Assembly (NCBI GenBank): GCA_025360845.1
Contig: JANYBJ010000185.1
Location: forward strand, 1 to 55,664
Direction of reading: 5' to 3'
From: a bacterium
GTDB lineage: Bacteria > Verrucomicrobiota > Kiritimatiellia > RFP12 > UBA1067
DNA: 55,664 bases
A program made the translations under genes and the position numbers. Below, piece by piece: positions 1 to 55,664 of the stretch. The notes beneath the pieces are model-generated. The model did not search any database and was not told the origin of the DNA. It worked only from the letters and a program-made list of their open reading frames with translations. The stretch's first letter is position 1. The number at the start of each line of letters is the position of its first letter.

Positions 1-24
1 GACAATCACCTTAAACCGGTTTTT

Positions 25-93
25 TTGACAGGTTTGACAGGATTTTCAGGACTAACTCATTATTCATCCTGTTTCATCCTGCCATCCTGTCAA
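25..93. repeat. Degenerate ACAGGAT-type repeat with inverted ends
   Basis: Several imperfect copies of an 8-11 base unit (TTGACAGG, TTTGACAGGATTTTCAGGA on the left; CATCCTGTTTCATCCTG, CCATCCTGTCAA on the right) face each other around an AT-rich centre. The outer ends TTGACAGG (25-32) and CCTGTCAA (86-93) are exact inverted repeats. Similar short-unit repeats are common between genes in many bacterial genomes. The first 136 bases hold no gene that I can see. Confidence 0.7.
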
Positions 94-136
94 TAGAATT
101 TAAGGTACACTGTCTAGTTATTTGCGGGACACTACA

Positions 137-1894
137 CTAGCGTGCCGTCTCCACGCACCACAGGTGTTTTTGGCCGCGCACGTAGATGCGCCCGCCCGCA
201 AATGCGGGTGTGGCGCGTATCTGATCGCCCAGCGGGTTCTTCGAAAGCTCTTTGCCTTCGCGTCCGAGCGCATACACGCGGAACAGGCCTTTCACACGGT
301 CCACCACATAGAGCTTGTCGCCCGCAACCACAGGTGACGCGTAGAAGCCGTCCTCGAACTCTTTCCTCCAAACCTGCTTGCCGTTCGCGAGGTCGTGGCA
401 CAGCATTTCGCCCGCGTCGGTCACCAGATAAACCAGGCCGTCCGCAATCACGGGGCTCGCCACGTCCGGCAGGTTGCCGTCCTCCCACTCCCACAGTTTC
501 TGCGGCGCTCCCTCCGGCGGCACCTTGAACGCCGTCATCTTCGAGTACGCGTTCGCGGCCAGCCAGGTGTCGCCCTCCCACGCCAGCGACGGCGCGACCT
601 CGCCCGTGACGGCCTCCACCTCCCACAGCTTCTTGCCTGTGGCCAACTCCATGCCCCAGGTGTATTTGCTCGCGTGAATCAGCAGCACAAACTTATCGCA
701 GAGCGGCATGACCACCGGCGTGCTCCACGACATGCCCACCTCGCGCGGCGTTTCCCACAGCGTTTTGCCCGTGGCCTTGTCCACCGCCAAGATGCGGGCC
801 TTCTCCTCCTGATCCCACTGGACGACCAGCATCTCGCCGCGGTACACCAGCGAAGAGGCGTGCCCATAGGTGTTTTTCGGCCGTCCCAGAAACACCTGCC
901 ACACGATCTTGCCCTCATGGTCCAACGCCGCCAGATCCCCCGTGCCGAAGACCGCGTAGACGCGGGACTCGTCACATGCGGGCGAAGAGGCCGCCAGCCC
1001 GGTGTCCTCGCCGACCTCGGGCAGCGGCTCGCCGCCCTTCGCCCCGTCCGGTATATCCGTGCTCCACAGCAACACGCCGGTCTCCGCATCGTGCGCCATC
1101 ACCGTCCGCGCCTTGGCATCGCCCGCTGTCAGAAAGAGCCGCTTGCCCCACACCGCGGGCGTGCTGGCCCCGCCGCGCTTCAGCTCGACCTTCCACTTGA
1201 TGTTCTGCCCGGTCTCGCCGTTCCACACCGCCGGCGCGTTGGTCTCCGACGTACGCCCCGACATCGTCGGCCCGCGCAGGAACGGCCACTGCCCGTCCAG
1301 CGCCGCCTGCTGCGTGCCTTTGCGGCAGGGACAGACATTCTCCTCGCCGGGTTTCAGCGCGGGATTGGTCAGGCTTGCCCGCAGCTCGCGTTCGCCCGGC
1401 GGAACCGCCCGGCGGCCGTGCGCGAGCTGCAGCGCCGTCGCGCCCGCCAGCAGCGCGGCGCTCGCCGCCAACACCGCGTGTACGGCCAACCTGTCTGAAC
1501 GGGCCGGATCATCGCCGGCCAGCCTGCGCGGGTCAGGAATCTTAAGGCTCATTCTCCATGCCAGTCCGAAACACCCCGCCGTGGCCAACAACCCGACGAC
1601 GAGCAACCCCATCCCGCCCTGCCGGAAGGTCAAGCTGTTGAAATAGGCCCTCCGGGCCAACAGGTCAAGTTCGCGCGCGAACGCCACGGCTTTCGCATCT
1701 TGCGGCGCAGAGCGGCCGTGTGCCAGGGCCTGCAAGAGCACCTCCGAGCGCACGGTCTCTGCCGGACCCGAGCGGGTCCAGTCCGCGGCCAGCAGGGCCG
1801 CCACCGTAAGGCTGAACACCAACGCCACAAACCCCACGCCCCGCGCACACTGCCGCACGGTCCGAACCTGCTCCGAGCTCCCTTTACATAACAT
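137..1894 (-). CDS. PQQ-like beta-propeller repeat membrane protein
   Basis: A 585-residue protein. The N-terminal third carries three hydrophobic segments (about 19-38, 95-114, 138-155), so it is probably membrane anchored. A linker with a CPC motif leads to a block typical of PVC outer-layer propeller proteins: 'WPFLRGPTMSGRTSET' followed by repeated blades with Gly-x-x-hydrophobic-Trp endings (TGVLLWSTDI, GKIVWQVFL, GKTLWETPR, GKKLWEVEA, GKQVWRKEF). No dehydrogenase catalytic residues are evident, so it is likely a binding or scaffold propeller rather than a quinoprotein enzyme. I chose the ATG at 1894 because GGGGAG lies 7 bases upstream; an in-frame GTG at 1921 is also open. It diverges from the UXS gene. 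Confidence 0.8.
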   Translation of the reverse strand: MLCKGSSEQVRTVRQCARGVGFVALVFSLTVAALLAADWTRSGPAETVRSEVLLQALAHGRSAPQDAKAVAFARELDLLARRAYFNSLTFRQGGMGLLVVGLLATAGCFGLAWRMSLKIPDPRRLAGDDPARSDRLAVHAVLAASAALLAGATALQLAHGRRAVPPGERELRASLTNPALKPGEENVCPCRKGTQQAALDGQWPFLRGPTMSGRTSETNAPAVWNGETGQNIKWKVELKRGGASTPAVWGKRLFLTAGDAKARTVMAHDAETGVLLWSTDIPDGAKGGEPLPEVGEDTGLAASSPACDESRVYAVFGTGDLAALDHEGKIVWQVFLGRPKNTYGHASSLVYRGEMLVVQWDQEEKARILAVDKATGKTLWETPREVGMSWSTPVVMPLCDKFVLLIHASKYTWGMELATGKKLWEVEAVTGEVAPSLAWEGDTWLAANAYSKMTAFKVPPEGAPQKLWEWEDGNLPDVASPVIADGLVYLVTDAGEMLCHDLANGKQVWRKEFEDGFYASPVVAGDKLYVVDRVKGLFRVYALGREGKELSKNPLGDQIRATPAFAGGRIYVRGQKHLWCVETAR

Positions 1895-2033
1895 ACCCGC
1901 TCTCCCCTTCCTCCAAATCACCCGAAAGCCAGTATCTTAAAGAACGTATCCCCCGTTCGCAACAGGTTTACTCAACATCGTTTCGTAAAACTTCGTGACT
2001 GACAAAACCTGACGGGCCTGCTATTTTTTTGTG

Positions 2034-3005
2034 ATGACTAAGAAATCGCTCATCACCGGCGGAGCCGGTTTTATCGGCTCCCACCTCGCGCGGCGGCTGC
2101 TGGACGCGGGTCACGAGGTCACCGTCATGGACAACCTCTTCACCGGGACCAAGGCCAACGTTTACGACTTGCTCGAGAATCCGCGCTTCACCTTCATGCT
2201 GCACGATGTGACGCAGCCTTTCTGGGGCCAGTTCGACGAGCTCTACAACCTCGCCTGCCCCGCCTCGCCCATCCACTACCAGCGCAATCCCGTCGAGACC
2301 ATCAAGACCTCCTTCCTCGGCATGATGAACGTGCTGGAACTCGCGCTCAAGACCAAGGCCCGCGTGTTCCACACCTCCACCTCGGAGATCTACGGCGACC
2401 CGGAGATCCACCCCCAGCCCGAGAGCTACTGGGGAAACGTCAACCCCATCGGCACGCGGAGTTGTTACGACGAGGGCAAGCGCGCGGCCGAAACCCTCTG
2501 CGCCGACTACTGCCGCGAGTATAACATCGACGTGCGCATGATCCGCATCTTCAACACCTACGGGCCCAACATGCACCCGCAGGACGGCCGCGTGATCAGC
2601 AACTTCATCATGCAGGCGCTGCGGAACAAAGACATCACCCTCTACGGCGACGGCTTGCAGACGCGCAGTTTCCAGTATGTGGACGATCTGGTCAACGCGA
2701 TCCTGCTTTTCATGGCGCTGGAGCCGAAAAAGGTCAAGGCGTTCTTCGCGAGAAAAGAGATGGCCGTTCCCGTCGTCAACATCGGCAATCCCGGCGAGTA
2801 TACGATCAAACAGCTCGCGCAGGAGACGCTGCGGCAACTGCCCGAGTGCAAGAGCCGGCTCGTCTATGAGCCGCTGCCGAAGGACGACCCGAAACGCCGC
2901 AAACCGGACATCACGCTGGCGCAAGAACTGCTCGGCTGGGTGCCCGAGGTGCCGTTGCGCGAAGGTCTCGGCCGCACGATCGCCTATTTCCGCACGGTGA
3001 GATAG
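2034..3005 (+). CDS. UDP-glucuronate decarboxylase (UXS), extended SDR
   Basis: The protein is about 323 residues and converts UDP-glucuronate to UDP-xylose in family members. It has the extended short-chain dehydrogenase layout: N-terminal Rossmann motif GGAGFIGSH (about 8-16), the NLACPASP loop, the [10 protein letters not shown] strand and the catalytic Tyr-x3-Lys (Y145, K149 in SCYDEGK). '[19 protein letters not shown]' and '[18 protein letters not shown]' are typical of UXS. The stretch around residue 240 ([19 protein letters not shown]) looks like a short insertion. An in-frame GTG directly precedes the ATG and there is no clear Shine-Dalgarno. It would supply a nucleotide sugar for surface polysaccharide or protein glycosylation. 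Convergent with the next gene. Confidence 0.93.
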
Positions 3006-3008
3006 CGC

Positions 3009-3077
3009 GGCTCGACAGAGTCTCGCCCTCCATCACGGTTCTTGTCCCCCAGGGAGGGCGGTCGTATTCGCGAGCCG
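3009..3077. repeat. Inverted pair of the CTCGCCCTCC intergenic repeat
   Basis: The left arm (3009-3032, GGCTCG...CTCGCCCTCCA) and right arm (3052-3077, GGGAGGGCG...TTCGCGAGCCG) are imperfect reverse complements, placed between two convergent genes. The same unit occurs twice as direct copies at the end of the window (55576-55664). It could act as a bidirectional transcription stop, but there is no T-tract. Confidence 0.6.
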
Positions 3078-3088
3078 TGCGCGGTCGG

Positions 3089-4459
3089 CTACACCGTCAC
3101 GATGCCGAGAGGGTCGGCGGTCTTCCAGCCGCCGCGCGTGAAGTCGGGCACCGCCACCGGCGCTCCGCCGCGCAACACGGAGCGCTCGCTGAGTTCGACG
3201 ACCGAACTCCAGAGCGCCGAGTCATACACGCTGATGTCGAGCGGCAGGCCTTTCCGCAGACAGTGGCAAAGGCGCAGGTCCATCAGGAAATCCATGCCGC
3301 CGTGCCCGCCCGCCTTCTTGGCCGCCTCGCCGTTCTTGTCCCACAAGGGGTGGACGTACTTGGCCTTGAGCGCCTCCAGCTCCTGCTCGCTCATCCACTC
3401 GTCCGCTTTCGGATCGAGCGCGACGCGCAGCGGGTAGTCCGTCAGAATGCCCTTGGTGCCTGAGATCGTGTTGAGGCGGCTGTAGGGGCGCGGGCTGCTG
3501 GTGTCGTACTGCACCATGATGGTTTTGCCGCGATAGGTCCTGATGAGCGTGGTGTTCATGTCGCCCAGCTTGTAGACCGTTTTGGCCTGTTCGCTTCCCT
3601 TGCCGAATTTCGCCGCAGCCGCCAGGCTCAGGCCGAACTGCGCCGTGCTCATGGAGGTCAGCGCCTCGAAGCGGTCGCCGCGGTTGATGTCCATATATTG
3701 GCAGACCGGCCCGAGTCCGTGCGTGGGATACGGGTTGCCGGTGTGCTGCTTGGCCCACTCCAGCCGCCATTGCCCCTGATTGCTTCCGGAAGCCTCCTCA
3801 TTCAGGTTGCTGGCGCGCTGGTCGTGAAGGTAGCCCGCCTCACCGTGTACGAGTTCGCCCAGCACGCCTTTGCGGCAGAGCATCAGGGCGAGCATTTCGT
3901 TGTACCCGTAACAGCAATTCTCAAGACTCATGCAGTGCCGCTGCGTCGCTTCCGCCGTATCGACCAGTTGCCAACACTGTTCGATGGTCATCGCGGCGGG
4001 CACCTCGGTCACGGCGTGTTTGCCGCACTGCATCGCATAGACCGCCATGGGCGTGTGCCAGAGCCACGGCGTACAGATGTAGATCAGATCGACGTTCGCC
4101 GACTCGCACACCCGACGCCACTCGTCCTTCGAGCCTGAATAACACTCGGGCGCGGACTTACCTTGCTCAGACAACACCTTGACCTGTTTGGCGACGCGAT
4201 CCTCGTACACATCACAAAGGGCGGTGATCTCCACGCCCGGGAGGCCCGCCAGCCGCGGAACCGCCGCGGAACCGCGATTCCCAACGCCGAGAATTCCGAT
4301 GCGGACCTTCTCCAACGGCGCGGCGTGAAAGCCGACCATGCTTTTGCCTTTCCGTTCGGGGAACCCGGCAAAGGCCCGACATCCCGGCTGCGCCAACACG
4401 CCTGCCACCCCGCCAGCCCAAGCCGCAGCCTTAAGAAACCCCCTCCGATCCATTTGCAT
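3089..4459 (-). CDS. Gfo/Idh/MocA oxidoreductase, GH109-like (NAD-dependent glycosidase type)
   Basis: A 456-residue protein. A twin-arginine signal (DRRGFLKAAAWAGGVAGVL, 4-22) suggests export in folded form with bound cofactor. The Rossmann motif GVGNRG is at 58-63. The usual Gfo/Idh 'EKP' is replaced by EVP (152-154), followed by 'ENCCYG' (180-185), 'GELVHGEAGYLHD' and 'PYPTHGLGPV', a combination I associate with GH109 alpha-N-acetylgalactosaminidases and relatives. These use NAD in a redox-neutral elimination mechanism to hydrolyse glycosides. The exact substrate cannot be read from sequence. GGAG precedes the ATG by about 6 bases. Together with the GH172 and GH106-like genes it suggests glycan scavenging. 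Confidence 0.82.
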   Translation of the reverse strand: MQMDRRGFLKAAAWAGGVAGVLAQPGCRAFAGFPERKGKSMVGFHAAPLEKVRIGILGVGNRGSAAVPRLAGLPGVEITALCDVYEDRVAKQVKVLSEQGKSAPECYSGSKDEWRRVCESANVDLIYICTPWLWHTPMAVYAMQCGKHAVTEVPAAMTIEQCWQLVDTAEATQRHCMSLENCCYGYNEMLALMLCRKGVLGELVHGEAGYLHDQRASNLNEEASGSNQGQWRLEWAKQHTGNPYPTHGLGPVCQYMDINRGDRFEALTSMSTAQFGLSLAAAAKFGKGSEQAKTVYKLGDMNTTLIRTYRGKTIMVQYDTSSPRPYSRLNTISGTKGILTDYPLRVALDPKADEWMSEQELEALKAKYVHPLWDKNGEAAKKAGGHGGMDFLMDLRLCHCLRKGLPLDISVYDSALWSSVVELSERSVLRGGAPVAVPDFTRGGWKTADPLGIVTV

Positions 4460-4558
4460 GCGTTCTCCTCTCCTTAAGGCGGCGCGCTCACACCCCGCTT
4501 TGTATTTTTCAGATTAGCAAAAGGGCGAACACCTGCCTACGCAAATTAGCAAGAACAC

Positions 4559-4587
4559 TTGCTCCATTGCATGGTTACTGCTAAGAT
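4559..4587 (+). promoter_or_regulatory. Sigma-70-like promoter for the hybrid kinase
   Basis: TTGCTC (4559-4564) and TAAGAT (4582-4587) are separated by 17 bases, 26 bases ahead of the ATG. TGAGG (4601-4605) is a fitting ribosome-binding site. The octamer ATTAGCAA occurs twice just upstream (4513-4520 and 4545-4552), and could be a regulator site. Confidence 0.45.
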
Positions 4588-4613
4588 TAATAACGTTATT
4601 TGAGGTCGTCTTC

Positions 4614-7301
4614 ATGAAGCTTTTTTTATCTACATTAACCCTGTTGCGCAGCATACGGACCAAGTTCGGCGTGGTCACCGCCTGTATCCTGCTGGGGCTT
4701 CTCCTTGTCTTCTATCTGGGCGGACGTTTCATTCTGGTACGCATGATCCGGGAGACCGAGAAGGACATTCAGGTCGTCGGCAACGACGTCAAGTCTGTCG
4801 TGTACGAAGAGATCGGCACGCTTCAGCGGATGACGTCCCAGACAGCCGACACGTTGTCCCTCTCCGGCGGCGAGCCGACGTGCGCGTTCTTGCAGGCACA
4901 GTTGGACTCCTCTGCGGGTAACGCGCCTATCCACCTGGCCCTCGCCCTCTCGTCCGACGGCACTTTCAAACAGGGGTGTTGCCGCGTACCTGACCAGCCG
5001 CTTCAGCGTGTGGAAGCCGAAGATCTGCAACCCTATCTGGCGTCGCTGCGGACCCTCGTGTTGCCGGAGGCCGGACTTCAACACCCGTCGGGGGTGATCA
5101 CGTTTAAGAACCACCCTGTTTTTTTTGCGCTTTCCCCCGTTAAAGATCAAGCGGGGACAACCGCGGGGTTCATCCTCATCGGTTCGTTCCTTCACGGCAA
5201 CCTGTTACTCAACCGGATCAACGAGGTCACACATGGCATGCAGGTGGCCGTCTCTGACCGCCGCATCCGGCGTGAAGCGAGCGCGAGCACAAATGAGGTT
5301 CAACGGCTCGGCCCGGTTCCTGTCTTTCAAGAGGCCCTGAACTATTATTCCGGTGGCGACTGGCATCTGGGAGAGAACCTGTTCGAGGCGGTCATGCCGA
5401 TCAACGACATTCTCGGCAGGGAAGTCACTTCGATCTCCATCCGCCTGCCACGCACCCTCTCCTCGATCACCAGCGCCGCACTGGGCAGACTCACCGCTTT
5501 TGTGGCCTTGATCGGAATGCTCTTTGTGCTCCCCGTATTCTGGCTTCAGACACGGATCGTGCTGAATCCGCTCACCAAAATCGCCGAGCAAATCCGGAAG
5601 ATCGGAGAGACCCATTTGAACGGCACCTGCACCAGGATCGAGTGGTCGCAAAAAGACGAGTTCGGCACCTTGGCGCAAAGCGTGAACGTCATGTTGGACT
5701 CCCTTTTGCTGAAAACGAAACAGATCCAGCAAATCGAGCAGCGCCAAAACACCCTGATCGCGGGCATGCCCGACTGCCTGTGCGTTTTCGACACCTATGC
5801 GCATTTGATCGCCGTTCACAAACAGCCGGACTACGCGAACCCGATCCCAGGGCTGATCGTCGGGCATTCCATCTCGCCCCCGCTCTTTCCCGAGAGCGAC
5901 TGCGAGGCGTTGCGTACGGTGATCGGCGAGACCTTCCGTACCGACAAGATCCATGTGGTGATTATCTCGTGCAGAGAAACGGACGGCTCCTACCGTCATT
6001 TAGAAACCCGGATCAGCCGAATGGACGCCTGTCTCGCACTGGTCGTGCTGCGGGATGTAACCAAAGAGTGGCACGAGCGCGAGTCGCGCGAGCAAGTGGA
6101 AGATCGCCTCGCCAAGATCAAAAAGATGGAGAGCCTAGGCAATCTTGCGGCCGGCATCGCACACGACTTCAACAACATTCTCGCCATCATCCAGAACACC
6201 GTCGATTTCGCCTGGGACCAGCACAGTCCCGAAGCGGTCGAAGCCGCCGGCACCATCCGCCAGGCCACGAATAAGGGCGCGGCGCTCACACACGAACTGA
6301 TGACCTACGCCGGGCAGGCGCGCCTCGCTTTTATACACGCCGAACCCAACACCCTCATTCTCGATTTGGAGAAACTGATGGGAGGCGTCATCGCCTCCAA
6401 CGTCGCGCTCGAGTTCAAATTGTCGCCGGGGCTGCCCTTCGTGGACGTTGACCCGCATCAGTTTTGGAAGGTCATCATCAACCTGCTCAAAAACGCCTCG
6501 GAGTCAATGAACGGCGCCAGCGGGAACGTCCGTATCAGCACCTATCCATACGAGCTGACCCAAGAGAACATCGAAGCGTTCTTCAGCACACACGAGTTGT
6601 CGTCCGGCAATGGCGTCGTCTTTCAGATAGACGATAGCGGTTCCGGCATCTCTTCCGAAGACATCGGCCGGCTCTTCGAACCTTTCTTTTCAACCAAAGC
6701 CGTCGGACGCGGCCTGGGGCTCTCCACTGTTTTCGGCATCGTCGACGCCCACAACGGCGGCATCGCCATCGATTCCGAAATCGAGAAAGGCACGAGTTTC
6801 CGCATTTGGCTTCCGGCCTCCAGAGAAAGCGCGGAACGGCCGGCGACCTTGGCAGAGATTCCCCTGCCGCTCCTGCCCGGCCTCCACGACACGGCACGCG
6901 CTCCTCAGTGTCAGGCGAACCCATTCCCGTACGTCTTGTTGGTCGAGGACGACCGGGCGATCCTGCAGTCCACCACCCTCATGCTGCGCTCTCTGAATGT
7001 GCCCACGCTGCAGGCCGCAACCAAGCGCGATGCGCTGATGCTTTTCAGAAAACATGCGGATTCGATCCGGCTGATTCTGCTGGATTCCCAGCTCGGGCAT
7101 CTGGACAATGTGCGCCTGCTGGCCACGCTCCGCATGCGGAAACCGGGCATCCCGGTCGTGATCGTCTCTGGCCACACCGAAGCGCGTATCCGCGAGATGT
7201 TCGCGGGGGAAACCTTCGACGGGTTCCTCAGCAAACCCTACACGATGCGGGAACTCGAAAGCATCCTTGACCCATTTACGGGCAGGCGGCACACGGGCTG
7301 A
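4614..7301 (+). CDS. Hybrid sensor histidine kinase with C-terminal receiver
   Basis: An 895-residue inner-membrane kinase. TM1 is about 19-41 and TM2 about 290-315, flanking a ~245-residue extracytoplasmic sensor region. A HAMP linker (316-370) and a PAS-like segment (375-490) follow. The HisKA H-box is GNLAAGIAHDFNNILAI with the phospho-acceptor H517. The ATPase domain has its N-box at NLLKNASES (N627), G1 DDSGSGI (673-679) and G2 GRGLGLS. A receiver domain occupies 772-890, with acidic pair D779/D780, phospho-acceptor D824 and K874. The AHDFNN H-box class often has a receiver as its only output. No partner regulator is adjacent. It is flanked by its own promoter and lies convergent to the 7321-8175 gene. 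Confidence 0.9.
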   Translation: MKLFLSTLTLLRSIRTKFGVVTACILLGLLLVFYLGGRFILVRMIRETEKDIQVVGNDVKSVVYEEIGTLQRMTSQTADTLSLSGGEPTCAFLQAQLDSSAGNAPIHLALALSSDGTFKQGCCRVPDQPLQRVEAEDLQPYLASLRTLVLPEAGLQHPSGVITFKNHPVFFALSPVKDQAGTTAGFILIGSFLHGNLLLNRINEVTHGMQVAVSDRRIRREASASTNEVQRLGPVPVFQEALNYYSGGDWHLGENLFEAVMPINDILGREVTSISIRLPRTLSSITSAALGRLTAFVALIGMLFVLPVFWLQTRIVLNPLTKIAEQIRKIGETHLNGTCTRIEWSQKDEFGTLAQSVNVMLDSLLLKTKQIQQIEQRQNTLIAGMPDCLCVFDTYAHLIAVHKQPDYANPIPGLIVGHSISPPLFPESDCEALRTVIGETFRTDKIHVVIISCRETDGSYRHLETRISRMDACLALVVLRDVTKEWHERESREQVEDRLAKIKKMESLGNLAAGIAHDFNNILAIIQNTVDFAWDQHSPEAVEAAGTIRQATNKGAALTHELMTYAGQARLAFIHAEPNTLILDLEKLMGGVIASNVALEFKLSPGLPFVDVDPHQFWKVIINLLKNASESMNGASGNVRISTYPYELTQENIEAFFSTHELSSGNGVVFQIDDSGSGISSEDIGRLFEPFFSTKAVGRGLGLSTVFGIVDAHNGGIAIDSEIEKGTSFRIWLPASRESAERPATLAEIPLPLLPGLHDTARAPQCQANPFPYVLLVEDDRAILQSTTLMLRSLNVPTLQAATKRDALMLFRKHADSIRLILLDSQLGHLDNVRLLATLRMRKPGIPVVIVSGHTEARIREMFAGETFDGFLSKPYTMRELESILDPFTGRRHTG

Positions 7302-7320
7302 AACCGGAGCCCCCGTGCGG

Positions 7321-8175
7321 TCAGACGAGCTTCCCTGCGGCGATCCGCCAGGCTTTCGGATACGCCAAGAAAAAGTGGCATTTCTTATTCACACGGGCCG
7401 CCACCTCGTCCTGCAACTCCTTGCTGAGCGGGTTCAAAAGAGCCACCAACACCTCGTCACCCAGCAAGGCAAACGGCAGAACCCCTTTAATTTGAACGAC
7501 CGCGGACGGCAAGAGCTTGGCTGCGGCGGGCTGCACCTCGAACAGTTCGATCGGGATCGGGGGCAGCTCACTGGCACGTTGCATCGTCTCCATCAGCCGC
7601 TCCGTCCACTCCGGGTGCTTTTCGTCCAGCAACGCAAACGCCGAAATCAAGACCGGACAATCCGTCACCGGAAGATCGGTCAGAAAATGCATCACGTCCA
7701 TGCACGCCTCTTTCGGCAGATACTCGCGATCTTTCCAGATCCAGACCAGATCCATCTCGGCCGCCGCCGCCGAGTGCGACAAGGCATGCACATCCGCGCT
7801 GGCATCGTACGAAACGGACGCCGTCTGCCCCGGCATCGTGACGGTGCCCCTCACACCTTGCATTTCCCGTCGGGTCGCGCCCTCGAGAACCTGTCCCTGG
7901 ATCTGCTCCGCCACACGCTCAACCGCCGCAAGCGCAGGAGGGTAGTCCATGAACGCGCTCAAATACCCGGCAATGACTTGGGCGTTATCGTAATCCTTTT
8001 CCAGCAGCAGCGTGTCCGCCAGCCGGATCAGACATTCCCGCCGCTTCTCGTTCTGCCCGGTCTGATCATACGCGACCGATAGAAACTCCAGACTCGTCCG
8101 GTCCCCCGGCATCGTCTGCAACATCTGTTCAAAGAAACCGATCGCCTCGTGTAATTTCGGATCCGCATCAGCCAT
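7321..8175 (-). CDS. TPR-like protein with a GspE/MshE N-terminal-type domain
   Basis: A 284-residue cytoplasmic protein. Residues 1-90 look like two or three tetratricopeptide repeats (EAIGFFEQMLQTMPGD, SLEFLSVAYDQTGQNEKR, LLEKDYDNAQVIAGYLSA). The C-terminal 65 residues (PSAVVQIKGVLPFALLGDEV, LLNPLSKELQDEVAARVNKK) resemble the N-terminal domain of type II secretion and pilus ATPases (MshEN-like), without any ATPase core. I chose the ATG at 8175 because GGAAGGAG lies 6-8 bases upstream and a sigma-54 promoter lies just beyond; a longer frame to 8346 would overlap the pilB control region. It is divergent from pilB and appears co-regulated with it, so it may bind PilB or a nucleotide signal. 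That role is inference. Confidence 0.7.
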   Translation of the reverse strand: MADADPKLHEAIGFFEQMLQTMPGDRTSLEFLSVAYDQTGQNEKRRECLIRLADTLLLEKDYDNAQVIAGYLSAFMDYPPALAAVERVAEQIQGQVLEGATRREMQGVRGTVTMPGQTASVSYDASADVHALSHSAAAAEMDLVWIWKDREYLPKEACMDVMHFLTDLPVTDCPVLISAFALLDEKHPEWTERLMETMQRASELPPIPIELFEVQPAAAKLLPSAVVQIKGVLPFALLGDEVLVALLNPLSKELQDEVAARVNKKCHFFLAYPKAWRIAAGKLV

Positions 8176-8199
8176 ATACAAACTCCTTCCGGGAATATA

Positions 8200-8215
8200 A
8201 GCAATAACCATGCCG
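8200..8215 (-). promoter_or_regulatory. Sigma-54 promoter for the TPR/MshEN-like gene
   Basis: Read on the minus strand the site is CGGCATGGTTATTGCT, matching the consensus TGGCAY-N5-TTGCW at all key -24 GG and -12 GC positions (first T replaced by C). The predicted start is near 8189, and the Shine-Dalgarno and ATG (8175) follow at once. It lies back to back with the pilB promoter, 71 bases apart. Confidence 0.72.
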
Positions 8216-8286
8216 CATTGGCTTTGCGGTTTCGCCGCGCGCCGCGCCGCGCCGGGAAGGAACGGACGCCTGCAACAGGCTGGCCT

Positions 8287-8302
8287 TGGCATCTTTCCTG
8301 CT
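8287..8302 (+). promoter_or_regulatory. Sigma-54 promoter for pilB-pilC
   Basis: TGGCATCTTTCCTGCT has the -24 GG and -12 GC at the correct 10-base spacing and is followed by TTTTAAG. The ATG of pilB is 27 bases downstream, with GGAG at 8315-8318. Confidence 0.75.
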
Positions 8303-8328
8303 TTTAAGACTGACGGAGAAATAAAGTC

Positions 8329-10053
8329 ATGCCTCAGCCGGTTCACTACCAGAGTTTTCAGAACGCGTTAATCAAGCGCGGCGTATTAACCGAAAAGCAA
8401 CTGCAAGACGCCCTTTCCGAAGCGGGCAAAGTTCCGCTCGAACGTTTTCTGTTGCAGAACCGCATCGTAGCGCCCGAAGTGCTGACGCTCACGGTCGCCG
8501 CCTATTTTCACAGTTTCCCCATCGCCCTTCCTTCCTCGCTCATCCTGCCGATCGAGCTTTTGGATTTGGCGCCGGCCCAACTCTGGCTCCGCCTGAAGGC
8601 CGTCCCGCTCATGCGCCTGGGCAAGCGGCTGTGTGTGGTTTTTGGCGATCCCTTCGACCTGCTGGCGCAGGAGGAGATCGCCCGTGTCACCCGGCTGGAT
8701 ATCATCCCGTTTGTCGCTCAAGAGAACGAAGTGCTCGACGCCATTGGCCGCGCGCAGACCCGCAAAGACTCCGAGAACCCGGGTCTGGCCATGGAAAGTA
8801 TCATGAAGGTGCCGGACGCCGACATCGAGGTCTCCAGCGAAGCGCAGAACAAGGACGCGAACATTGACAGCGGCTTGGACAGCGCCGACGAGGCTCCCGT
8901 CATCCGCATGGTCAACATGATGCTGGTTGAAGCCCTCCGCACCGGCGCGAGCGACATCCACTTCGAAGCCATGGAGAAGGTTTCGCGGCTGCGTTACCGC
9001 ATCGACGGCGCGCTGATCGAACGGCCCAGCCCCCCGCGTTCCCTGCACAATGCGATCGTGTCGCGCATCAAGATCATGTCCGACCTCGACATCGCGGAGC
9101 GGCGCAACCCGCAAGACGGGCGTTTCAAGGTCAAAGCACTCAAAAAAGAGGTCGACATCCGCGTCAGTATCCTGCCGACAATCCACGGGGAGAAGGTGGT
9201 GATGCGTACCCTTGACAAGACCAACCTCGCCCCCAGCCTCGCCGCGCTGGGACTGGATGATTTCGCCTATAAGGCAATGAGGTTCGCGATCGACCAACCC
9301 CACGGCATCATCCTGGTCACCGGGCCGACCGGCTCCGGCAAAACCACCACCCTTTACTCCTGCCTGCAAGACCTGAACAAGCCGGACGTGAATATCGTCA
9401 CCGCCGAAGACCCGGTCGAATACCAACTCCACGGCATCAATCAGGTCCATGTCAACCAGCAGACGGGACTCACCTTCTCCATGGTGTTGCGTTCCGTGCT
9501 GCGTCAGGATCCCGACATCGTTCTCGTAGGCGAAATCCGCGACGGGGAGACCGCCGACATCGCGGTGAAAGCCGCGCTCACGGGCCATCTGGTGTTGAGC
9601 ACGCTCCACACCAACGACGCCTCCGGCGTGATAGCCCGTCTGATCGACATGGGCGTGCCCCCTTTCCTGCTCGCCTCCTCGCTGATCCTCGCCCAGGCCC
9701 AACGTCTCTTCCGCAAGCTCTGTCCGCTTTGCAAGAAAGCGTGCGAGATCAATCCGGAAGTCCTCATTGCAAACCACATCGACCCCCAGTTCTTCGAGGG
9801 GGCTTCCGTCTTCGAGCCGAACGGCTGCCCGAAATGTAACGGCATCGGCTATAAGGGCCGCGGCGCGGTGATGGAGGTGCTGCCCATCAGCGACGCCATC
9901 CGCAACGCGATCACCAAGGGCGCGTCTTCGTCGGCGCTCCGCGAACTCGCCGTCAGCGAAGGCATGATCACGATCAAAGACGCGGGCATGATGAAGGTCC
10001 GGAACGGCATCACCTCTCTCGGCGCCGCACTCGAAGTCACGGGCGGCGAATAA
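8329..10053 (+). CDS. pilB: Type IV pilus assembly ATPase (PilB/GspE family)
   Basis: A 574-residue cytoplasmic motor ATPase that powers pilus extension or pseudopilus assembly. The MshEN-type N-terminal domain spans about 1-145. The catalytic core carries the Walker A motif GPTGSGKTT (332-340), Asp box 'EDPVEYQ', Walker B 'DPDIVLVGEIRD' (394-405) and a His box 'STLHTND'. The tetracysteine zinc motif is CPLCKKAC (465-472) plus CPKC (500-503), diagnostic of the GspE/PilB branch against PilT. The start is supported by GGAG 10 bases upstream. pilC follows 16 bases after the stop. The gene is preceded by a sigma-54 promoter. PilB is favoured over GspE because pilM-Q and pilT are in the same locus. 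Confidence 0.95.
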   Translation: MPQPVHYQSFQNALIKRGVLTEKQLQDALSEAGKVPLERFLLQNRIVAPEVLTLTVAAYFHSFPIALPSSLILPIELLDLAPAQLWLRLKAVPLMRLGKRLCVVFGDPFDLLAQEEIARVTRLDIIPFVAQENEVLDAIGRAQTRKDSENPGLAMESIMKVPDADIEVSSEAQNKDANIDSGLDSADEAPVIRMVNMMLVEALRTGASDIHFEAMEKVSRLRYRIDGALIERPSPPRSLHNAIVSRIKIMSDLDIAERRNPQDGRFKVKALKKEVDIRVSILPTIHGEKVVMRTLDKTNLAPSLAALGLDDFAYKAMRFAIDQPHGIILVTGPTGSGKTTTLYSCLQDLNKPDVNIVTAEDPVEYQLHGINQVHVNQQTGLTFSMVLRSVLRQDPDIVLVGEIRDGETADIAVKAALTGHLVLSTLHTNDASGVIARLIDMGVPPFLLASSLILAQAQRLFRKLCPLCKKACEINPEVLIANHIDPQFFEGASVFEPNGCPKCNGIGYKGRGAVMEVLPISDAIRNAITKGASSSALRELAVSEGMITIKDAGMMKVRNGITSLGAALEVTGGE

Positions 10054-10069
10054 CCTAAACGGAGTTTTT

Positions 10070-11158
10070 ATGGCAAGTGCGACCACGCAAGTCAACACCA
10101 TCCGCGTCAGCGGTATCGGTGCGATCAAAAAGAAAGAGCTGATCCCGTTCACCCGTCAGATGGCGAGCATGCTGAACGCGGGCATGTCGATCCTTTCGGC
10201 GATCTCGACGCTGGAGGACCAATGCGCCCATCCGGGATTCCGGCTGGTCTTGAGATCTCTGCGCGATAACATCGAAAGCGGTTTGCCTTTTTCCGACGGC
10301 TTACATCAGTTCCCGAAGGTATTCGACGACATGTACGTCAACATGGTTGCTGCGGGCGAGAAGAGCGGCCAGTTTGCCGCCGTGCTCAAGCGCCTGGCTT
10401 TCATGATGGACGCCTCGGCGCGCTTGCTGCGCAAGGTCAAATCCGCCATGGCCTACCCGCTCGTCGTCCTGTCGTTGGCCTTAATCATCGCGGCTGGCCT
10501 CGTCACTTTTGTGGTGCCCGTCTTTAAAGACATGTTCGAAGGTTTCGGCGCCCAGTTGCCCGGCCCCACCCAGGCCTTGGTGACCGCCAGCGATTTCATC
10601 CGGAAACAGTGGTACTATGTGATCGGCGGCATCGCTGTCGTCATCTTCGGTTTCCGTAAATGGCTCGCTTCAGCGGAGGGAAGGTATAAGTTCGACCAGC
10701 TCCTGCTCAAGCTGCCGGTTTTCGGCGACCTGACGCAAAAAGTGGCCGTAGCCCGCTTCTGCCGTCTCTTCGCGCAGATGCTTTCCAGCGGCGTGCCGAT
10801 CCTGGACGCGATGTTGGTCGTCGCGAAGTCCATGGGCAACAAGGTGATCGAATCGTCCATCCTGTCGGCCCGCTCCGGCATTGAACAGGGCAACACCCTC
10901 AGCTCCTCGCTGGAAGGCAAGCCCAGTCTGCCGCTTCTGATGATCCGCATGATCGCGGCGGGCGAAAAGAGCGGGCGTATCGACGAGATGCTCGAAAGCA
11001 TCGCCGACACCTACGACGACGAGGTGGAGACCACGCTGGCCACGCTGACCTCTCTGATGGAACCCTTTCTGATGGTCTTCCTCGGCGTGGTCATCGGCGG
11101 CATCGTGATCGCCATGTTCCTCCCCATCTTCAAACTCGGCACGGTCATCAGCGGATAA
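10070..11158 (+). CDS. pilC: Type IV pilus inner-membrane platform protein (PilC/GspF)
   Basis: A 362-residue polytopic inner-membrane protein on which the pilus ATPases act. It has two tandem T2SSF domains (about 27-150 and 230-350), each with the family signature (FTRQMASMLNAGMSI...; VARFCRLFAQMLSSGVPI...) and the 'NMVAAGEKSGQF' / 'MIAAGEKSGRI' motifs. Hydrophobic helices lie at about 128-150, 182-196 and 325-352. The N-terminal ~20 residues before the first domain are short compared with many PilC proteins. GGAG sits 5 bases before the ATG, and the gene is almost certainly cotranscribed with pilB. Confidence 0.94.
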   Translation: MASATTQVNTIRVSGIGAIKKKELIPFTRQMASMLNAGMSILSAISTLEDQCAHPGFRLVLRSLRDNIESGLPFSDGLHQFPKVFDDMYVNMVAAGEKSGQFAAVLKRLAFMMDASARLLRKVKSAMAYPLVVLSLALIIAAGLVTFVVPVFKDMFEGFGAQLPGPTQALVTASDFIRKQWYYVIGGIAVVIFGFRKWLASAEGRYKFDQLLLKLPVFGDLTQKVAVARFCRLFAQMLSSGVPILDAMLVVAKSMGNKVIESSILSARSGIEQGNTLSSSLEGKPSLPLLMIRMIAAGEKSGRIDEMLESIADTYDDEVETTLATLTSLMEPFLMVFLGVVIGGIVIAMFLPIFKLGTVISG

Positions 11159-11290
11159 CGTTTCCGGAAACAGGATCGGATATTAGCCATTAGCCCCGGA
11201 CGAAGGGTTCGTGGTTGTATTTTGATACGTTCTTAGTTATTATGGTGCCGTTTTATAACTGTAATTCGTGAGTGTAACCCTGACTGTGTT

Positions 11291-12682
11291 ATGGCTAAAA
11301 TCCTGATAGTTGACGACGAGGCGCGCATCCTGCTCCTGCTTCAGAGCCTTTTGAAGGCGAACGGTTACGAGACGTCCACGGCTAAGGACGGCGCAGATGC
11401 TCTCCAGCTTGCGAAAAAGAACCCCTTTGATCTGGTCATCACCGATCTGCGCATGGCCCCCATGGACGGCATGACGCTGTTCCGCGAGCTGAAGACGCTC
11501 TATCCCGCCATGCCGGTGATTCTGCTCACGGCCTACGCCTCGGTCGAAACCGCCATCGAGGCCATGAAGAGCGGCGCGTTCGACTACCTCACCAAGCCGT
11601 TCAAAGTCGACGAGATGCTCGCCACGGTCAAACGCGCGCTCGACAACGTCAAGAACAGCGCCGCAGCCGCAGTCGCGACCGATCCCAACGCGCCGCTGCG
11701 TTACCAGTTCGAGAACCTCATCGCCTCCAACAGCGCCATGATGCAGGTCTGCGAAATGATCCAGCGCGTGGCGCCAACCGCCGCCACCGTCCTCATCAAC
11801 GGCGAGAGCGGCACCGGCAAAGAGGTCATCGCCCGAACGATCCACAACACCAGCCCGCGCAAAGACAAGCCGTGGGTGGCCGTGAACTGCGCCGCGCTGC
11901 CGGAACCGCTGCTCGAATCCGAGATGTTCGGCCATGTCAAAGGCGCCTTCACCGGCGCGGTGGTGGAAAAGGAGGGCCTGTTCGAAACCGCCAACAACGG
12001 CACGCTTTTCCTCGATGAGATCTCCTCGCTCCCCCTCGTGCTCCAAGGTAAACTCCTGCGCGTCTTGCAGGAGAAGGAAATCCGCCGCGTCGGCGGCACC
12101 AAGAACATCCCGATCAACGTTCGAGTCATCGTCGCCAGCAACACCAACCTCGAACAACTGGTGGTTCAAGGCAGCTTCCGCGCCGACCTTTACTACCGTT
12201 TCGCCGTCATCACGCTCGACATTCCGCCGCTGCGCGACCGTATCGAAGACATTCTGCCGCTCGCTCGCCATTTTATCCGCATCGAGAGTGCGGGCTTTAA
12301 GACCCAGCCGACGCTCTCGCAAGAGGCGGTCGATGTGCTGGTGTCCTACCGCTGGCCAGGCAACGTGCGCGAATTGGAGAACGCCATCAAACATGCGGTG
12401 ACCTTTCTGCAGGAAGACACCATCACGCCCGACCTCCTGCCCTCGCGGATCGTCAGCCGCGCCAGTGAGGCGAAAGCCCAGCAGGCCGTCCAGCCTTCAG
12501 CGCCAGGCAGCAACACCTCGCTCAAAGGCTTTCTCAAGCTGAAAGAGAAGGAGTACCTGGATCAGATCCTCTCCTCCACAAACGGCGACAAGGAAAAAGC
12601 CGCGCAAACCCTTCAGGTCAGCCTGGCCACCCTCTACCGCAAACTGTCGGACGAAGAGGTTCCGCCGGCCCCGCAAAGGTGA
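11291..12682 (+). CDS. Sigma-54-dependent response regulator (NtrC/PilR type)
   Basis: A 463-residue transcription activator. The receiver domain (1-120) has the acidic pair D8/D9, phospho-acceptor D52 and K102. The AAA+ core has Walker A GESGTGKE (171-178), the sigma-54-contacting GAFTGA loop (218-223), Walker B 'GTLFLDEIS' and arginine fingers in 'FRADLYYRF'. A Fis-type helix-turn-helix ends the protein (KEKAAQTLQVSLATLYRKL). The presence of GAFTGA means it should activate sigma-54 promoters, and at least eight lie within 30 kb, all in the pilus locus, so a PilR-like role is likely. Its cognate kinase is not obvious. The upstream gap (11159-11290) holds a perfect palindrome GTTTCCGGAAAC at 11160-11171. 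Confidence 0.92.
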   Translation: MAKILIVDDEARILLLLQSLLKANGYETSTAKDGADALQLAKKNPFDLVITDLRMAPMDGMTLFRELKTLYPAMPVILLTAYASVETAIEAMKSGAFDYLTKPFKVDEMLATVKRALDNVKNSAAAAVATDPNAPLRYQFENLIASNSAMMQVCEMIQRVAPTAATVLINGESGTGKEVIARTIHNTSPRKDKPWVAVNCAALPEPLLESEMFGHVKGAFTGAVVEKEGLFETANNGTLFLDEISSLPLVLQGKLLRVLQEKEIRRVGGTKNIPINVRVIVASNTNLEQLVVQGSFRADLYYRFAVITLDIPPLRDRIEDILPLARHFIRIESAGFKTQPTLSQEAVDVLVSYRWPGNVRELENAIKHAVTFLQEDTITPDLLPSRIVSRASEAKAQQAVQPSAPGSNTSLKGFLKLKEKEYLDQILSSTNGDKEKAAQTLQVSLATLYRKLSDEEVPPAPQR

Positions 12683-12843
12683 CCCGTTTTTGTCTCTTTT
12701 GCAAAGTTGGGTGTCATTTATGAGAAAAATTGACCTTTTGAAAGCGCGCCTGATCTCCTGAAACCCGGCATCCCTGATCCTTTTCTTTGACCTTGCGTGC
12801 GATTTATTCTTTTTTTCACATAAGCTTTTCGCTGATTGAGAAT

Positions 12844-12859
12844 TGGCACGCCGTCTGCT
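12844..12859 (+). promoter_or_regulatory. Sigma-54 promoter for pilin gene 1
   Basis: TGGCACGCCGTCTGCT matches the -24/-12 consensus except for C in place of the first T of TTGC. It lies 71 bases before the pilin ATG. About 140 bases upstream (12692-12704) is TGTCTCTTTTGCA, resembling a half of the palindromic repeats at 18528 and 22074. Confidence 0.8.
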
Positions 12860-12930
12860 TTATCAAATTCAACAGTGGGACCGACAGAGATGCCGGAAAA
12901 CACAATAAAACGAGAGAAAAGGAATTCATC

Positions 12931-13272
12931 ATGAAACGCAATCGTAAGGGTTTTACACTCGTCGAAATTATGATCGTGGTCGCGATCATCGGCATCTTGG
13001 CCGCCATCGCTATCCCGAACTTCCTCAAGTCGCGGACAGAGTCCCAGAAAAACTCCTGTATCGCCAACATGAAGCAGCTCTACGGCGCCGCCGAACAGTA
13101 TAAGTTGGCCGCCACCGGAACAGCCGTGACGCCGTCCGTCGCGCAGTTGATCGACCCTACCACCGGTTATATCAAGGCGAGCACGGCGCCGCTTTGCCCG
13201 ACCACCAAAGCCGGCTATACGATCACCGACTCGACCGTCACCTGCGCGACAACGGGGCATGTGCTTCTGTAA
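12931..13272 (+). CDS. pilA: Type IV major-pilin-like protein, copy 1
   Basis: A 113-residue prepilin. The leader MKRNRKG is followed by the processed N-terminus FTLVEIMIVVAIIGILAAIA with the essential Glu at +5, then the polymerising alpha-1 helix. The small globular domain has three cysteines (NSCIAN, LCPTTK, VTCATT), of which two probably form a C-terminal disulfide loop. It ends in GHVLL. The ATG is set by AAAGGA 7 bases upstream. It is paralogous to 13854-14195, and promoter, gene and terminator are all duplicated. It could be a T4P major pilin or a GspG-like pseudopilin; the sigma-54 promoter favours the former. Confidence 0.88.
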   Translation: MKRNRKGFTLVEIMIVVAIIGILAAIAIPNFLKSRTESQKNSCIANMKQLYGAAEQYKLAATGTAVTPSVAQLIDPTTGYIKASTAPLCPTTKAGYTITDSTVTCATTGHVLL

Positions 13273-13299
13273 TCGCTGCAGTCCAGATTGTTGAAAAAC

Positions 13300-13340
13300 G
13301 AACGGGCATCGCTGGCGAGGTGATGTCCGTTTGTTTTATT
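13300..13340 (+). terminator. Terminator after pilin 1
   Basis: The stem ACGGGCATC / GATGTCCGT (one G-U pair), with a GC-rich loop, is followed by TTTGTTTTATT. The same hairpin follows pilin 3. Confidence 0.65.
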
Positions 13341-13389
13341 GGTTGAAAGCGACGGTAAACTTCCGATGATTGTAAGAAGGGTGACCCAG

Positions 13390-13719
13390 ATGAGCGCATC
13401 ACGTGCCGGTTTCACTCTTATGGAAATCATGATCGTTGTGGCGATCATAGGGGTTTTGGCCGTGATCGCCATTCCTAATTACGTGAATTCGCGCATCGTG
13501 TCGAATAGAAACGCCTGCCTGGAAAATTTGCGCAAGATCGAGAGTGCGGTCGAACAGGCCAAGACCGCAGGCGTCGAGGCACCCGGGGTGACGGACCTCG
13601 TCGGGGAGAGCGGTTACCTTAAAGCCATGCCGAAATGCCCGGAAACTAAAACCGTTTACACGCAATTCGATCCCCCCGCCTGCCCCTCTGGCGACCTGAC
13701 ACATGTCTTGGTCCCCTGA
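13390..13719 (+). CDS. Pilin-like protein lying between the duplicated pilins
   Basis: A 109-residue prepilin. The leader MSASRAG precedes FTLMEIMIVVAIIGVLAVIA with Glu at +5. The C-terminal part diverges strongly from its neighbours (ENLRKIESAVEQAKTAG..., then MPKCPETKTVYTQF and PACPSGDLTHVLVP), keeping the paired cysteines and the terminal G-x-x-TH-V pattern. I chose the ATG at 13390 (AAGGG about 10 bases upstream) over an upstream in-frame ATG at 13366 because a short leader is normal. No separate sigma-54 promoter is visible, so expression may depend on read-through of the pilin 1 terminator. Possibly a minor pilin. Confidence 0.82.
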   Translation: MSASRAGFTLMEIMIVVAIIGVLAVIAIPNYVNSRIVSNRNACLENLRKIESAVEQAKTAGVEAPGVTDLVGESGYLKAMPKCPETKTVYTQFDPPACPSGDLTHVLVP

Positions 13720-13771
13720 TGGTCGGTCTTTTTTCAGACGTCTCCAGTGAGCACCCGCTTCGCTGATCGCT

Positions 13772-13787
13772 TGGCACGCCGTATGCT
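13772..13787 (+). promoter_or_regulatory. Sigma-54 promoter for pilin gene 3
   Basis: TGGCACGCCGTATGCT differs from the pilin 1 promoter by one base. The 90-base leader down to the ATG is also recognisably duplicated (GGACCGACNGNGATGCCGG and AAACGAGAGAA blocks). Confidence 0.8.
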
Positions 13788-13853
13788 TTAAAATATCGTT
13801 AGCAGGACCGACTGGGATGCCGGTAATCATATAAACGAGAGAAGGAGTTTATC

Positions 13854-14195
13854 ATGAACCGCAATCGTATGGGTTTTACACTCGTCGAAATCATGATCGT
13901 CGTATCGATCATCGGCATCGTGGCCACCATCGCTGTACCGAATTTCATGAGGTCGCGTGCGGACTCCCAGAAGAATTCCTGTATCGCCAACATGAAGCAG
14001 CTCTACGGCGCCTCCGAACAGTGGAAGTTGTCTGCCACCTCAACGGCCACGACACCGACCGTTGCGCAGTTGATCGACCCTGCCACAGGTTACATCCGGG
14101 CGAGATCAGAGCCAGTTTGCCCGACCACCAAGGCCGGTTATACGATCACCGATTCGACCGTTTCCTGCGCGACAACGGGGCATGTGCTCCTGTAG
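13854..14195 (+). CDS. pilA: Type IV major-pilin-like protein, copy 2
   Basis: A 113-residue prepilin, same length as copy 1 and most residues identical. The leader MNRNRMG precedes FTLVEIMIVVSIIGIVATIA with Glu at +5. The globular domain keeps the NSCIANMKQLYGA helix, VAQLIDPATGYI and the CPTTKAGYTITDSTVSCATTGHVLL-type tail with its cysteines. AGAAGGAG lies about 6 bases upstream of the ATG, a stronger ribosome site than in copy 1. The differences cluster in the solvent-exposed middle (SEQWKLSATSTATT; RARSEPV), which fits two pilin variants that could assemble alternately or together. Confidence 0.88.
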   Translation: MNRNRMGFTLVEIMIVVSIIGIVATIAVPNFMRSRADSQKNSCIANMKQLYGASEQWKLSATSTATTPTVAQLIDPATGYIRARSEPVCPTTKAGYTITDSTVSCATTGHVLL

Positions 14196-14222
14196 CCGTT
14201 CAAGAACAGACTGTTGAAATAA

Positions 14223-14263
14223 GAGCGGGCATCGCCGGTCAGGTGATGTCCGTTTGTTTTTTT
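14223..14263 (+). terminator. Terminator after pilin 3
   Basis: The stem GCGGGCATC / GATGTCCGT is followed by TTTGTTTTTTT. It ends 14 bases before the stop of the convergent membrane-protein gene. Confidence 0.7.
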
Positions 14264-14276
14264 GGTTCTCACGCGC

Positions 14277-16343
14277 TCACTGTGCCGGCTGGTAAAACCA
14301 ATACGCGAACGCGACATGGTCGCCGTAGAGCGTCAGACGTGTAGCCGCTTGCCGGATCTTTTCGGCCGGCAAGGTGAGCTGGATCTCCGAGAAAGCCGTC
14401 TCGTTCGTCGAAAGCGGCAGCGCGAACACACCGACCTCGGCCCCATCCACATGGACCCTCAGTTTCAGCGGGGAATCGAAGGTGAACATTTTTTTCATCT
14501 GAAGGGCCCCTATGCGCATCTCCGTCTCGGCTTTAGCTGCGGTGCGCAACACGACTCGCACCGGGCGACCGGGGCGCAGGCGGACCGTCATGTTGTCGCA
14601 CCCAAGAACCACCCTCCCGACCTCAAACACGTCGTTAGTTCCCTCCCCGCCGGCAAGTCCGAAAGGCTCGTATTCCGCGCGGTGAAAGCGGCTGTAGGAC
14701 GTATACTCACACCTCTTCTCATCTTCGGGATAACCCACGTCCAGCCGGTCCGTCAAGCGCCAGCCCTCCTGCGCCAAACGCCCGCTGTCGGCTGGCAGGA
14801 GCGCGCGGTCAAATCCGTCCCACCGCGCGCGGCGCATGTTCGATCCGTCCACGCCCAAAACCTCGATGGGGCCGCACAAGGCCCCGATCTTCGTATTCGC
14901 GAACATCACCTGTTCGGACGACAAAGACCAATAGTCGAAGCGCCACTCGGGATGATGCTTCACGCGCTCCAGATTGAGCACGGGGGCAAAGGTAAGCAGG
15001 TCCGGAGAATAGAGACCCGAGAGGTGTACCAGGCGGTGTCCCGGCAACCCGTACGCGGGACGGGCGGACTCGTCTCCCACACGCGCGCCTGCGGGAAGCT
15101 GGGCATGCGCATCTTTCGCATAATCGTATTTCTGCTGACTGATCAGGCAGGCGGTCTCGTAGGCCGTGACCAGCCACACCGCGCTGACGGCCTGAAAAAC
15201 CGCCACAGCCAAAAAGGGAAACACGCGGCACGCGCGCCGTGGAAAACGCCGGCCCGCCCACACGGCGCCTTCGGCCGTGTAAACCAGCCAGATCGGCAAG
15301 AGCCACGCCAAATAGCGGTCCATGTTCAAGTCCTGCCACCCGCTCGACGCCACCACGCCCAGCGCCGCCACGCTTGCGGCCAGCCACCACACCTCTTTCC
15401 ACGACCCTTCTCTCTTCCACGAGCGCGCCATCACCCCTAGCCACGCGAACAGCGCGCCCAGCAAAGGCATAAAGTAGCACGAGCGCGGCAGGTCGGACGG
15501 CAGACCCAGAAACAGCTCCCGCCCCATCCGCACCGCGTCACCGAGCGTCAAGTTGACGGCCGCGAAAAACCCGTAATTGATAAAGTATCCCTTGCAGTAT
15601 ACCGATTGAAACTGCGCATACCCCGTAAGCCCGTAATTGAACGCGAACACGCCGACTGTAGAGAGTGCCGCCAGCGCCGCCGCCGCCCACTCCATACGGG
15701 AAACCCGTTGCCGCAACGCCATCCGACGGACCACCAGCGCACCCGCAAAAAGAACGGCGAACACACCCCCCTCTGGCCTGCACCACGGCGCCAGCACCAG
15801 CAACGCCGCCAACCATTCGATCCGTCCGGCCAAGAGGGCCGCAAAAACACCGGAACTCACGGCCATGAACAGCCCCACATCCGATTGGGACAATGCGCAA
15901 TACACCGCATGCCCGTTCAAAACGAGCAGTGCGCACGCCGCGTTTTTCACCCGAGGAGAAGTTGCGAGACGGCACACGATCAAGCCCCAATTCGCCAGGA
16001 ACATGAGGTAGAACAACGCGTTTAAGACAAATCCGGCCGTCAATAACGCATCCCCGGTCGCGCCGGCCTTGTATAAGGCGGCCAGCAAAAAAGGATACAG
16101 GTGCGACGTGCTGCCCGTCGACGGCTTGTCCCCCGGCGTGTAAATATAGGGCATCCCCTCTGCAATCTGCCTCGCCGACTGACAGTAGAGCAACGTGTCA
16201 GGCTGTGGCACAGCCACATGGCTGTCCGGGCTGGCCCACGTCCCCACAAAGTAATAAGCGGCGATTTGCAGCACGCCACAGGCCAGCATGATCTTGATGC
16301 GTCCGCCTGTTGAAAAAGAAAACCATCGGTCCATGAATGTCAT
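14277..16343 (-). CDS. Polytopic membrane protein, probable GT-C-type glycosyltransferase
   Basis: A 688-residue protein. Residues 15-400 contain about 9-11 hydrophobic helices; the C-terminal ~290 residues are soluble and beta-rich. The first large loop has the pattern of GT-C transferases, which use lipid-linked sugars outside the inner membrane: QPDTLLYCQSARQIAEGMPYI, then 'STSHLYPFLLAALY'. Another acidic/charged loop, 'APWCRPEGGVF', follows. No specific family is certain. It is the last gene of a three-gene minus-strand unit driven by a sigma-54 promoter, and it faces the pilin genes, so pilin or surface glycosylation is an attractive inference. Only 3 bases separate its start from the upstream gene's stop. 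Confidence 0.6.
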   Translation of the reverse strand: MTFMDRWFSFSTGGRIKIMLACGVLQIAAYYFVGTWASPDSHVAVPQPDTLLYCQSARQIAEGMPYIYTPGDKPSTGSTSHLYPFLLAALYKAGATGDALLTAGFVLNALFYLMFLANWGLIVCRLATSPRVKNAACALLVLNGHAVYCALSQSDVGLFMAVSSGVFAALLAGRIEWLAALLVLAPWCRPEGGVFAVLFAGALVVRRMALRQRVSRMEWAAAALAALSTVGVFAFNYGLTGYAQFQSVYCKGYFINYGFFAAVNLTLGDAVRMGRELFLGLPSDLPRSCYFMPLLGALFAWLGVMARSWKREGSWKEVWWLAASVAALGVVASSGWQDLNMDRYLAWLLPIWLVYTAEGAVWAGRRFPRRACRVFPFLAVAVFQAVSAVWLVTAYETACLISQQKYDYAKDAHAQLPAGARVGDESARPAYGLPGHRLVHLSGLYSPDLLTFAPVLNLERVKHHPEWRFDYWSLSSEQVMFANTKIGALCGPIEVLGVDGSNMRRARWDGFDRALLPADSGRLAQEGWRLTDRLDVGYPEDEKRCEYTSYSRFHRAEYEPFGLAGGEGTNDVFEVGRVVLGCDNMTVRLRPGRPVRVVLRTAAKAETEMRIGALQMKKMFTFDSPLKLRVHVDGAEVGVFALPLSTNETAFSEIQLTLPAEKIRQAATRLTLYGDHVAFAYWFYQPAQ

Positions 16344-16346
16344 CCC

Positions 16347-17627
16347 CTACCGGTACGAGTCGGCGATCAGGCCGGCGTCCGGCGTGAAGGTCTCGGGCAA
16401 CCCCGAGATACGGTTCATATACGCCACCAACTGATTCACCCGCTGCACGCTCTCATTCGCCATTTTCAGCAGATCGTTCTGAGATTCGGTCAGCGTTCCG
16501 GCAAGCCCTGAACTGAGCATGCCGATCACCCCGGTGGAGACCGTCAGCGGCTGCACGATCTCTTGGTTGAGCTCGGCATACCGCTTAATCAAATCGCCGC
16601 GGGTCAGCTTCAAGCCGATGCCCCGCCGCCGCGCCGCCGCCTCGATGCTGGCGATGGTCAGGCTGTCTTCGTCCAACTCACTCGCCAAATCCGTGATGCG
16701 GGTTTCCGAGCCGACCGTCATCCGGGTCATCAGGCCGCGGACTTTTTCAAGAGCGGTCAACACGGCCTGGTTCGTGACGACAGACGAGGCCGTGGCTTTC
16801 CCACCTTCCAGCAACGTAGCGGTCTCGCGCAAGAGCGAGGCCAGCGACGAAACCTGCTCTTGGCGCTCCGATCCCTGCTGGCTCCGCACCGCGCCATCTG
16901 GTTGCCGGGCTTCTCGGCTCACCTGCTCTTCGGCCCATTCGCTCCCGGAGAACGCGGCGGAAAGATCCAACACCACCGAACCGGTGCCGGGCCTTCTCGC
17001 GGCCCGCCGCTGGGTGGCGTCAGAATCAGGCTGCGAGAGAACCTGTCCGGAGGCGGGGGGGCGCGGGGAGGCGTCAGGCGCAGGCTGCGGAGGGACCGGT
17101 CCGTAGACCGGGAGGGGGGCGGGCACGTCAGGCGAAGACTGCGGAGGGACCGGTTCGGAGACCGGGGGTTGCGGCACGTTCGCGAGCACACGCTGGTAGA
17201 CTGAAGTGACCACACGCACATTACGCAGCCCCAGCTTTTTCAACGCCGCCTCGAAGCCGCCCGCCTCGGCCAACGCCTGCGGCGCTGTCCCGAACAGGGT
17301 GATGCACTCCGAAAACTCTCCCAGTTCGAGCGGCGCCTGAAACAGGAGACCGCCGATCTTATGCAGTCGCATGCGGTCGGAAAGATTCTTCCCCGTCGAC
17401 ACGTCGAGCCCGTCGCTGTAGCCGTTCACCAGCACCTGCGCGTCTTTCAGGGCAATCTCGACCCAACCGTAGGTTTTGACCACCTTTTCCACTTCGGTGA
17501 AAACGCTGCGCAGGGTCAGCCGGGTCACGTTGTGCGAGGCTCCGTAGACACCCGCCTGATTGACCAGCAGACCCAAAACCCGGATGAGCGACATCGCCTC
17601 TTTCTCTGGAATCTTAGCGTATGCCAT
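16347..17627 (-). CDS. Protein with degenerate histidine-kinase DHp domain and Pro-rich linker
   Basis: A 426-residue cytoplasmic protein. The N-terminal 145 residues (ALIRVLGLLVNQAGVYGASHNVT-type helix) form an unrecognised domain. Residues 150-200 are Pro-rich with a repeated PVPPQxxPD unit, encoded by a 57-base tandem repeat (near 17072 and 17129). The C-terminus (348-410) strongly resembles a HisKA dimerisation helix pair: AELNQEIVQPLTVSTGVIGML, 'GLAGTLTESQNDLL', 'ESVQRVNQLVAYM'. Gln355 stands where the phospho-acceptor His belongs, and no ATPase domain follows. It cannot be a normal kinase. It may be a dimerisation or scaffold partner of the adjacent 17690-18427 product. A run of seven C lies just 5' of the ATG. 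Confidence 0.62.
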   Translation of the reverse strand: MAYAKIPEKEAMSLIRVLGLLVNQAGVYGASHNVTRLTLRSVFTEVEKVVKTYGWVEIALKDAQVLVNGYSDGLDVSTGKNLSDRMRLHKIGGLLFQAPLELGEFSECITLFGTAPQALAEAGGFEAALKKLGLRNVRVVTSVYQRVLANVPQPPVSEPVPPQSSPDVPAPLPVYGPVPPQPAPDASPRPPASGQVLSQPDSDATQRRAARRPGTGSVVLDLSAAFSGSEWAEEQVSREARQPDGAVRSQQGSERQEQVSSLASLLRETATLLEGGKATASSVVTNQAVLTALEKVRGLMTRMTVGSETRITDLASELDEDSLTIASIEAAARRRGIGLKLTRGDLIKRYAELNQEIVQPLTVSTGVIGMLSSGLAGTLTESQNDLLKMANESVQRVNQLVAYMNRISGLPETFTPDAGLIADSYR

Positions 17628-17689
17628 TCCCTCTTCCCCCCCTGTTTATCCTCGTTGCGCGACTGTCAGAAGGTCGCCGCTCCAACAAC

Positions 17690-18427
17690 TCAGGCGCCCG
17701 CGACACGCCGTTCATCCTCCCGGTCCTCCAAGCGCAAGATCACCTTGGAATCGGCATGGGAGGGCAGGTACGGTTCAGCCGCGTAAAGTCTTTTGGCGTT
17801 CATTTTCTTCAACAGGTCGCGCAACTGGATAACGGCGCCGTAACACAGCTCGATGATCTCGCTCCGCGTCTTATCGTCCGTCAGCCCTTCCAACTTCAAG
17901 ATCTCGATGCTGGTCAGCAGGACGGTGGCCGGCTGCCCCAGCGCGTGGCACGCCCCGGCCAGACTTTCCATCATGATCCGGTTGCGCTCCACCTGATACT
18001 CGGCGATCTCCGCCCGCCAACGCTCCGACGTGTCGCGTATGGAAAACACCAGTCCGCACAGTTCGTTCGCAATGTTGAGGTCCGGCACCGCGGAGACCAA
18101 CAGCCACTTGGAACGATCACTCGAGAGCATCCGTTGCTCACCCGACCAGCCCAAGCCTTGGCGAATGTTATTCAGCATCGGCTCGAAAACGTGCTCCCGG
18201 TCAAACCACGTTTCAAGATGTTTCCCGATAACCTCAGACTCCTCCCCTCGGGCAAGCAGTTCGGTCATCATGCGGTTGGCGTAGGTGACTTTGCCGTCCA
18301 TGTCGGCGATGCCGATACCGGAGTCGGCATGGTCCATGGCGTGGTATGTGGAAAGCAGCTTCTCCTCGGCACACCTCTGCTGCGGGATGTCGCTCTTGAT
18401 GGCTCTCGCTTTGTCGTTCACGTTCAT
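17690..18427 (-). CDS. PAS protein with DHp-like domain but no kinase ATPase domain
   Basis: A 245-residue cytoplasmic protein. A PAS domain occupies about 25-135 (DHADSGIGIADMDGKVTYAN..., 'GLVFSIRDTSERW'). Residues 140-210 look like a HisKA-type helical hairpin, ESLAGACHALGQPATVLLTS, in which H161 is kept in the 'HxLGQPxT' context. The protein ends soon after, so there is no catalytic domain. It could accept phosphate from another kinase (histidine phosphotransferase-like) or act purely as a sensor-scaffold. It is the first gene of the minus-strand sigma-54 unit; the next gene starts 63 bases downstream. Confidence 0.72.
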   Translation of the reverse strand: MNVNDKARAIKSDIPQQRCAEEKLLSTYHAMDHADSGIGIADMDGKVTYANRMMTELLARGEESEVIGKHLETWFDREHVFEPMLNNIRQGLGWSGEQRMLSSDRSKWLLVSAVPDLNIANELCGLVFSIRDTSERWRAEIAEYQVERNRIMMESLAGACHALGQPATVLLTSIEILKLEGLTDDKTRSEIIELCYGAVIQLRDLLKKMNAKRLYAAEPYLPSHADSKVILRLEDREDERRVAGA

Positions 18428-18446
18428 GTCGCTTTCGTTAACAATA

Positions 18447-18462
18447 AGCAGAATTCATGCCG
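18447..18462 (-). promoter_or_regulatory. Sigma-54 promoter for the PAS-DHp/GT-C operon
   Basis: Read on the minus strand the site is CGGCATGAATTCTGCT: -24 GG and -12 GC with correct spacing. The predicted start near 18436 leaves a leader of only about 9 bases before the ATG at 18427. Confidence 0.68.
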
Positions 18463-18527
18463 ACTACAGACCCGCCGTCCCGCACGCACCAGCGCGTTCC
18501 TTATGCGGCCCGGTCCCTTTCCGGCGC

Positions 18528-18569
18528 CTTTTTTTCTCTCTTATGCAAATGCGCGTTGCAAAAACGAGA
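18528..18569. promoter_or_regulatory. Palindromic repeat, candidate activator site (copy 1)
   Basis: This 42-base block (C, seven T, CTCTCTTATGCAAAT, five variable bases, TTGCAA-N-AACGAGA) is almost identical to 22074-22116. The halves CTCTC..TT..GCAA and TTGC..AA.GAGA form an imperfect inverted repeat. It lies 66 bases upstream of the sigma-54 site at 18447-18462, the usual position for an enhancer-binding protein. Confidence 0.5.
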
Positions 18570-18590
18570 ACCCGGCGCAGCAACTCAACA

Positions 18591-18715
18591 GCAATTCTAA
18601 ATTTGGCAAGGAAGCGCCTCACGGCGCCACTGCGAACGCAAGAAAGTTTAGGGAAATCCGTTTGTAGTGTGCCCGTAAGGGCATTCTTTCATGGCGGCCT
18701 AAACCAAATTTAGTG
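18591..18715 (-). mobile_element. MITE-like repeat, copy A
   Basis: The element begins GCAATTCTAAATTTGGC and ends CCAAATTTAGTGC. Internally it has the hairpin TGCCCGTAAGGGCA and a block containing CATTCTTTCATGGCGGCC. It is the reverse complement of 39089-39195 with several small indels. It has no coding capacity. The right terminal repeat has lost the AATT found in the other copy. Confidence 0.75.
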
Positions 18716-18830
18716 CCTTACGGCTTCGTAACAGTGATAAAAAGAACGTTGTTGCCCACTCCCTCGCCCTCTGGGAGAGGGTCGGGGTGAGGGTTGCGGG
18801 CTCCGCCCGCGTTAGAATTGCTGGCAACTC
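18716..18830. repeat. Further intergenic repeat fragments
   Basis: CCTTACGGCTTCGTAAC at the left and GTTAGAATTGC at the right look like pieces of a second, degenerate copy of the MITE-like element. Between them lies an unrelated imperfect hairpin, CCCTCGCCCTCTGGGAGAGG with GGTCGGGGTGAGGG, a type of sequence scattered in many genomes. The 18428-19012 gap otherwise contains no gene that I can support. Confidence 0.5.
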
Positions 18831-18887
18831 AATCGGGGCAATTGACACATCGCCGTGAATTAATTATACTATAAAAAATAAAGGGGT

Positions 18888-18903
18888 TGGAATAGATTAT
18901 GCT
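18888..18903 (+). promoter_or_regulatory. Possible sigma-54 promoter for the pseudopilin operon
   Basis: TGGAATAGATTATGCT has the -24 GG and -12 GC at the right spacing, but TGGAA replaces TGGCA. It is 109 bases before the start codon, so it is weaker evidence than the other sites. Confidence 0.4.
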
Positions 18904-19012
18904 ATCAAATATAATAGAAACTGGGCAGTTTTCAATCCTGCCTCACCGTTTGTGCAGGGTGTCCTTTGTGGCACATGTTCCAGAGCATTCCAAAACCGCA
19001 AGGAGGCCTTAG

Positions 19013-19408
19013 GTGCTTAGCCGTTCCCACCGCCGTGGCTCCCGTAATCGGGGGGGGTTCACGCTGATCGAAGTCGTGGTTGCCTCGGCGATCATGATGT
19101 TGGTGTTCGCAGCGATGTTGGGCATCGTTTCGTACGCGCGCAGGACCGCCTCGTTAACGGAGAATCGGTTGGCCTGCCTCCACATTGCGCGGCAGACCAT
19201 GGAGCATTTGATCGCCCAGTCCTATACCGCGACAGACAATGCCGTAGGGACGACGCAGCTTCCGAACAGCCGGGGCAGCTACACCATCACCCAAGACAGC
19301 GACGGCAAGACGAAGAACATCACGGTGGTCATCAACTGGGTCGAGCCCACGGGCGGTCAGCAGTCGGTTTCCCTGACAACATCCTTAAGCAAGAGTTTGC
19401 ACAAATGA
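19013..19408 (+). CDS. Minor pseudopilin (PilV/GspI-like)
   Basis: A 131-residue prepilin. The basic leader MLSRSHRRGSRNRGG ends at the G/F cleavage site, followed by FTLIEVVVASAIMMLVFAAM with Glu at +5. The remainder (ENRLACLHIARQTMEHLIAQSY, then a beta-rich tail) fits PilV/GspI minor pilins that form the pilus tip complex. The start is GTG, fixed by AGGAGG 6 bases upstream. A run of eight G (19050-19057) encodes the residues immediately at the cleavage site. The stop overlaps the next start (ATGA), so the two are translationally coupled. Confidence 0.82.
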   Translation: MLSRSHRRGSRNRGGFTLIEVVVASAIMMLVFAAMLGIVSYARRTASLTENRLACLHIARQTMEHLIAQSYTATDNAVGTTQLPNSRGSYTITQDSDGKTKNITVVINWVEPTGGQQSVSLTTSLSKSLHK

Positions 19409-19911
19409 AACACACGCCACATAGTCTCACTCCGGGTTGCGGCGGTTTCACGCTCATGGAGCTGGTGGTCGCGTCTGCGACTTCGCTGACGGTGATGTCC
19501 GTCACGTTGCTGGTGTTCGTCAACCTGCTGCGCTCATGGAACGGGATCGAACTGCGGATGCAGGCGGACCGCGACGTGAACATGGCGATGAGCCGCATCG
19601 TTTACGGGATGGGCGACCGGTATGGCCTGCGCGCCGCGTCAAACGTATCGCTCACCAGCAACACCGGCGGCTGGACACTGTCGTACAACACCGGCGGGAC
19701 GACGCCGCAAACCAACAGTTTCACCTATTCCTCGTCCACCAGCAATCTGGTGTTCAATCCGGGCTCGAAGCTCGCCGGAAAGAACCTTTCCTACGCCTTG
19801 GCCGTCGCGGGTGTCCAATCGCTCGTGGTCACGCTGCGCGTGGACCGGGCGAGCAGTGCCGCGAAAGTCCGGCGAGAGATCGGGACAGAGATCTTTTACC
19901 GCAATATGTGA
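19405..19911 (+). CDS. Minor pseudopilin (PilW/GspJ-like)
   Basis: A 168-residue prepilin. The leader MKHTPHSLTPGCGG precedes FTLMELVVASATSLTVMSVT with Glu at +5. The following helix (LLRSWNGIELRMQADRDVNMAMSRIVYGMG) and large beta domain with Ser/Thr/Asn-rich strands suit PilW/GspJ. Its start overlaps the previous stop by 4 bases. The next gene begins 20 bases after its stop. It probably forms part of the initiating tip complex with the two flanking products. Confidence 0.8.
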   Translation: MKHTPHSLTPGCGGFTLMELVVASATSLTVMSVTLLVFVNLLRSWNGIELRMQADRDVNMAMSRIVYGMGDRYGLRAASNVSLTSNTGGWTLSYNTGGTTPQTNSFTYSSSTSNLVFNPGSKLAGKNLSYALAVAGVQSLVVTLRVDRASSAAKVRREIGTEIFYRNM

Positions 19912-19931
19912 CGTGTAGGGAGGTTGAACGT

Positions 19932-21188
19932 ATGAACAGAATACCGAAGGTTATGAACAGACGCAGCGGTTCGACGCTCGTGGTGGTGATGATGCTGACG
20001 GCGCTCGGCACGTTGGCTGCCGGCTCCGTCGCGTTCTGCATCGGCTCGCGGGTGCAGCAGACCTACAAACAGGTTTTCCTTGAGCAGGCCTTCTATCTGG
20101 CGGAAGCGGGAGCCGAGCGCGCCGCGTCCGATGTGGCAGGCGGCAACGAGTCGACCAAGACGCTGACGGGAACCCTTGGCGGCGGAAGCTATGTGACGGA
20201 CATCCAGTGCACCCTCGTGACGGGCGGGGAGGTTCAGATCGACGTCGTTTCGGTCGGCACCGTCAAAAACGTCAGCCGCACGATCACCATGCACGGCCTG
20301 CGTAGCGTCAGTTGGGCACGCTACGCGCTCTGGTACGACTCTCAGTCGGTTGCTCTCTCGATCGCCGCTGGCGACAGTTTCCGCGGCCGGTTCTACGCCA
20401 AACCCCAGCTCTCGTTTCTCGGAGCTTCCCACTTCTATGACAAGGCATGGACCGGCGCAGCCTCCTATACTTCAAGCGGAGACGCACCCATTTTCGACTT
20501 CGGCCTCGTCGTCAACGCTCCGGTGGAAACGATGGCCTCGGTCGACTTCGCGGCTCTGCAGGCAGCGTCCGGATTGGTATTGGAGGGTCCAACAACGATC
20601 ACGATCAACAACGCGACGCTGTCGATCACCAATGCCCGCAAAGGATGGACCACGCCCACATCGCAGCCGATTCCCGCCGGCGGCGTGGTCTACGTCAAGA
20701 ACTACACGAGCGGCACAACCACCACACTCGGAGACATCACGGTGTCGGGACCCAACGGACTGGGAGGCCGGTTGACGCTGGTGTCGGAAAACACGATCAA
20801 GGTCGTCGATAATATTGTATATAAGAATAACCCGACAAACAACCCCAGCTCCACTGACGCGCTGGGGTTGATCGCGAAGCAAGACGTTGCCGTACAAACC
20901 ACCGCACCTAAGAACTTACAAATTTACGCTCACCTCATGTGCGTGAACGGCGGTTATACCGTCATCGATTACGACAAGACGGTGGCGTCAGGAAATCGCG
21001 GGACAATGACCGTCTACGGCGGCATCGTCAACCTCATACGCAAACCCGTCGCCACGAGTAGTGATGGCTACAAAACCTGGACTGGGTATATGAAGAACTA
21101 CGTCTTCGACACACGGTTCAGCCTAAACCCGCCGCCGAGTTATCCGAGGTTGGTCGACGAACTCGAATGGACGGCGTGGGAAGGATGA
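19932..21188 (+). CDS. PilX/GspK-like minor pilin component
   Basis: A 418-residue protein. The N-terminus MNRIPKVMNRRSGSTLVVVMMLTALGTLAAGS has the PilX_N pattern (basic stretch, S-T-L-V-V-V hydrophobic helix) instead of a canonical G/F-T-x-x-E site. 'YLAEAGAERAASDV' is the helix typical of PilX-type proteins. The rest is beta-rich, including 'FYDKAWTGAASYTSSG' and long Gly/Ser/Asn strands. I chose the ATG at 19932 because GGGAGG lies 8 bases upstream; a longer frame starting at 19437 only shadows the previous gene. The stop overlaps the next start (ATGA). Confidence 0.75.
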   Translation: MNRIPKVMNRRSGSTLVVVMMLTALGTLAAGSVAFCIGSRVQQTYKQVFLEQAFYLAEAGAERAASDVAGGNESTKTLTGTLGGGSYVTDIQCTLVTGGEVQIDVVSVGTVKNVSRTITMHGLRSVSWARYALWYDSQSVALSIAAGDSFRGRFYAKPQLSFLGASHFYDKAWTGAASYTSSGDAPIFDFGLVVNAPVETMASVDFAALQAASGLVLEGPTTITINNATLSITNARKGWTTPTSQPIPAGGVVYVKNYTSGTTTTLGDITVSGPNGLGGRLTLVSENTIKVVDNIVYKNNPTNNPSSTDALGLIAKQDVAVQTTAPKNLQIYAHLMCVNGGYTVIDYDKTVASGNRGTMTVYGGIVNLIRKPVATSSDGYKTWTGYMKNYVFDTRFSLNPPPSYPRLVDELEWTAWEG

Positions 21189-21526
21189 AAACGTTCTGCA
21201 CCTTCTTGGGCCTGTTGCTTCTCGCGGGGTGCGGAGAGGACACTGGCGGATTAACCGGTCGGCGCGCTGTCTATCCGGCCCTGGACGAGTCGCCGCCGCC
21301 GCCAGCGCCCGCCTCTCCGCCTGGGGAGACTCCCGCGGCCATGAAGCCCGACACCCCTACCGTAGAGGTTGTCGAGGACAGTTGGATGCAGCGGCAACTC
21401 CAGATGGCGGAACAGATCAAGCGTATGCGGGAATACGCCGCCCAAGCCAGCCCCGGCGACCCCGCTGCTATGACGGAGAAGGAGATCGAGGCGTTTTCGA
21501 AGCGAGGCGACCCTGTGATCTATTAG
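21185..21526 (+). CDS. Small lipoprotein of the pseudopilin operon
   Basis: A 113-residue protein. The signal peptide MKTFCTFLGLLLLAGC ends in a lipobox (LLAG|C16), so the mature protein should be lipid anchored. A Pro-rich linker (ESPPPPPAPASPPGETP) leads to a charged helix (SWMQRQLQMAEQIKRMREYAAQ). No known family is recognised. The ATGA overlap with the PilX-like gene and the pilus context suggest an assembly or pilotin-like accessory role, which is inference. It is the last gene of this operon. Confidence 0.72.
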   Translation: MKTFCTFLGLLLLAGCGEDTGGLTGRRAVYPALDESPPPPAPASPPGETPAAMKPDTPTVEVVEDSWMQRQLQMAEQIKRMREYAAQASPGDPAAMTEKEIEAFSKRGDPVIY

Positions 21527-21664
21527 CTCCAGATGCTTTGCTTGACTCGTTCCCCATTGTTTGGCAATCTATATAAAAAGTAAGCACTGTTTCTGGTCGG
21601 TCCCAATGGGTGTGTGCCCGTGCTGCCTGAAAAGTGATTTCACATCAATGGACGGGAATGCGAG

Positions 21665-22060
21665 ATGGGCTTGATGGATCTCTTCAGCAAAAAGAAGCCG
21701 GCCGGCGACAAGCCCGGTGCCAGCGAACAGCCGACGGCCATCGATTACGTCGAATGGTTGTTGAAATACATGTTGAGCACCTCGCGCACCGAGCTGACCA
21801 TTGACACCAGCCGCGCGTTGCCCGGAAGTTTTCAGGCCTCGAACACGGCATCCCCCCCGTGCATTCCCGACGCGCAGGCCGTGGTCAACAGGCTAAAGAT
21901 ACTCTCCGGCGTCAACCCGGTAAGGCAGTCGAAGATCATCGAGGGGAGTTTTGAGCGCCCCCGAACGCATGATGCCATTCTGGTCTCCACCCAATTCCAA
22001 GACACTGACGAGAAGTCCATTTGTTCCATCCGGTTGCGCATCCGTTTCGAAAAAGCCTGA
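21665..22060 (+). CDS. Hypothetical protein, pilus locus
   Basis: A 131-residue cytoplasmic protein with no signal peptide and no membrane segment. It opens MGLMDLFSKKKPAGDKPGAS (amphipathic, basic), then 'AIDYVEWLLKYMLSTSRTELTIDTS' and ends in a beta-strand 'KSICSIRLRIRFEKA'. I do not recognise the family. It is isolated by 138 bases from the lipoprotein gene and by 134 bases from pilM, and no clear promoter is seen. A run of seven C (21852-21858) lies in the coding sequence. Confidence 0.55.
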   Translation: MGLMDLFSKKKPAGDKPGASEQPTAIDYVEWLLKYMLSTSRTELTIDTSRALPGSFQASNTASPPCIPDAQAVVNRLKILSGVNPVRQSKIIEGSFERPRTHDAILVSTQFQDTDEKSICSIRLRIRFEKA

Positions 22061-22073
22061 CCGCCGTTTGCTT

Positions 22074-22116
22074 CTTTTTTTCTCTCTTATGCAAATATGT
22101 TTTGCAAGAACGAGAG
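22074..22116. promoter_or_regulatory. Palindromic repeat, candidate activator site (copy 2)
   Basis: Same block as 18528-18569: C, seven T, CTCTCTTATGCAAAT, five variable bases, TTGCAA-N-AACGAGA. It ends 53 bases before the sigma-54 site at 22170. Confidence 0.5.
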
Positions 22117-22169
22117 CCGCTGTTGCCGAAAGCTCACGCTGTTGCGGCGTCAACAGCCGTCATTACCCG

Positions 22170-22185
22170 TGGCATAATAAATGCT
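22170..22185 (+). promoter_or_regulatory. Sigma-54 promoter for the pilMNOPQ operon
   Basis: TGGCATAATAAATGCT: -24 TGGCAT and -12 ATGC at the correct spacing. The -12 GC is only about 12 bases ahead of the first in-frame ATG, which would make the mRNA leaderless or nearly so. Confidence 0.65.
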
Positions 22186-22194
22186 TTAACCTCT

Positions 22195-23196
22195 ATGATG
22201 AAATCTGCACCCATTACGGCTAAACTCACATCGCAGCGCAAACCGTTCACGGATGTCGTGGGGTTGGAGCTGGGGGCCGGTTTTGCGGAAGGCGTGCCGG
22301 CCGTCCGCCTGTGTAAGCGCGAGGGTAAAACCGAGGTGCTGGCGGTCGGTTTTCTGCGGTTGCCGGACACCGTGCCGGACACCGCCGCCGCGGCTGACGC
22401 GGCGCACGCACAGTGGCAGTTGCCGCGCCCGTTCCAAGCTCCCTTTGCCGCGCTGGCGGTAACCTCGAAGCTTGCCTTCCTGCGGAATGCGACCGGGCCG
22501 GACGACGAGAAGTCCGAAAGGAAACCCACCGATTTCCGCAGCGTGTCGCGCATCAGCGCGCCTGATCTGCCCGCGATCACTGCGGGCCTGCCGGAGTTTC
22601 AAGCCGCTTGGGCCGCCCGGTTGTTGGTGGAAGGCCATCGCCCGACCGCCTGTTCGCTTCAAGTCTCCTCGGCTGCCGCCATCAACTGTTTCACGTGCGC
22701 GCCGGCATTCAACTCGGTCTCGGGCACAGCGGTGTCTCTGTTTGTTTTTGCCGACCACACGGCATTGGCCGCCTTCCACGACTCGCGTCTCGTGCTCTAT
22801 CGCGAACACCCGGTCGGCTACAACCACCTTCGTGTTGCCGTCAGCGCGCAGATGCACATTGAGCCTGAGCTTGCCGATGCCGTTCTGGAGGACACGCTCA
22901 TCGACCCGACGCCCATGCTTGAGCCGGTCCTGCGCCCGCTGTTCCGGCAAGTCGAGATCTCCTCCGATTACCTGCAGCGCCGCCGCAACTGCCAATCGAA
23001 GAATTTCTTCGTGTGCGGTCTGCCCGCCGGAGCCAAGTACTGGTCCACCGTCTTTTTCCACATGATGAACCTTCCGCTGACGGTCTTCTCGCCGTTCGAC
23101 GGCATCGCGAAATCGGCAACTGCCGACCCCGGCACGGCCACTCCGTTCCTGATGGCGGCGGTCGGCGCCGCCCGTGCGGTTTTGGAGGATGTATGA
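22195..23196 (+). CDS. pilM: PilM-like actin-fold protein
   Basis: A 333-residue cytoplasmic protein. Motifs are weak, but 'VVGLELGAG' near residue 22 matches the first phosphate loop of PilM/GspL actin-like proteins ('VGLDIGS'). 'GTAVSLFVFADHTALAAF' and 'KNFFVCGLPAGAKY' correspond to later strands of the fold. The strongest argument is order: it is followed by coupled pilN- and pilO-like genes, a pilP-like gene and a secretin. PilM binds the PilN N-terminus and links the ATPases to the envelope complex. Two tandem ATG codons (22195, 22198) lie at the predicted sigma-54 start point. The stop overlaps the next start (ATGA). Confidence 0.68.
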   Translation: MMKSAPITAKLTSQRKPFTDVVGLELGAGFAEGVPAVRLCKREGKTEVLAVGFLRLPDTVPDTAAAADAAHAQWQLPRPFQAPFAALAVTSKLAFLRNATGPDDEKSERKPTDFRSVSRISAPDLPAITAGLPEFQAAWAARLLVEGHRPTACSLQVSSAAAINCFTCAPAFNSVSGTAVSLFVFADHTALAAFHDSRLVLYREHPVGYNHLRVAVSAQMHIEPELADAVLEDTLIDPTPMLEPVLRPLFRQVEISSDYLQRRRNCQSKNFFVCGLPAGAKYWSTVFFHMMNLPLTVFSPFDGIAKSATADPGTATPFLMAAVGAARAVLEDV

Positions 23197-23846
23197 CCCC
23201 GTCTTTACACCTTGACCTCTTGAAAGACGAAGAGCGTTACAGCTCCAGTCCCATCCGAATGCGGGTGTTGTTTCCGCTGTTCGCCGTGTCTGCCGCTTTG
23301 GGCTTGTCGCTCTGGTGGGGACTGCTCGCCTTCCGCGTCCACAACCAGATGGTGTTGAAGGTTGCTCTGGAAAAAAGCGCGGCCGAACTGAAGCCCGCCC
23401 ATAACGCGCTTCTCGGCCTGCGCGCCCAGGAGCGCGACACCTCGGCCGCGATCCGTCAAATCCAGTTCTATCAGAACTCCCGTCTCAGGTTCGGCGAAAC
23501 CTTTCTTAAACTGGCATCCTGCGTGCCGGAGAACATGCAACTCACCGAGATGCGCATCAATCCCCCCGCCCCGATTACCATAGACCCCCAGAGCCCAACG
23601 CCGGGGCCGACCAACACCGTCGAACAGGTCACGCTGCGGCTCGCGGGGCGCACTTCGGGCGAACGCTCCACCGAGGTGATCAACACGTTTATCACGGCGC
23701 TTCGGACACCTGCCTTCACCAATCTTATCCGTTCCGTTGAAATCCCGAAAGGCGCGTTCCGGCAGGAGTTTGCCAAGGACCCCCAAAGCCGCGAGGCGCT
23801 CCTGTTTGAACTCATCTGCGGTTGTTCGCCAAGGAGGTTCGAGTGA
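23193..23846 (+). CDS. pilN: PilN-like inner-membrane assembly protein
   Basis: A 217-residue bitopic protein. A short cytoplasmic tail, MTPSLHLDLLKDEERYSSSP, has the 'LxLLxxE' pattern that PilM grips. A single TM helix lies at about 26-49 (LFPLFAVSAALGLSLWWGLLAF), then a periplasmic coiled coil (50-95) and an alpha/beta domain (FGETFLKLASCVPENMQLTEM; VTLRLAGRTSGERSTEVINTFI). GGAGG precedes the ATG. Coupled to pilM and pilO by 4-base overlaps. Forms the inner-membrane alignment complex with PilO. Confidence 0.8.
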   Translation: MTPSLHLDLLKDEERYSSSPIRMRVLFPLFAVSAALGLSLWWGLLAFRVHNQMVLKVALEKSAAELKPAHNALLGLRAQERDTSAAIRQIQFYQNSRLRFGETFLKLASCVPENMQLTEMRINPPAPITIDPQSPTPGPTNTVEQVTLRLAGRTSGERSTEVINTFITALRTPAFTNLIRSVEIPKGAFRQEFAKDPQSREALLFELICGCSPRRFE

Positions 23847-24472
23847 AAGTCGATCAAAACCTTCTTAGAAAGATCGCGCCTTCCATGAAGCGATCGATCA
23901 TGATCACGGTTGTCGCCATTGTCGTGACGGCCGCTTTGTTCTTTCTGGCCGTATTGCCGTCGCGCAAGCGCATCCAGGCGATCCGGGTTGAGATTGCCAG
24001 CCTGAACGACACGATCGCCAAAACCCAGTCGGAAATCGCCGGCACCGAACAGCAAAAAAACAGAACATCCGCTGCCACCGCCAAACTCGACACGCTGACC
24101 GCCACCGGCGTGATCGAGCCGCTTTTGGGGTCCTTCGCCATGCGGGGCAAAAACCTTCTCGCACCTCTGGCACAGGAAACCGGGTTCACCATCGACAGCG
24201 TCAGGGAACTCGCCCCACTCCCCCTCCAGGTGCCCAAGCCCGTTCCCGAACAGCTCTACGCCCGGCAGCCGATCGAGTTCACCGGGCACGGATCATACGA
24301 CCAGATCACCGCCTTCATCACACAGGTTGAAGCCGCCCATACCTTGACGACCCTCTCTGGCCTGCTCATTTTAAGTCAGCCTCTAAAACCTGAAACGCAT
24401 CTGGCGCAGATCACGTTCGAGTGGCCGACCAAAGGTGAAAAACGAGTCCCTCCAGCAAAACCCGGCAAATAA
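23843..24472 (+). CDS. pilO: PilO-like inner-membrane assembly protein
   Basis: A 209-residue bitopic protein. A basic tail, then one TM helix (about 18-38, IMITVVAIVVTAALFFLAVL), a coiled coil (RKRIQAIRVEIASLNDTIAKTQSEI) and a periplasmic ferredoxin-like region (GFTIDSVRELAPLPL; EFTGHGSYDQITAFITQVEAAH; THLAQITFEW), as in PilO/GspM. I chose the GTG at 23843: AAGGAGG lies 5 bases upstream and it overlaps the pilN stop (GTGA). An in-frame ATG at 23822 is also open. Confidence 0.8.
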   Translation: MKVDQNLLRKIAPSMKRSIMITVVAIVVTAALFFLAVLPSRKRIQAIRVEIASLNDTIAKTQSEIAGTEQQKNRTSAATAKLDTLTATGVIEPLLGSFAMRGKNLLAPLAQETGFTIDSVRELAPLPLQVPKPVPEQLYARQPIEFTGHGSYDQITAFITQVEAAHTLTTLSGLLILSQPLKPETHLAQITFEWPTKGEKRVPPAKPGK

Positions 24473-24487
24473 CCCCCTGACCTTGCC

Positions 24488-24940
24488 ATGAAAACACGTC
24501 ACGTCTTCTTCGCACCCCTTCTGTTCGGCATATTCGCCGCGCTTCCGGCCGTTGCCGCGCGTGACCCGTTCTGGCCCATCGGCTACGAACCGCCGAAACC
24601 TGAGCCGGCCGCGGCCGCGGGCGAACCGGTTGTCAAAAACACAGAGCCGCCCCCCCCCCCGAAACCCGTGGAGAAAGCGATCACCGAGGCTGACTGGGCC
24701 GTTGCCCGAAAAGCACTGGTCATCAGCGGGTTTACCCAAACGGTCATGCCCGATACCCAGGAGAAGCGCGTCCTTGCGATGGTCAATCGGCACATGGTCG
24801 CTGTCGGCGACACCGTCACGTTTGACCATAAGGACGTACGCTACATTTGGCGTGTCGAAAGCATGACCGACAACCGCATTCAACTGGAGCCGCTTAAAGC
24901 GGAACGCGTAGCCTTAAAACCGACCGATCTCATTCAATAA
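24488..24940 (+). CDS. PilP-like periplasmic protein with C11 tract
   Basis: A 150-residue protein. A signal peptide (1-22, ends AVA-A) is followed by RDPFWPIGYEPP, the 'RDPF' motif often seen at the start of PilP/GspC-like proteins, a Pro/Ala linker, and a small beta domain (ALVISGFTQTVMPDTQEKRVLAMVNRHMVAVGDTVTF...YIWRVESMTDNRIQLEPL) that matches the PilP/HR fold. It would connect PilNO to the secretin. The linker is encoded by eleven consecutive C (24650-24660); slippage there would frameshift the protein. Located 15 bases after pilO and 44 bases before pilQ. Confidence 0.68.
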   Translation: MKTRHVFFAPLLFGIFAALPAVAARDPFWPIGYEPPKPEPAAAAGEPVVKNTEPPPPPKPVEKAITEADWAVARKALVISGFTQTVMPDTQEKRVLAMVNRHMVAVGDTVTFDHKDVRYIWRVESMTDNRIQLEPLKAERVALKPTDLIQ

Positions 24941-24984
24941 AACGAACCTTTCTTGACCAGTCAAACCCCAACCAGGAGCCCAAG

Positions 24985-26871
24985 ATGAAAACCCTCCCCC
25001 TCGTCTGTTCATTCGCTTCCGTCGCCCTGATGTCAGCGACAACGATGCGGACGTTTGCCCAAGTCGAAGCACCTGTGAAACCGGTGATTGCCATCGAAGC
25101 GCCACGGCCTGCACAGCCGGCTGTCATCCAACCGGTCTCGGCACCCGCATCGGTGAAACCGGTGATTGCCATCGAAGCGCCACAATCTGCACAGCCGATT
25201 CCGGCACCCGCACCTATCGTCCGCATCGTCGACTCGGCCAACGGCAGCGAGCCGGTGGTCTCCATGGTGTTCGACGAGACCCCCATCTCGGACGTCATCA
25301 AGGCGTTCCGTGACGCGACCGGCGCCAATATCATCTCGGGCGGCACCAATCTCCAAGGACTTGTCAGCGTCAGGCTCGAAAAGGTGCCGTGGCGCAAGGG
25401 GCTCTCTTCCATTCTCGATCCGCAGGGTCTTCAGTTGCTGGAGCAGCCCGTAGGTTCAGGCATCTACGTGGTCATCTCCAAAACCTTCGATATCCCGAAA
25501 GTCACCCGGACCTTTGAACTCGACTTCGCCAAGGCCACCGATGTCGCGAAACTGTTCACCTCAACCTTGGGGAACTTCGGCTCCGCCACGGCTTTCGGTT
25601 CGGCCAACGTCGTGATCGTCACCGCCTCCGAACAGCAGCTTAACGAGTGCGAAAAAATCGTCAAATCTATCGACAAGCAACGTTCACAAGTCTATATCGA
25701 AGCCCGATTCGTCGAACTGTCCGCTGCCGCCAGCAGGAAACTCGGCCTTAAGTGGGATGCTTTCGGCGGTGACGGCGTGGGCGTGAACTTCGACGGTGCC
25801 TCGCTGGGCTTTAAAGACGATATGGCCAACGGCAATGTTAAAAAGAACGGGAACACCAGCTCCTCCAGCTCCTCCCAAAACTCCACCCTGCAAGACAACG
25901 TCAACAACGCCACTCACGACATCATCAGCGACCTCACGACCGAGACCGTTCTCGGCAGCGGAACCACCCACAGTTACGACTCGACGAAGACTCACAACAA
26001 TTCACGCGCGTTCACGGGCTCAATGTCCATTGACAATTTCAGCATGGCGATTAACGCGTTCGAGCAGATGGACGGCGTCTCCGTCTTCTCCAACCCCAAG
26101 ATCATTGTCGCAAACGAAGAGACCGCGATGGTCGACATGACCACAAAAGAGCCGAACATCACCGTCCGTTCATCCCGCAGCGGCACTAGCGGCGACCAGT
26201 TGGACATCACCACGGAACTCGCCATCATCCCCGGAAAAGCCGAACCCTTTGTGGGAGAGGCGTTTTTCAGTTACGGCATCAGCCTCAAGGTCACGCCGCG
26301 CATCAGTCCGTCCGGCCTGATCACGGTGGACATTATGCCGTCGATCAGCGAGCGCCAAGGCTATTTGGAAATCAGCGGTGTCAGCGCGACGACCCCGGTC
26401 GCTAAATACCCGATCATCAACATGCGCCGCATCCAGACCGTTTTCACCATGGAGAGCGGCAAGACCGCCGTCATCGGCGGACTGTCAAAAACCACCGAGT
26501 CCAGCATCGACTCGGGCCTTCCGTTCCTGCGCGAACTGCCGTGGATCGGCCCGCGTCTCTTCGGCTGGAAGAGCCGCGAGAAGGGCCAAAAGGAAATCGT
26601 CATTTTCGTCACCGTGGGGATCGCCGATCCAACCGCTCTTAAGGAGGATGTCGGCATGCCTAAGAACGCCGTCCTCAGCCGCGATCTCATGGCTGGCAAG
26701 ACCAAAGAGCCCGGCGACCAGACCCGCGAGGAGCTCATGAGTATCAAAGATCCGCAAAGCCCCAGAGCAAACCACGACAAGGTTGTGACCGAACGGGAAG
26801 CCGGAGAGGTCACTCCAGTCGCCGTCGAGGCTCCGGTCGACGTGGTCGTGCCGCCGACGACCACCAATTAA
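24985..26871 (+). CDS. pilQ: Secretin (PilQ/GspD family)
   Basis: A 628-residue outer-membrane channel. Signal peptide 1-26. The N-terminal linker has a duplicated unit VKPVIAIEAP (DNA repeat at 25075 and 25153, period 78). The STN/N0 domain spans about 88-165 (SMVFDETPISDVIKAFRDATGANIISGG), the N1 domain 170-235 (VTRTFELDFAKATDVAKLF), and the secretin core 235-550 has a Ser/Asn-rich insertion (NTSSSSSSQNSTLQD). The C-terminal signature is 'VFTMESGKTAVIGGLSKTTESS...GLPFLRELPWIGPRLFG'. A 75-residue acidic tail follows. AMIN domains are absent. CAGGAG lies 8 bases before the ATG. Confidence 0.93.
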   Translation: MKTLPLVCSFASVALMSATTMRTFAQVEAPVKPVIAIEAPRPAQPAVIQPVSAPASVKPVIAIEAPQSAQPIPAPAPIVRIVDSANGSEPVVSMVFDETPISDVIKAFRDATGANIISGGTNLQGLVSVRLEKVPWRKGLSSILDPQGLQLLEQPVGSGIYVVISKTFDIPKVTRTFELDFAKATDVAKLFTSTLGNFGSATAFGSANVVIVTASEQQLNECEKIVKSIDKQRSQVYIEARFVELSAAASRKLGLKWDAFGGDGVGVNFDGASLGFKDDMANGNVKKNGNTSSSSSSQNSTLQDNVNNATHDIISDLTTETVLGSGTTHSYDSTKTHNNSRAFTGSMSIDNFSMAINAFEQMDGVSVFSNPKIIVANEETAMVDMTTKEPNITVRSSRSGTSGDQLDITTELAIIPGKAEPFVGEAFFSYGISLKVTPRISPSGLITVDIMPSISERQGYLEISGVSATTPVAKYPIINMRRIQTVFTMESGKTAVIGGLSKTTESSIDSGLPFLRELPWIGPRLFGWKSREKGQKEIVIFVTVGIADPTALKEDVGMPKNAVLSRDLMAGKTKEPGDQTREELMSIKDPQSPRANHDKVVTEREAGEVTPVAVEAPVDVVVPPTTTN

Positions 26872-26900
26872 TTCAGTCGTAGTCCCTACACGAAGGCCTG

Positions 26901-26928
26901 CCTGCGGATAGCCCCGCGTATCCGCAGG
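26901..26928. terminator. Perfect 10-bp hairpin after pilQ
   Basis: CCTGCGGATA (26901-26910) and TATCCGCAGG (26919-26928) form an exact inverted repeat with an 8-base loop. There is no T-tract, so it may be a processing site, Rho-assisted stop or mRNA-stabilising hairpin between pilQ and the giant gene. Confidence 0.5.
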
Positions 26929-26948
26929 ACGGGCTGATCGGAGATGCC

Positions 26949-29900
26949 ATGAAAACAAATCCCGCCGTACGTTTCTTTTTAGCCGGCGCGTTGGTCTGGG
27001 CGGCGACCGCCCTCCAGGCTGCAACCACCTATTATGTCGCGCCGACCGGTAGCGACTCGCACACCGGTTCAACCAACTCACCGTTCCTCACCATCCAGAA
27101 AGGCGTCGACCAAGCCGGCGCCGGCGACCTCGTCCTCGTCGCGCCCGGAACCTATGCCTCCGGAGGTAAACAGCCCTCGGGGTCTTGCATTTCCCGTGTC
27201 GTCATCGAAAAGAACGTCACGGTGCGCAGCACCCAAGGTGCCGCCGTGACGTTCATTGAGGGGCAGCCCGACTCGACCACAAGCGTCTTTGGCCCCAACT
27301 CCACCCGATGCGTATACATGACCGCCGGCACATTGGACGGCTTCACGCTGCGAAAAGGGTTTGCGTATGCCACAGACCAGACTGTTCCCTTTAACCCCGA
27401 CAGCTCCAAGAAAAACGGCGGCGGTGTTTACGCGCCGGTCAACAACCGCGTTCCCCAAGTCAACAACTGCATCATCGCCTCATGCGCGGCCTACCGCGGC
27501 GGCGGCGCCTACTGGGCCACGCTGAACAACTGCACGGTCGTCAGCAACTACGTCGACAGCACCAGTTCCAACGGTGACGGCGTGTGGGGCAGCCTAGTCC
27601 GCAACTCGATCGTCATGTTCAACCGTACCGAGAATTATTCCTCGGGAACATCCAGCGAAGATGCGACGGTGTTTATCAACTCGTGTACCACACCCGCTCC
27701 CGGGCTCAACCATAACGGCATCAACCGCGATGGCGGTAACAACGTCACCAATGATCCCCGCTTCATAACGGGAACGTTGCAGCTCGGCACGAACTCGCCC
27801 TGCGTCAATGCCGGCAACAACGCCTATGCCTCCGGCAGCCGGGATGCCGCAGGCAACGCGCGTATCATCAACGGGACCGTCGATATCGGCGCGTTTGAGA
27901 GTTCTTTCGTCTTCTACCCGCTGACGGTCAACAACGGCTCAGGCGACGGTAGCTATCTGGCGGCAACAGCCGTGCCGATCGTGGCCGACCCCGCTGCAAT
28001 GTGGACGCACTTCACCGGCTGGACGGGTGACACCGCAACTGTCGCAGACCCCAACTCAAACTCCACGACCCTGGTCATGCAGCCGAGAGCCATGACGGTC
28101 ACCGCGTCCTACTCGCTCGTGAACCTGCCGGAAATCATCGGTGGCATACTCGGACTTCCCCCGCCCGTTTCGGTCTCGAACATCACCGCAGCCGGCATCA
28201 GCACCCTGCCGCCTGAGGTCCGCCTCGGCCCTATCGCGGACAACGACATCGCTTTTTTCAGCACCGTCTACACCAACGCGGGCACCCTGATTTTCCCCTG
28301 GCGTGTGAGCAGCGAGGCCGGGTACGACAAGCTCGCACTCGTGGTCGATGGCTCAGAAATGGCAGCCATTTCCGGCGAAGTTTCCGGAGTGGTCACACAG
28401 TTCGTCGCCGGCGCGGGCGCCCACCTCATTAAATGGGTTTACAGCAAAGACGGTTCGTATTTCGACGGGCAAGACTCGGGCTGGGTCGGCGCACCGACCT
28501 GGATCCCCGCTGCGCTAGCTATCGAACTTGGCGTGCCGGGAAAACCGATTGCGTTTCCTTATGGTCAGCCAGGCGCCGCACTGCCCTTCCCTTACGGGTT
28601 CCAGGCCTGTTTCGTCGATACGACCACCAACCTGCCATCCGGTGCGATCGGCAATGCCGCAGTCAGGCTGGGCGGCCTGACCAACGGCGTGCCGCTCGTT
28701 GGAGACGGTCAGACCAACGGTGCGGAAGTCGTCTTTCATGGTGCCGGCAACCTGTCTTTCCGGTGGCGCACGTCCTGCCAGGCGTCGGACTATCTGCTCT
28801 GTTACATCGACGGTGTTGAAGCGACCCGCGTCAGCAACGCCAAAGCCGGCGTTTGGGCGACCTTCACGACCGACCTCCTCACCGTAGGGGCGCACACGGT
28901 GCGGTGGGCTTATGCGAAAAACGCATCCGGCTTCGACGGTCTGGATTGCGGCTGGGTCGACAGCGTCACGTGGACGCAGTTCAAATATAACCTGACGGTC
29001 AACGCCGGTACCGGCGGAGGCCTCTACGCCGTTGGAGACTCGGTTGCCATCACAGCGGCTCCGGCCCCTGCCGGGCAGGAGTTTGATGTCTGGGACGGAG
29101 ATACCGCAACGCTTGCCAGCCTGACCTCCCCGTCAACGACACTGGTGATGCCCGCACGGGACATCACAGTCAGAGCGCTCTATCGGACGAAGGTCCTGTC
29201 CGTCACCGTTATCAACGGCCGTGATGCGGGAGCTTGGCCCAATGCCGTCCACGAAAGCACCGGCGAGCCGGAAGGCGTGTATCCGGCCGGTTCGCTCGTG
29301 CGGATTGTCGCCGATCCGGCCCCGCTGTGGCAGACGTTTGACCGGTGGGTCTCCGCTGACGGAGCGCTCTTCGCCGACGACCTGGCCGACGTGTCCATGT
29401 TCGTCATGCCGCCCAACGCCGTCACGGTCACCGCGACCTACCGGCCCCAGACCGAAGCCGAGAAGCTGGCGGGCGCACTCACAATCCGCGGCCAACCGCT
29501 GGTGATCACCTCTTTCTCGTCCAACGGGGTCATCGCCGAAGCCACAGGCGGTCTGCGTTACAATGACCCGGTCGTCAAGCTGGGAGGCCCTTCGGTCGGC
29601 CCCAACCAGAGCGTGAGCCTCACCACCACCAACTTCACGGGCACCGGCTATCTGCTCTTCTCATGGCGCGGTGATACCGAGGCCGACGTTGACGGCATCC
29701 AACTGTTCGTGAACGGGAGCGCCCGGTCGCTCGTCCATTCGGAGAAAAACACCAACACCGTCGATCACCTCCTTTGGAACCTCTACATCTACCAGCTAGC
29801 CAATGTCTCCAACGTGACTTGGCGCTTTACCCGGGACGGCACGTACTACGTGCGCAACAACATGGTGCTGCTCGACCGCGTCACCTGGATACCTGAAGGT

Positions 29901-32900
29901 CTGGTCAACGCGCTCGCCGCCGGCGAGTGTGTCCCCAATATCAACAACGAATACGACCCGCTGTTCGAGGGCCGCCTTCACACCAAAGACGACTACGAAG
30001 GCGAGGACGGTGGCGTGACTTGGGTACATGACGCCCCGGGCGGCGGCGACGCCATCAAGTTCGGCGCCTTCGGGTATGTCACCAATAATCTTTTGGCGCA
30101 GGTCGCTGTGACCAACTACAGCACCGGTATTCTGACTTGGGAATGGACGTCCAGAAGCGAGGGCGTCTATGACACGCTCAGCTTCTATTTTGACGGAATC
30201 CGCACGAACTGGATCAGCGGAAAAGGCGACGGAACCTGGCACACCTCCTCTTTCGTCGTAAAGAACGCTCCGGACAAGTCACGCGACGACAACCGTGCCA
30301 TCAAGCATTTCTTCAAGTACCGTTACGCGAAAGACTCCGATGTCAGCATGTTCGAGGATTGCGCCTGGCTGCGGAGTGCCGTATGGAGCCCGACGTATAT
30401 GCTGCAGGTCCTTCAGGGCACCAATTCCGCGTATGTTCTGCCGGCCCCGTACAATTCGATCGGGGACGCGGTGAGCGAAGCCAAAAAGGGGCTGTTCCCT
30501 GCCAATACGCAGGTCACCATCCTTGCAGACCCCGCGCCGGAAGGGCTGTTTTTCGACCGCTGGACCGGCAACGATGTTTCGGCGCTCGGTCCTTTGGTCA
30601 CCGACCGGAATCCGACTTTCCTGATGCCGCCGACCGACCTGTTCCTGACGGCAACCTACACAACCAATGCGCCGACGGTTCCGCGTTATGCGCTGACCGT
30701 GCTCAACGGTTCGGGAGGTGGCTCGTACACCAACGGAACCGTAGTCCCCCTCCAAGCGGATGCGATCCCCTTGTGGCACACCTTTGGCGGATGGACGGGA
30801 GATGTCGCGACCGTCGTCAGTCCTGCCGCGACATCGACCACCCTGCGCATGCAAACCAACAATCTCATCGTCGCCGCAACGTATACCGCGCTGCCGCTTG
30901 AGACCATCATCCCGCTCCTTATTGGCGTGCCCTCCCCGGTCAGCACAGGCAACCTGACGGTCGACAATTTGAGGCTCACTCCGCCGGCCGTGCGTCTCGG
31001 CCCCATTGGAGACAATCAGACGGCGTTCTTCCAGACCGTCTACACCAATGCCGGAACCGTGATCTTCCCATGGTCGGTCGATTGCGAAGATCAATACGAC
31101 TTCCTCGTCTTCTCGGTTGACGGGGTTCCGATCGCGTCCCTCACGGGACAGCAGTCGGGGGTCATCACGAACTTCGTCGCCGGCGCAGGGCCCCATATTC
31201 TGCGCTGGGCCTACACCAAGGACAGCTCCGATGCCGCAGGCGAGGATGCCGGCTATGTGGGTCCCGTCACTTGGATATCCGATGCGCTCGCCGCCGAATT
31301 CGGTGTGCCGGGAAAACCGCTCTTCCTCCCGAACGGGGCCGGTTCGATTCAGCTCGACTTAGCTCCTCCGTCAGGAGCGGTCAGCAACATCGCGGCCAAG
31401 CTCGGCGGACCGATAGCCGTGTCAAACAATGCGGAAACCGCCGTGGAAGCGGCATTCTCTGGTTCCGGCAAACTCGCCTTCCACTGGCGAACCTCTTCCG
31501 AGCTGAACCGCGATTTCCTGATTCTCTTGATCGACGGCCAAGAAGCCGCCCGGATCAGCGGCACCAAAACAGGATGGCTGCTCTTCGAAACCAACCTCCT
31601 CACCGGCGCCAATCATACGGTGCGGTGGGTCTATTCGAAAAACGAATCCGGCACGGCCGGTTCCGATTGCGGTTGGGTCGACAGTGTCACATGGACGCAG
31701 TTCGCGAACGTCCTGACGGTTGAAAACGGCAGCGGCAGCGGAACCTATGCGGTCGGCGCTACCGTCGCGATCATGGCGGCCGCCGCGCCCTTGGGCCTTG
31801 AGTTCAACACCTGGGACGGCGATATCGAAAGCCTCGCCAACCCGGCGGTTCCGGCCACCACTCTGGTCATGCCCGCACGCGCAATCACGGTTCGGGCCCT
31901 CTACCGGCAGAAGGTTCTCTCTGTCACCGTGATCAACGGGCGAGACGCCGGAGCCATGCCCAATGCTGTACACGAGAGCACTGGCGAGCCAGAAGGCGCG
32001 TATCCGGCAGGCGCGTTCGTACGCATCGTAGCTGCCCCGGCTCCGCAGTGGCAGACCTTCGACCGCTGGGCGTCGACCAACGGTGCCGTTTTCGCTGACA
32101 GCCATGCACCCATAACCCAATTCACCATGCCTTCGAATTCCGTCCTGGTGGAAGCGAATTTCCGGATGATGACCGCCAACGAGAAGTTGGCGGACGCGTT
32201 GACCATCGCCGGACAGGCTCTGACCGTAACCACTTTCTCGCCAACGGGCGTTGTCGCAAGCAGCTCGGGCGGCGTCCGTTTTAACGATCCCGTCGTCAAA
32301 TTCGGCGGCGCGTCAGTCGGCCCGGACCAGAGTGTCAGCCTCACCACCACCAACTTCACAGGCGACGGCGTGTTGTTGTTCTGGTGGCGCGCGACGGCCG
32401 AATCGCGGTATGACAGACTCGAACTCGTGGCGAACGGAACAACCGTCTGCGGTACCGCATCAGGAAAGGGTACCGCTTGGCAGCTCTCGAATTACATGGT
32501 GACCGGAGCGACTTCCCTCAGCTTCCGGTTTAAGCGTGACGGAACCTATTATGTCCGCGACAACACCATCCTCGTCGACCGTGTGACGTGGATACCCCAA
32601 GCGATGATCGATACACTCGGCATGGACTGCATACCCGAAATCAACGGCGAGTATTCCGGCCCGTCAAGTTTTTCGGGAGAAGACGGCGGTGTGGCCTGGG
32701 TCAACGACGCGCCGAGTGACGCAGGCGACAGCGATGCCATCCAGCTAGGGCGTTTCGGATATGTCAACAACAACCAGCACGCGAAGCTCTCCGTCGTTAA
32801 AAAAGGTACAGGGGTTTACTATTGGAGCTGGGCATCCAACAGCGAAGCCGACTATGACACGCTCGACTTCTTCGCGGACAGTCTCTACAAACGCTGGATT

Positions 32901-33704
32901 TCGGGCAAAGAACGGGCTTGGGAGACCTCTTCGCATGTCGTGGTCAATAATTTCGATAGCCCACGCAAGGCGAACCTTGCGACAAGTCATGAGTTCCTGT
33001 TCAAATACAACAAGGACAGCGATGTCAGCGTATTCGGGGACTGTGCCTGGCTGCACAATGCCACATGGACTCCCACCTTCTTGCTCTCCCTCGCTAATGC
33101 CAAGGTTGCTGACTTCATGCCACCGGCCCCTCTCAACACGATCCCGGAGGTTTGGCAAGAAGGTTATAACAACATGTTCGCTGTCGGCACGCTTGTTACG
33201 ATTAATGCTGTCGATCCTGAAGAACCTAACTATTACTTCTGGAAGTGGTTAGGGAATACGGCTGTATTGAACCCCGCTGACATTTTCAATCCCAATCCAG
33301 CCTCATTCTATATGCCAGGCTACGATATTTCCCTGACTGCAAAATACACCACCAACGCGCCGTCGCCTGGTCCGACACCTCCGTCACCGGCCCCGCAAGC
33401 GCGTATCACCGGGTTTGCCATGCAGCCGGTCATTGTGTCAGCGCAGCCCGTTCAAGGCATACAGGCGCTCGCGGAACCCGCCCAGATCAACCAGATTGTT
33501 GTCGATTTCGAAGGTTCTTCGACAACCGATTATGTGTTGACGTGGAGCCCCGATCTGGCCAGCCCGGCCAGTCAGTGGCAACCCCTCGACATCTTGAACA
33601 TCGAGATTATTGGCAACTCGCAAAATGGTTTAAGTCTGATGCGTCTTTATGTTGATCTCCCGGCGTCCTCGCCGCGGGGATTCTTCCGTATCCAAACCCG
33701 CTGA
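26949..33704 (+). CDS. Giant exported repeat protein (2251 aa), probable surface adhesin
   Basis: The signal peptide is 1-25. Residues 26-320 form a right-handed beta-helix region (TTYYVAPTGSDSHTGSTNSPFLTIQKGVDQA; later 'GNARIINGTVDIGAFES'). The rest is built from InlB B-like repeats (YPLTVNNGSGDGSYLAATAV...FTGWTGDTATV...MTVTASY) alternating with jelly-roll-like domains of the 'F.W......Y..L...DG' type. Two ~900-residue super-repeats are present: the block at about 28120-30880 is repeated at about 30890-33360 (for example TVINGRDAGAWPNAVHESTG and TVINGRDAGAMPNAVHESTG). The C-terminus has a beta-sandwich tail ending SSPRGFFRIQTR, also seen in the 40371-43307 protein. It lies between pilQ and pilT on the same strand, so export by, or display with, the pilus machine is a reasonable inference. 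Confidence 0.78.
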   Translation: MKTNPAVRFFLAGALVWAATALQAATTYYVAPTGSDSHTGSTNSPFLTIQKGVDQAGAGDLVLVAPGTYASGGKQPSGSCISRVVIEKNVTVRSTQGAAVTFIEGQPDSTTSVFGPNSTRCVYMTAGTLDGFTLRKGFAYATDQTVPFNPDSSKKNGGGVYAPVNNRVPQVNNCIIASCAAYRGGGAYWATLNNCTVVSNYVDSTSSNGDGVWGSLVRNSIVMFNRTENYSSGTSSEDATVFINSCTTPAPGLNHNGINRDGGNNVTNDPRFITGTLQLGTNSPCVNAGNNAYASGSRDAAGNARIINGTVDIGAFESSFVFYPLTVNNGSGDGSYLAATAVPIVADPAAMWTHFTGWTGDTATVADPNSNSTTLVMQPRAMTVTASYSLVNLPEIIGGILGLPPPVSVSNITAAGISTLPPEVRLGPIADNDIAFFSTVYTNAGTLIFPWRVSSEAGYDKLALVVDGSEMAAISGEVSGVVTQFVAGAGAHLIKWVYSKDGSYFDGQDSGWVGAPTWIPAALAIELGVPGKPIAFPYGQPGAALPFPYGFQACFVDTTTNLPSGAIGNAAVRLGGLTNGVPLVGDGQTNGAEVVFHGAGNLSFRWRTSCQASDYLLCYIDGVEATRVSNAKAGVWATFTTDLLTVGAHTVRWAYAKNASGFDGLDCGWVDSVTWTQFKYNLTVNAGTGGGLYAVGDSVAITAAPAPAGQEFDVWDGDTATLASLTSPSTTLVMPARDITVRALYRTKVLSVTVINGRDAGAWPNAVHESTGEPEGVYPAGSLVRIVADPAPLWQTFDRWVSADGALFADDLADVSMFVMPPNAVTVTATYRPQTEAEKLAGALTIRGQPLVITSFSSNGVIAEATGGLRYNDPVVKLGGPSVGPNQSVSLTTTNFTGTGYLLFSWRGDTEADVDGIQLFVNGSARSLVHSEKNTNTVDHLLWNLYIYQLANVSNVTWRFTRDGTYYVRNNMVLLDRVTWIPEGLVNALAAGECVPNINNEYDPLFEGRLHTKDDYEGEDGGVTWVHDAPGGGDAIKFGAFGYVTNNLLAQVAVTNYSTGILTWEWTSRSEGVYDTLSFYFDGIRTNWISGKGDGTWHTSSFVVKNAPDKSRDDNRAIKHFFKYRYAKDSDVSMFEDCAWLRSAVWSPTYMLQVLQGTNSAYVLPAPYNSIGDAVSEAKKGLFPANTQVTILADPAPEGLFFDRWTGNDVSALGPLVTDRNPTFLMPPTDLFLTATYTTNAPTVPRYALTVLNGSGGGSYTNGTVVPLQADAIPLWHTFGGWTGDVATVVSPAATSTTLRMQTNNLIVAATYTALPLETIIPLLIGVPSPVSTGNLTVDNLRLTPPAVRLGPIGDNQTAFFQTVYTNAGTVIFPWSVDCEDQYDFLVFSVDGVPIASLTGQQSGVITNFVAGAGPHILRWAYTKDSSDAAGEDAGYVGPVTWISDALAAEFGVPGKPLFLPNGAGSIQLDLAPPSGAVSNIAAKLGGPIAVSNNAETAVEAAFSGSGKLAFHWRTSSELNRDFLILLIDGQEAARISGTKTGWLLFETNLLTGANHTVRWVYSKNESGTAGSDCGWVDSVTWTQFANVLTVENGSGSGTYAVGATVAIMAAAAPLGLEFNTWDGDIESLANPAVPATTLVMPARAITVRALYRQKVLSVTVINGRDAGAMPNAVHESTGEPEGAYPAGAFVRIVAAPAPQWQTFDRWASTNGAVFADSHAPITQFTMPSNSVLVEANFRMMTANEKLADALTIAGQALTVTTFSPTGVVASSSGGVRFNDPVVKFGGASVGPDQSVSLTTTNFTGDGVLLFWWRATAESRYDRLELVANGTTVCGTASGKGTAWQLSNYMVTGATSLSFRFKRDGTYYVRDNTILVDRVTWIPQAMIDTLGMDCIPEINGEYSGPSSFSGEDGGVAWVNDAPSDAGDSDAIQLGRFGYVNNNQHAKLSVVKKGTGVYYWSWASNSEADYDTLDFFADSLYKRWISGKERAWETSSHVVVNNFDSPRKANLATSHEFLFKYNKDSDVSVFGDCAWLHNATWTPTFLLSLANAKVADFMPPAPLNTIPEVWQEGYNNMFAVGTLVTINAVDPEEPNYYFWKWLGNTAVLNPADIFNPNPASFYMPGYDISLTAKYTTNAPSPGPTPPSPAPQARITGFAMQPVIVSAQPVQGIQALAEPAQINQIVVDFEGSSTTDYVLTWSPDLASPASQWQPLDILNIEIIGNSQNGLSLMRLYVDLPASSPRGFFRIQTR

Positions 33705-33731
33705 GCCTTATCTAAGCCGGAGAACTTTACT

Positions 33732-35207
33732 ATGGCCGCCATTGACCGTCTCCTTCGACCGCTGGTTGCGGGAGAAGGCAGTGACTTGCATCTTTACGCG
33801 GGCCGTCCCCCCTACATGCGCATCCATGGCGTCATCAGCCCTGTCGCCGGCGAGCCTTCGCTTGCCAGCGATGATGTTTTCGAACTCATCAAAGAGATCA
33901 TGCCCGAAGAAAACATCGCGCAGCTCGAGAGCGAATGGGATACCGACTGCGCCTATGAAATCCGCGGCACGGCGCGTTTCCGCGTCAACGGGTTCCGCGA
34001 CATGTCCGGTTACGGGTCGGTCATGCGTGTCATTCCCGAGCGCATCCCGACCTTCGATGAACTCAACCTGCCGGATATCATGCATGAATTCTGCATGCTT
34101 TCGAAAGGACTCGTCGTCGTGACAGGGCCAACCGGCAGCGGCAAATCCACCACGCTCGCCGCTCTGGTCAATTACATCAACCAGAACCGCAACGAGCATC
34201 TGATCACCATCGAAGACCCGATCGAATTCGTTCACACGCCAAACAGGTGTATCATCAACCAGCGCGAGGTTCACCGCGACACCAAAAGTTTCGCACGCGC
34301 CCTGCGTGCCGCGTTGCGCGAGGATCCTGACATTGTGCTTGTCGGCGAAATCCGCGACCTTGAAACCATGGAGATCGCGATCGAGACGGCCGAGACGGGC
34401 CATCTGGTTTTCGCCACGCTCCACACGAACACCGCAGCCTCCACCGTGGAACGCATGGTCGACAAGTTTCCGGCCAATCGGCAGAATCAGGTCCGTTCCA
34501 TGTTGGCGGACACGCTCAAGGGAGTGGTCGCCCAAACGCTCTGCAAAAAGACCGAGGGCGGACGCATCGCGGCCTTCGAGGTTCTGGTCGTCACGACGGC
34601 GGTGGCGTCCCTCATTCGCGACTCGAAAACCCACATGATCCCATCGGTCATGCAGACGGGCAAAAACGCGGGTATGCAGACCTTCGGCGATGAACTGACG
34701 CGTCTGGCCGCCAAGGGCATCATCTCGGCCGAGGACGCTTACATCAAAGCCGTGGATAAAGCGGACATCGAAACCAAATTCGTGCTTGCGGGATTAAGTC
34801 TCGACTTCAAGAAGAAGGCCGAGGAGGCCATGCGGCAGGCGCGTATGGCCAAAGCCAAGGACACACTGCAACTGGCTCGCGAGGCACTGATCTGCGATCC
34901 GAACAACATCCAGGCGCTCTGTAACGCGGCATGGATACAAGCCGCTTCTCCCTATAGTGAACTGCGCGACGGCAAAGAGTCTCTTAAGCTGGCTGAAAAG
35001 GCCTGTTCGCTGCTGCACGACAAAGACCCGCATGCGCTGGCGGTGCTCGGGGTTGCGCATGCCGAGAACGGTTCGTTCCGCCGAGCGCTCGACGCCACAC
35101 GTCGAGCCGCCGCGCTCTACACTCAGACGGGGGACAACGTCAAGGCGAATGCCCTGAAGAGCCGTCTGTCGCTGTTCGAACTGAACAAGCCCTATCGCGA
35201 CGAATAA
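33732..35207 (+). CDS. pilT: Pilus retraction ATPase PilT with C-terminal TPR extension
   Basis: A 491-residue protein. Residues 1-350 are a standard PilT: 'GEGSDLHLYAGRPPYMRIHG', Walker A GPTGSGKS (132-139), Asp box 'EDPIEF', Walker B 'DPDIVLVGEIRD' (198-209), His box 'ATLHTNTAAST', and the AIRNLIRE-like region replaced by VASLIRDSKTHMIPSVMQTG. There is no zinc motif, which separates it from PilB. Residues 355-490 are extra helices with TPR spacing (AKDTLQLAREALICDPNNIQALCNAAW; DPHALAVLGVAHAENGSFRRALDATRRAAALY). Usual PilT length is 345-370, so this is a fusion. CCGGAG lies 9 bases before the ATG. Confidence 0.92.
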   Translation: MAAIDRLLRPLVAGEGSDLHLYAGRPPYMRIHGVISPVAGEPSLASDDVFELIKEIMPEENIAQLESEWDTDCAYEIRGTARFRVNGFRDMSGYGSVMRVIPERIPTFDELNLPDIMHEFCMLSKGLVVVTGPTGSGKSTTLAALVNYINQNRNEHLITIEDPIEFVHTPNRCIINQREVHRDTKSFARALRAALREDPDIVLVGEIRDLETMEIAIETAETGHLVFATLHTNTAASTVERMVDKFPANRQNQVRSMLADTLKGVVAQTLCKKTEGGRIAAFEVLVVTTAVASLIRDSKTHMIPSVMQTGKNAGMQTFGDELTRLAAKGIISAEDAYIKAVDKADIETKFVLAGLSLDFKKKAEEAMRQARMAKAKDTLQLAREALICDPNNIQALCNAAWIQAASPYSELRDGKESLKLAEKACSLLHDKDPHALAVLGVAHAENGSFRRALDATRRAAALYTQTGDNVKANALKSRLSLFELNKPYRDE

Positions 35208-35288
35208 GAAGGCCGGACGCCAAATCAAATATGCCGACGGACTCGGCTCCTGTGCCCGCAGGTCTCTCCTTCTGTCTTCCGGTTCGTC

Positions 35289-36608
35289 CTACATCTGCAG
35301 GATCGACCCTGCAACAGAAGTGACGTTTTGTCCACTCTGTACCGGCATCAACGCCAGTTGGAGTTTGATCGGCACACCGCCCGGCGTCGGCACGCGCAGC
35401 GTCTCGCGCAGTTTCTCGCCGCAGGACGCACGCAAGAACAGACGCGCCGCATCGGGCAGGAGGTCCATAAAGCGCACCCCTTTCGCCTGATCCTCGTCCG
35501 GTATTCCGAACGCGTCGAGCATGGCTTGGTTTACAACCAAAAAGAACCCGTCGGTGTCACAAACGAACGATGGTGCCAACGAGATATTCAAGGCGGCGTG
35601 GCTCCTGCGTAATTCATCCATCGCACTCTTGCGCCGCTCCACGTTACGCAGCGTAAAGACCAAGTTGGTGCCGCGCGTCAAGGAGAGCGTGCTGACCCCA
35701 ACCTCTCCCGAAAACGACGTCCCGTCCTGTCGGAAACAACGCGCATCGATCAAGATGTGATGGTTATCCGCCAAGCTGCGTTTGAGATGCTCGAACATCT
35801 GATTCGACATGCCGGTGATCACTTTATCAATCGGCAAGTCCCACGCATCCTCACGCGAATACCCCAACATCTCCGTGACCCGCGAATTACAGTCCACAAC
35901 ATGTCCCTGATCGTCAAGGATCAGCACCGCGTCATACAACCCGTTCATCAACTGGTAATAGAGTGCCCGCTGATCCACTTTCGGACGGACCGCCACATCG
36001 TCGGCATTCCGCTCAATTGCGCTTTTCTCCGCCACCGGAGAAGGAGACCCCGCATCCTCCCTCGGACGCAAACCATAAGCCTGGCGGCCGGCCCCAAGTC
36101 CCGTCAGGGGCGCGGCAGCGGCGGTATCGCCCGTCGGACGCGCCGACATCCGCAGCGGACTGCCCACCGGCTTGAGCACCGCTTTCTGAACCTCGGACGG
36201 TCCCGTCGCACCTCCAGCAGCAGTTCCAGCTACAACCGTTACGCCAGCCTCGTCCGCAACACCCGCAATCGGTTTAACCAAAATAGTCGAAACCTCAGCC
36301 TGCGCGTCCGGCATCGTGAAAGGAGCCTGAGCCGACGACGGCTGCACCCCCTGCTCACCACCCTCTGAATCAGAAGACGACCGTGTCCTCTGTTGCACAA
36401 CCCCAACCGTAAAAACCTGCTGAGGCGCGAGCACCTTTTGTTCCGCCACGGTCTCAGTTCGCTGCGGCTCAACATATAAAGGTGTCGGAGCAGATAACGA
36501 CGCAACGCCGTTTTTTGAGGAGTCGGGCATCGTTAAAACATCACAGGATGCACCTGCGGCCCCGTCCTGCTCTGCCTCTTTTTTCCCAAACCAGAATTTC
36601 ATCGCCAT
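35289..36608 (-). CDS. Double-PAS protein without output domain
   Basis: A 439-residue cytoplasmic protein. Residues 1-205 are low complexity (Ala/Pro/Gln/Ser-rich) and probably disordered. PAS-1 spans about 213-325 (LMNGLYDAVLILDDQGHVVDCNSRVTEMLG...GYSREDAW) and PAS-2 about 330-437 (PSFVCDTDGFFLVVNQAMLDAFGIPDED). No kinase, cyclase or DNA-binding domain follows. The ATG at 36608 has AGGAA upstream and a strong sigma-54 promoter. It is convergent with pilT and divergent from the HU/zinc-ribbon gene. It may signal by protein contact, for example to a kinase-like partner. That is inference. Confidence 0.75.
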   Translation of the reverse strand: MAMKFWFGKKEAEQDGAAGASCDVLTMPDSSKNGVASLSAPTPLYVEPQRTETVAEQKVLAPQQVFTVGVVQQRTRSSSDSEGGEQGVQPSSAQAPFTMPDAQAEVSTILVKPIAGVADEAGVTVVAGTAAGGATGPSEVQKAVLKPVGSPLRMSARPTGDTAAAAPLTGLGAGRQAYGLRPREDAGSPSPVAEKSAIERNADDVAVRPKVDQRALYYQLMNGLYDAVLILDDQGHVVDCNSRVTEMLGYSREDAWDLPIDKVITGMSNQMFEHLKRSLADNHHILIDARCFRQDGTSFSGEVGVSTLSLTRGTNLVFTLRNVERRKSAMDELRRSHAALNISLAPSFVCDTDGFFLVVNQAMLDAFGIPDEDQAKGVRFMDLLPDAARLFLRASCGEKLRETLRVPTPGGVPIKLQLALMPVQSGQNVTSVAGSILQM

Positions 36609-36644
36609 GGTTCAATTCCTAATCATAAGATCGTTAGACAGAAA

Positions 36645-36660
36645 AGCAAATTCGATGCCA
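36645..36660 (-). promoter_or_regulatory. Sigma-54 promoter for the double-PAS gene
   Basis: Minus-strand TGGCATCGAATTTGCT is a full match to TGGCAY-N5-TTGCW. Predicted start near 36634; ATG at 36608. The companion plus-strand promoter begins 30 bases away. Confidence 0.82.
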
Positions 36661-36689
36661 AAGCCAAAAAGCACGCATTAATCAAAAAG

Positions 36690-36705
36690 TGGCATGTTAG
36701 TTGCT
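36690..36705 (+). promoter_or_regulatory. Sigma-54 promoter for the HU/zinc-ribbon gene
   Basis: TGGCATGTTAGTTGCT is a full match to the -24/-12 consensus, followed by TTTTAAGC as at the pilB promoter. The ATG is 40 bases downstream. Confidence 0.82.
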
Positions 36706-36744
36706 TTTAAGCTATGTATTACTCATTTTTTTGGAGACTTTGCG

Positions 36745-37668
36745 ATGAAGAAAGCGTCCTACAACAAAAGCCATCTGGTTCGGGAATTGGGATTCAGTGT
36801 TGGAGTTTCCCAAGTAAAAGCACGTCTTTTGCTAGAGGCACTGAAGCAAATCGCCTATCGGGAATCCTGTAGCGAGGGGTTCACTCTGCCCGGCCTCTGC
36901 CGTTTCGACGTTATCCGGCGCAAAGAGCGCAAGGTCAGAAATCCTCAAACCGGAGAAAGAATTCTCATTGCTGAACATGACACATTGCGTGTCCGCGTGC
37001 TGAAAAAGGCACGTAATGCCGTCACACCGGCACCGGAAAACCTGATCACCGTGATTCCGGCGGCACCTGCCCCTCAGATTCTAGAAGATTTTTCAGAAGC
37101 CATATCCTTCTGCTGCAAGAAATGCAAGCAGGAGATCGAGGCGCCGCATTCAGCCGCAGGACTGTTGGCCGACTGCCCCGCTTGTGGCGCATCCATTACG
37201 GTGCCCTCCGCCTCCGAACCCGGCACGCTCCATGGTCCTGCGTTGCCGGAACCTGCCGCGGCAGCTGCACCGATTATGCCCAGCACGGCCACCGCTGAAA
37301 CCGCACCTCCGGCTACAGCGCCTTCCTCCGGACAGAAATCGAAGGGGGGCCAGACCATCCGCATCGACTTGGCCGCCCTGGGGTTGGATACCGCAGGGAC
37401 ACCCTCTCCCCAAAAGCCACTGCCGAAGAAGCGCATGCTTTCTTTCTATTGCAAGAATGCAAACTGTCGCCAGGAAATCGAAGCCCCTGCCGATATGGCC
37501 GGCACTGCTGCGGAGTGCCCCTCTTGCGGCGCCAGTTTCGAAGTGCCATTCTTCTCCGATCCCGGAACTCTGCACGGCAGCGATCTCGACCACAAGAAGA
37601 TCGATCCCGGGACTCTGAAGGACATTAAGATCCGCACCATCCGCATCGAAGTCCCCGACGATGTCTAA
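36745..37668 (+). CDS. HU-family domain fused to two zinc ribbons
   Basis: A 307-residue protein. Residues 1-93 are HU/IHF-like: helical start KKASYNKSHLVRELGFSVGV, then 'TLPGLCRFDVIRRKERKVRNPQTGERI', which contains the DNA-bending beta-arm with the R-N-P-x-T-G-E signature. Zinc ribbon 1 uses C124/C127 and C144/C147 (CKKCKQEIEAP...CPACGAS). Ribbon 2 uses C236/C241 and C258/C261 (CKNANCRQEIEAP...CPSCGAS). A PGTL motif recurs three times (EPGTLHG, DPGTLHG, DPGTLKD). Ala/Pro linkers separate the parts. GGAG lies 8 bases before the ATG at 36745; an earlier ATG at 36694 would lie inside the promoter. Sigma-54 control and location tie it to the pilus regulon. Function is unknown. Confidence 0.8.
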   Translation: MKKASYNKSHLVRELGFSVGVSQVKARLLLEALKQIAYRESCSEGFTLPGLCRFDVIRRKERKVRNPQTGERILIAEHDTLRVRVLKKARNAVTPAPENLITVIPAAPAPQILEDFSEAISFCCKKCKQEIEAPHSAAGLLADCPACGASITVPSASEPGTLHGPALPEPAAAAAPIMPSTATAETAPPATAPSSGQKSKGGQTIRIDLAALGLDTAGTPSPQKPLPKKRMLSFYCKNANCRQEIEAPADMAGTAAECPSCGASFEVPFFSDPGTLHGSDLDHKKIDPGTLKDIKIRTIRIEVPDDV

Positions 37669-37691
37669 TTCGTTTCAGGACTGCTTAACGA

Positions 37692-38498
37692 TTAAAGCTG
37701 GGACGCTTTAGACGGGCGCAGCACGATGTTGATGATCTTGTTCGCCGTGTCCTTGTATTGCGGATCGGCCTTCAGTTTCTGCCAGTCGGGATGCTCGCCG
37801 AAACGTTTCCACGAGGCGTCTTTCTCCGCCTTGTTGGCGAAGCCCACCATATAGGTCAGGTTGGAAAGCTTGTCGCCTGCCAACGCGTGGCCGAAAAACA
37901 CCGGCTGCAGTCCACAGGCGCGGAAAACTCCGAGTTCGCCGCCCTGCTCGAACATCGAAATCTTCTTGGCATTGCGCTCGATCGTGTAGCTGTTGTAGAT
38001 GCGGAGCTGCAACAGCCGGTCCGCGGACTGCGTCACCTGCTTCACCTGCGGGAGCGTGGCAAAGGTATACAGCAGCGAACTGGAACACGCGTCGTAGAGC
38101 GGATCGTTCATGGGCGCCTCAAACATCGGCGCGGCGTCCTTCATGAATTGCGCATCCGCGAGCAGGCGCTGCTCGTTCGCGACGAGCGAGTCGGCGGACG
38201 GATGTGGTATCACGACGAACACGTTGGTCGCATACGCCGCGTTCCCGTCGTTCACCTCTCCGTTGGTCCAAAAAACGCCGACGCTCTTGACCCCCTGCCG
38301 GTTCAATGCGGGAATCAACGCGGCGTCGAAGATCTCGATCAGCTTGTCCCTCTTCTCCATGCTGGAGCAGGTGTAGGTGCGGATCTCGACGAACTCCCGT
38401 TTGCCCGCTGCCGAAGCCTCCTGCGCGGACACATTCGATAGAGGGACAAGCGCTGCGCCAACGGAACAGAGGGATACGATGAAACTTCTACGGTTCAT
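37692..38498 (-). CDS. Exported NIPSNAP-family protein
   Basis: A 268-residue protein. The signal sequence MNRRSFIVSLCSVGAALVPL (RR near the start, possibly Tat) is cleaved near SAQA. The mature part has two NIPSNAP ferredoxin-like repeats: 'FVEIRTYTCSSMEKRDKLIEIFDAALIPALNRQGVKSVGVF' (34-130) and 'LLQLRIYNSYTIERNAKKISMFEQGGELGVFRACGLQPVFFGHALAG...MVGFANKAEKDASWKRFGEHPDW' (166-260). NIPSNAP proteins are putative small-molecule or protein-binding dimers of unclear function. AGGAG lies 6 bases before the ATG, directly after an intrinsic terminator, so the gene may be attenuated or expressed by read-through. Confidence 0.85.
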   Translation of the reverse strand: MNRRSFIVSLCSVGAALVPLSNVSAQEASAAGKREFVEIRTYTCSSMEKRDKLIEIFDAALIPALNRQGVKSVGVFWTNGEVNDGNAAYATNVFVVIPHPSADSLVANEQRLLADAQFMKDAAPMFEAPMNDPLYDACSSSLLYTFATLPQVKQVTQSADRLLQLRIYNSYTIERNAKKISMFEQGGELGVFRACGLQPVFFGHALAGDKLSNLTYMVGFANKAEKDASWKRFGEHPDWQKLKADPQYKDTANKIINIVLRPSKASQL

Positions 38499-38513
38499 AA
38501 AGACTCCTAAGTT

Positions 38514-38550
38514 TAAAAAAAGGGTTCCCTCGAATCAGTGAGGGAACCCT
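38514..38550 (-). terminator. Strong intrinsic terminator on the minus strand
   Basis: Perfect 11-bp stem (38521-38531 with 38540-38550, arm AGGGTTCCCTC), an 8-base loop, and then at least six T on the minus strand. It ends about 16 bases before the NIPSNAP start codon. Confidence 0.85.
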
Positions 38551-39017
38551 ATGCGTTACCGCATGTGCTATCGTTGCTCAGATAACCCATCCTTTCACTT
38601 TGTCTTTCGTCTCAGCCGGTCCGCCTTTTCCGACGTTCCGGGACTCAGGCACCTGCGCATTACCTTTTCTCGTGTACCGGTGAAAATTTCCCGATTTATT
38701 AACAATCAGCGAAGAGCGATTCATTGCCGGACGTTCGTACTGGAAACCGCTGTGCAACCTTTGTCTCTTTTTATTGGCGTAAGCCGCCGGACGTGTTGCG
38801 TGGTCTCTTCCTCGGTCTGGCAAGCTCCTCATCGTCTGTGTAGGCGTCTTGCGCCTGATCAGTCGATCTTCACACGCCCATGGCCATTATCAAGACTAAC
38901 GTCTGACGGCCTGCATCTGGACTACGGAGCTTCGAAAAGATAAATCCTTAAATGGCCTCCTTTCTCCTTCGCGTCCCTCGACTAGATCGGGTTACGTTAA
39001 CCCCTTTCTTAATCGTC
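38514..39017 (-). ncRNA. Candidate non-coding RNA or long attenuator leader (~500 nt)
   Basis: A near-consensus promoter (39024-39052) and a strong terminator (38514-38550) bracket about 500 bases on the minus strand with no convincing gene. The interval is rich in small hairpins: GGGTTA-acg-TAACCC near 39000, AGGCG/CGCCT near 38843-38857, GGCG/CGCC near 38777-38788, and TGCG-ttac-CGCA at 38552-38563. An 84-codon frame (38578-38832) has no ribosome site and no recognisable product. I could not match it to tmRNA, RNase P, 6S, SRP or a known riboswitch. It could equally be the regulated leader of the NIPSNAP gene. Confidence 0.5.
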
Positions 39018-39023
39018 ATATGG

Positions 39024-39052
39024 AGTTTAACCGATGGCTTGTGATCTGTCAA
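39024..39052 (-). promoter_or_regulatory. Sigma-70-like promoter reading toward 38.5 kb
   Basis: On the minus strand, TTGACA (39047-39052) and TAAACT (39024-39029) are 17 bases apart. It would start the candidate ncRNA near 39017. Confidence 0.6.
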
Positions 39053-39088
39053 CACCCCATTAAAAAAATCCAGCAATTCCAGCAATTC

Positions 39089-39195
39089 GCAATTCTAAAT
39101 TTGGCTTGGGCCGCCATGAAAGAATGCCCTTACGGGCACACAAACGGAGTTTATCAAGCTTACTTGCGTTCGTAGCCGTGAGGCTTTAGAATTGC
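39089..39195 (+). mobile_element. MITE-like repeat, copy B
   Basis: This 107-base element has perfect 11-bp terminal inverted repeats, GCAATTCTAAA (39089-39099) and TTTAGAATTGC (39185-39195), and an internal hairpin GCCCTTACGGGC. It is an inverted copy of 18591-18715. Extra AGCAATTC motifs lie just outside the left end (39072-39088). Confidence 0.78.
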
Positions 39196-39257
39196 TGCCC
39201 GTTGCGTGCGTGTGATCGTGATTGCGTTTCCGGCGCTGTTCTGGCACATTTCAATCC

Positions 39258-40349
39258 GTGAAAATTCTCCAGGTTATACCGGCGTTGAACAGCGGCGGCG
39301 TGGAACGCGGCCTCGTCGAGTTCGCCCGCGAGATCGTCAAGCGCGGGCATGAGTCGATCGTGCTGTCATCCGGCGGGCGCCTGGTCAAGGAGCTCGAGGC
39401 GCAGGGCACGCGGCACATCGAGATGCCGGTTCACCTGAAGGCCCTGCGGACGCTCAAGCTCGTCGGCCCGGTCAGAAAGCTGCTGAAGGAGCTGCGTCCC
39501 GACGTGGTGCATGTGCGCTCGCGCGTGCCGGCCTGGATCGTCTGGCTGGCGTGGCGCGGGATGCCCCGCGATCAGCGGCCGCATCTGGTCAGCACGTTCC
39601 ACGGCCTTTACTCGATCAATTTCTACAGCGCCGTCATGGCGCGGGCCGAGCACATGATCGCGATCTCGCAGTGTGTTCAAGATTACATCATCAAGAACTA
39701 CCGTGTCGACCCCCGCAAGATCACCCTCATCCACCGCGGCGTGGACGTGGGCGTGTTCAAGCCGGGCGTCCCTGATCCGGCGTGGCTGAGCACGCTGCTG
39801 CAAACCTATCCGGCCTTGGCCGGCAAGCAGGTCATCCTCATGCCGGGACGCCTTTCGCGCTGGAAGGGGCAGGAGGCCTTTCTCGACCTGATGGTCGCCC
39901 TGATCAAACAGCGCCCCGACTGTCACGGCGTGGTGGTCGGCGATGCCGACCCCGAAAAAGCCCACTACCGCGAAGAGCTCAAGCAGAAGGCCATCGACCT
40001 CGGGTTGGCCGACCATGTGACCTTCGTGGGACACCGTTCGGACATCCTGCAGTTCTACAGGCTGGCCGAGATCGTCTGCCACATGTCGAACAGGCCCGAG
40101 CCGTTCGGGCGCACCCTGACCGAGGCGTTGGCCTGCGACACCAAAGTGGTCGCCTTTGACCGCGGCGGCGCCGCCGAATCCTTGTCGGCCTGCTTCCCGG
40201 ACGGCTTGGTGCCGCAGGACGATCTCGCCGCCTTTCTCCGTCGCGCGCTCGACCTCCTGGGCCAGCATAAGGCCATCGACGTGAAGCCCGAATTCTTGCT
40301 GGAACACCAGGTCGAGGCCACGCTCGACGTCTACCGTCGCCTGCTTTAG
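39258..40349 (+). CDS. Glycosyltransferase family 4
   Basis: A 363-residue cytoplasmic GT-B enzyme. The N-terminal domain opens MKILQVIPALNSGGVERGLVEFAREI, the donor-independent Gly-rich loop of GT4 enzymes. The C-terminal nucleotide-sugar domain has 'ILMPGRLSRWKGQEAFLDLMVAL', 'VVGDADPEKAHYREELKQKA', 'VTFVGHRSDILQFYRLAEIV' and the E-x7-E motif in EPFGRTLTEAL. It transfers a sugar with retention, probably in lipopolysaccharide or other surface glycan synthesis. I chose the GTG at 39258 because the product then starts at the conserved strand; an upstream TTG at 39222 adds 12 residues that do not look coding. No Shine-Dalgarno is evident. Confidence 0.88.
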   Translation: MKILQVIPALNSGGVERGLVEFAREIVKRGHESIVLSSGGRLVKELEAQGTRHIEMPVHLKALRTLKLVGPVRKLLKELRPDVVHVRSRVPAWIVWLAWRGMPRDQRPHLVSTFHGLYSINFYSAVMARAEHMIAISQCVQDYIIKNYRVDPRKITLIHRGVDVGVFKPGVPDPAWLSTLLQTYPALAGKQVILMPGRLSRWKGQEAFLDLMVALIKQRPDCHGVVVGDADPEKAHYREELKQKAIDLGLADHVTFVGHRSDILQFYRLAEIVCHMSNRPEPFGRTLTEALACDTKVVAFDRGGAAESLSACFPDGLVPQDDLAAFLRRALDLLGQHKAIDVKPEFLLEHQVEATLDVYRRLL

Positions 40350-40370
40350 CTTGAGGCCGAACCCAAGCGC

Positions 40371-43307
40371 TTACTGCGCGAAGACCCTGTAAAAGCGCTG
40401 GCCCGCAGGCGGCGCGGCATCGCGCAACGTCTTGATCGTCCCGTCGCCGGCAACGGCTGCCGCCGCGCCGCTGACGTTCTGCCAACTTCCCGATGTGAGG
40501 CTGGCTCGGCACTGGAGCCGGTAGCTCCACCCGTAGCGCGTCTGCACGCTGACGTCGAAGGCCGACGCGCCGAGCAGCGGCGATTCCGGCAGTTGCGTAA
40601 AGGCGGGGTGCGTCGCCTGAAGCTCGTAGGCTCCCATGTCCGGCGCGGTTCCAGACAAGCGGCTGTCGCCGAAGTAGTCTTGCGCGCCCGCCATCCACGC
40701 TCGTGAAATCCCCGCGTTCTTGCAGGGCGAGTTGGTCGCGATCATGAAGTTGCCTGCGGCCGCGTTCACAAACAGCGGCGCGGCGGTGATGTTGCCGGTC
40801 CCGGACCAACCGGGCGTCGTGCAGGTGTAGCCGACGCCGTCTGGATAAAGATTGCCTGCGCCCAAGTTGTAATAGACGATGCAATTGGTCGTATAGCCAC
40901 CGTAAACAGCCGCATTTAATGCGGTGTTGTTGCTGATTACCGTGCAGTTCTCAAGGAGGCATTCGAAAGCCGCACCGCCGAATTCGGCCACATTCTGGCG
41001 CAGCAGGGAGTTTCGCGCAAGACAGCGGAAAAGGCCACCGCCGAGGCCGTCTCCCGGTCCGCCTTGGTCGTTGTTCGCGCGATTGCCGGTGACGATGCAG
41101 TGATCCACCACGAACGAGGCGCTCTCGGTGGTGGGGTAGTCCCAGATGAAGACGCCGCCGCCGAAACCGCGGGCGAGTTCGTCTATCGTGGCGTATGTTT
41201 CCGCATAGCTCGCGTTGCCGCCGGTGATGGTGAAGCCGTCGACCCGCGCGCCCGCCGCGCCGCGCACCACGGTGTAGCAGTTGTCGGTGACGGTGTTGAG
41301 GCTGCCGATCTCGCCGCTGAGCACGGTGGGGTTGGTCCGCCAATTGCGCTGCTCGCGCCGCGTCTCCGTGCCTGCGAAACCGCCGTACGCGGACTGTCCG
41401 GCGCTGAAGAAAAAGGCGTTGTCGCGCGACCAGTCGCCGGGCTTGTAGGTGCCGGTCGCGACCCAGATCTCCTTGTCTGCTGGCGTGGTGTCGAGCGCGG
41501 TGGCCAGATTCGTGTAGGCGTTCGCCCATGAGCCGCCGTTGTTCGCGCCCGTCGCGTTCGACTTGACGAAGCACATGAGCGCGCCGAGGAAATCGAGGCC
41601 GGCCGTGTCGCTCTGCAGGTTCGCGATCGCGTAGGCCGCCGGTTCGAAGTAGGCCGCCGACTGGGTCGGGGTGACGGAGCCGGACCAGCCGATGGGCAGC
41701 GCCTGCGCGAAGTCGCCGCTGCCGTCGGTGAGCGCGTTGCCGCCGCCGTTGCTGAAGACGACCGCGATGTTGGCGAGCCCGTTGCCCGCGCTGTTGACGA
41801 TGCGGCCGGAGGCCAGACGGTAGGAGCCGCTGAGCGCGCCCGTGAAATCGTTGCCCCAGCGGTTGCCGCAGGTGGCCGTGTAGCTGGCCGAGGTGCCGAG
41901 CGTGACGTTCTTGGCGACGAACGAGTAGCCTGCCTTGGCGGCGGTGAGCGTGACCGAGGAGCCGGAGGCCACGCCGTGGAAGCCGTAGATGCCGGCGCCG
42001 TCGGTGACATCCGTGCGTCCGCCCGGCGCGAGGGTGACCGTGGCTCCGGAGAGGGGGTTGCCGCTGCCGTCCAGCACGCGCCCCGAGACGACCTCGCCCG
42101 TGGAACTTGGGAAAATGTTGCCGTAAATGTACTGCAGTCCCGTGAAGCGGTAGCCGCCGGCCTGAATGTCGCCGAGCGTATACCAGGCGTCGTCCAATCC
42201 GTCCCAGCCCATGTTGAGGTGGTGATAGGCGGTGCCGCTCTGGAAGCCGTAGCCGTCGCAGACCACGGCATGGCCCGGGAGCGCCACGATCACGGGGAAT
42301 CCCGCGTCGAGGTTGGCGTTGATGGCGTTCGGGCGGTCAACCGTGTTCTCGAAGCGGATCGTGTTGGCGTAACCGTAGGTGCCGGTGATGACGAAAGGCG
42401 GAACATAGGAGACTGTGCCGGTGGGCGAATAGGAACTGATCGTGCCGCTGGCGTTGGTGCTGATCGCGACGACGATGTCGTAGGTGAGCGCGCCGATGGC
42501 CTGGCGCTGCGCGGCGGTCATCGAGGCGTCCGGCAACAAGGGCATCGACGACCATGCGTAGGGTCCGCCCGTGCCGTTGCCGCCGCGCGTGGCGGCCGAG
42601 CGCGAAACGCCATCAACGAGGATGGTGCGCGTGCGCTGGCCGATCCCGTTGGTCGGATACTGGTGGTAGCGCATGAGCTGGCCCCACGAGGTGCCGTTGC
42701 AGCCGCAGACGTAGTTGCTGGGCGTGTAATAGTTGTAGCAGTTCTGACCGGCGACTTTCCCCTGCCCCCAGCGCGAACCCACGAACGGGGCGACGCGCAG
42801 GTCGGCAGGCGGAGTGGCGAGGCCGTTGTTGGCGAGCGCGGAAATCCCGTCGGCGTCTGCCGCATCCGCGAAGGCGTCCCATTTCTGTGTTTTCACCGAC
42901 GCCTCTAGCGCCAACGCGCCGATCCCTGCGGCAGGCGGCACAAGCCGCTGAGGCAAGTCGCTGGCGAGCAGGGTCGCGAGCGGACTGCCTTCGGCCGTCG
43001 CGCCGTGCCCGGTCCGCGAGAAGGCGATGACAGGCTCGACCGTATCGTCGGCGGAGGTGACGATGAAACCTTTCGGACGCAGGGCGAACACATAGCCCAC
43101 AATCCTTCCGTCAACCGTGAACGGTTCGGCCTCTCCCAAGTCCGGTCCGAGCCGCTCGTGCAGCGGAGCGCTCTGCGCCACGCGCAGCCAGCCCTGCGCC
43201 ATGCGCCACGCCTCCTCCGCGCTGCGCGGCGCGGCCAACAGGAGCGTCGCGTTCAAGGAGAGGGCCAGAGCCCATCCGAAACGGAACTTGCTTAACACGC
43301 TGTTCAA
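40371..43307 (-). CDS. Secreted C10 (streptopain-like) peptidase fused to a beta-helix
   Basis: A 978-residue protein. Signal peptide 1-26. Residues 27-130 match the Spi/propeptide type (RSAEEAWRMAQGWL; GYVFALRPKGFIVTSADDTVEPVIAFS). The C10 catalytic domain has the nucleophile C203 in 'VCGCNGTSWGQLMRYHQYPTNG', H346 in 'ALPGHAVVCDGYG' and W368 in 'HLNMGWDG'. A carboxypeptidase-regulatory-like domain (about 405-480) and a second related Ig-like unit follow. Residues 585-910 form a right-handed beta-helix (GANNGGSWANAYTNLATALD; 'NCYTVVRGAAGARVDGFTITGGNAS'; 'APDMGAYEL'). The tail ends GQRFYRVFAQ, like the giant protein's. Likely a secreted protease tethered to the surface. Confidence 0.85.
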   Translation of the reverse strand: MNSVLSKFRFGWALALSLNATLLLAAPRSAEEAWRMAQGWLRVAQSAPLHERLGPDLGEAEPFTVDGRIVGYVFALRPKGFIVTSADDTVEPVIAFSRTGHGATAEGSPLATLLASDLPQRLVPPAAGIGALALEASVKTQKWDAFADAADADGISALANNGLATPPADLRVAPFVGSRWGQGKVAGQNCYNYYTPSNYVCGCNGTSWGQLMRYHQYPTNGIGQRTRTILVDGVSRSAATRGGNGTGGPYAWSSMPLLPDASMTAAQRQAIGALTYDIVVAISTNASGTISSYSPTGTVSYVPPFVITGTYGYANTIRFENTVDRPNAINANLDAGFPVIVALPGHAVVCDGYGFQSGTAYHHLNMGWDGLDDAWYTLGDIQAGGYRFTGLQYIYGNIFPSSTGEVVSGRVLDGSGNPLSGATVTLAPGGRTDVTDGAGIYGFHGVASGSSVTLTAAKAGYSFVAKNVTLGTSASYTATCGNRWGNDFTGALSGSYRLASGRIVNSAGNGLANIAVVFSNGGGNALTDGSGDFAQALPIGWSGSVTPTQSAAYFEPAAYAIANLQSDTAGLDFLGALMCFVKSNATGANNGGSWANAYTNLATALDTTPADKEIWVATGTYKPGDWSRDNAFFFSAGQSAYGGFAGTETRREQRNWRTNPTVLSGEIGSLNTVTDNCYTVVRGAAGARVDGFTITGGNASYAETYATIDELARGFGGGVFIWDYPTTESASFVVDHCIVTGNRANNDQGGPGDGLGGGLFRCLARNSLLRQNVAEFGGAAFECLLENCTVISNNTALNAAVYGGYTTNCIVYYNLGAGNLYPDGVGYTCTTPGWSGTGNITAAPLFVNAAAGNFMIATNSPCKNAGISRAWMAGAQDYFGDSRLSGTAPDMGAYELQATHPAFTQLPESPLLGASAFDVSVQTRYGWSYRLQCRASLTSGSWQNVSGAAAAVAGDGTIKTLRDAAPPAGQRFYRVFAQ

Positions 43308-43341
43308 CGAAACCTCCTCCCGTTACTACAGGAGCCGTCGC

Positions 43342-44127
43342 TTATGTCCCTTTGATGAGCAGTCCGGGATTGTTCTCGCACTCGGCCAGCCGGTTGTAGC
43401 GTGCGATCAGGTCCTGCACAGTGACCTTCCGCCCCGCTGCCTTGAATTTAGACAACTCCAGAATGTTGGAGGCGACGAACTGCTCGACGTCGAAGACCTC
43501 GACACGTCCAGCGACGCCCGCGTTCTCGGCCATAGTTTCCGCGACCGGCACGTTCTTGAAGGTGGTGATGATCAGCGGCCTTAGACCCTGATCCAAGTTA
43601 TCCGAGCACTTGCGCAGCAAGGCCTCACCCGGACTGGGCGTCACATGGATAACCACATCCTCGATTCGATAATCGCCCGCCCGCCCCGTCACACCATCCG
43701 CCACAAACGCTCCGTGCGCCTCCACTTCATGGCCCAGCACCAATTCCAGCTTCGCCCCGACGAGGTGTTGCAATACCGCACCCAAAAACATCGTGCCTGT
43801 GTCTTGTTTCTGACGCTCCTCAGCCTGTTTCAACAAATCCCGCACCACAGCTCGCAAGGACGACTTAGTATCAAGCTGGAAGAGCATCGGCTTTGCCTCG
43901 AAGAACTTCTTAACCCGCTCGACCCACCAGTTCTCAATTGCATCAAGATCAGGCTTATCTATCTTAGCCTTCTTATTCAGAAACTCGACATAAGCCGGCA
44001 TGTTTCCGATACTTCCACGACTGGCTCGCCCACCTTCCTCAGCCAACACGCGCACAATTTTGTGATCGCGAAGAATGGTTTGAACCGCTCCTTTCCCTAA
44101 TCCCAAAACCTGACCGTTTTTTATCAT
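43342..44127 (-). CDS. Restriction-endonuclease-like DUF4928 protein, possibly N-truncated
   Basis: The protein is about 261 residues. The block 'GQVLGLGKGAVQTILRDHKIVRVLAEEGGRASRGSIGNMPAYVEFLN' matches my memory of the DUF4928 family, which usually accompanies a cytosine-5 DNA methyltransferase. A possible PD-(D/E)xK-like core is 'RAGDYRIEDVVIHVTPSPGEALLRKC'. Family members I recall have 30-50 more residues before GQVLGLG, so the 5' end may be lost. The ATG at 44127 is preferred to a TTG at 44154. No methyltransferase is present in the window. The gene is visibly more AT-rich than its neighbours, which suggests horizontal transfer. Confidence 0.6.
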   Translation of the reverse strand: MIKNGQVLGLGKGAVQTILRDHKIVRVLAEEGGRASRGSIGNMPAYVEFLNKKAKIDKPDLDAIENWWVERVKKFFEAKPMLFQLDTKSSLRAVVRDLLKQAEERQKQDTGTMFLGAVLQHLVGAKLELVLGHEVEAHGAFVADGVTGRAGDYRIEDVVIHVTPSPGEALLRKCSDNLDQGLRPLIITTFKNVPVAETMAENAGVAGRVEVFDVEQFVASNILELSKFKAAGRKVTVQDLIARYNRLAECENNPGLLIKGT

Positions 44128-44167
44128 CTTCCGCTTTTCTCCATTACCGGTCAATAGCCGATTGTCG

Positions 44168-46942
44168 TTATTGCGGCCCGAAGAGGCTCATTTCGCGAAT
44201 GGTCGGGGTGTTGCCGGCCGTGCTCTTGACCAGCAGCCGCACGCGGCTCGCTGAAACCGGTTTGAAGCGGCACACCACGCCATCGGGCATATCCTTGCCC
44301 TCGTAGACATCCTGCCAGTGATCCCGCACCCACGCCTGAATGCTGTAGGCCGTGATCCGCGTCCATTGGGTTTCCTGGAACAGCTGCACGGCGGCCACCG
44401 CGGCTTCGCGGCCCAGGTCCACTTCGAGCCATTCGTTTTGCGTCTTTCCGGCGGCGCTGTTCCAGCGCGTGCGAAGATCGCCGTCAAGGGCCTTGTCGGG
44501 CGTGTATTCCCCGCCTTCCCAGACCGACGAAGCGGAGGCCTTGGCGCCTTGGGCGAGGTTCGGCAGCCGGCTCCCGCCCGGCGCGATGATCGCCACTTCG
44601 GGCGACGGCTCGGACGCTCCCGACTCGTTGAAGGCTTGGAGCCGGTACGCGGACGACGACAACGGCTTGAACGTCGTGTCCCGGTAGCTCGTGACGCCCG
44701 GCGCCAGCGTCGCGACCGTTTCGAACGCGCCCTCGCCCTCGGCGCGCCGCTGAACCCGGATGCGGGCGGCTCCGTCCTGCTCGTCGAGCCAGCGCAACTC
44801 CACCTGGTTGTCGCGGCTGAGCGCGACCGACAGGGGGCCGGGCCGGATCAGAGGCGGCGGAGCCAGAGGTGTTTTGCCGTAGCAGTAGACCCAGTAGTAG
44901 TACTCGTTGTCGCTGTCGTCGGGCAGCCCGCGGACATGCTCGAGCCGGATGACGACCTGGCCCTTGCCCCGGGTGTATCGGGCGGGGATCTCGTAGTCCG
45001 TGTCGCGAAAGGCGGTGTCGGCCGACACCGGCAGATCGCACACCAGCCACGGCGCGTCCGGGATCAACTCGCCGTCCACACGCACCTTGGCCTGCTGCAC
45101 GTTCGCCAGGTGCCGGTTGACCCGTCGGCGCAGCTTCACGCCTTCGTTGGCCGGATCGAGCTTCACCCTGAACTCGCTGGTCCCGGTGAAGGCCCGTCCG
45201 TTATCGGTTGTGGTTGGAACGCGCGGCTGCTGCTCATAGCGGTCGTACGAGCTTGCGGTCGAGCCCGACCCTTTCACCCCCGTGGCAACGCACTGGTGCG
45301 CCTGCTCGCTGGACGGGTCGCCGACATCCACTTCGTCCGTGAGTTTCAGGTTCGCGAAGCCGGGCTCGCCGAGGTAATACCACACGACAAAATCGGTCTT
45401 CTGCCCATAGGCGGGACCGAGATTGCTGTGCTCGTACGTGATGCGGATCGATGAATCGAAGATGTAGGCTTCGCCGGTGTAAAGCCGATAGCCTCCCTGA
45501 AAGCCATTGACCAGCCCGCCCCAAAGCGGCTTCTGGATGGCATACCCGCCCCACCCTTGGTTATGGTCGTCCTCCGTGCCGTCGCCATGAATCTGCGGCG
45601 TGAGTGAGCCATCGATGAACGTGAACTCGTCGCCGTCCATGTTGTAGCCGGTGCTGAACATGGTCAGCCCCACGACCTTGCCCCGCCCGCGCTCGCGGAA
45701 AGCGCGGGAGCAGACCGCCTGGTCCGGGGAGCTGTCGAGCGTGCGCCGGGCATGGAAATAGCCGCATGCTCCGGCCGGATAGCGGATCGCTTCAGGCGGC
45801 AGGCAGGCGATCTCGGACTCCAGGCGGGCGATGGGAGTCGGGCCGTCGTTGACGATCTCCACCTGCGCCCGCGACCAGTAGGGCATCGGCCAATAGCAGT
45901 GGAACTGACCGGCCTTGGCGTCAAAGCCGAAAAAGAGAGTATTGAGCGTCATCCCCGAAACGTCCTCGGCCCCGATGGTGTCTCCGCCGGCGCCGAAGAA
46001 TGAGCTGAGCGGCATGTCCACCGCCGGCGCCGGCTGATTGTCCCAGGTGATGCGGATGCGGGTGTGAAAGAACGTCTCCCGCGTCCAAGGCGCCAAGCCC
46101 AGTCTGATCGCGCCTATTGCGCCCGGGCCCGGCTCATCCAGCACCCGCACGGCCCCGCCCGGCGGCACGGCGTTGGTGAGCCTCACCGCGTTCCCGGGGG
46201 GCGTCGCCTTGGGGTCGCCGCCGAGCCGGTCCCACTGGCCGCGCGTCACCTGTGAATCCGCCTCGCGCCCCAGCCAGGATTGCACCGGGGTGCCGGGCGG
46301 GTACTTCAGATAGGTGTATTGGAACCATGTCGCGTCATACGGCTTCATTCCGGCGGAGTGATAAGCCGACACCTTGAGCCGTTTCGCGAACGGCAGGGGA
46401 TAGTACAGCACCGCGAAGGCGCCCGGCCCCTGGCTCCACTGCGAGCCCTGCGTGTCGAAATAGGCCAGCGGCGGCGTAAACGGCGCGGTGTACTTGCCGC
46501 CCTTGCCAAAAAACTCGGCGAACGTCATGTCGATCCGCGGCTGGGGCTCGTCGTCGAAGGTGTACCGGATGCGGATCTCCTCGTTCGGGAACGCGGTCAT
46601 CTTCGAAAACACATTCATCTGCTGGCGGTAGAGGCAGCCGGGGCCGATCTCGTCGAAGAACACATACTCACCGTTTTCCTCGTAGCGCTTGAAGAAGCCG
46701 GAGCGGTTCTCGCCCGCCGGGTCGTAGGTGATGAACTGTTTTGTCTGGGTGCCGTTCGGCAGGAAAAAGGGCAGCAGCTCCGGATGCTCCATGCCCGCGA
46801 ACCCGTACGCCAACGGCCGCGCCGATGTCGGGTTGCTTTCCGCCGCCTGACCCCACGCGAAGCCGAAAGCCGTCGTCAGGGCGAGAAACGTGGCGAACCG
46901 CTCGCGTTTCAGGGTCATGATTGCACCAACACCTTTTCTCAT
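44168..46942 (-). CDS. GH172 (DUF2961) protein with F5/8-type C domain
   Basis: A 924-residue exported protein. The signal sequence is about 10-33 (an ATG at 46918 would give a tidier start). Two DUF2961 jelly rolls fill about 45-570: 'FITYDPAGENRSGFFKRYEENGEYVFFDEIGPGCLYRQ', 'IRIRYTFDDEPQPRIDMTFAEFFG', then 'GAIGAIRLGLAPW...IRITWDNQPAPAVDMPLSSFFGAG'. This fold defines GH172 glycosidases acting on furanosides (fructo- or arabinofuranosides). A fibronectin III-like unit (about 705-795) and a discoidin/F5-8 C carbohydrate-binding domain (805-924, NLAQGAKASASSVWEGG...) follow. It lies just downstream of the GH106-like gene on the same strand, so the two may form an operon. Confidence 0.82.
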   Translation of the reverse strand: MRKGVGAIMTLKRERFATFLALTTAFGFAWGQAAESNPTSARPLAYGFAGMEHPELLPFFLPNGTQTKQFITYDPAGENRSGFFKRYEENGEYVFFDEIGPGCLYRQQMNVFSKMTAFPNEEIRIRYTFDDEPQPRIDMTFAEFFGKGGKYTAPFTPPLAYFDTQGSQWSQGPGAFAVLYYPLPFAKRLKVSAYHSAGMKPYDATWFQYTYLKYPPGTPVQSWLGREADSQVTRGQWDRLGGDPKATPPGNAVRLTNAVPPGGAVRVLDEPGPGAIGAIRLGLAPWTRETFFHTRIRITWDNQPAPAVDMPLSSFFGAGGDTIGAEDVSGMTLNTLFFGFDAKAGQFHCYWPMPYWSRAQVEIVNDGPTPIARLESEIACLPPEAIRYPAGACGYFHARRTLDSSPDQAVCSRAFRERGRGKVVGLTMFSTGYNMDGDEFTFIDGSLTPQIHGDGTEDDHNQGWGGYAIQKPLWGGLVNGFQGGYRLYTGEAYIFDSSIRITYEHSNLGPAYGQKTDFVVWYYLGEPGFANLKLTDEVDVGDPSSEQAHQCVATGVKGSGSTASSYDRYEQQPRVPTTTDNGRAFTGTSEFRVKLDPANEGVKLRRRVNRHLANVQQAKVRVDGELIPDAPWLVCDLPVSADTAFRDTDYEIPARYTRGKGQVVIRLEHVRGLPDDSDNEYYYWVYCYGKTPLAPPPLIRPGPLSVALSRDNQVELRWLDEQDGAARIRVQRRAEGEGAFETVATLAPGVTSYRDTTFKPLSSSAYRLQAFNESGASEPSPEVAIIAPGGSRLPNLAQGAKASASSVWEGGEYTPDKALDGDLRTRWNSAAGKTQNEWLEVDLGREAAVAAVQLFQETQWTRITAYSIQAWVRDHWQDVYEGKDMPDGVVCRFKPVSASRVRLLVKSTAGNTPTIREMSLFGPQ

Positions 46943-46985
46943 AGCCCTCCCCGAAGCAGAAAATCTTCAAACCAGAATGCCGATG

Positions 46986-49900
46986 TCAGTCGGCCTGCAC
47001 CAGCACCGGCGGCTGCAGCAGCCCGAACGGAATCATGTAGTAATCGTCGCGCCAGACCTTGGCCTTGCCGCCGAGGCGCGCGTCGTACCAGTTGACCTCG
47101 CCCGCCTCGGGGTTGGGCCAGTCCTGGTTGGCGCGGAAGGTGGCCGGGCCGACGGCGGTATGCTCGCCGCCCTTGTGGTGGTGCGGCCCCATCAGGTTGC
47201 GCAGCCCGTTGGTGAGCGAGACGCGCACCGTGTTCTTGCCCGCCTTAAGCGCGGCGGTCACGTCGGTCTCCCACGGGCTGGCCACGAGCGGCGGACAGGG
47301 CTGGCCGTTGACCGTCACGTTGACCACCACCGCTTCGAACGAAGGGAAGGCGAGCAGGTACTTCTTGCCCGCCGCGAGGTCGCCCACCTCGACTGTGCTG
47401 TCGAGCTGGAACTCGCCCGCGTAGAAGGGGTAGCCCTGCGGCGCGAGGTCGCCGTTGAAGGTGCCCGCCTCCTGCGTGATGGCGAAGCTCTTGAAGCTGT
47501 GGACCGGCTTGGGCACCAGCGCCCCCTCCCTGTTGCGGTCGGTGGTTGCGAGCGGCTTGTCCGAAGGGGCCGGCTTCACGGCGAAGTCGCCGACCAGGTA
47601 CACGCTCTCGATCTCCGTGCCGTAGCGCGTGCGGGCGTTGAGGCTCGCGGGAACGCCGGAGACATAGTTCAGCGTGAGGATGATTTCGTTGCGGCCGGGC
47701 TTGAGCAGCCCGTCGACCGACTGGGCGCGGAAGGTGAAGCAGGTGTAGAAATCCTTGGAGTCGAAGGTCACCTGCTTGCCGTTGACCGTGATCGAGGTGT
47801 ACATCTCCGGCTGCTCGACGACGAGCTTGCAGGCCGTGGGCACATCGGTGATCTGGGGCTCGAACTTGAGCTTCAGCTCGCCCTTGTAAGGCGTGCTCAG
47901 CGCGAACCGGTCATAGAGGGCGAGCACCGGCTCGGGCTCGCTCCACGTCGTCCCGCCGTCCTTCGAACAGCGGGCGTAGTCGAGCGTGAGCGCGTTGGGA
48001 TCGATGCGCTTGCCCTGCCACGGGCCGCTCAGCTTCGCGATCTCGCGGCGCTCGCCGGGCAGCGCGTAGACGCCGTCGAAGCGCGCCGAAGAAGAAGCGG
48101 CGCCGAGCGTGACGATCCAAGTCTGCGCGGGCGCGAAGTCGAGGGCGTAGGCGCCGTCGGCCTCGGGCTTCAGGCGCAGGCATTGGCCGTTGACCGGATT
48201 CCAAAGCGCGACTGCGGCGTCGCGGTCGGCGAACCGCAGCGCGAGCGTGCGGCCCGCGAGGCGGGAGGTGTTCGAAAGCTGGAGCGTGAAGCCGTTCTTG
48301 ACGGTGCGCAGGTGCGTCCAGACCTCTTCGCACTTGTCGCCGTTCAGCGTGAACACCGGCGGGGCCTTCTTCTTCAGCGCGTCGAGCCAGCCGTCGGCCT
48401 TGACGAGCGCGGCGTAGGACTTGAGCGCCGGAATCTCGGCCGAGTTCTCGGCGCCGTCCACGAGCGCGGGGTACTCTTCCGCGACCAGCACGGTGCCGCC
48501 CTGGGCGGCGAAGGCCTTGAGCAGCGCGAGAGTGGAGGCGCGGACGGTCTGCAGCTGCGGCACCACCACGACGCGGTAGGCCATCTTGCCGATCACGAAG
48601 CGGCCGCTCTCGGCCTTGCCGATCTCGGAGATGATCTGCTCGTCGCCCAGATCGAAGTTGCGGTGACAGCGCATCAGGACGTTGAGCAGCTCGGAGAGGG
48701 CCGCGTCGCGCTTCCAGGAGAGGGCCTGTGTCGGCGCGATGTAGTCCGACTCGATGGGGCTGAGCACGCAGATCTCGGGCGCGGTCTGGCCCACGGTCGC
48801 GAAGTAGCAGAGCCGCGCGGAGAAATCCTCGAAGAGGCGGTTGTAGCGCCAATACGGCTGCTGGTAGCTGATGGTGGGCGGGTAGTCGCGCTTGCGCTCG
48901 CCCTTCATGCTGTAGAGGGAGAGGTGCGGGCACATGAAGTTCACGCCCATCAGCGTGTGCCAGCCCGTGATCCACATGCGGTCCTCGAAGGTCATGTTGT
49001 GGCCGCTGATGCCGAAGAGCTCGCTCAGGCGGCGCGTCCGGCCGTACTGGTTGGCGACGGAGGTCATGACCTTGCCGCAGTGCAGCGTGTTGTAGCGCAG
49101 CCCGAGCGCGTCGATGCCCGGCATCTGCATGTGGCGGAGCTGCTGCATGAGGGCGCCCTCGTTCAGCATGTTTCCCGTGGGCGCGTCCTCGCTGTTGTAG
49201 TGGCCGGTCCAGACGAGGTTGTTGGCGGCGCAGTAGTCGCCGATCTGCTTGCTGAAAGCCTGCTCGAAACACGCGGCGACCGTGCGGTAATAGTCCAGTC
49301 GCACCTTGCGCCAATCGCCGACCTCGGCGAAGAGCGACGGCAGGCTGGGGGCGAGGTCGTAGCCGGCGCGCGCCTTGAAGGCGGCGGGAAGGACCGGCGA
49401 GAAACTCACGGCGCCCTGGTTCTCAATCTTCGGGCGCGGGCTGATCTGCGGCTCGTCGGTGAAGATGCCGCGCACGTGCGGCTTGCCGCCGAACCGCTGC
49501 GCGTAGGGCACGTAGCTGCACTCGATGAAGGCCTTGACCATGTCGGGGTTCATCAGGTCCACCCACGAGGTGCCGTTGAACCAGGCGTCGCCCAGCGGGT
49601 CGACGTGGCAGACGTATTTGAAATTCCCGTCCTCGAAAAGCACCGTGTCCGGCGCGTTGACCGGCTGGTCTTTCTTGACGCGCACGAGCGACCGCGCCTG
49701 GAAGGCGGGATCTTTGAGCGGAACGACTCCGCCCGCGAAGCCGCTGGGCCACTTGTCCTCGTCGTAGAACCATGCGTCAATGCCGAGGTCCTGCGAGCTT
49801 TTCACGCCGGCGGCCATGACGTTGAACCAGTTCGTGCTCAGGTACTCGGTGAGCAGGCCGATCCGGCTGTGGAGGAAGGTGCCGCCGAAGCCGCCCTCTT

Positions 49901-50183
49901 TGAAGAGGTGAAGCTGGCGGTCCACCTCGGCCGGGTCAAGGTCGTCGTTCAGCGAGTAGAAAGGCACCGAGCGGTAGGCGTTGGCGGGTGCCCGGAACGC
50001 GGCTTGCTCGAACTGTTCGATATCCTCTTTGACCACTTTGGGCGCGGACCGGGCGTCTTGCGGCGGCTGCGCGGTCTTCTGACCCGCATGCTTATCCGCG
50101 GTGTTGTCGGCATCCTGAGCCAAGAACGTGCAACCGGACAAAACCAGCAGCAGACAGGTGGAGAGCGATTTTTTCAACATCAT
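46986..50183 (-). CDS. GH106-like glycoside hydrolase, lipoprotein
   Basis: A protein of 1065 residues. The signal MMLKKSLSTCLLLVLSGC ends in a lipobox (LSG|C18), so it is a lipoprotein. The alpha/beta barrel region has 'LHLFKEGGFGGTFLHSRIGLLTEYL', 'IDAWFYDEDKWPSGFAGG' and 'WTGHYNSEDAPTGNMLNEG', all typical of GH106 alpha-L-rhamnosidases and relatives. The C-terminal half has beta-sandwich sugar-binding domains (LSGPWQGKRIDPNAL..., 'GRNEIILTLNYVSGVPASLNARTRYG', 'AGKNTVRVSLTNGLRNLMGPHHH'). I chose the ATG at 50183, with GGGA 6 bases upstream; longer in-frame starts exist. Substrate specificity is not certain. Confidence 0.85.
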   Translation of the reverse strand: MMLKKSLSTCLLLVLSGCTFLAQDADNTADKHAGQKTAQPPQDARSAPKVVKEDIEQFEQAAFRAPANAYRSVPFYSLNDDLDPAEVDRQLHLFKEGGFGGTFLHSRIGLLTEYLSTNWFNVMAAGVKSSQDLGIDAWFYDEDKWPSGFAGGVVPLKDPAFQARSLVRVKKDQPVNAPDTVLFEDGNFKYVCHVDPLGDAWFNGTSWVDLMNPDMVKAFIECSYVPYAQRFGGKPHVRGIFTDEPQISPRPKIENQGAVSFSPVLPAAFKARAGYDLAPSLPSLFAEVGDWRKVRLDYYRTVAACFEQAFSKQIGDYCAANNLVWTGHYNSEDAPTGNMLNEGALMQQLRHMQMPGIDALGLRYNTLHCGKVMTSVANQYGRTRRLSELFGISGHNMTFEDRMWITGWHTLMGVNFMCPHLSLYSMKGERKRDYPPTISYQQPYWRYNRLFEDFSARLCYFATVGQTAPEICVLSPIESDYIAPTQALSWKRDAALSELLNVLMRCHRNFDLGDEQIISEIGKAESGRFVIGKMAYRVVVVPQLQTVRASTLALLKAFAAQGGTVLVAEEYPALVDGAENSAEIPALKSYAALVKADGWLDALKKKAPPVFTLNGDKCEEVWTHLRTVKNGFTLQLSNTSRLAGRTLALRFADRDAAVALWNPVNGQCLRLKPEADGAYALDFAPAQTWIVTLGAASSSARFDGVYALPGERREIAKLSGPWQGKRIDPNALTLDYARCSKDGGTTWSEPEPVLALYDRFALSTPYKGELKLKFEPQITDVPTACKLVVEQPEMYTSITVNGKQVTFDSKDFYTCFTFRAQSVDGLLKPGRNEIILTLNYVSGVPASLNARTRYGTEIESVYLVGDFAVKPAPSDKPLATTDRNREGALVPKPVHSFKSFAITQEAGTFNGDLAPQGYPFYAGEFQLDSTVEVGDLAAGKKYLLAFPSFEAVVVNVTVNGQPCPPLVASPWETDVTAALKAGKNTVRVSLTNGLRNLMGPHHHKGGEHTAVGPATFRANQDWPNPEAGEVNWYDARLGGKAKVWRDDYYMIPFGLLQPPVLVQAD

Positions 50184-50260
50184 GTTTATTCCCATTCCGT
50201 TTGTGAAGGGAGAATAACAAAGCAGGGAAACTTGATCAAGCATGTGCGCATTTTGTGCTC

Positions 50261-50287
50261 TTGCTTTAGGACCGCACCCGTTATACT
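50261..50287 (+). promoter_or_regulatory. Possible promoter for the EboF-like gene
   Basis: TATACT (50282-50287) is a good -10 box. TTGCTT (50261-50266) is 15 bases upstream, a slightly short spacing. The ATG is at 50318. Confidence 0.35.
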
Positions 50288-50317
50288 GTTTCCGTGTCTT
50301 GACTGATAAGCTTCGGC

Positions 50318-51598
50318 ATGAAAAAACTGCTCCTCATACAGACCGCCGGTTTGGGATACGACTTTGCGACGCATCACGGCGCGCGCGAAATCGGCGGTCT
50401 TGAGCTGCGCCCCCTGCGGAGCGTTTTTCCTGCCCTGACCTGCACCGCACAGGCCACGCTCCGCACAGGCCTGCCCCCTTCGCGGCACGGGATGCCCGCC
50501 AACGGTTTCTTTGACGCCACCTTGCGAAAGCCCTGGTTCTGGGAGCAGTCTGCCGCACTTGTTCAAGGCCCGCGCATCTGGGACGCGTTCCGCGCCGGCG
50601 GCGGCACGGTGGCGCTCGCGTTCTTCCAGCAGAGTCTGGGCGAGGCCGTCGACCAACTCATCTCGCCCGCGCCGGTCCACACGCACGGCGGCGGCATGCT
50701 CATGGGCTGCTATAGCCAGCCGGACGACTTCGCCGAGCGCCTGACGGGCTTCGCGGACCGCCCTTTCCGCCTGCGCCACTACTGGGGTCCGCTCGCGTCT
50801 GTTAAAAGCTCGGAGTGGATCGCCGACGCCGTGTCCGGCCTGCTGGCCGCGCCCGACGCGCCGGACCTCTGCATCGCCTATTTGCCCGGCCTCGACTACG
50901 ACCTTCAACGCTTCGGCCCCAAACACCTGAAGAGCGTAAAGGCGCTGGCCGTTGTCCGCAATGAACTGGAACGCCTCTTCGCCGCCGCCCGCTCGAACGG
51001 GTACGAGGCCGTCGCGTTCGGCGATTACGCGATCACCGAGGTCACCGGCGGGGCGGTCTTCCCTAACCGCGCCCTGTGCGACGCGGGCCTCTTCGCCGTG
51101 CGCGCCGTCGGCCAAATGAGCTATCCGGATTTTTATCAGAGCCGCGCCTACGCGCTGCCCGACCATCAGATCGCGATGGTCACCTGTTTCGACCCCGCCG
51201 CGTTGCCGCGCGTGGCCGACACGCTGCGGACGCTCGATGGCGTGGCGCAGGTCCTGGACCGGACGAGACAGGCCGCAGTCGGCGTGGACCATCCGCGCAC
51301 CGGCGACCTCCTGCTGGTGGCGCAGCCGGGCCGCTGGTTCGCCTATCCCTGGTGGCGGGACGCGCGCGAAGCGCCCGACTACGCGCGCCACGTCGACATC
51401 CACAACAAGCCGGGCTATGACCCGTGCGAGCTGTTTTTCGGCCGCACCCCGCTCAGCGTCAGCCTCGACACCGCCAGAATCAAAGGCACTCACGGCCTCG
51501 CCGACGCGGGGTGCGAAACCGCGCTCGTCTCCACGCTGCCGCTCAAGGCCGAGTCGCTGCTCGACCTCGCCCAAGAGCTGCGTGCCTGGCTGGCGTAA
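50318..51598 (+). CDS. EboF-like type I phosphodiesterase / nucleotide pyrophosphatase
   Basis: A 426-residue protein of the alkaline-phosphatase superfamily. 'KKLLLIQTAGLGYD' is the first metal-binding strand. The nucleophile threonine is in 'VFPALTCTAQATLRTGLPPSRHGMPANG'. 'SEWIADAVSGLL', 'LCIAYLPGLDYDLQRFGP', 'VAFGDYAITEV' and 'CFDPAALP' supply the other metal ligands. Length and motif order match the EboF members of the ebo clusters, known for helping move natural products to the periplasm in cyanobacteria (scytonemin) and found in other phyla. The EboD-like gene lies 1.4 kb downstream, separated by a DUF4143 ATPase. Its own substrate is unknown. Confidence 0.72.
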   Translation: MKKLLLIQTAGLGYDFATHHGAREIGGLELRPLRSVFPALTCTAQATLRTGLPPSRHGMPANGFFDATLRKPWFWEQSAALVQGPRIWDAFRAGGGTVALAFFQQSLGEAVDQLISPAPVHTHGGGMLMGCYSQPDDFAERLTGFADRPFRLRHYWGPLASVKSSEWIADAVSGLLAAPDAPDLCIAYLPGLDYDLQRFGPKHLKSVKALAVVRNELERLFAAARSNGYEAVAFGDYAITEVTGGAVFPNRALCDAGLFAVRAVGQMSYPDFYQSRAYALPDHQIAMVTCFDPAALPRVADTLRTLDGVAQVLDRTRQAAVGVDHPRTGDLLLVAQPGRWFAYPWWRDAREAPDYARHVDIHNKPGYDPCELFFGRTPLSVSLDTARIKGTHGLADAGCETALVSTLPLKAESLLDLAQELRAWLA

Positions 51599-51644
51599 TC
51601 ATCAATCCGTCGGTTATCGCGTTGCAGATGCGTTCAAGACGCAC

Positions 51645-51693
51645 TTGCTTTCGTCGAGTATATTCGATAATATCCTGATGTTTCATCGAATAT
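51645..51693 (+). promoter_or_regulatory. Promoter with palindromic operator for the DUF4143 gene
   Basis: TTGCTT (51645-51650) and TAATAT (51668-51673) are 17 bases apart. An exact 9-bp inverted repeat, ATATTCGAT (51660-51668) and ATCGAATAT (51685-51693), spans the -10 box and probable start, as an autoregulatory operator would. Confidence 0.55.
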
Positions 51694-51707
51694 GAAAGAC
51701 AAGTGAC

Positions 51708-52976
51708 ATGGACAAGGACGCCCTCAAACTCATGATCGCCGAGTATCAGCGCTACGCCGCGCAGGTGGAGCTGACACCGCGCCCGTATGCGTTTGAGGAC
51801 GCCCTGAATTATGTTTTCGTCGGCTTGCGGCGTGCGGGCAAGTCATACCTGATGTTCCAGCGGATGAAGCAGTTATTGAGTGCGGGGCACGCAACCGAGG
51901 AGATCCTCTATTTCAACTTCGAGGACGACCGATTGCCGAGTTTGGAGACGGAATTGCTGGAGCGCGTTAAAACGTGTTACGAAGAAATGTTCGACTGCCG
52001 GCCGATCTTCTTCCTGGACGAGGTCCAGCTCGTGCCCGGCTGGGAGAAGTTCGTTCGGAGACTGGCCGATCAGAAATACCGCGTCTATGTCACGGGCAGC
52101 AACGCGAAGATGCTGAGCGCGGAAATCGCCACCACCTTGGGCGGACGGTTTATGGTGCATCCGGTCTATCCGTGTTCGTTCCCGGAATATCTGACGTTAT
52201 CTGGGATCGATGCGGCTGAAAAAAACGCGCGGTACCGGGAACGCGGCCGGCTGGTGAAAGCGTTTGAAACCTATCTCAGGGCGGGTGGGCTGCCGGAGCT
52301 GGTCCAGGTGTCGGGAAAACGCGAATGGCTCAGCAACCTATATCAGAAGATTTTTTTCGGCGATCTGGTTAGCCGTTATCAGATCAGGAATGATTACGCC
52401 TTGCGCGTTCTGGTGCGCAAACTGGCCGAGAGCGTGAAGCAGCCGTCTTCGTTCAACAGGCTGGCGCATGTCGTTTCGGCGTCCGGGAAACGCATCAGCA
52501 CGGATACGGTGATCGATTACTTGGGGTATCTGAAAGAATCCTGGCTGATTTTCCCGCTGGAGAACTACTCCGCCAAACTGGCTGACCGGGAAAGCAACAA
52601 GAAGCATTACTTCGTGGACAACGGGATCCTCAACTTGTTCCTTTTGGATCCGGTCGCCTCGCTGCTCGAGAATCTGGTGGCGATTCAACTCAGACAACGC
52701 TACGGGGACGGTGTGTTTTACTACCACAACGGAACCGAGGTCGACTTTGTCGTGCCTGACTGTCAGTTGGCGGTTCAGGTCTGTACCAGCCTGACCGATC
52801 CCGAGACAAAAGAGCGAGAAACGGATGCGCTGCTGAAACTGTCCAAGCGATGTCCGCTAACAAGGAGGCTCATCGTGACCCAAGACGAGGAGGCCCGGAT
52901 CCAGACACCGGCGGGGGATATTGAAGTGGTCCCCGCCTGGAAATGGCTGCTCAAGGCCGAAGAGAGCGCCAGGTAA
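51708..52976 (+). CDS. AAA_14/DUF4143 ATP-binding protein
   Basis: A 422-residue protein. AAA_14 ATPase: Walker A GLRRAGKS (39-46), Walker B FFLDE (101-105), 'VYVTGSNAKML' sensor region. The C-terminal DUF4143 domain spans about 200-380 and has 'YLRAGGLPELVQVSG', 'ISTDTVIDYLGYLKESWLIF', 'KHYFVDNGILNLFL' and the nuclease-like block 'VFYYHNGTEVDFVVPD'. Such proteins are widespread, often horizontally acquired, and of unknown function. It is less GC-rich than its flanks. It has its own promoter and operator, yet its stop overlaps the EboD start (TAATG), so it is also coupled to that gene. Confidence 0.88.
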   Translation: MDKDALKLMIAEYQRYAAQVELTPRPYAFEDALNYVFVGLRRAGKSYLMFQRMKQLLSAGHATEEILYFNFEDDRLPSLETELLERVKTCYEEMFDCRPIFFLDEVQLVPGWEKFVRRLADQKYRVYVTGSNAKMLSAEIATTLGGRFMVHPVYPCSFPEYLTLSGIDAAEKNARYRERGRLVKAFETYLRAGGLPELVQVSGKREWLSNLYQKIFFGDLVSRYQIRNDYALRVLVRKLAESVKQPSSFNRLAHVVSASGKRISTDTVIDYLGYLKESWLIFPLENYSAKLADRESNKKHYFVDNGILNLFLLDPVASLLENLVAIQLRQRYGDGVFYYHNGTEVDFVVPDCQLAVQVCTSLTDPETKERETDALLKLSKRCPLTRRLIVTQDEEARIQTPAGDIEVVPAWKWLLKAEESAR

Positions 52977-54136
52977 TGAAAACCATCCTTCAAAAATTCT
53001 CTGTTCCTTTCCGCTATCCGGTCTGTTTCACGCACGACGTGTTCGCGCCGAAAAACGCCGCGCTGTCCTCTGTCCTCCGTCCGCCAGCCTCCGGCCCCGC
53101 CCGCGTGCTGCTGGTGGTGGACGCGGGCCTAGCCGAGGCGACGCCCGGGCTGACCCGTCAGATCGAGGCCTATTTCCACGCGCACCGCGCCACCCTCACG
53201 CTTGTGCGCCCCCCCCTGCTCGTGCCCGGCGGCGAGAACGCCAAAAACGGCTGGGGCAATGTCCGCGAAATCATGACCGCCGCAGGCATGGAGCATCTCG
53301 ACCGCCACAGCTATGTTCTGGCGGTCGGCGGCGGCGGCGTGCTCGACATGGCGGGGTTCGCCGCCGCGCTCGTCCACCGCGGGCTCCGCTTCGTGCGCAT
53401 CCCCACCACCGTGCTTGGGCAGAACGATGCGGGCGTGGGCGTGAAGAACGGCATGAACGAGGGCGGCGCAAAAAATTTCGCGGGCACTTTCGCCCCGCCG
53501 TTCGCGGTGATCAACGACTTCAACTTCCTGAACTCCCTGCCGCAAGGCGAGTGGATCGGCGGCGTGTCCGAAGCCTTCAAGGTCGCCATCATCAAGGACA
53601 AGCCCTTCTTCCGCTACCTTTGTAAAAACGCCGCGGCCCTGCGCAACCGCGATCAGGCGGTGATGGAAAAGGTGGTTGAAAAGACCGCCCGCCTGCACCT
53701 GCGCCACATCGCGTCGTCGGGCGACCCCTTCGAGTTCGGCAGCGCGCGTCCGCTCGACTTCGGCCACTGGGCCGCGCACCGGCTCGAACTCATGTCGAAC
53801 TTCACGCTCGGGCACGGTCCAGCGGTCGCTGTCGGCATCGTGCTCGACAGCACCTACGCCATGCTCAAGGGGCTCATCAGCCACAACGAGCGCGCACAGA
53901 TCGTGAAAGGACTTTCCGACTGCGGCCTGCCCGTATGGTCGCCCCTGCTGGAGCGCGCCGGGGCCCACGGCGAACCGGACGTGCTCGAAGGCCTTGAGCA
54001 GTTCCGCGAGCATCTGGGCGGCCAGCTCTGCATCACCTTGCCCTGCCCCCTCGGCAAGAAGCGCGAAGTCCGCCGGATGAACCTCGCGCTCATCAGGGAG
54101 GCCATCGCCTTGATGAAAGAGGAGGGCATGATTTAG
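52976..54136 (+). CDS. EboD-like 3-dehydroquinate synthase homologue
   Basis: A 386-residue sugar-phosphate cyclase fold protein. The NAD-binding motif is GGGGVLDMAG (118-127). 'PTTVLGQNDAGVGVKNG' (143-159) carries substrate residues. The predicted zinc ligands E199, H264 and H280 are intact (GVSEAFK, DFGHWAAHRLE, LGHGPAVAVG). The N-terminus, 'FSVPFRYPVCFTHDVFAPKNAAL', is typical of EboD and unlike housekeeping AroB. AroB converts DAHP to dehydroquinate; the EboD substrate is not known. I chose the ATG at 52976, which overlaps the previous stop by one base. EboA, B, C and E are not seen in this window. Confidence 0.8.
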   Translation: MKTILQKFSVPFRYPVCFTHDVFAPKNAALSSVLRPPASGPARVLLVVDAGLAEATPGLTRQIEAYFHAHRATLTLVRPPLLVPGGENAKNGWGNVREIMTAAGMEHLDRHSYVLAVGGGGVLDMAGFAAALVHRGLRFVRIPTTVLGQNDAGVGVKNGMNEGGAKNFAGTFAPPFAVINDFNFLNSLPQGEWIGGVSEAFKVAIIKDKPFFRYLCKNAAALRNRDQAVMEKVVEKTARLHLRHIASSGDPFEFGSARPLDFGHWAAHRLELMSNFTLGHGPAVAVGIVLDSTYAMLKGLISHNERAQIVKGLSDCGLPVWSPLLERAGAHGEPDVLEGLEQFREHLGGQLCITLPCPLGKKREVRRMNLALIREAIALMKEEGMI

Positions 54137-54297
54137 CCCTTGAAACGGACTTCAAACGCTGCGCCCCCGCCTTCGTGATCAGGCTTCAGACCGCGCTATA
54201 AAACCACTACCCAAAAGCGCCCGATTCCGCTATGGTATTGTAACTTTTTCAACCGTGAGTCATGTAACGCCCTTTTGACTTAAAAGGAATCCGCCAC

Positions 54298-55515
54298 GTG
54301 AAAGACATCCATGTTCATGCCCAGAAGGACCACATCTTCTCGCTCTGCACCGCCTCGCCGATTCAGGCGATGACTGAACTGATCTGGAACGCGCTGGATG
54401 CCGATGCCTTTGACGTCCAGGTCGATGTGATCCAGAACCCCTTGGGCGGAATCGACAAGATCCGCGTGGCCGATGACGGGCTGGGCGTGAACGCCTTGCA
54501 GGCGGACAACCATTTCGGCAACCTCGGCGGCTCGTGGAAGCGCGACGCGGACAAGACCCCGCTTTCGGGCCGCGTACTGCACGGCAGCAAGGGCAAGGGG
54601 CGCTTCAAGGCCTTCGCGCTCGGCAACCACATCGAGTGGCGCACCACCATGCAGACCGACGCGGGGCTGCGCTCGTTCGTGCTGACCGGCACCGCCGAGG
54701 ACCCGAGCCTCTTCACCCTCGCCGACGTGGCCACGCCCGGTCCGGGGACCGGCACGGAGGTGATGATCACCGATATCCGCAACGCTCTCGGCTCGCTGCT
54801 CGACACAACCTGGGTGGTGCAGCAGCTGGCGTCGCACTTCGCGCTGTACCTCAAGGCCTACCCCAACGTGCGCATCTACTTTCAGGGCCTGCTGGTCAAC
54901 CCGGTCATCGTCCAGCACGCCACCCAGACGTATCACCTCAAATCGTCGGAGGGCTCCAAGGCCGAGCTGCAGGTGATCGAGTGGAAGACCAAGCAGAGCC
55001 GCGGCAAGATCGTCTTCTGCAACACCGACGGCTTCGCGCTCCACGAGGTGGACGCGGCGGTGCGCCCCGGCAGCGGCTTCAACTACACCGCCTACCTGGT
55101 CTCCTCGCGCTTCGCCGCGCTGCACAGCGAGAACCTCCTGATCCTCGACGAGATGCATCCGGAGATCAAGGCCTTCCTCGATGCGGCGCGCGACATCCTG
55201 CGCCGCCACTTCCGCGAACGCCGCGAGGCGCTCACGGCCGAGCTGCTGCAGCAGTGGCAGGCGGACGGCGTGTACCCGTATGCGGGGGAAGCCGCCGGCG
55301 AGGCCGAAGCCGCCGCCCGCAAGCGGTTCGAAGCCTGCGCGCTCGCGGTGCGCGCCTGCTCGGACAACTTCGACATCTTCTCAATCGTCGAAAAAAAACT
55401 GCTCTTCCGGCTGCTCCGTGAACTGCTGGATTCCAAGCCCGACTCTGCGGCAACCGTGTTGAACGAGGTGCTGGGCCTGCCCGCCAAGAAGCTCCGCGAG
55501 CTGCAGAAGGCTTAA
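54298..55515 (+). CDS. GHKL (HSP90-like) ATPase of unknown role
   Basis: A 405-residue protein. The GHKL ATP-binding fold is in the first 110 residues: N-box 'MTELIWNALDADA' (E27, N31), G1 DDGLGV (59-64) and G2 'GSKGKGRFKAF' (96-106). These motifs are of the MutL/MORC/HSP90 kind rather than the histidine-kinase kind. The rest is an alpha/beta region (EVMITDIRNALGSLLDTTWVVQQLASHFALYLKAYPN...) and a helical C-terminus (REALTAELLQQWQADG; EKKLLFRLLRELL). Related ATPases occur as single genes or as parts of defence systems. The start is GTG with AAGGAA 8 bases upstream. No partner gene is seen before the window ends. Confidence 0.8.
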   Translation: MKDIHVHAQKDHIFSLCTASPIQAMTELIWNALDADAFDVQVDVIQNPLGGIDKIRVADDGLGVNALQADNHFGNLGGSWKRDADKTPLSGRVLHGSKGKGRFKAFALGNHIEWRTTMQTDAGLRSFVLTGTAEDPSLFTLADVATPGPGTGTEVMITDIRNALGSLLDTTWVVQQLASHFALYLKAYPNVRIYFQGLLVNPVIVQHATQTYHLKSSEGSKAELQVIEWKTKQSRGKIVFCNTDGFALHEVDAAVRPGSGFNYTAYLVSSRFAALHSENLLILDEMHPEIKAFLDAARDILRRHFRERREALTAELLQQWQADGVYPYAGEAAGEAEAAARKRFEACALAVRACSDNFDIFSIVEKKLLFRLLRELLDSKPDSAATVLNEVLGLPAKKLRELQKA

Positions 55516-55575
55516 AAGCACCAACTCGCCCTGCATGCCGCGCTGACGATGACGGACATGGACAGCGTGCTAGAC

Positions 55576-55664
55576 GGCTCGCGAGGACGCTCGCCCTCCA
55601 TGGGTACCTGTCCTTACGTTGGGCGTGAACAGCTCCTGCGGCGCGCGAGGACGCTCGCCCTCCA
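55576..55664. repeat. Direct copies of the GAGGACGCTCGCCCTCC repeat
   Basis: Two 25-base copies (55576-55600 and 55640-55664, core GCGAGGACGCTCGCCCTCCA) repeat with a 64-base period. The second reaches the window edge. Related inverted copies lie at 3009-3077. No gene is seen from 55516 onward. Confidence 0.7.

Follow-up and report, generated by a model that had tools for sequence, protein, structure and literature searches.

Predicted sigma-54 promoters across a type IV pilus locus and its regulatory genes in a Kiritimatiellota bacterium

We interpret eight short elements, which head the operons of a type IV pilus locus, as likely sigma-54 promoters, and propose that an NtrC-type activator (probably the PilR-like protein encoded in the locus) would use them to co-activate the pilus machinery and the proteins that regulate it; we place the probability of this reading at about 0.8. 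Related genomes carry these elements before the same genes, so joint activation of the pilus machine and its regulators is likely. A preliminary description had proposed a sigma-54 regulon that spans the pilus locus and reaches non-structural genes, and this proposal was supported by the much lower density of such sites elsewhere, the presence of rpoN, and conservation in relatives. The sequence itself shows that the elements lie ahead of start codons, that they recur at the same genes in relatives and in part stand in divergent pairs, and that rpoN and activator genes are encoded in the genome. What would be new is the extension of sigma-54/PilR control from pilA to most of the pilus locus, a kind of control that is itself already known; the unexpected target genes may encode regulators plus an HU protein similar to IHF. 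Among the matches listed in open-licence literature, no title or abstract start dealt with sigma-54 control of pili in Kiritimatiellota. If the reading is true, a whole surface machine would be under activator-dependent, all-or-none control, in a group whose gene regulation has been little studied.

Promoter elements in the window

The DNA analyzed, 55,664 nucleotides and hereafter called the window, is from a little-studied Kiritimatiellota bacterium with a genome of 5.17 Mb (GCA_025360845.1, contig JANYBJ010000185.1). All eight main GG-N10-GC sites of the preliminary description were found on the strands and at the positions it gave. In all eight, GG and GC are 10 bp apart in a TGGCAY/TTGCW-like context, and the pattern common to them is YGGCAY-N6-TGCTTW. 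The first predicted promoter, CGGCATGGTTATTGCTTA (8198..8215, minus strand), precedes a TPR/MshEN gene, tpr (7321..8175, minus; MshEN E 3e-9, TPR below cut-off), and divergent from it is TGGCATCTTTCCTGCTTT (8287..8304, plus), which precedes pilB (8329..10053, plus), with pilC located at 10070..11158 (plus). Two predicted promoters, TGGCACGCCGTCTGCTTT (12844..12861, plus) and TGGCACGCCGTATGCTTT (13772..13789, plus), respectively precede the pilin genes 12931-13272 and 13854-14195, and lie in a duplicated pilin-gene segment of 300 nt with 84% identity; these two sites are copies of one promoter and hence non-independent. The predicted promoter CGGCATGAATTCTGCTTA (18445..18462, minus) precedes the PAS/DHp gene and, downstream of that gene, others on the minus strand, while TGGCATAATAAATGCTTT (22170..22187, plus) precedes pilM together with its downstream genes (pilM, N, O, P, Q, 22198..26871, plus). 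Of these, pilQ was recognized by its secretin domain and N and P by position, while the matches that identified pilM and pilO were weak. Lastly, TGGCATCGAATTTGCTTT (36643..36660, minus) precedes a double-PAS gene (35289..36608, minus), and the predicted promoter divergent from it at a distance of 29 bp, TGGCATGTTAGTTGCTTT (36690..36707, plus), precedes the HU/zinc-ribbon gene, designated HU-Zn (36745..37668, plus). The start of HU-Zn is 36745, replacing the longest-ORF start at 36694, and the correct start of the pilX-like gene is 19932. The pilX-like rows of the surveys of relatives came from a wrong-frame query, with X in place of stops, and were set aside. The locus also contains pilT (33732..35207, plus; over the NCBIfam cut-off) and a gene at 14277..16343 (minus), for which the earlier label 'GT-C-like' was matched by no family in Pfam or NCBIfam.

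Each main site was indeed close upstream of a start codon, as had been claimed, at 10-72 nt from the -12 C. The individual distances, read by eye, were 25 nt for tpr/MshEN, 27 for pilB, 72 for pilA1, 67 for pilA3, 20 for the PAS sensor, 37 for double-PAS, 40 for HU-Zn, and 10 or 13 for pilM, which has two in-frame ATGs. A weaker ninth site at 18888+ scored 6.0, which is the background level, and is unsupported. The promoters make three divergent pairs, namely tpr/pilB, double-PAS/HU-Zn, and sensor/pilM, the last being 3.7 kb apart in the window and directly divergent in relatives.

Activators, signaling proteins, and a candidate enhancer

Transcription from a sigma-54 promoter requires RpoN and an ATP-hydrolyzing activator. 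A search for rpoN located the gene, with the RpoN box RRTIAKYR; it occurs in 88/95 genomes from the order, among them all 44 with a completeness of 90% or more and a contamination of 5% or less. Being near-universal, rpoN is uninformative as a discriminator between genomes. The PilR-like activator (11291..12682, plus) consists of a receiver, a sigma-54 AAA+ domain, and a Fis-type HTH; its GAFTGA motif, reported previously, was verified in the translation, and its gene adjoins the pilin gene at 12931. Among the 25 NCBIfam matches listed for it, of 123, none was over the cut-off (AtoC, 454 vs 714 bits), and the name PilR therefore rests on position. An identity as PrsR was rejected (PEP_resp_reg, 383.8 bits against a cut-off of 502.6). 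No PilS kinase was recognized beside the activator, where the neighbors are pilC and pilin genes, and the nearest full kinase is a hybrid kinase at 4614-7301. The PAS protein, or sensor (17690..18427, minus), has a DHp-like H-box, CHALGQPAT, and a second protein (16347..17627, minus) has a weak HisKA match; an ATPase domain was found in neither.

A 17-bp dyad, TGCAA-N7-TTGCA, is a candidate enhancer that lies 69-189 bp upstream of the sensor and pilM promoters and of one pilA promoter, across six genomes, the single pilA case being in a relative. In the window, the dyad TGCAAATGCGCGTTGCA (18544-18560) is part of a 34-bp element at 18536..18569, a candidate enhancer of the sensor promoter, and the dyad TGCAAATATGTTTTGCA (22090-22106) is part of such an element at 22082..22115, a candidate enhancer of the pilM promoter; the 34-bp element has just these two copies in the genome at up to 3 mismatches. 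The dyad is thus present at 2/8 window promoters and absent from the others. In one relative (G008), the same dyad type sits between the sensor and pilM promoters. Of 115 regions, nine had the dyad with a spacer of 7, and no alternative spacer length between 0 and 15 was seen in more than one region. Genome-wide, the dyad was not enriched (6 sites vs 11 for the control).

The genome encodes seven good sigma-54 activator domains, and control of the locus by PilR is therefore putative. The abundance of activators, together with the restriction of the dyad to sensor/pilM and one pilA, would also suit an arrangement in which the promoters are real but serve several activators, PilR acting at pilA and sensor/pilM and another of the seven at tpr/pilB and HU-Zn/double-PAS, with no single regulon. 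We regard this as a serious but less probable arrangement, since an activator gene lies within the locus, beside pilA, one extended element is common to all the promoters, and EBP genes are often near their own targets, as stated in the available portion of PMC2725144.

Density and recurrence of the elements

The pattern YGGCAY-N6-TGCTTW has 18 matches in the entire 5.17-Mb genome, eight of which fall in the 28.5 kb that make up this locus, while the reversed-pattern control has 5 genome-wide. When one mismatch was allowed, the window contained 9 matches; shuffled sequences averaged 1.6, and none of 100 shuffles reached 9. A comparison of site density with the background agreed with this, as a score of at least 7.8 gave 8 sites in 31 kb and 3 in 397 kb of sampled same-genome DNA; at 7.0 or higher, the numbers were 8 and 8, respectively. 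The classical TGGCAYRN4TTGCW showed no genome-wide excess at up to one mismatch (128 matches vs 122 for the control), and a mild excess in the window at up to two (32 vs a shuffle mean of 22.4, with 4/100 shuffles reaching 32). Totals of TGGCAY-N6-TGCTW in relatives were little above control (18 vs 14, 12 vs 12, and 19 vs 10). An ORF-based enrichment test (Fisher P 0.009; 3/23 ORFs in the window vs 3/252 in the background) was discarded as mis-specified, because the greedy ORF caller took antisense or over-extended ORFs and missed the tpr, pilB, pilA1, sensor, and pilM starts. It is to be noted that the scoring weights were fixed after the eight window sites had been seen, and that the pattern was also derived from them, which makes other genomes the fairer test.

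Homologue upstream regions in related genomes were therefore scored with the weights fixed on the window, counting sites of at least 7.0. Such a site was found before pilM in 22/24 loci, before HU-Zn in 15/24 (missing at 9), before pilA in 14/19, before pilB in 10/33 (missing at 23), and before double-PAS in 3/3, whereas the control genes pilN and pilO had one in 0/27 and 1/24 loci, respectively. Reversed-motif controls gave 0 for every gene in one survey and 0 or 1 across both surveys, and 47 of 3730 background blocks had a site of this score. Conservation is thus strong for the pilM, HU-Zn, and pilA promoters and moderate for that of pilB. The tpr site holds up mainly in near relatives, with 3/24 loci having a site and 21/24 lacking one; the sister species has counterparts for seven window sites, and its tpr counterpart scores 6.5. 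The -24/-12 letters were also conserved in alignments made without a motif requirement (hand-picked loci, 12 for HU-Zn and 17 for pilM). For the sensor gene, the automatic counts at 7.0 or higher (0/6; 0/7 and 0/4) are void, as its N-terminus in relatives is longer than the query. Its promoter at 18445..18462 has a counterpart in G008 (L183, 14202-14219), and sites read by eye in L134, L135, L136, L138, L140, L149, L150, L155, and L161 scored 6.5-8.8. The 'dPAS' rows of L134, L135, L136, and L138 in the dyad survey, and some short dPAS distances, in fact hit the PAS sensor. Whether sites are absent where pilR is absent was considered, with an unclean result: L053-L057 lack both, yet the pilR matches in L059, L061, L073, and L079 are accompanied by no site of at least 7.0.

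In 22/27 loci, the pilM start codon lay downstream of the -12 C by 7-16 nt, a distance from which a near-leaderless pilM mRNA is predicted. A leaderless mRNA has its 5' end at the start codon or within a few nt of it. The pilM mRNA would thus start a few nt before the start codon and be translated without a Shine-Dalgarno leader; if true, these would be sigma-54 transcripts with almost no predicted leader, recurring across genera.

In one genus, the two elements of the tpr/pilB pair are almost palindromic, their -24 parts being separated by 5 bp, a gap at which two polymerases would exclude each other. This arrangement would also fit conserved sites of another DNA-binding protein, with no sigma-54 promoters involved; we consider this very improbable in view of the GG-N10-GC in a TGGCAY/TGC context with start codons downstream, the rpoN and activators in the genome, and the near-constant distance from the -12 C to the pilM start. 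Chance, or a motif chosen after the sites were seen, could draw on the two copied promoters, the lack of a genome-wide excess of the classical consensus, and the ninth site at background, but is hardly tenable against recurrence at the same genes elsewhere (pilM, pilA, pilB, HU-Zn) under window-fixed scoring with reversed controls of 0 or 1.

Proposed mechanism and comparison with known systems

In the proposed sigma-54 regulon, the polymerase would be held as a closed complex at each element, and the activator would bind upstream, at least at sensor/pilM, via the dyad. IHF bends DNA at many sigma-54 promoters, and HU-Zn, itself a regulon member, may bend DNA likewise. HU and IHF are typically stand-alone proteins of about 90 residues, unlike HU-Zn, which has 307 amino acids and scores below the NCBIfam HU and IHF cut-offs; nonetheless, it has an HU fold domain (PF00216, E 1.5e-13) with the RNPxTG arm as RNPQTG, and two CxxC zinc-ribbon-like segments. 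The HU/zinc-ribbon family comprises 209 proteins at E <= 0.001, for which a sigma-54 pilus regulon, if true, gives a likely context. The ATPase-less protein that retains the phospho-acceptor H-box would relay phosphate to the activator, the phosphate possibly coming from the hybrid kinase. More tentatively, nearly the whole type IV pilus of Kiritimatiellota might constitute a self-contained sigma-54 module, with back-to-back polymerase sites, a self-included zinc-ribbon HU in the role of IHF, a co-controlled ATPase-less phosphotransfer protein, and leaderless pilM and sensor mRNAs. If the regulon is real, deletion of one activator should abolish the pilus, its sensors, and the candidate DNA bender together.

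The earlier premise that PilR/sigma-54 usually drives only pilA was somewhat too strong: in the part of PMC6058289 available, pilA is the single known PilR target in Pseudomonas before 2018, but wider target sets are predicted in Geobacter and Dichelobacter, and in that of PMC8657755, RpoN2/PilRX of Xanthomonas oryzae acts on pilA and pilC. As in PilR/RpoN of Geobacter sulfurreducens and Pseudomonas aeruginosa, the NtrC-type regulator gene here is beside pilA, which has a -24/-12 promoter (PMC2725144, PMC6058289, available portions); in contrast, the predicted promoters here also head pilB-C-R, pilM-Q, the sensors, and the HU protein, and no PilS gene was recognized next to the activator. The Xanthomonas system is similar in controlling a pilus assembly gene besides pilA, but the available text does not list pilM-Q, PAS genes, or an HU protein among the targets (PMC8657755). 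The PrsR-type sigma-54 system of PEP-CTERM genes, as described in the accessible part of PMC1569441, likewise combines a conserved upstream motif and -24/-12 elements at many genes with an NtrC-type regulator, although its targets differ and the PilR-like protein does not reach the PEP_resp_reg cut-off. Finally, IHF at Geobacter RpoN promoters, a DNA bender of the HU/IHF family, is needed for PilA there, according to the available portion of PMC7962754; in comparison, HU-Zn is a longer protein with zinc-ribbon-like segments and putative DNA binding, and its own gene lies in the predicted regulon.

Predicted promoter pattern across the pilus locus

The source assembly comprises 5.17 Mb in 326 contigs (completeness 92%). 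The pilus locus starts with a hybrid kinase gene (4614-7301, +), which is followed by the TPR/MshEN gene, or tpr (7321-8175, -), by pilB, pilC and the PilR-like activator (11291-12682; all +), three pilin-like genes (+), a membrane-type, a weak-HisKA and a PAS/H-box sensor gene (all -), minor pilin-like genes (+), pilM-N-O-P-Q, a 2251-aa repeat protein and pilT (all +), the double-PAS gene (-), and finally the HU/zinc-ribbon gene, or HU-Zn (+). It is to be noted that pilN and pilP were named by position and pilM and pilO from weak matches, and that the membrane-type gene, previously called GT-C-like, returned no family match. Relatives of PilB came from assemblies labelled Kiritimatiellae, Lentisphaerae, Verrucomicrobia and others; among the matches listed, HU-Zn relatives with a source name were mostly HU-family proteins, several of them from Kiritimatiellia/Kiritimatiellae. 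The 2251-aa protein (26949-33704, between pilQ and pilT) has seven divergent InlB B-repeat matches, and its gene is likely part of the pilM operon; a relative occupies the same place in stretches L183 and L185 and was not found in L186. Elsewhere, the window encodes a protein of Peptidase C10 type (40371-43307), which also has Spi-inhibitor and carboxypeptidase-regulatory-like domains, and another (44168-46942) that combines DUF2961 with F5/8 type C domains.

The eight sigma-54-type sites of the preliminary description were indeed exact, and share the pattern YGGCAY-N6-TGCTTW: 8198-8215 (-, tpr), 8287-8304 (+, pilB), 12844-12861 and 13772-13789 (+, pilin genes), 18445-18462 (-, sensor), 22170-22187 (+, pilM), 36643-36660 (-, double-PAS) and 36690-36707 (+, HU-Zn). 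Genome-wide, this pattern gave 18 matches versus 5 for its reverse, and 8 of the 18 lay inside 28.5 kb of the pilus locus; the rate of the 10 outside matches predicts 0.06 in 31 kb, a contrast that is overstated, since the sites themselves had served to define the pattern. Four outside matches precede a plausible start codon, namely of the genes for a Clp-type ATPase, for NADP-glutamate dehydrogenase, for a protein that is probably secreted and for an unknown protein encoded close to a further activator gene (the genome has seven activators), while the remaining six fall within open frames of 70-763 aa; the dehydrogenase site is also overlapped by an 85-aa frame. At this last site (L088 1501-1518; G000:C171:7320), the same extended element stands ahead of a nitrogen gene that does not belong to the pilus locus.

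Recurrence of the sites in relatives

For each homologue, the 300 bp upstream of the start were scored with ad hoc weights fixed on the window (cut-off at least 7.0), gene starts being located by tblastn or by eye in incomplete assemblies. In the first set (37 loci, duplicates kept, some near-identical), sites were found at pilA (14/19), pilB (10/33), tpr (3/24), pilM (2/2), pilC (2/33), pilR (1/23), the hybrid kinase (1/6) and pilO (1/1), and none at the weak-HisKA gene (0/3), pilN (0/2), pilP (0/5), pilQ (0/1) or the GT-C-like gene (0/1); the reversed motif reached the cut-off once (pilC), and background blocks did so in 47 of 3730 cases (1.26%). The second set left out the own loci, removed upstream duplicates and admitted only matches beginning within query residue 25. 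Here, pilM scored in 22 of 24, HU-Zn in 15 of 24, double-PAS in 3/3, pilA in 1/1 and pilO in 1/24, with zero at pilB (0/1), tpr (0/1), pilT (0/2), pilR (0/3), pilN (0/27) and pilP (0/5), and zero for the reversed motif at every gene. A third set of 12 stretches, partly from the same genomes, gave pilM 8/8, HU-Zn 7/7, pilA 4/4, double-PAS 3/3, pilB 2/3, tpr 2/3, pilC 1/3 and pilO 1/8, and none at pilN (0/8), pilP (0/5), pilQ (0/2), pilT (0/7), pilR (0/3), the weak-HisKA gene (0/3) or NIPSNAP (0/1). Automatic counts failed for the sensor (0/6, 0/7 and 0/4), whose N-terminus in relatives is longer than the query. In five stretches (L053-L057, at least two of rumen origin by their titles), a full-length pilR match near pilB and a site of at least 7.0 were both absent; L054 had a 26% partial pilR match, and L057 is short.

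A sister species has counterparts of seven sites, scoring 6.5 (tpr), 7.2 (pilB), 8.3 (pilA), 7.8 (sensor), 8.3 (pilM), 7.5 (double-PAS) and 7.7 (HU-Zn); the site at 13772 belongs to the pilin duplication of the window. There, the pilin gene is repeated in tandem together with its promoter region (12914-13213 and 13837-14136); across 300 nt the copies, which are spaced by 923 bp, are 84% identical. We also aligned upstream regions of HU-Zn (12) and pilM (17), chosen by hand and mostly from site-bearing loci, the motif not being required. At least 90% conserved were TGGCA-N7-TGC on both strands at HU-Zn/double-PAS and GGCA plus TGCT at pilM, along with the HU-Zn ATG and a few coding columns. In three whole relatives, 12 of 49 matches to TGGCAY-N6-TGCTW fell in pilus loci versus 0.28 expected, the total being slightly above the control (36); this search is supportive and not blind, because the pattern was loosened after sites in relatives had been seen.

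Predicted divergent promoters and a candidate enhancer dyad

The predicted promoters of tpr/pilB and of double-PAS/HU-Zn form divergent pairs, and those of sensor/pilM do so in relatives. Between the -24 elements of double-PAS and HU-Zn lie 29 bp in the window and 15-30 bp in ten relatives; for tpr and pilB this gap measures 71 bp in the window and 5 bp in genomes G086 and G069. In L187 (7478-7518) and L188 (12697-12737), the tpr and pilB elements stand back to back as a near-palindrome with 5 bp between, where two polymerases would collide.

Among 115 upstream regions, TGCAA-N7-TTGCA was the commonest perfect 5-bp dyad (9 regions versus 4 for the next unrelated one), and any other spacer occurred in at most one region. 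The nine regions hold seven distinct dyads from six genomes and five genera (L133/window, L134, L135, L136, L137 and L151), with the dyad 69-189 bp from the -24 element. The 17-bp size is reminiscent of NtrC sites. Since the dyad was not found at the other window promoters and had no genome-wide enrichment, it may serve as a lead for one activator and is no proof of a single regulon.

In the same-genus genome G008, the sensor and pilM genes point directly away from each other and the dyad sits between their promoters; the strand of the sensor carries pilin-like ORFs further downstream. In the window, a segment of about 3.5 kb with minor pilin-like genes separates these promoters and is flanked on either side by a copy of the 34-bp dyad element (18536-18569 and 22082-22115), an arrangement suggesting that an insertion split an ancestral control region, which was also partly duplicated.

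Predicted short leaders and unexpected genes

If +1 is placed 12 nt beyond the -12 C, most loci would have the start codon of pilM around +2 to +5, predicting a near-leaderless mRNA: of 27 distinct loci, among them that of the window, 22 have their first in-frame ATG 7-16 nt beyond the -12 C, and one further locus has GTG at 14 nt. One group of genera shares a conserved peptide from this start codon onwards (MKLQLTK.KTI), with synonymous changes. For the sensor genes, the distance is 11-16 nt in several relatives and 20 in the window; leader length would be normal at HU-Zn, at pilA and at most of the pilB sites. Leaderless transcripts number 171 in Sinorhizobium meliloti and 5 in Chlamydia pneumoniae (PMC3616915, PMC3333780), the portions of these reports at hand making no tie to sigma-54.

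The PAS sensor retains its H-box (HxLxxPxT) and had no ATPase domain in Pfam at E ≤ 0.1. By eye, the H-box pattern is kept in the sensors of six relatives, three of which are only about 122-125 aa; in the translated second fragment (16347-17627), a histidine is missing from the corresponding position. A relay from hybrid kinase through H-box protein to PilR-like receiver would fit. As for tpr, MshEN domains in other proteins bind c-di-GMP. A TI[KR]I[DE] motif occurs in HU-Zn (37354) and at sensor N-termini (L183 14258, L185 16508, L186 11161), with a similar string at the pilM N-termini of one group; background was 1 match in 373,285 residues, and a shared docking peptide is possible. HU-Zn itself retains the arm motif RNPQTG and has two CxxC-type segments, and precedents are IHF at RpoN promoters and the need of IHF for PilA in Geobacter (PMC7962754).
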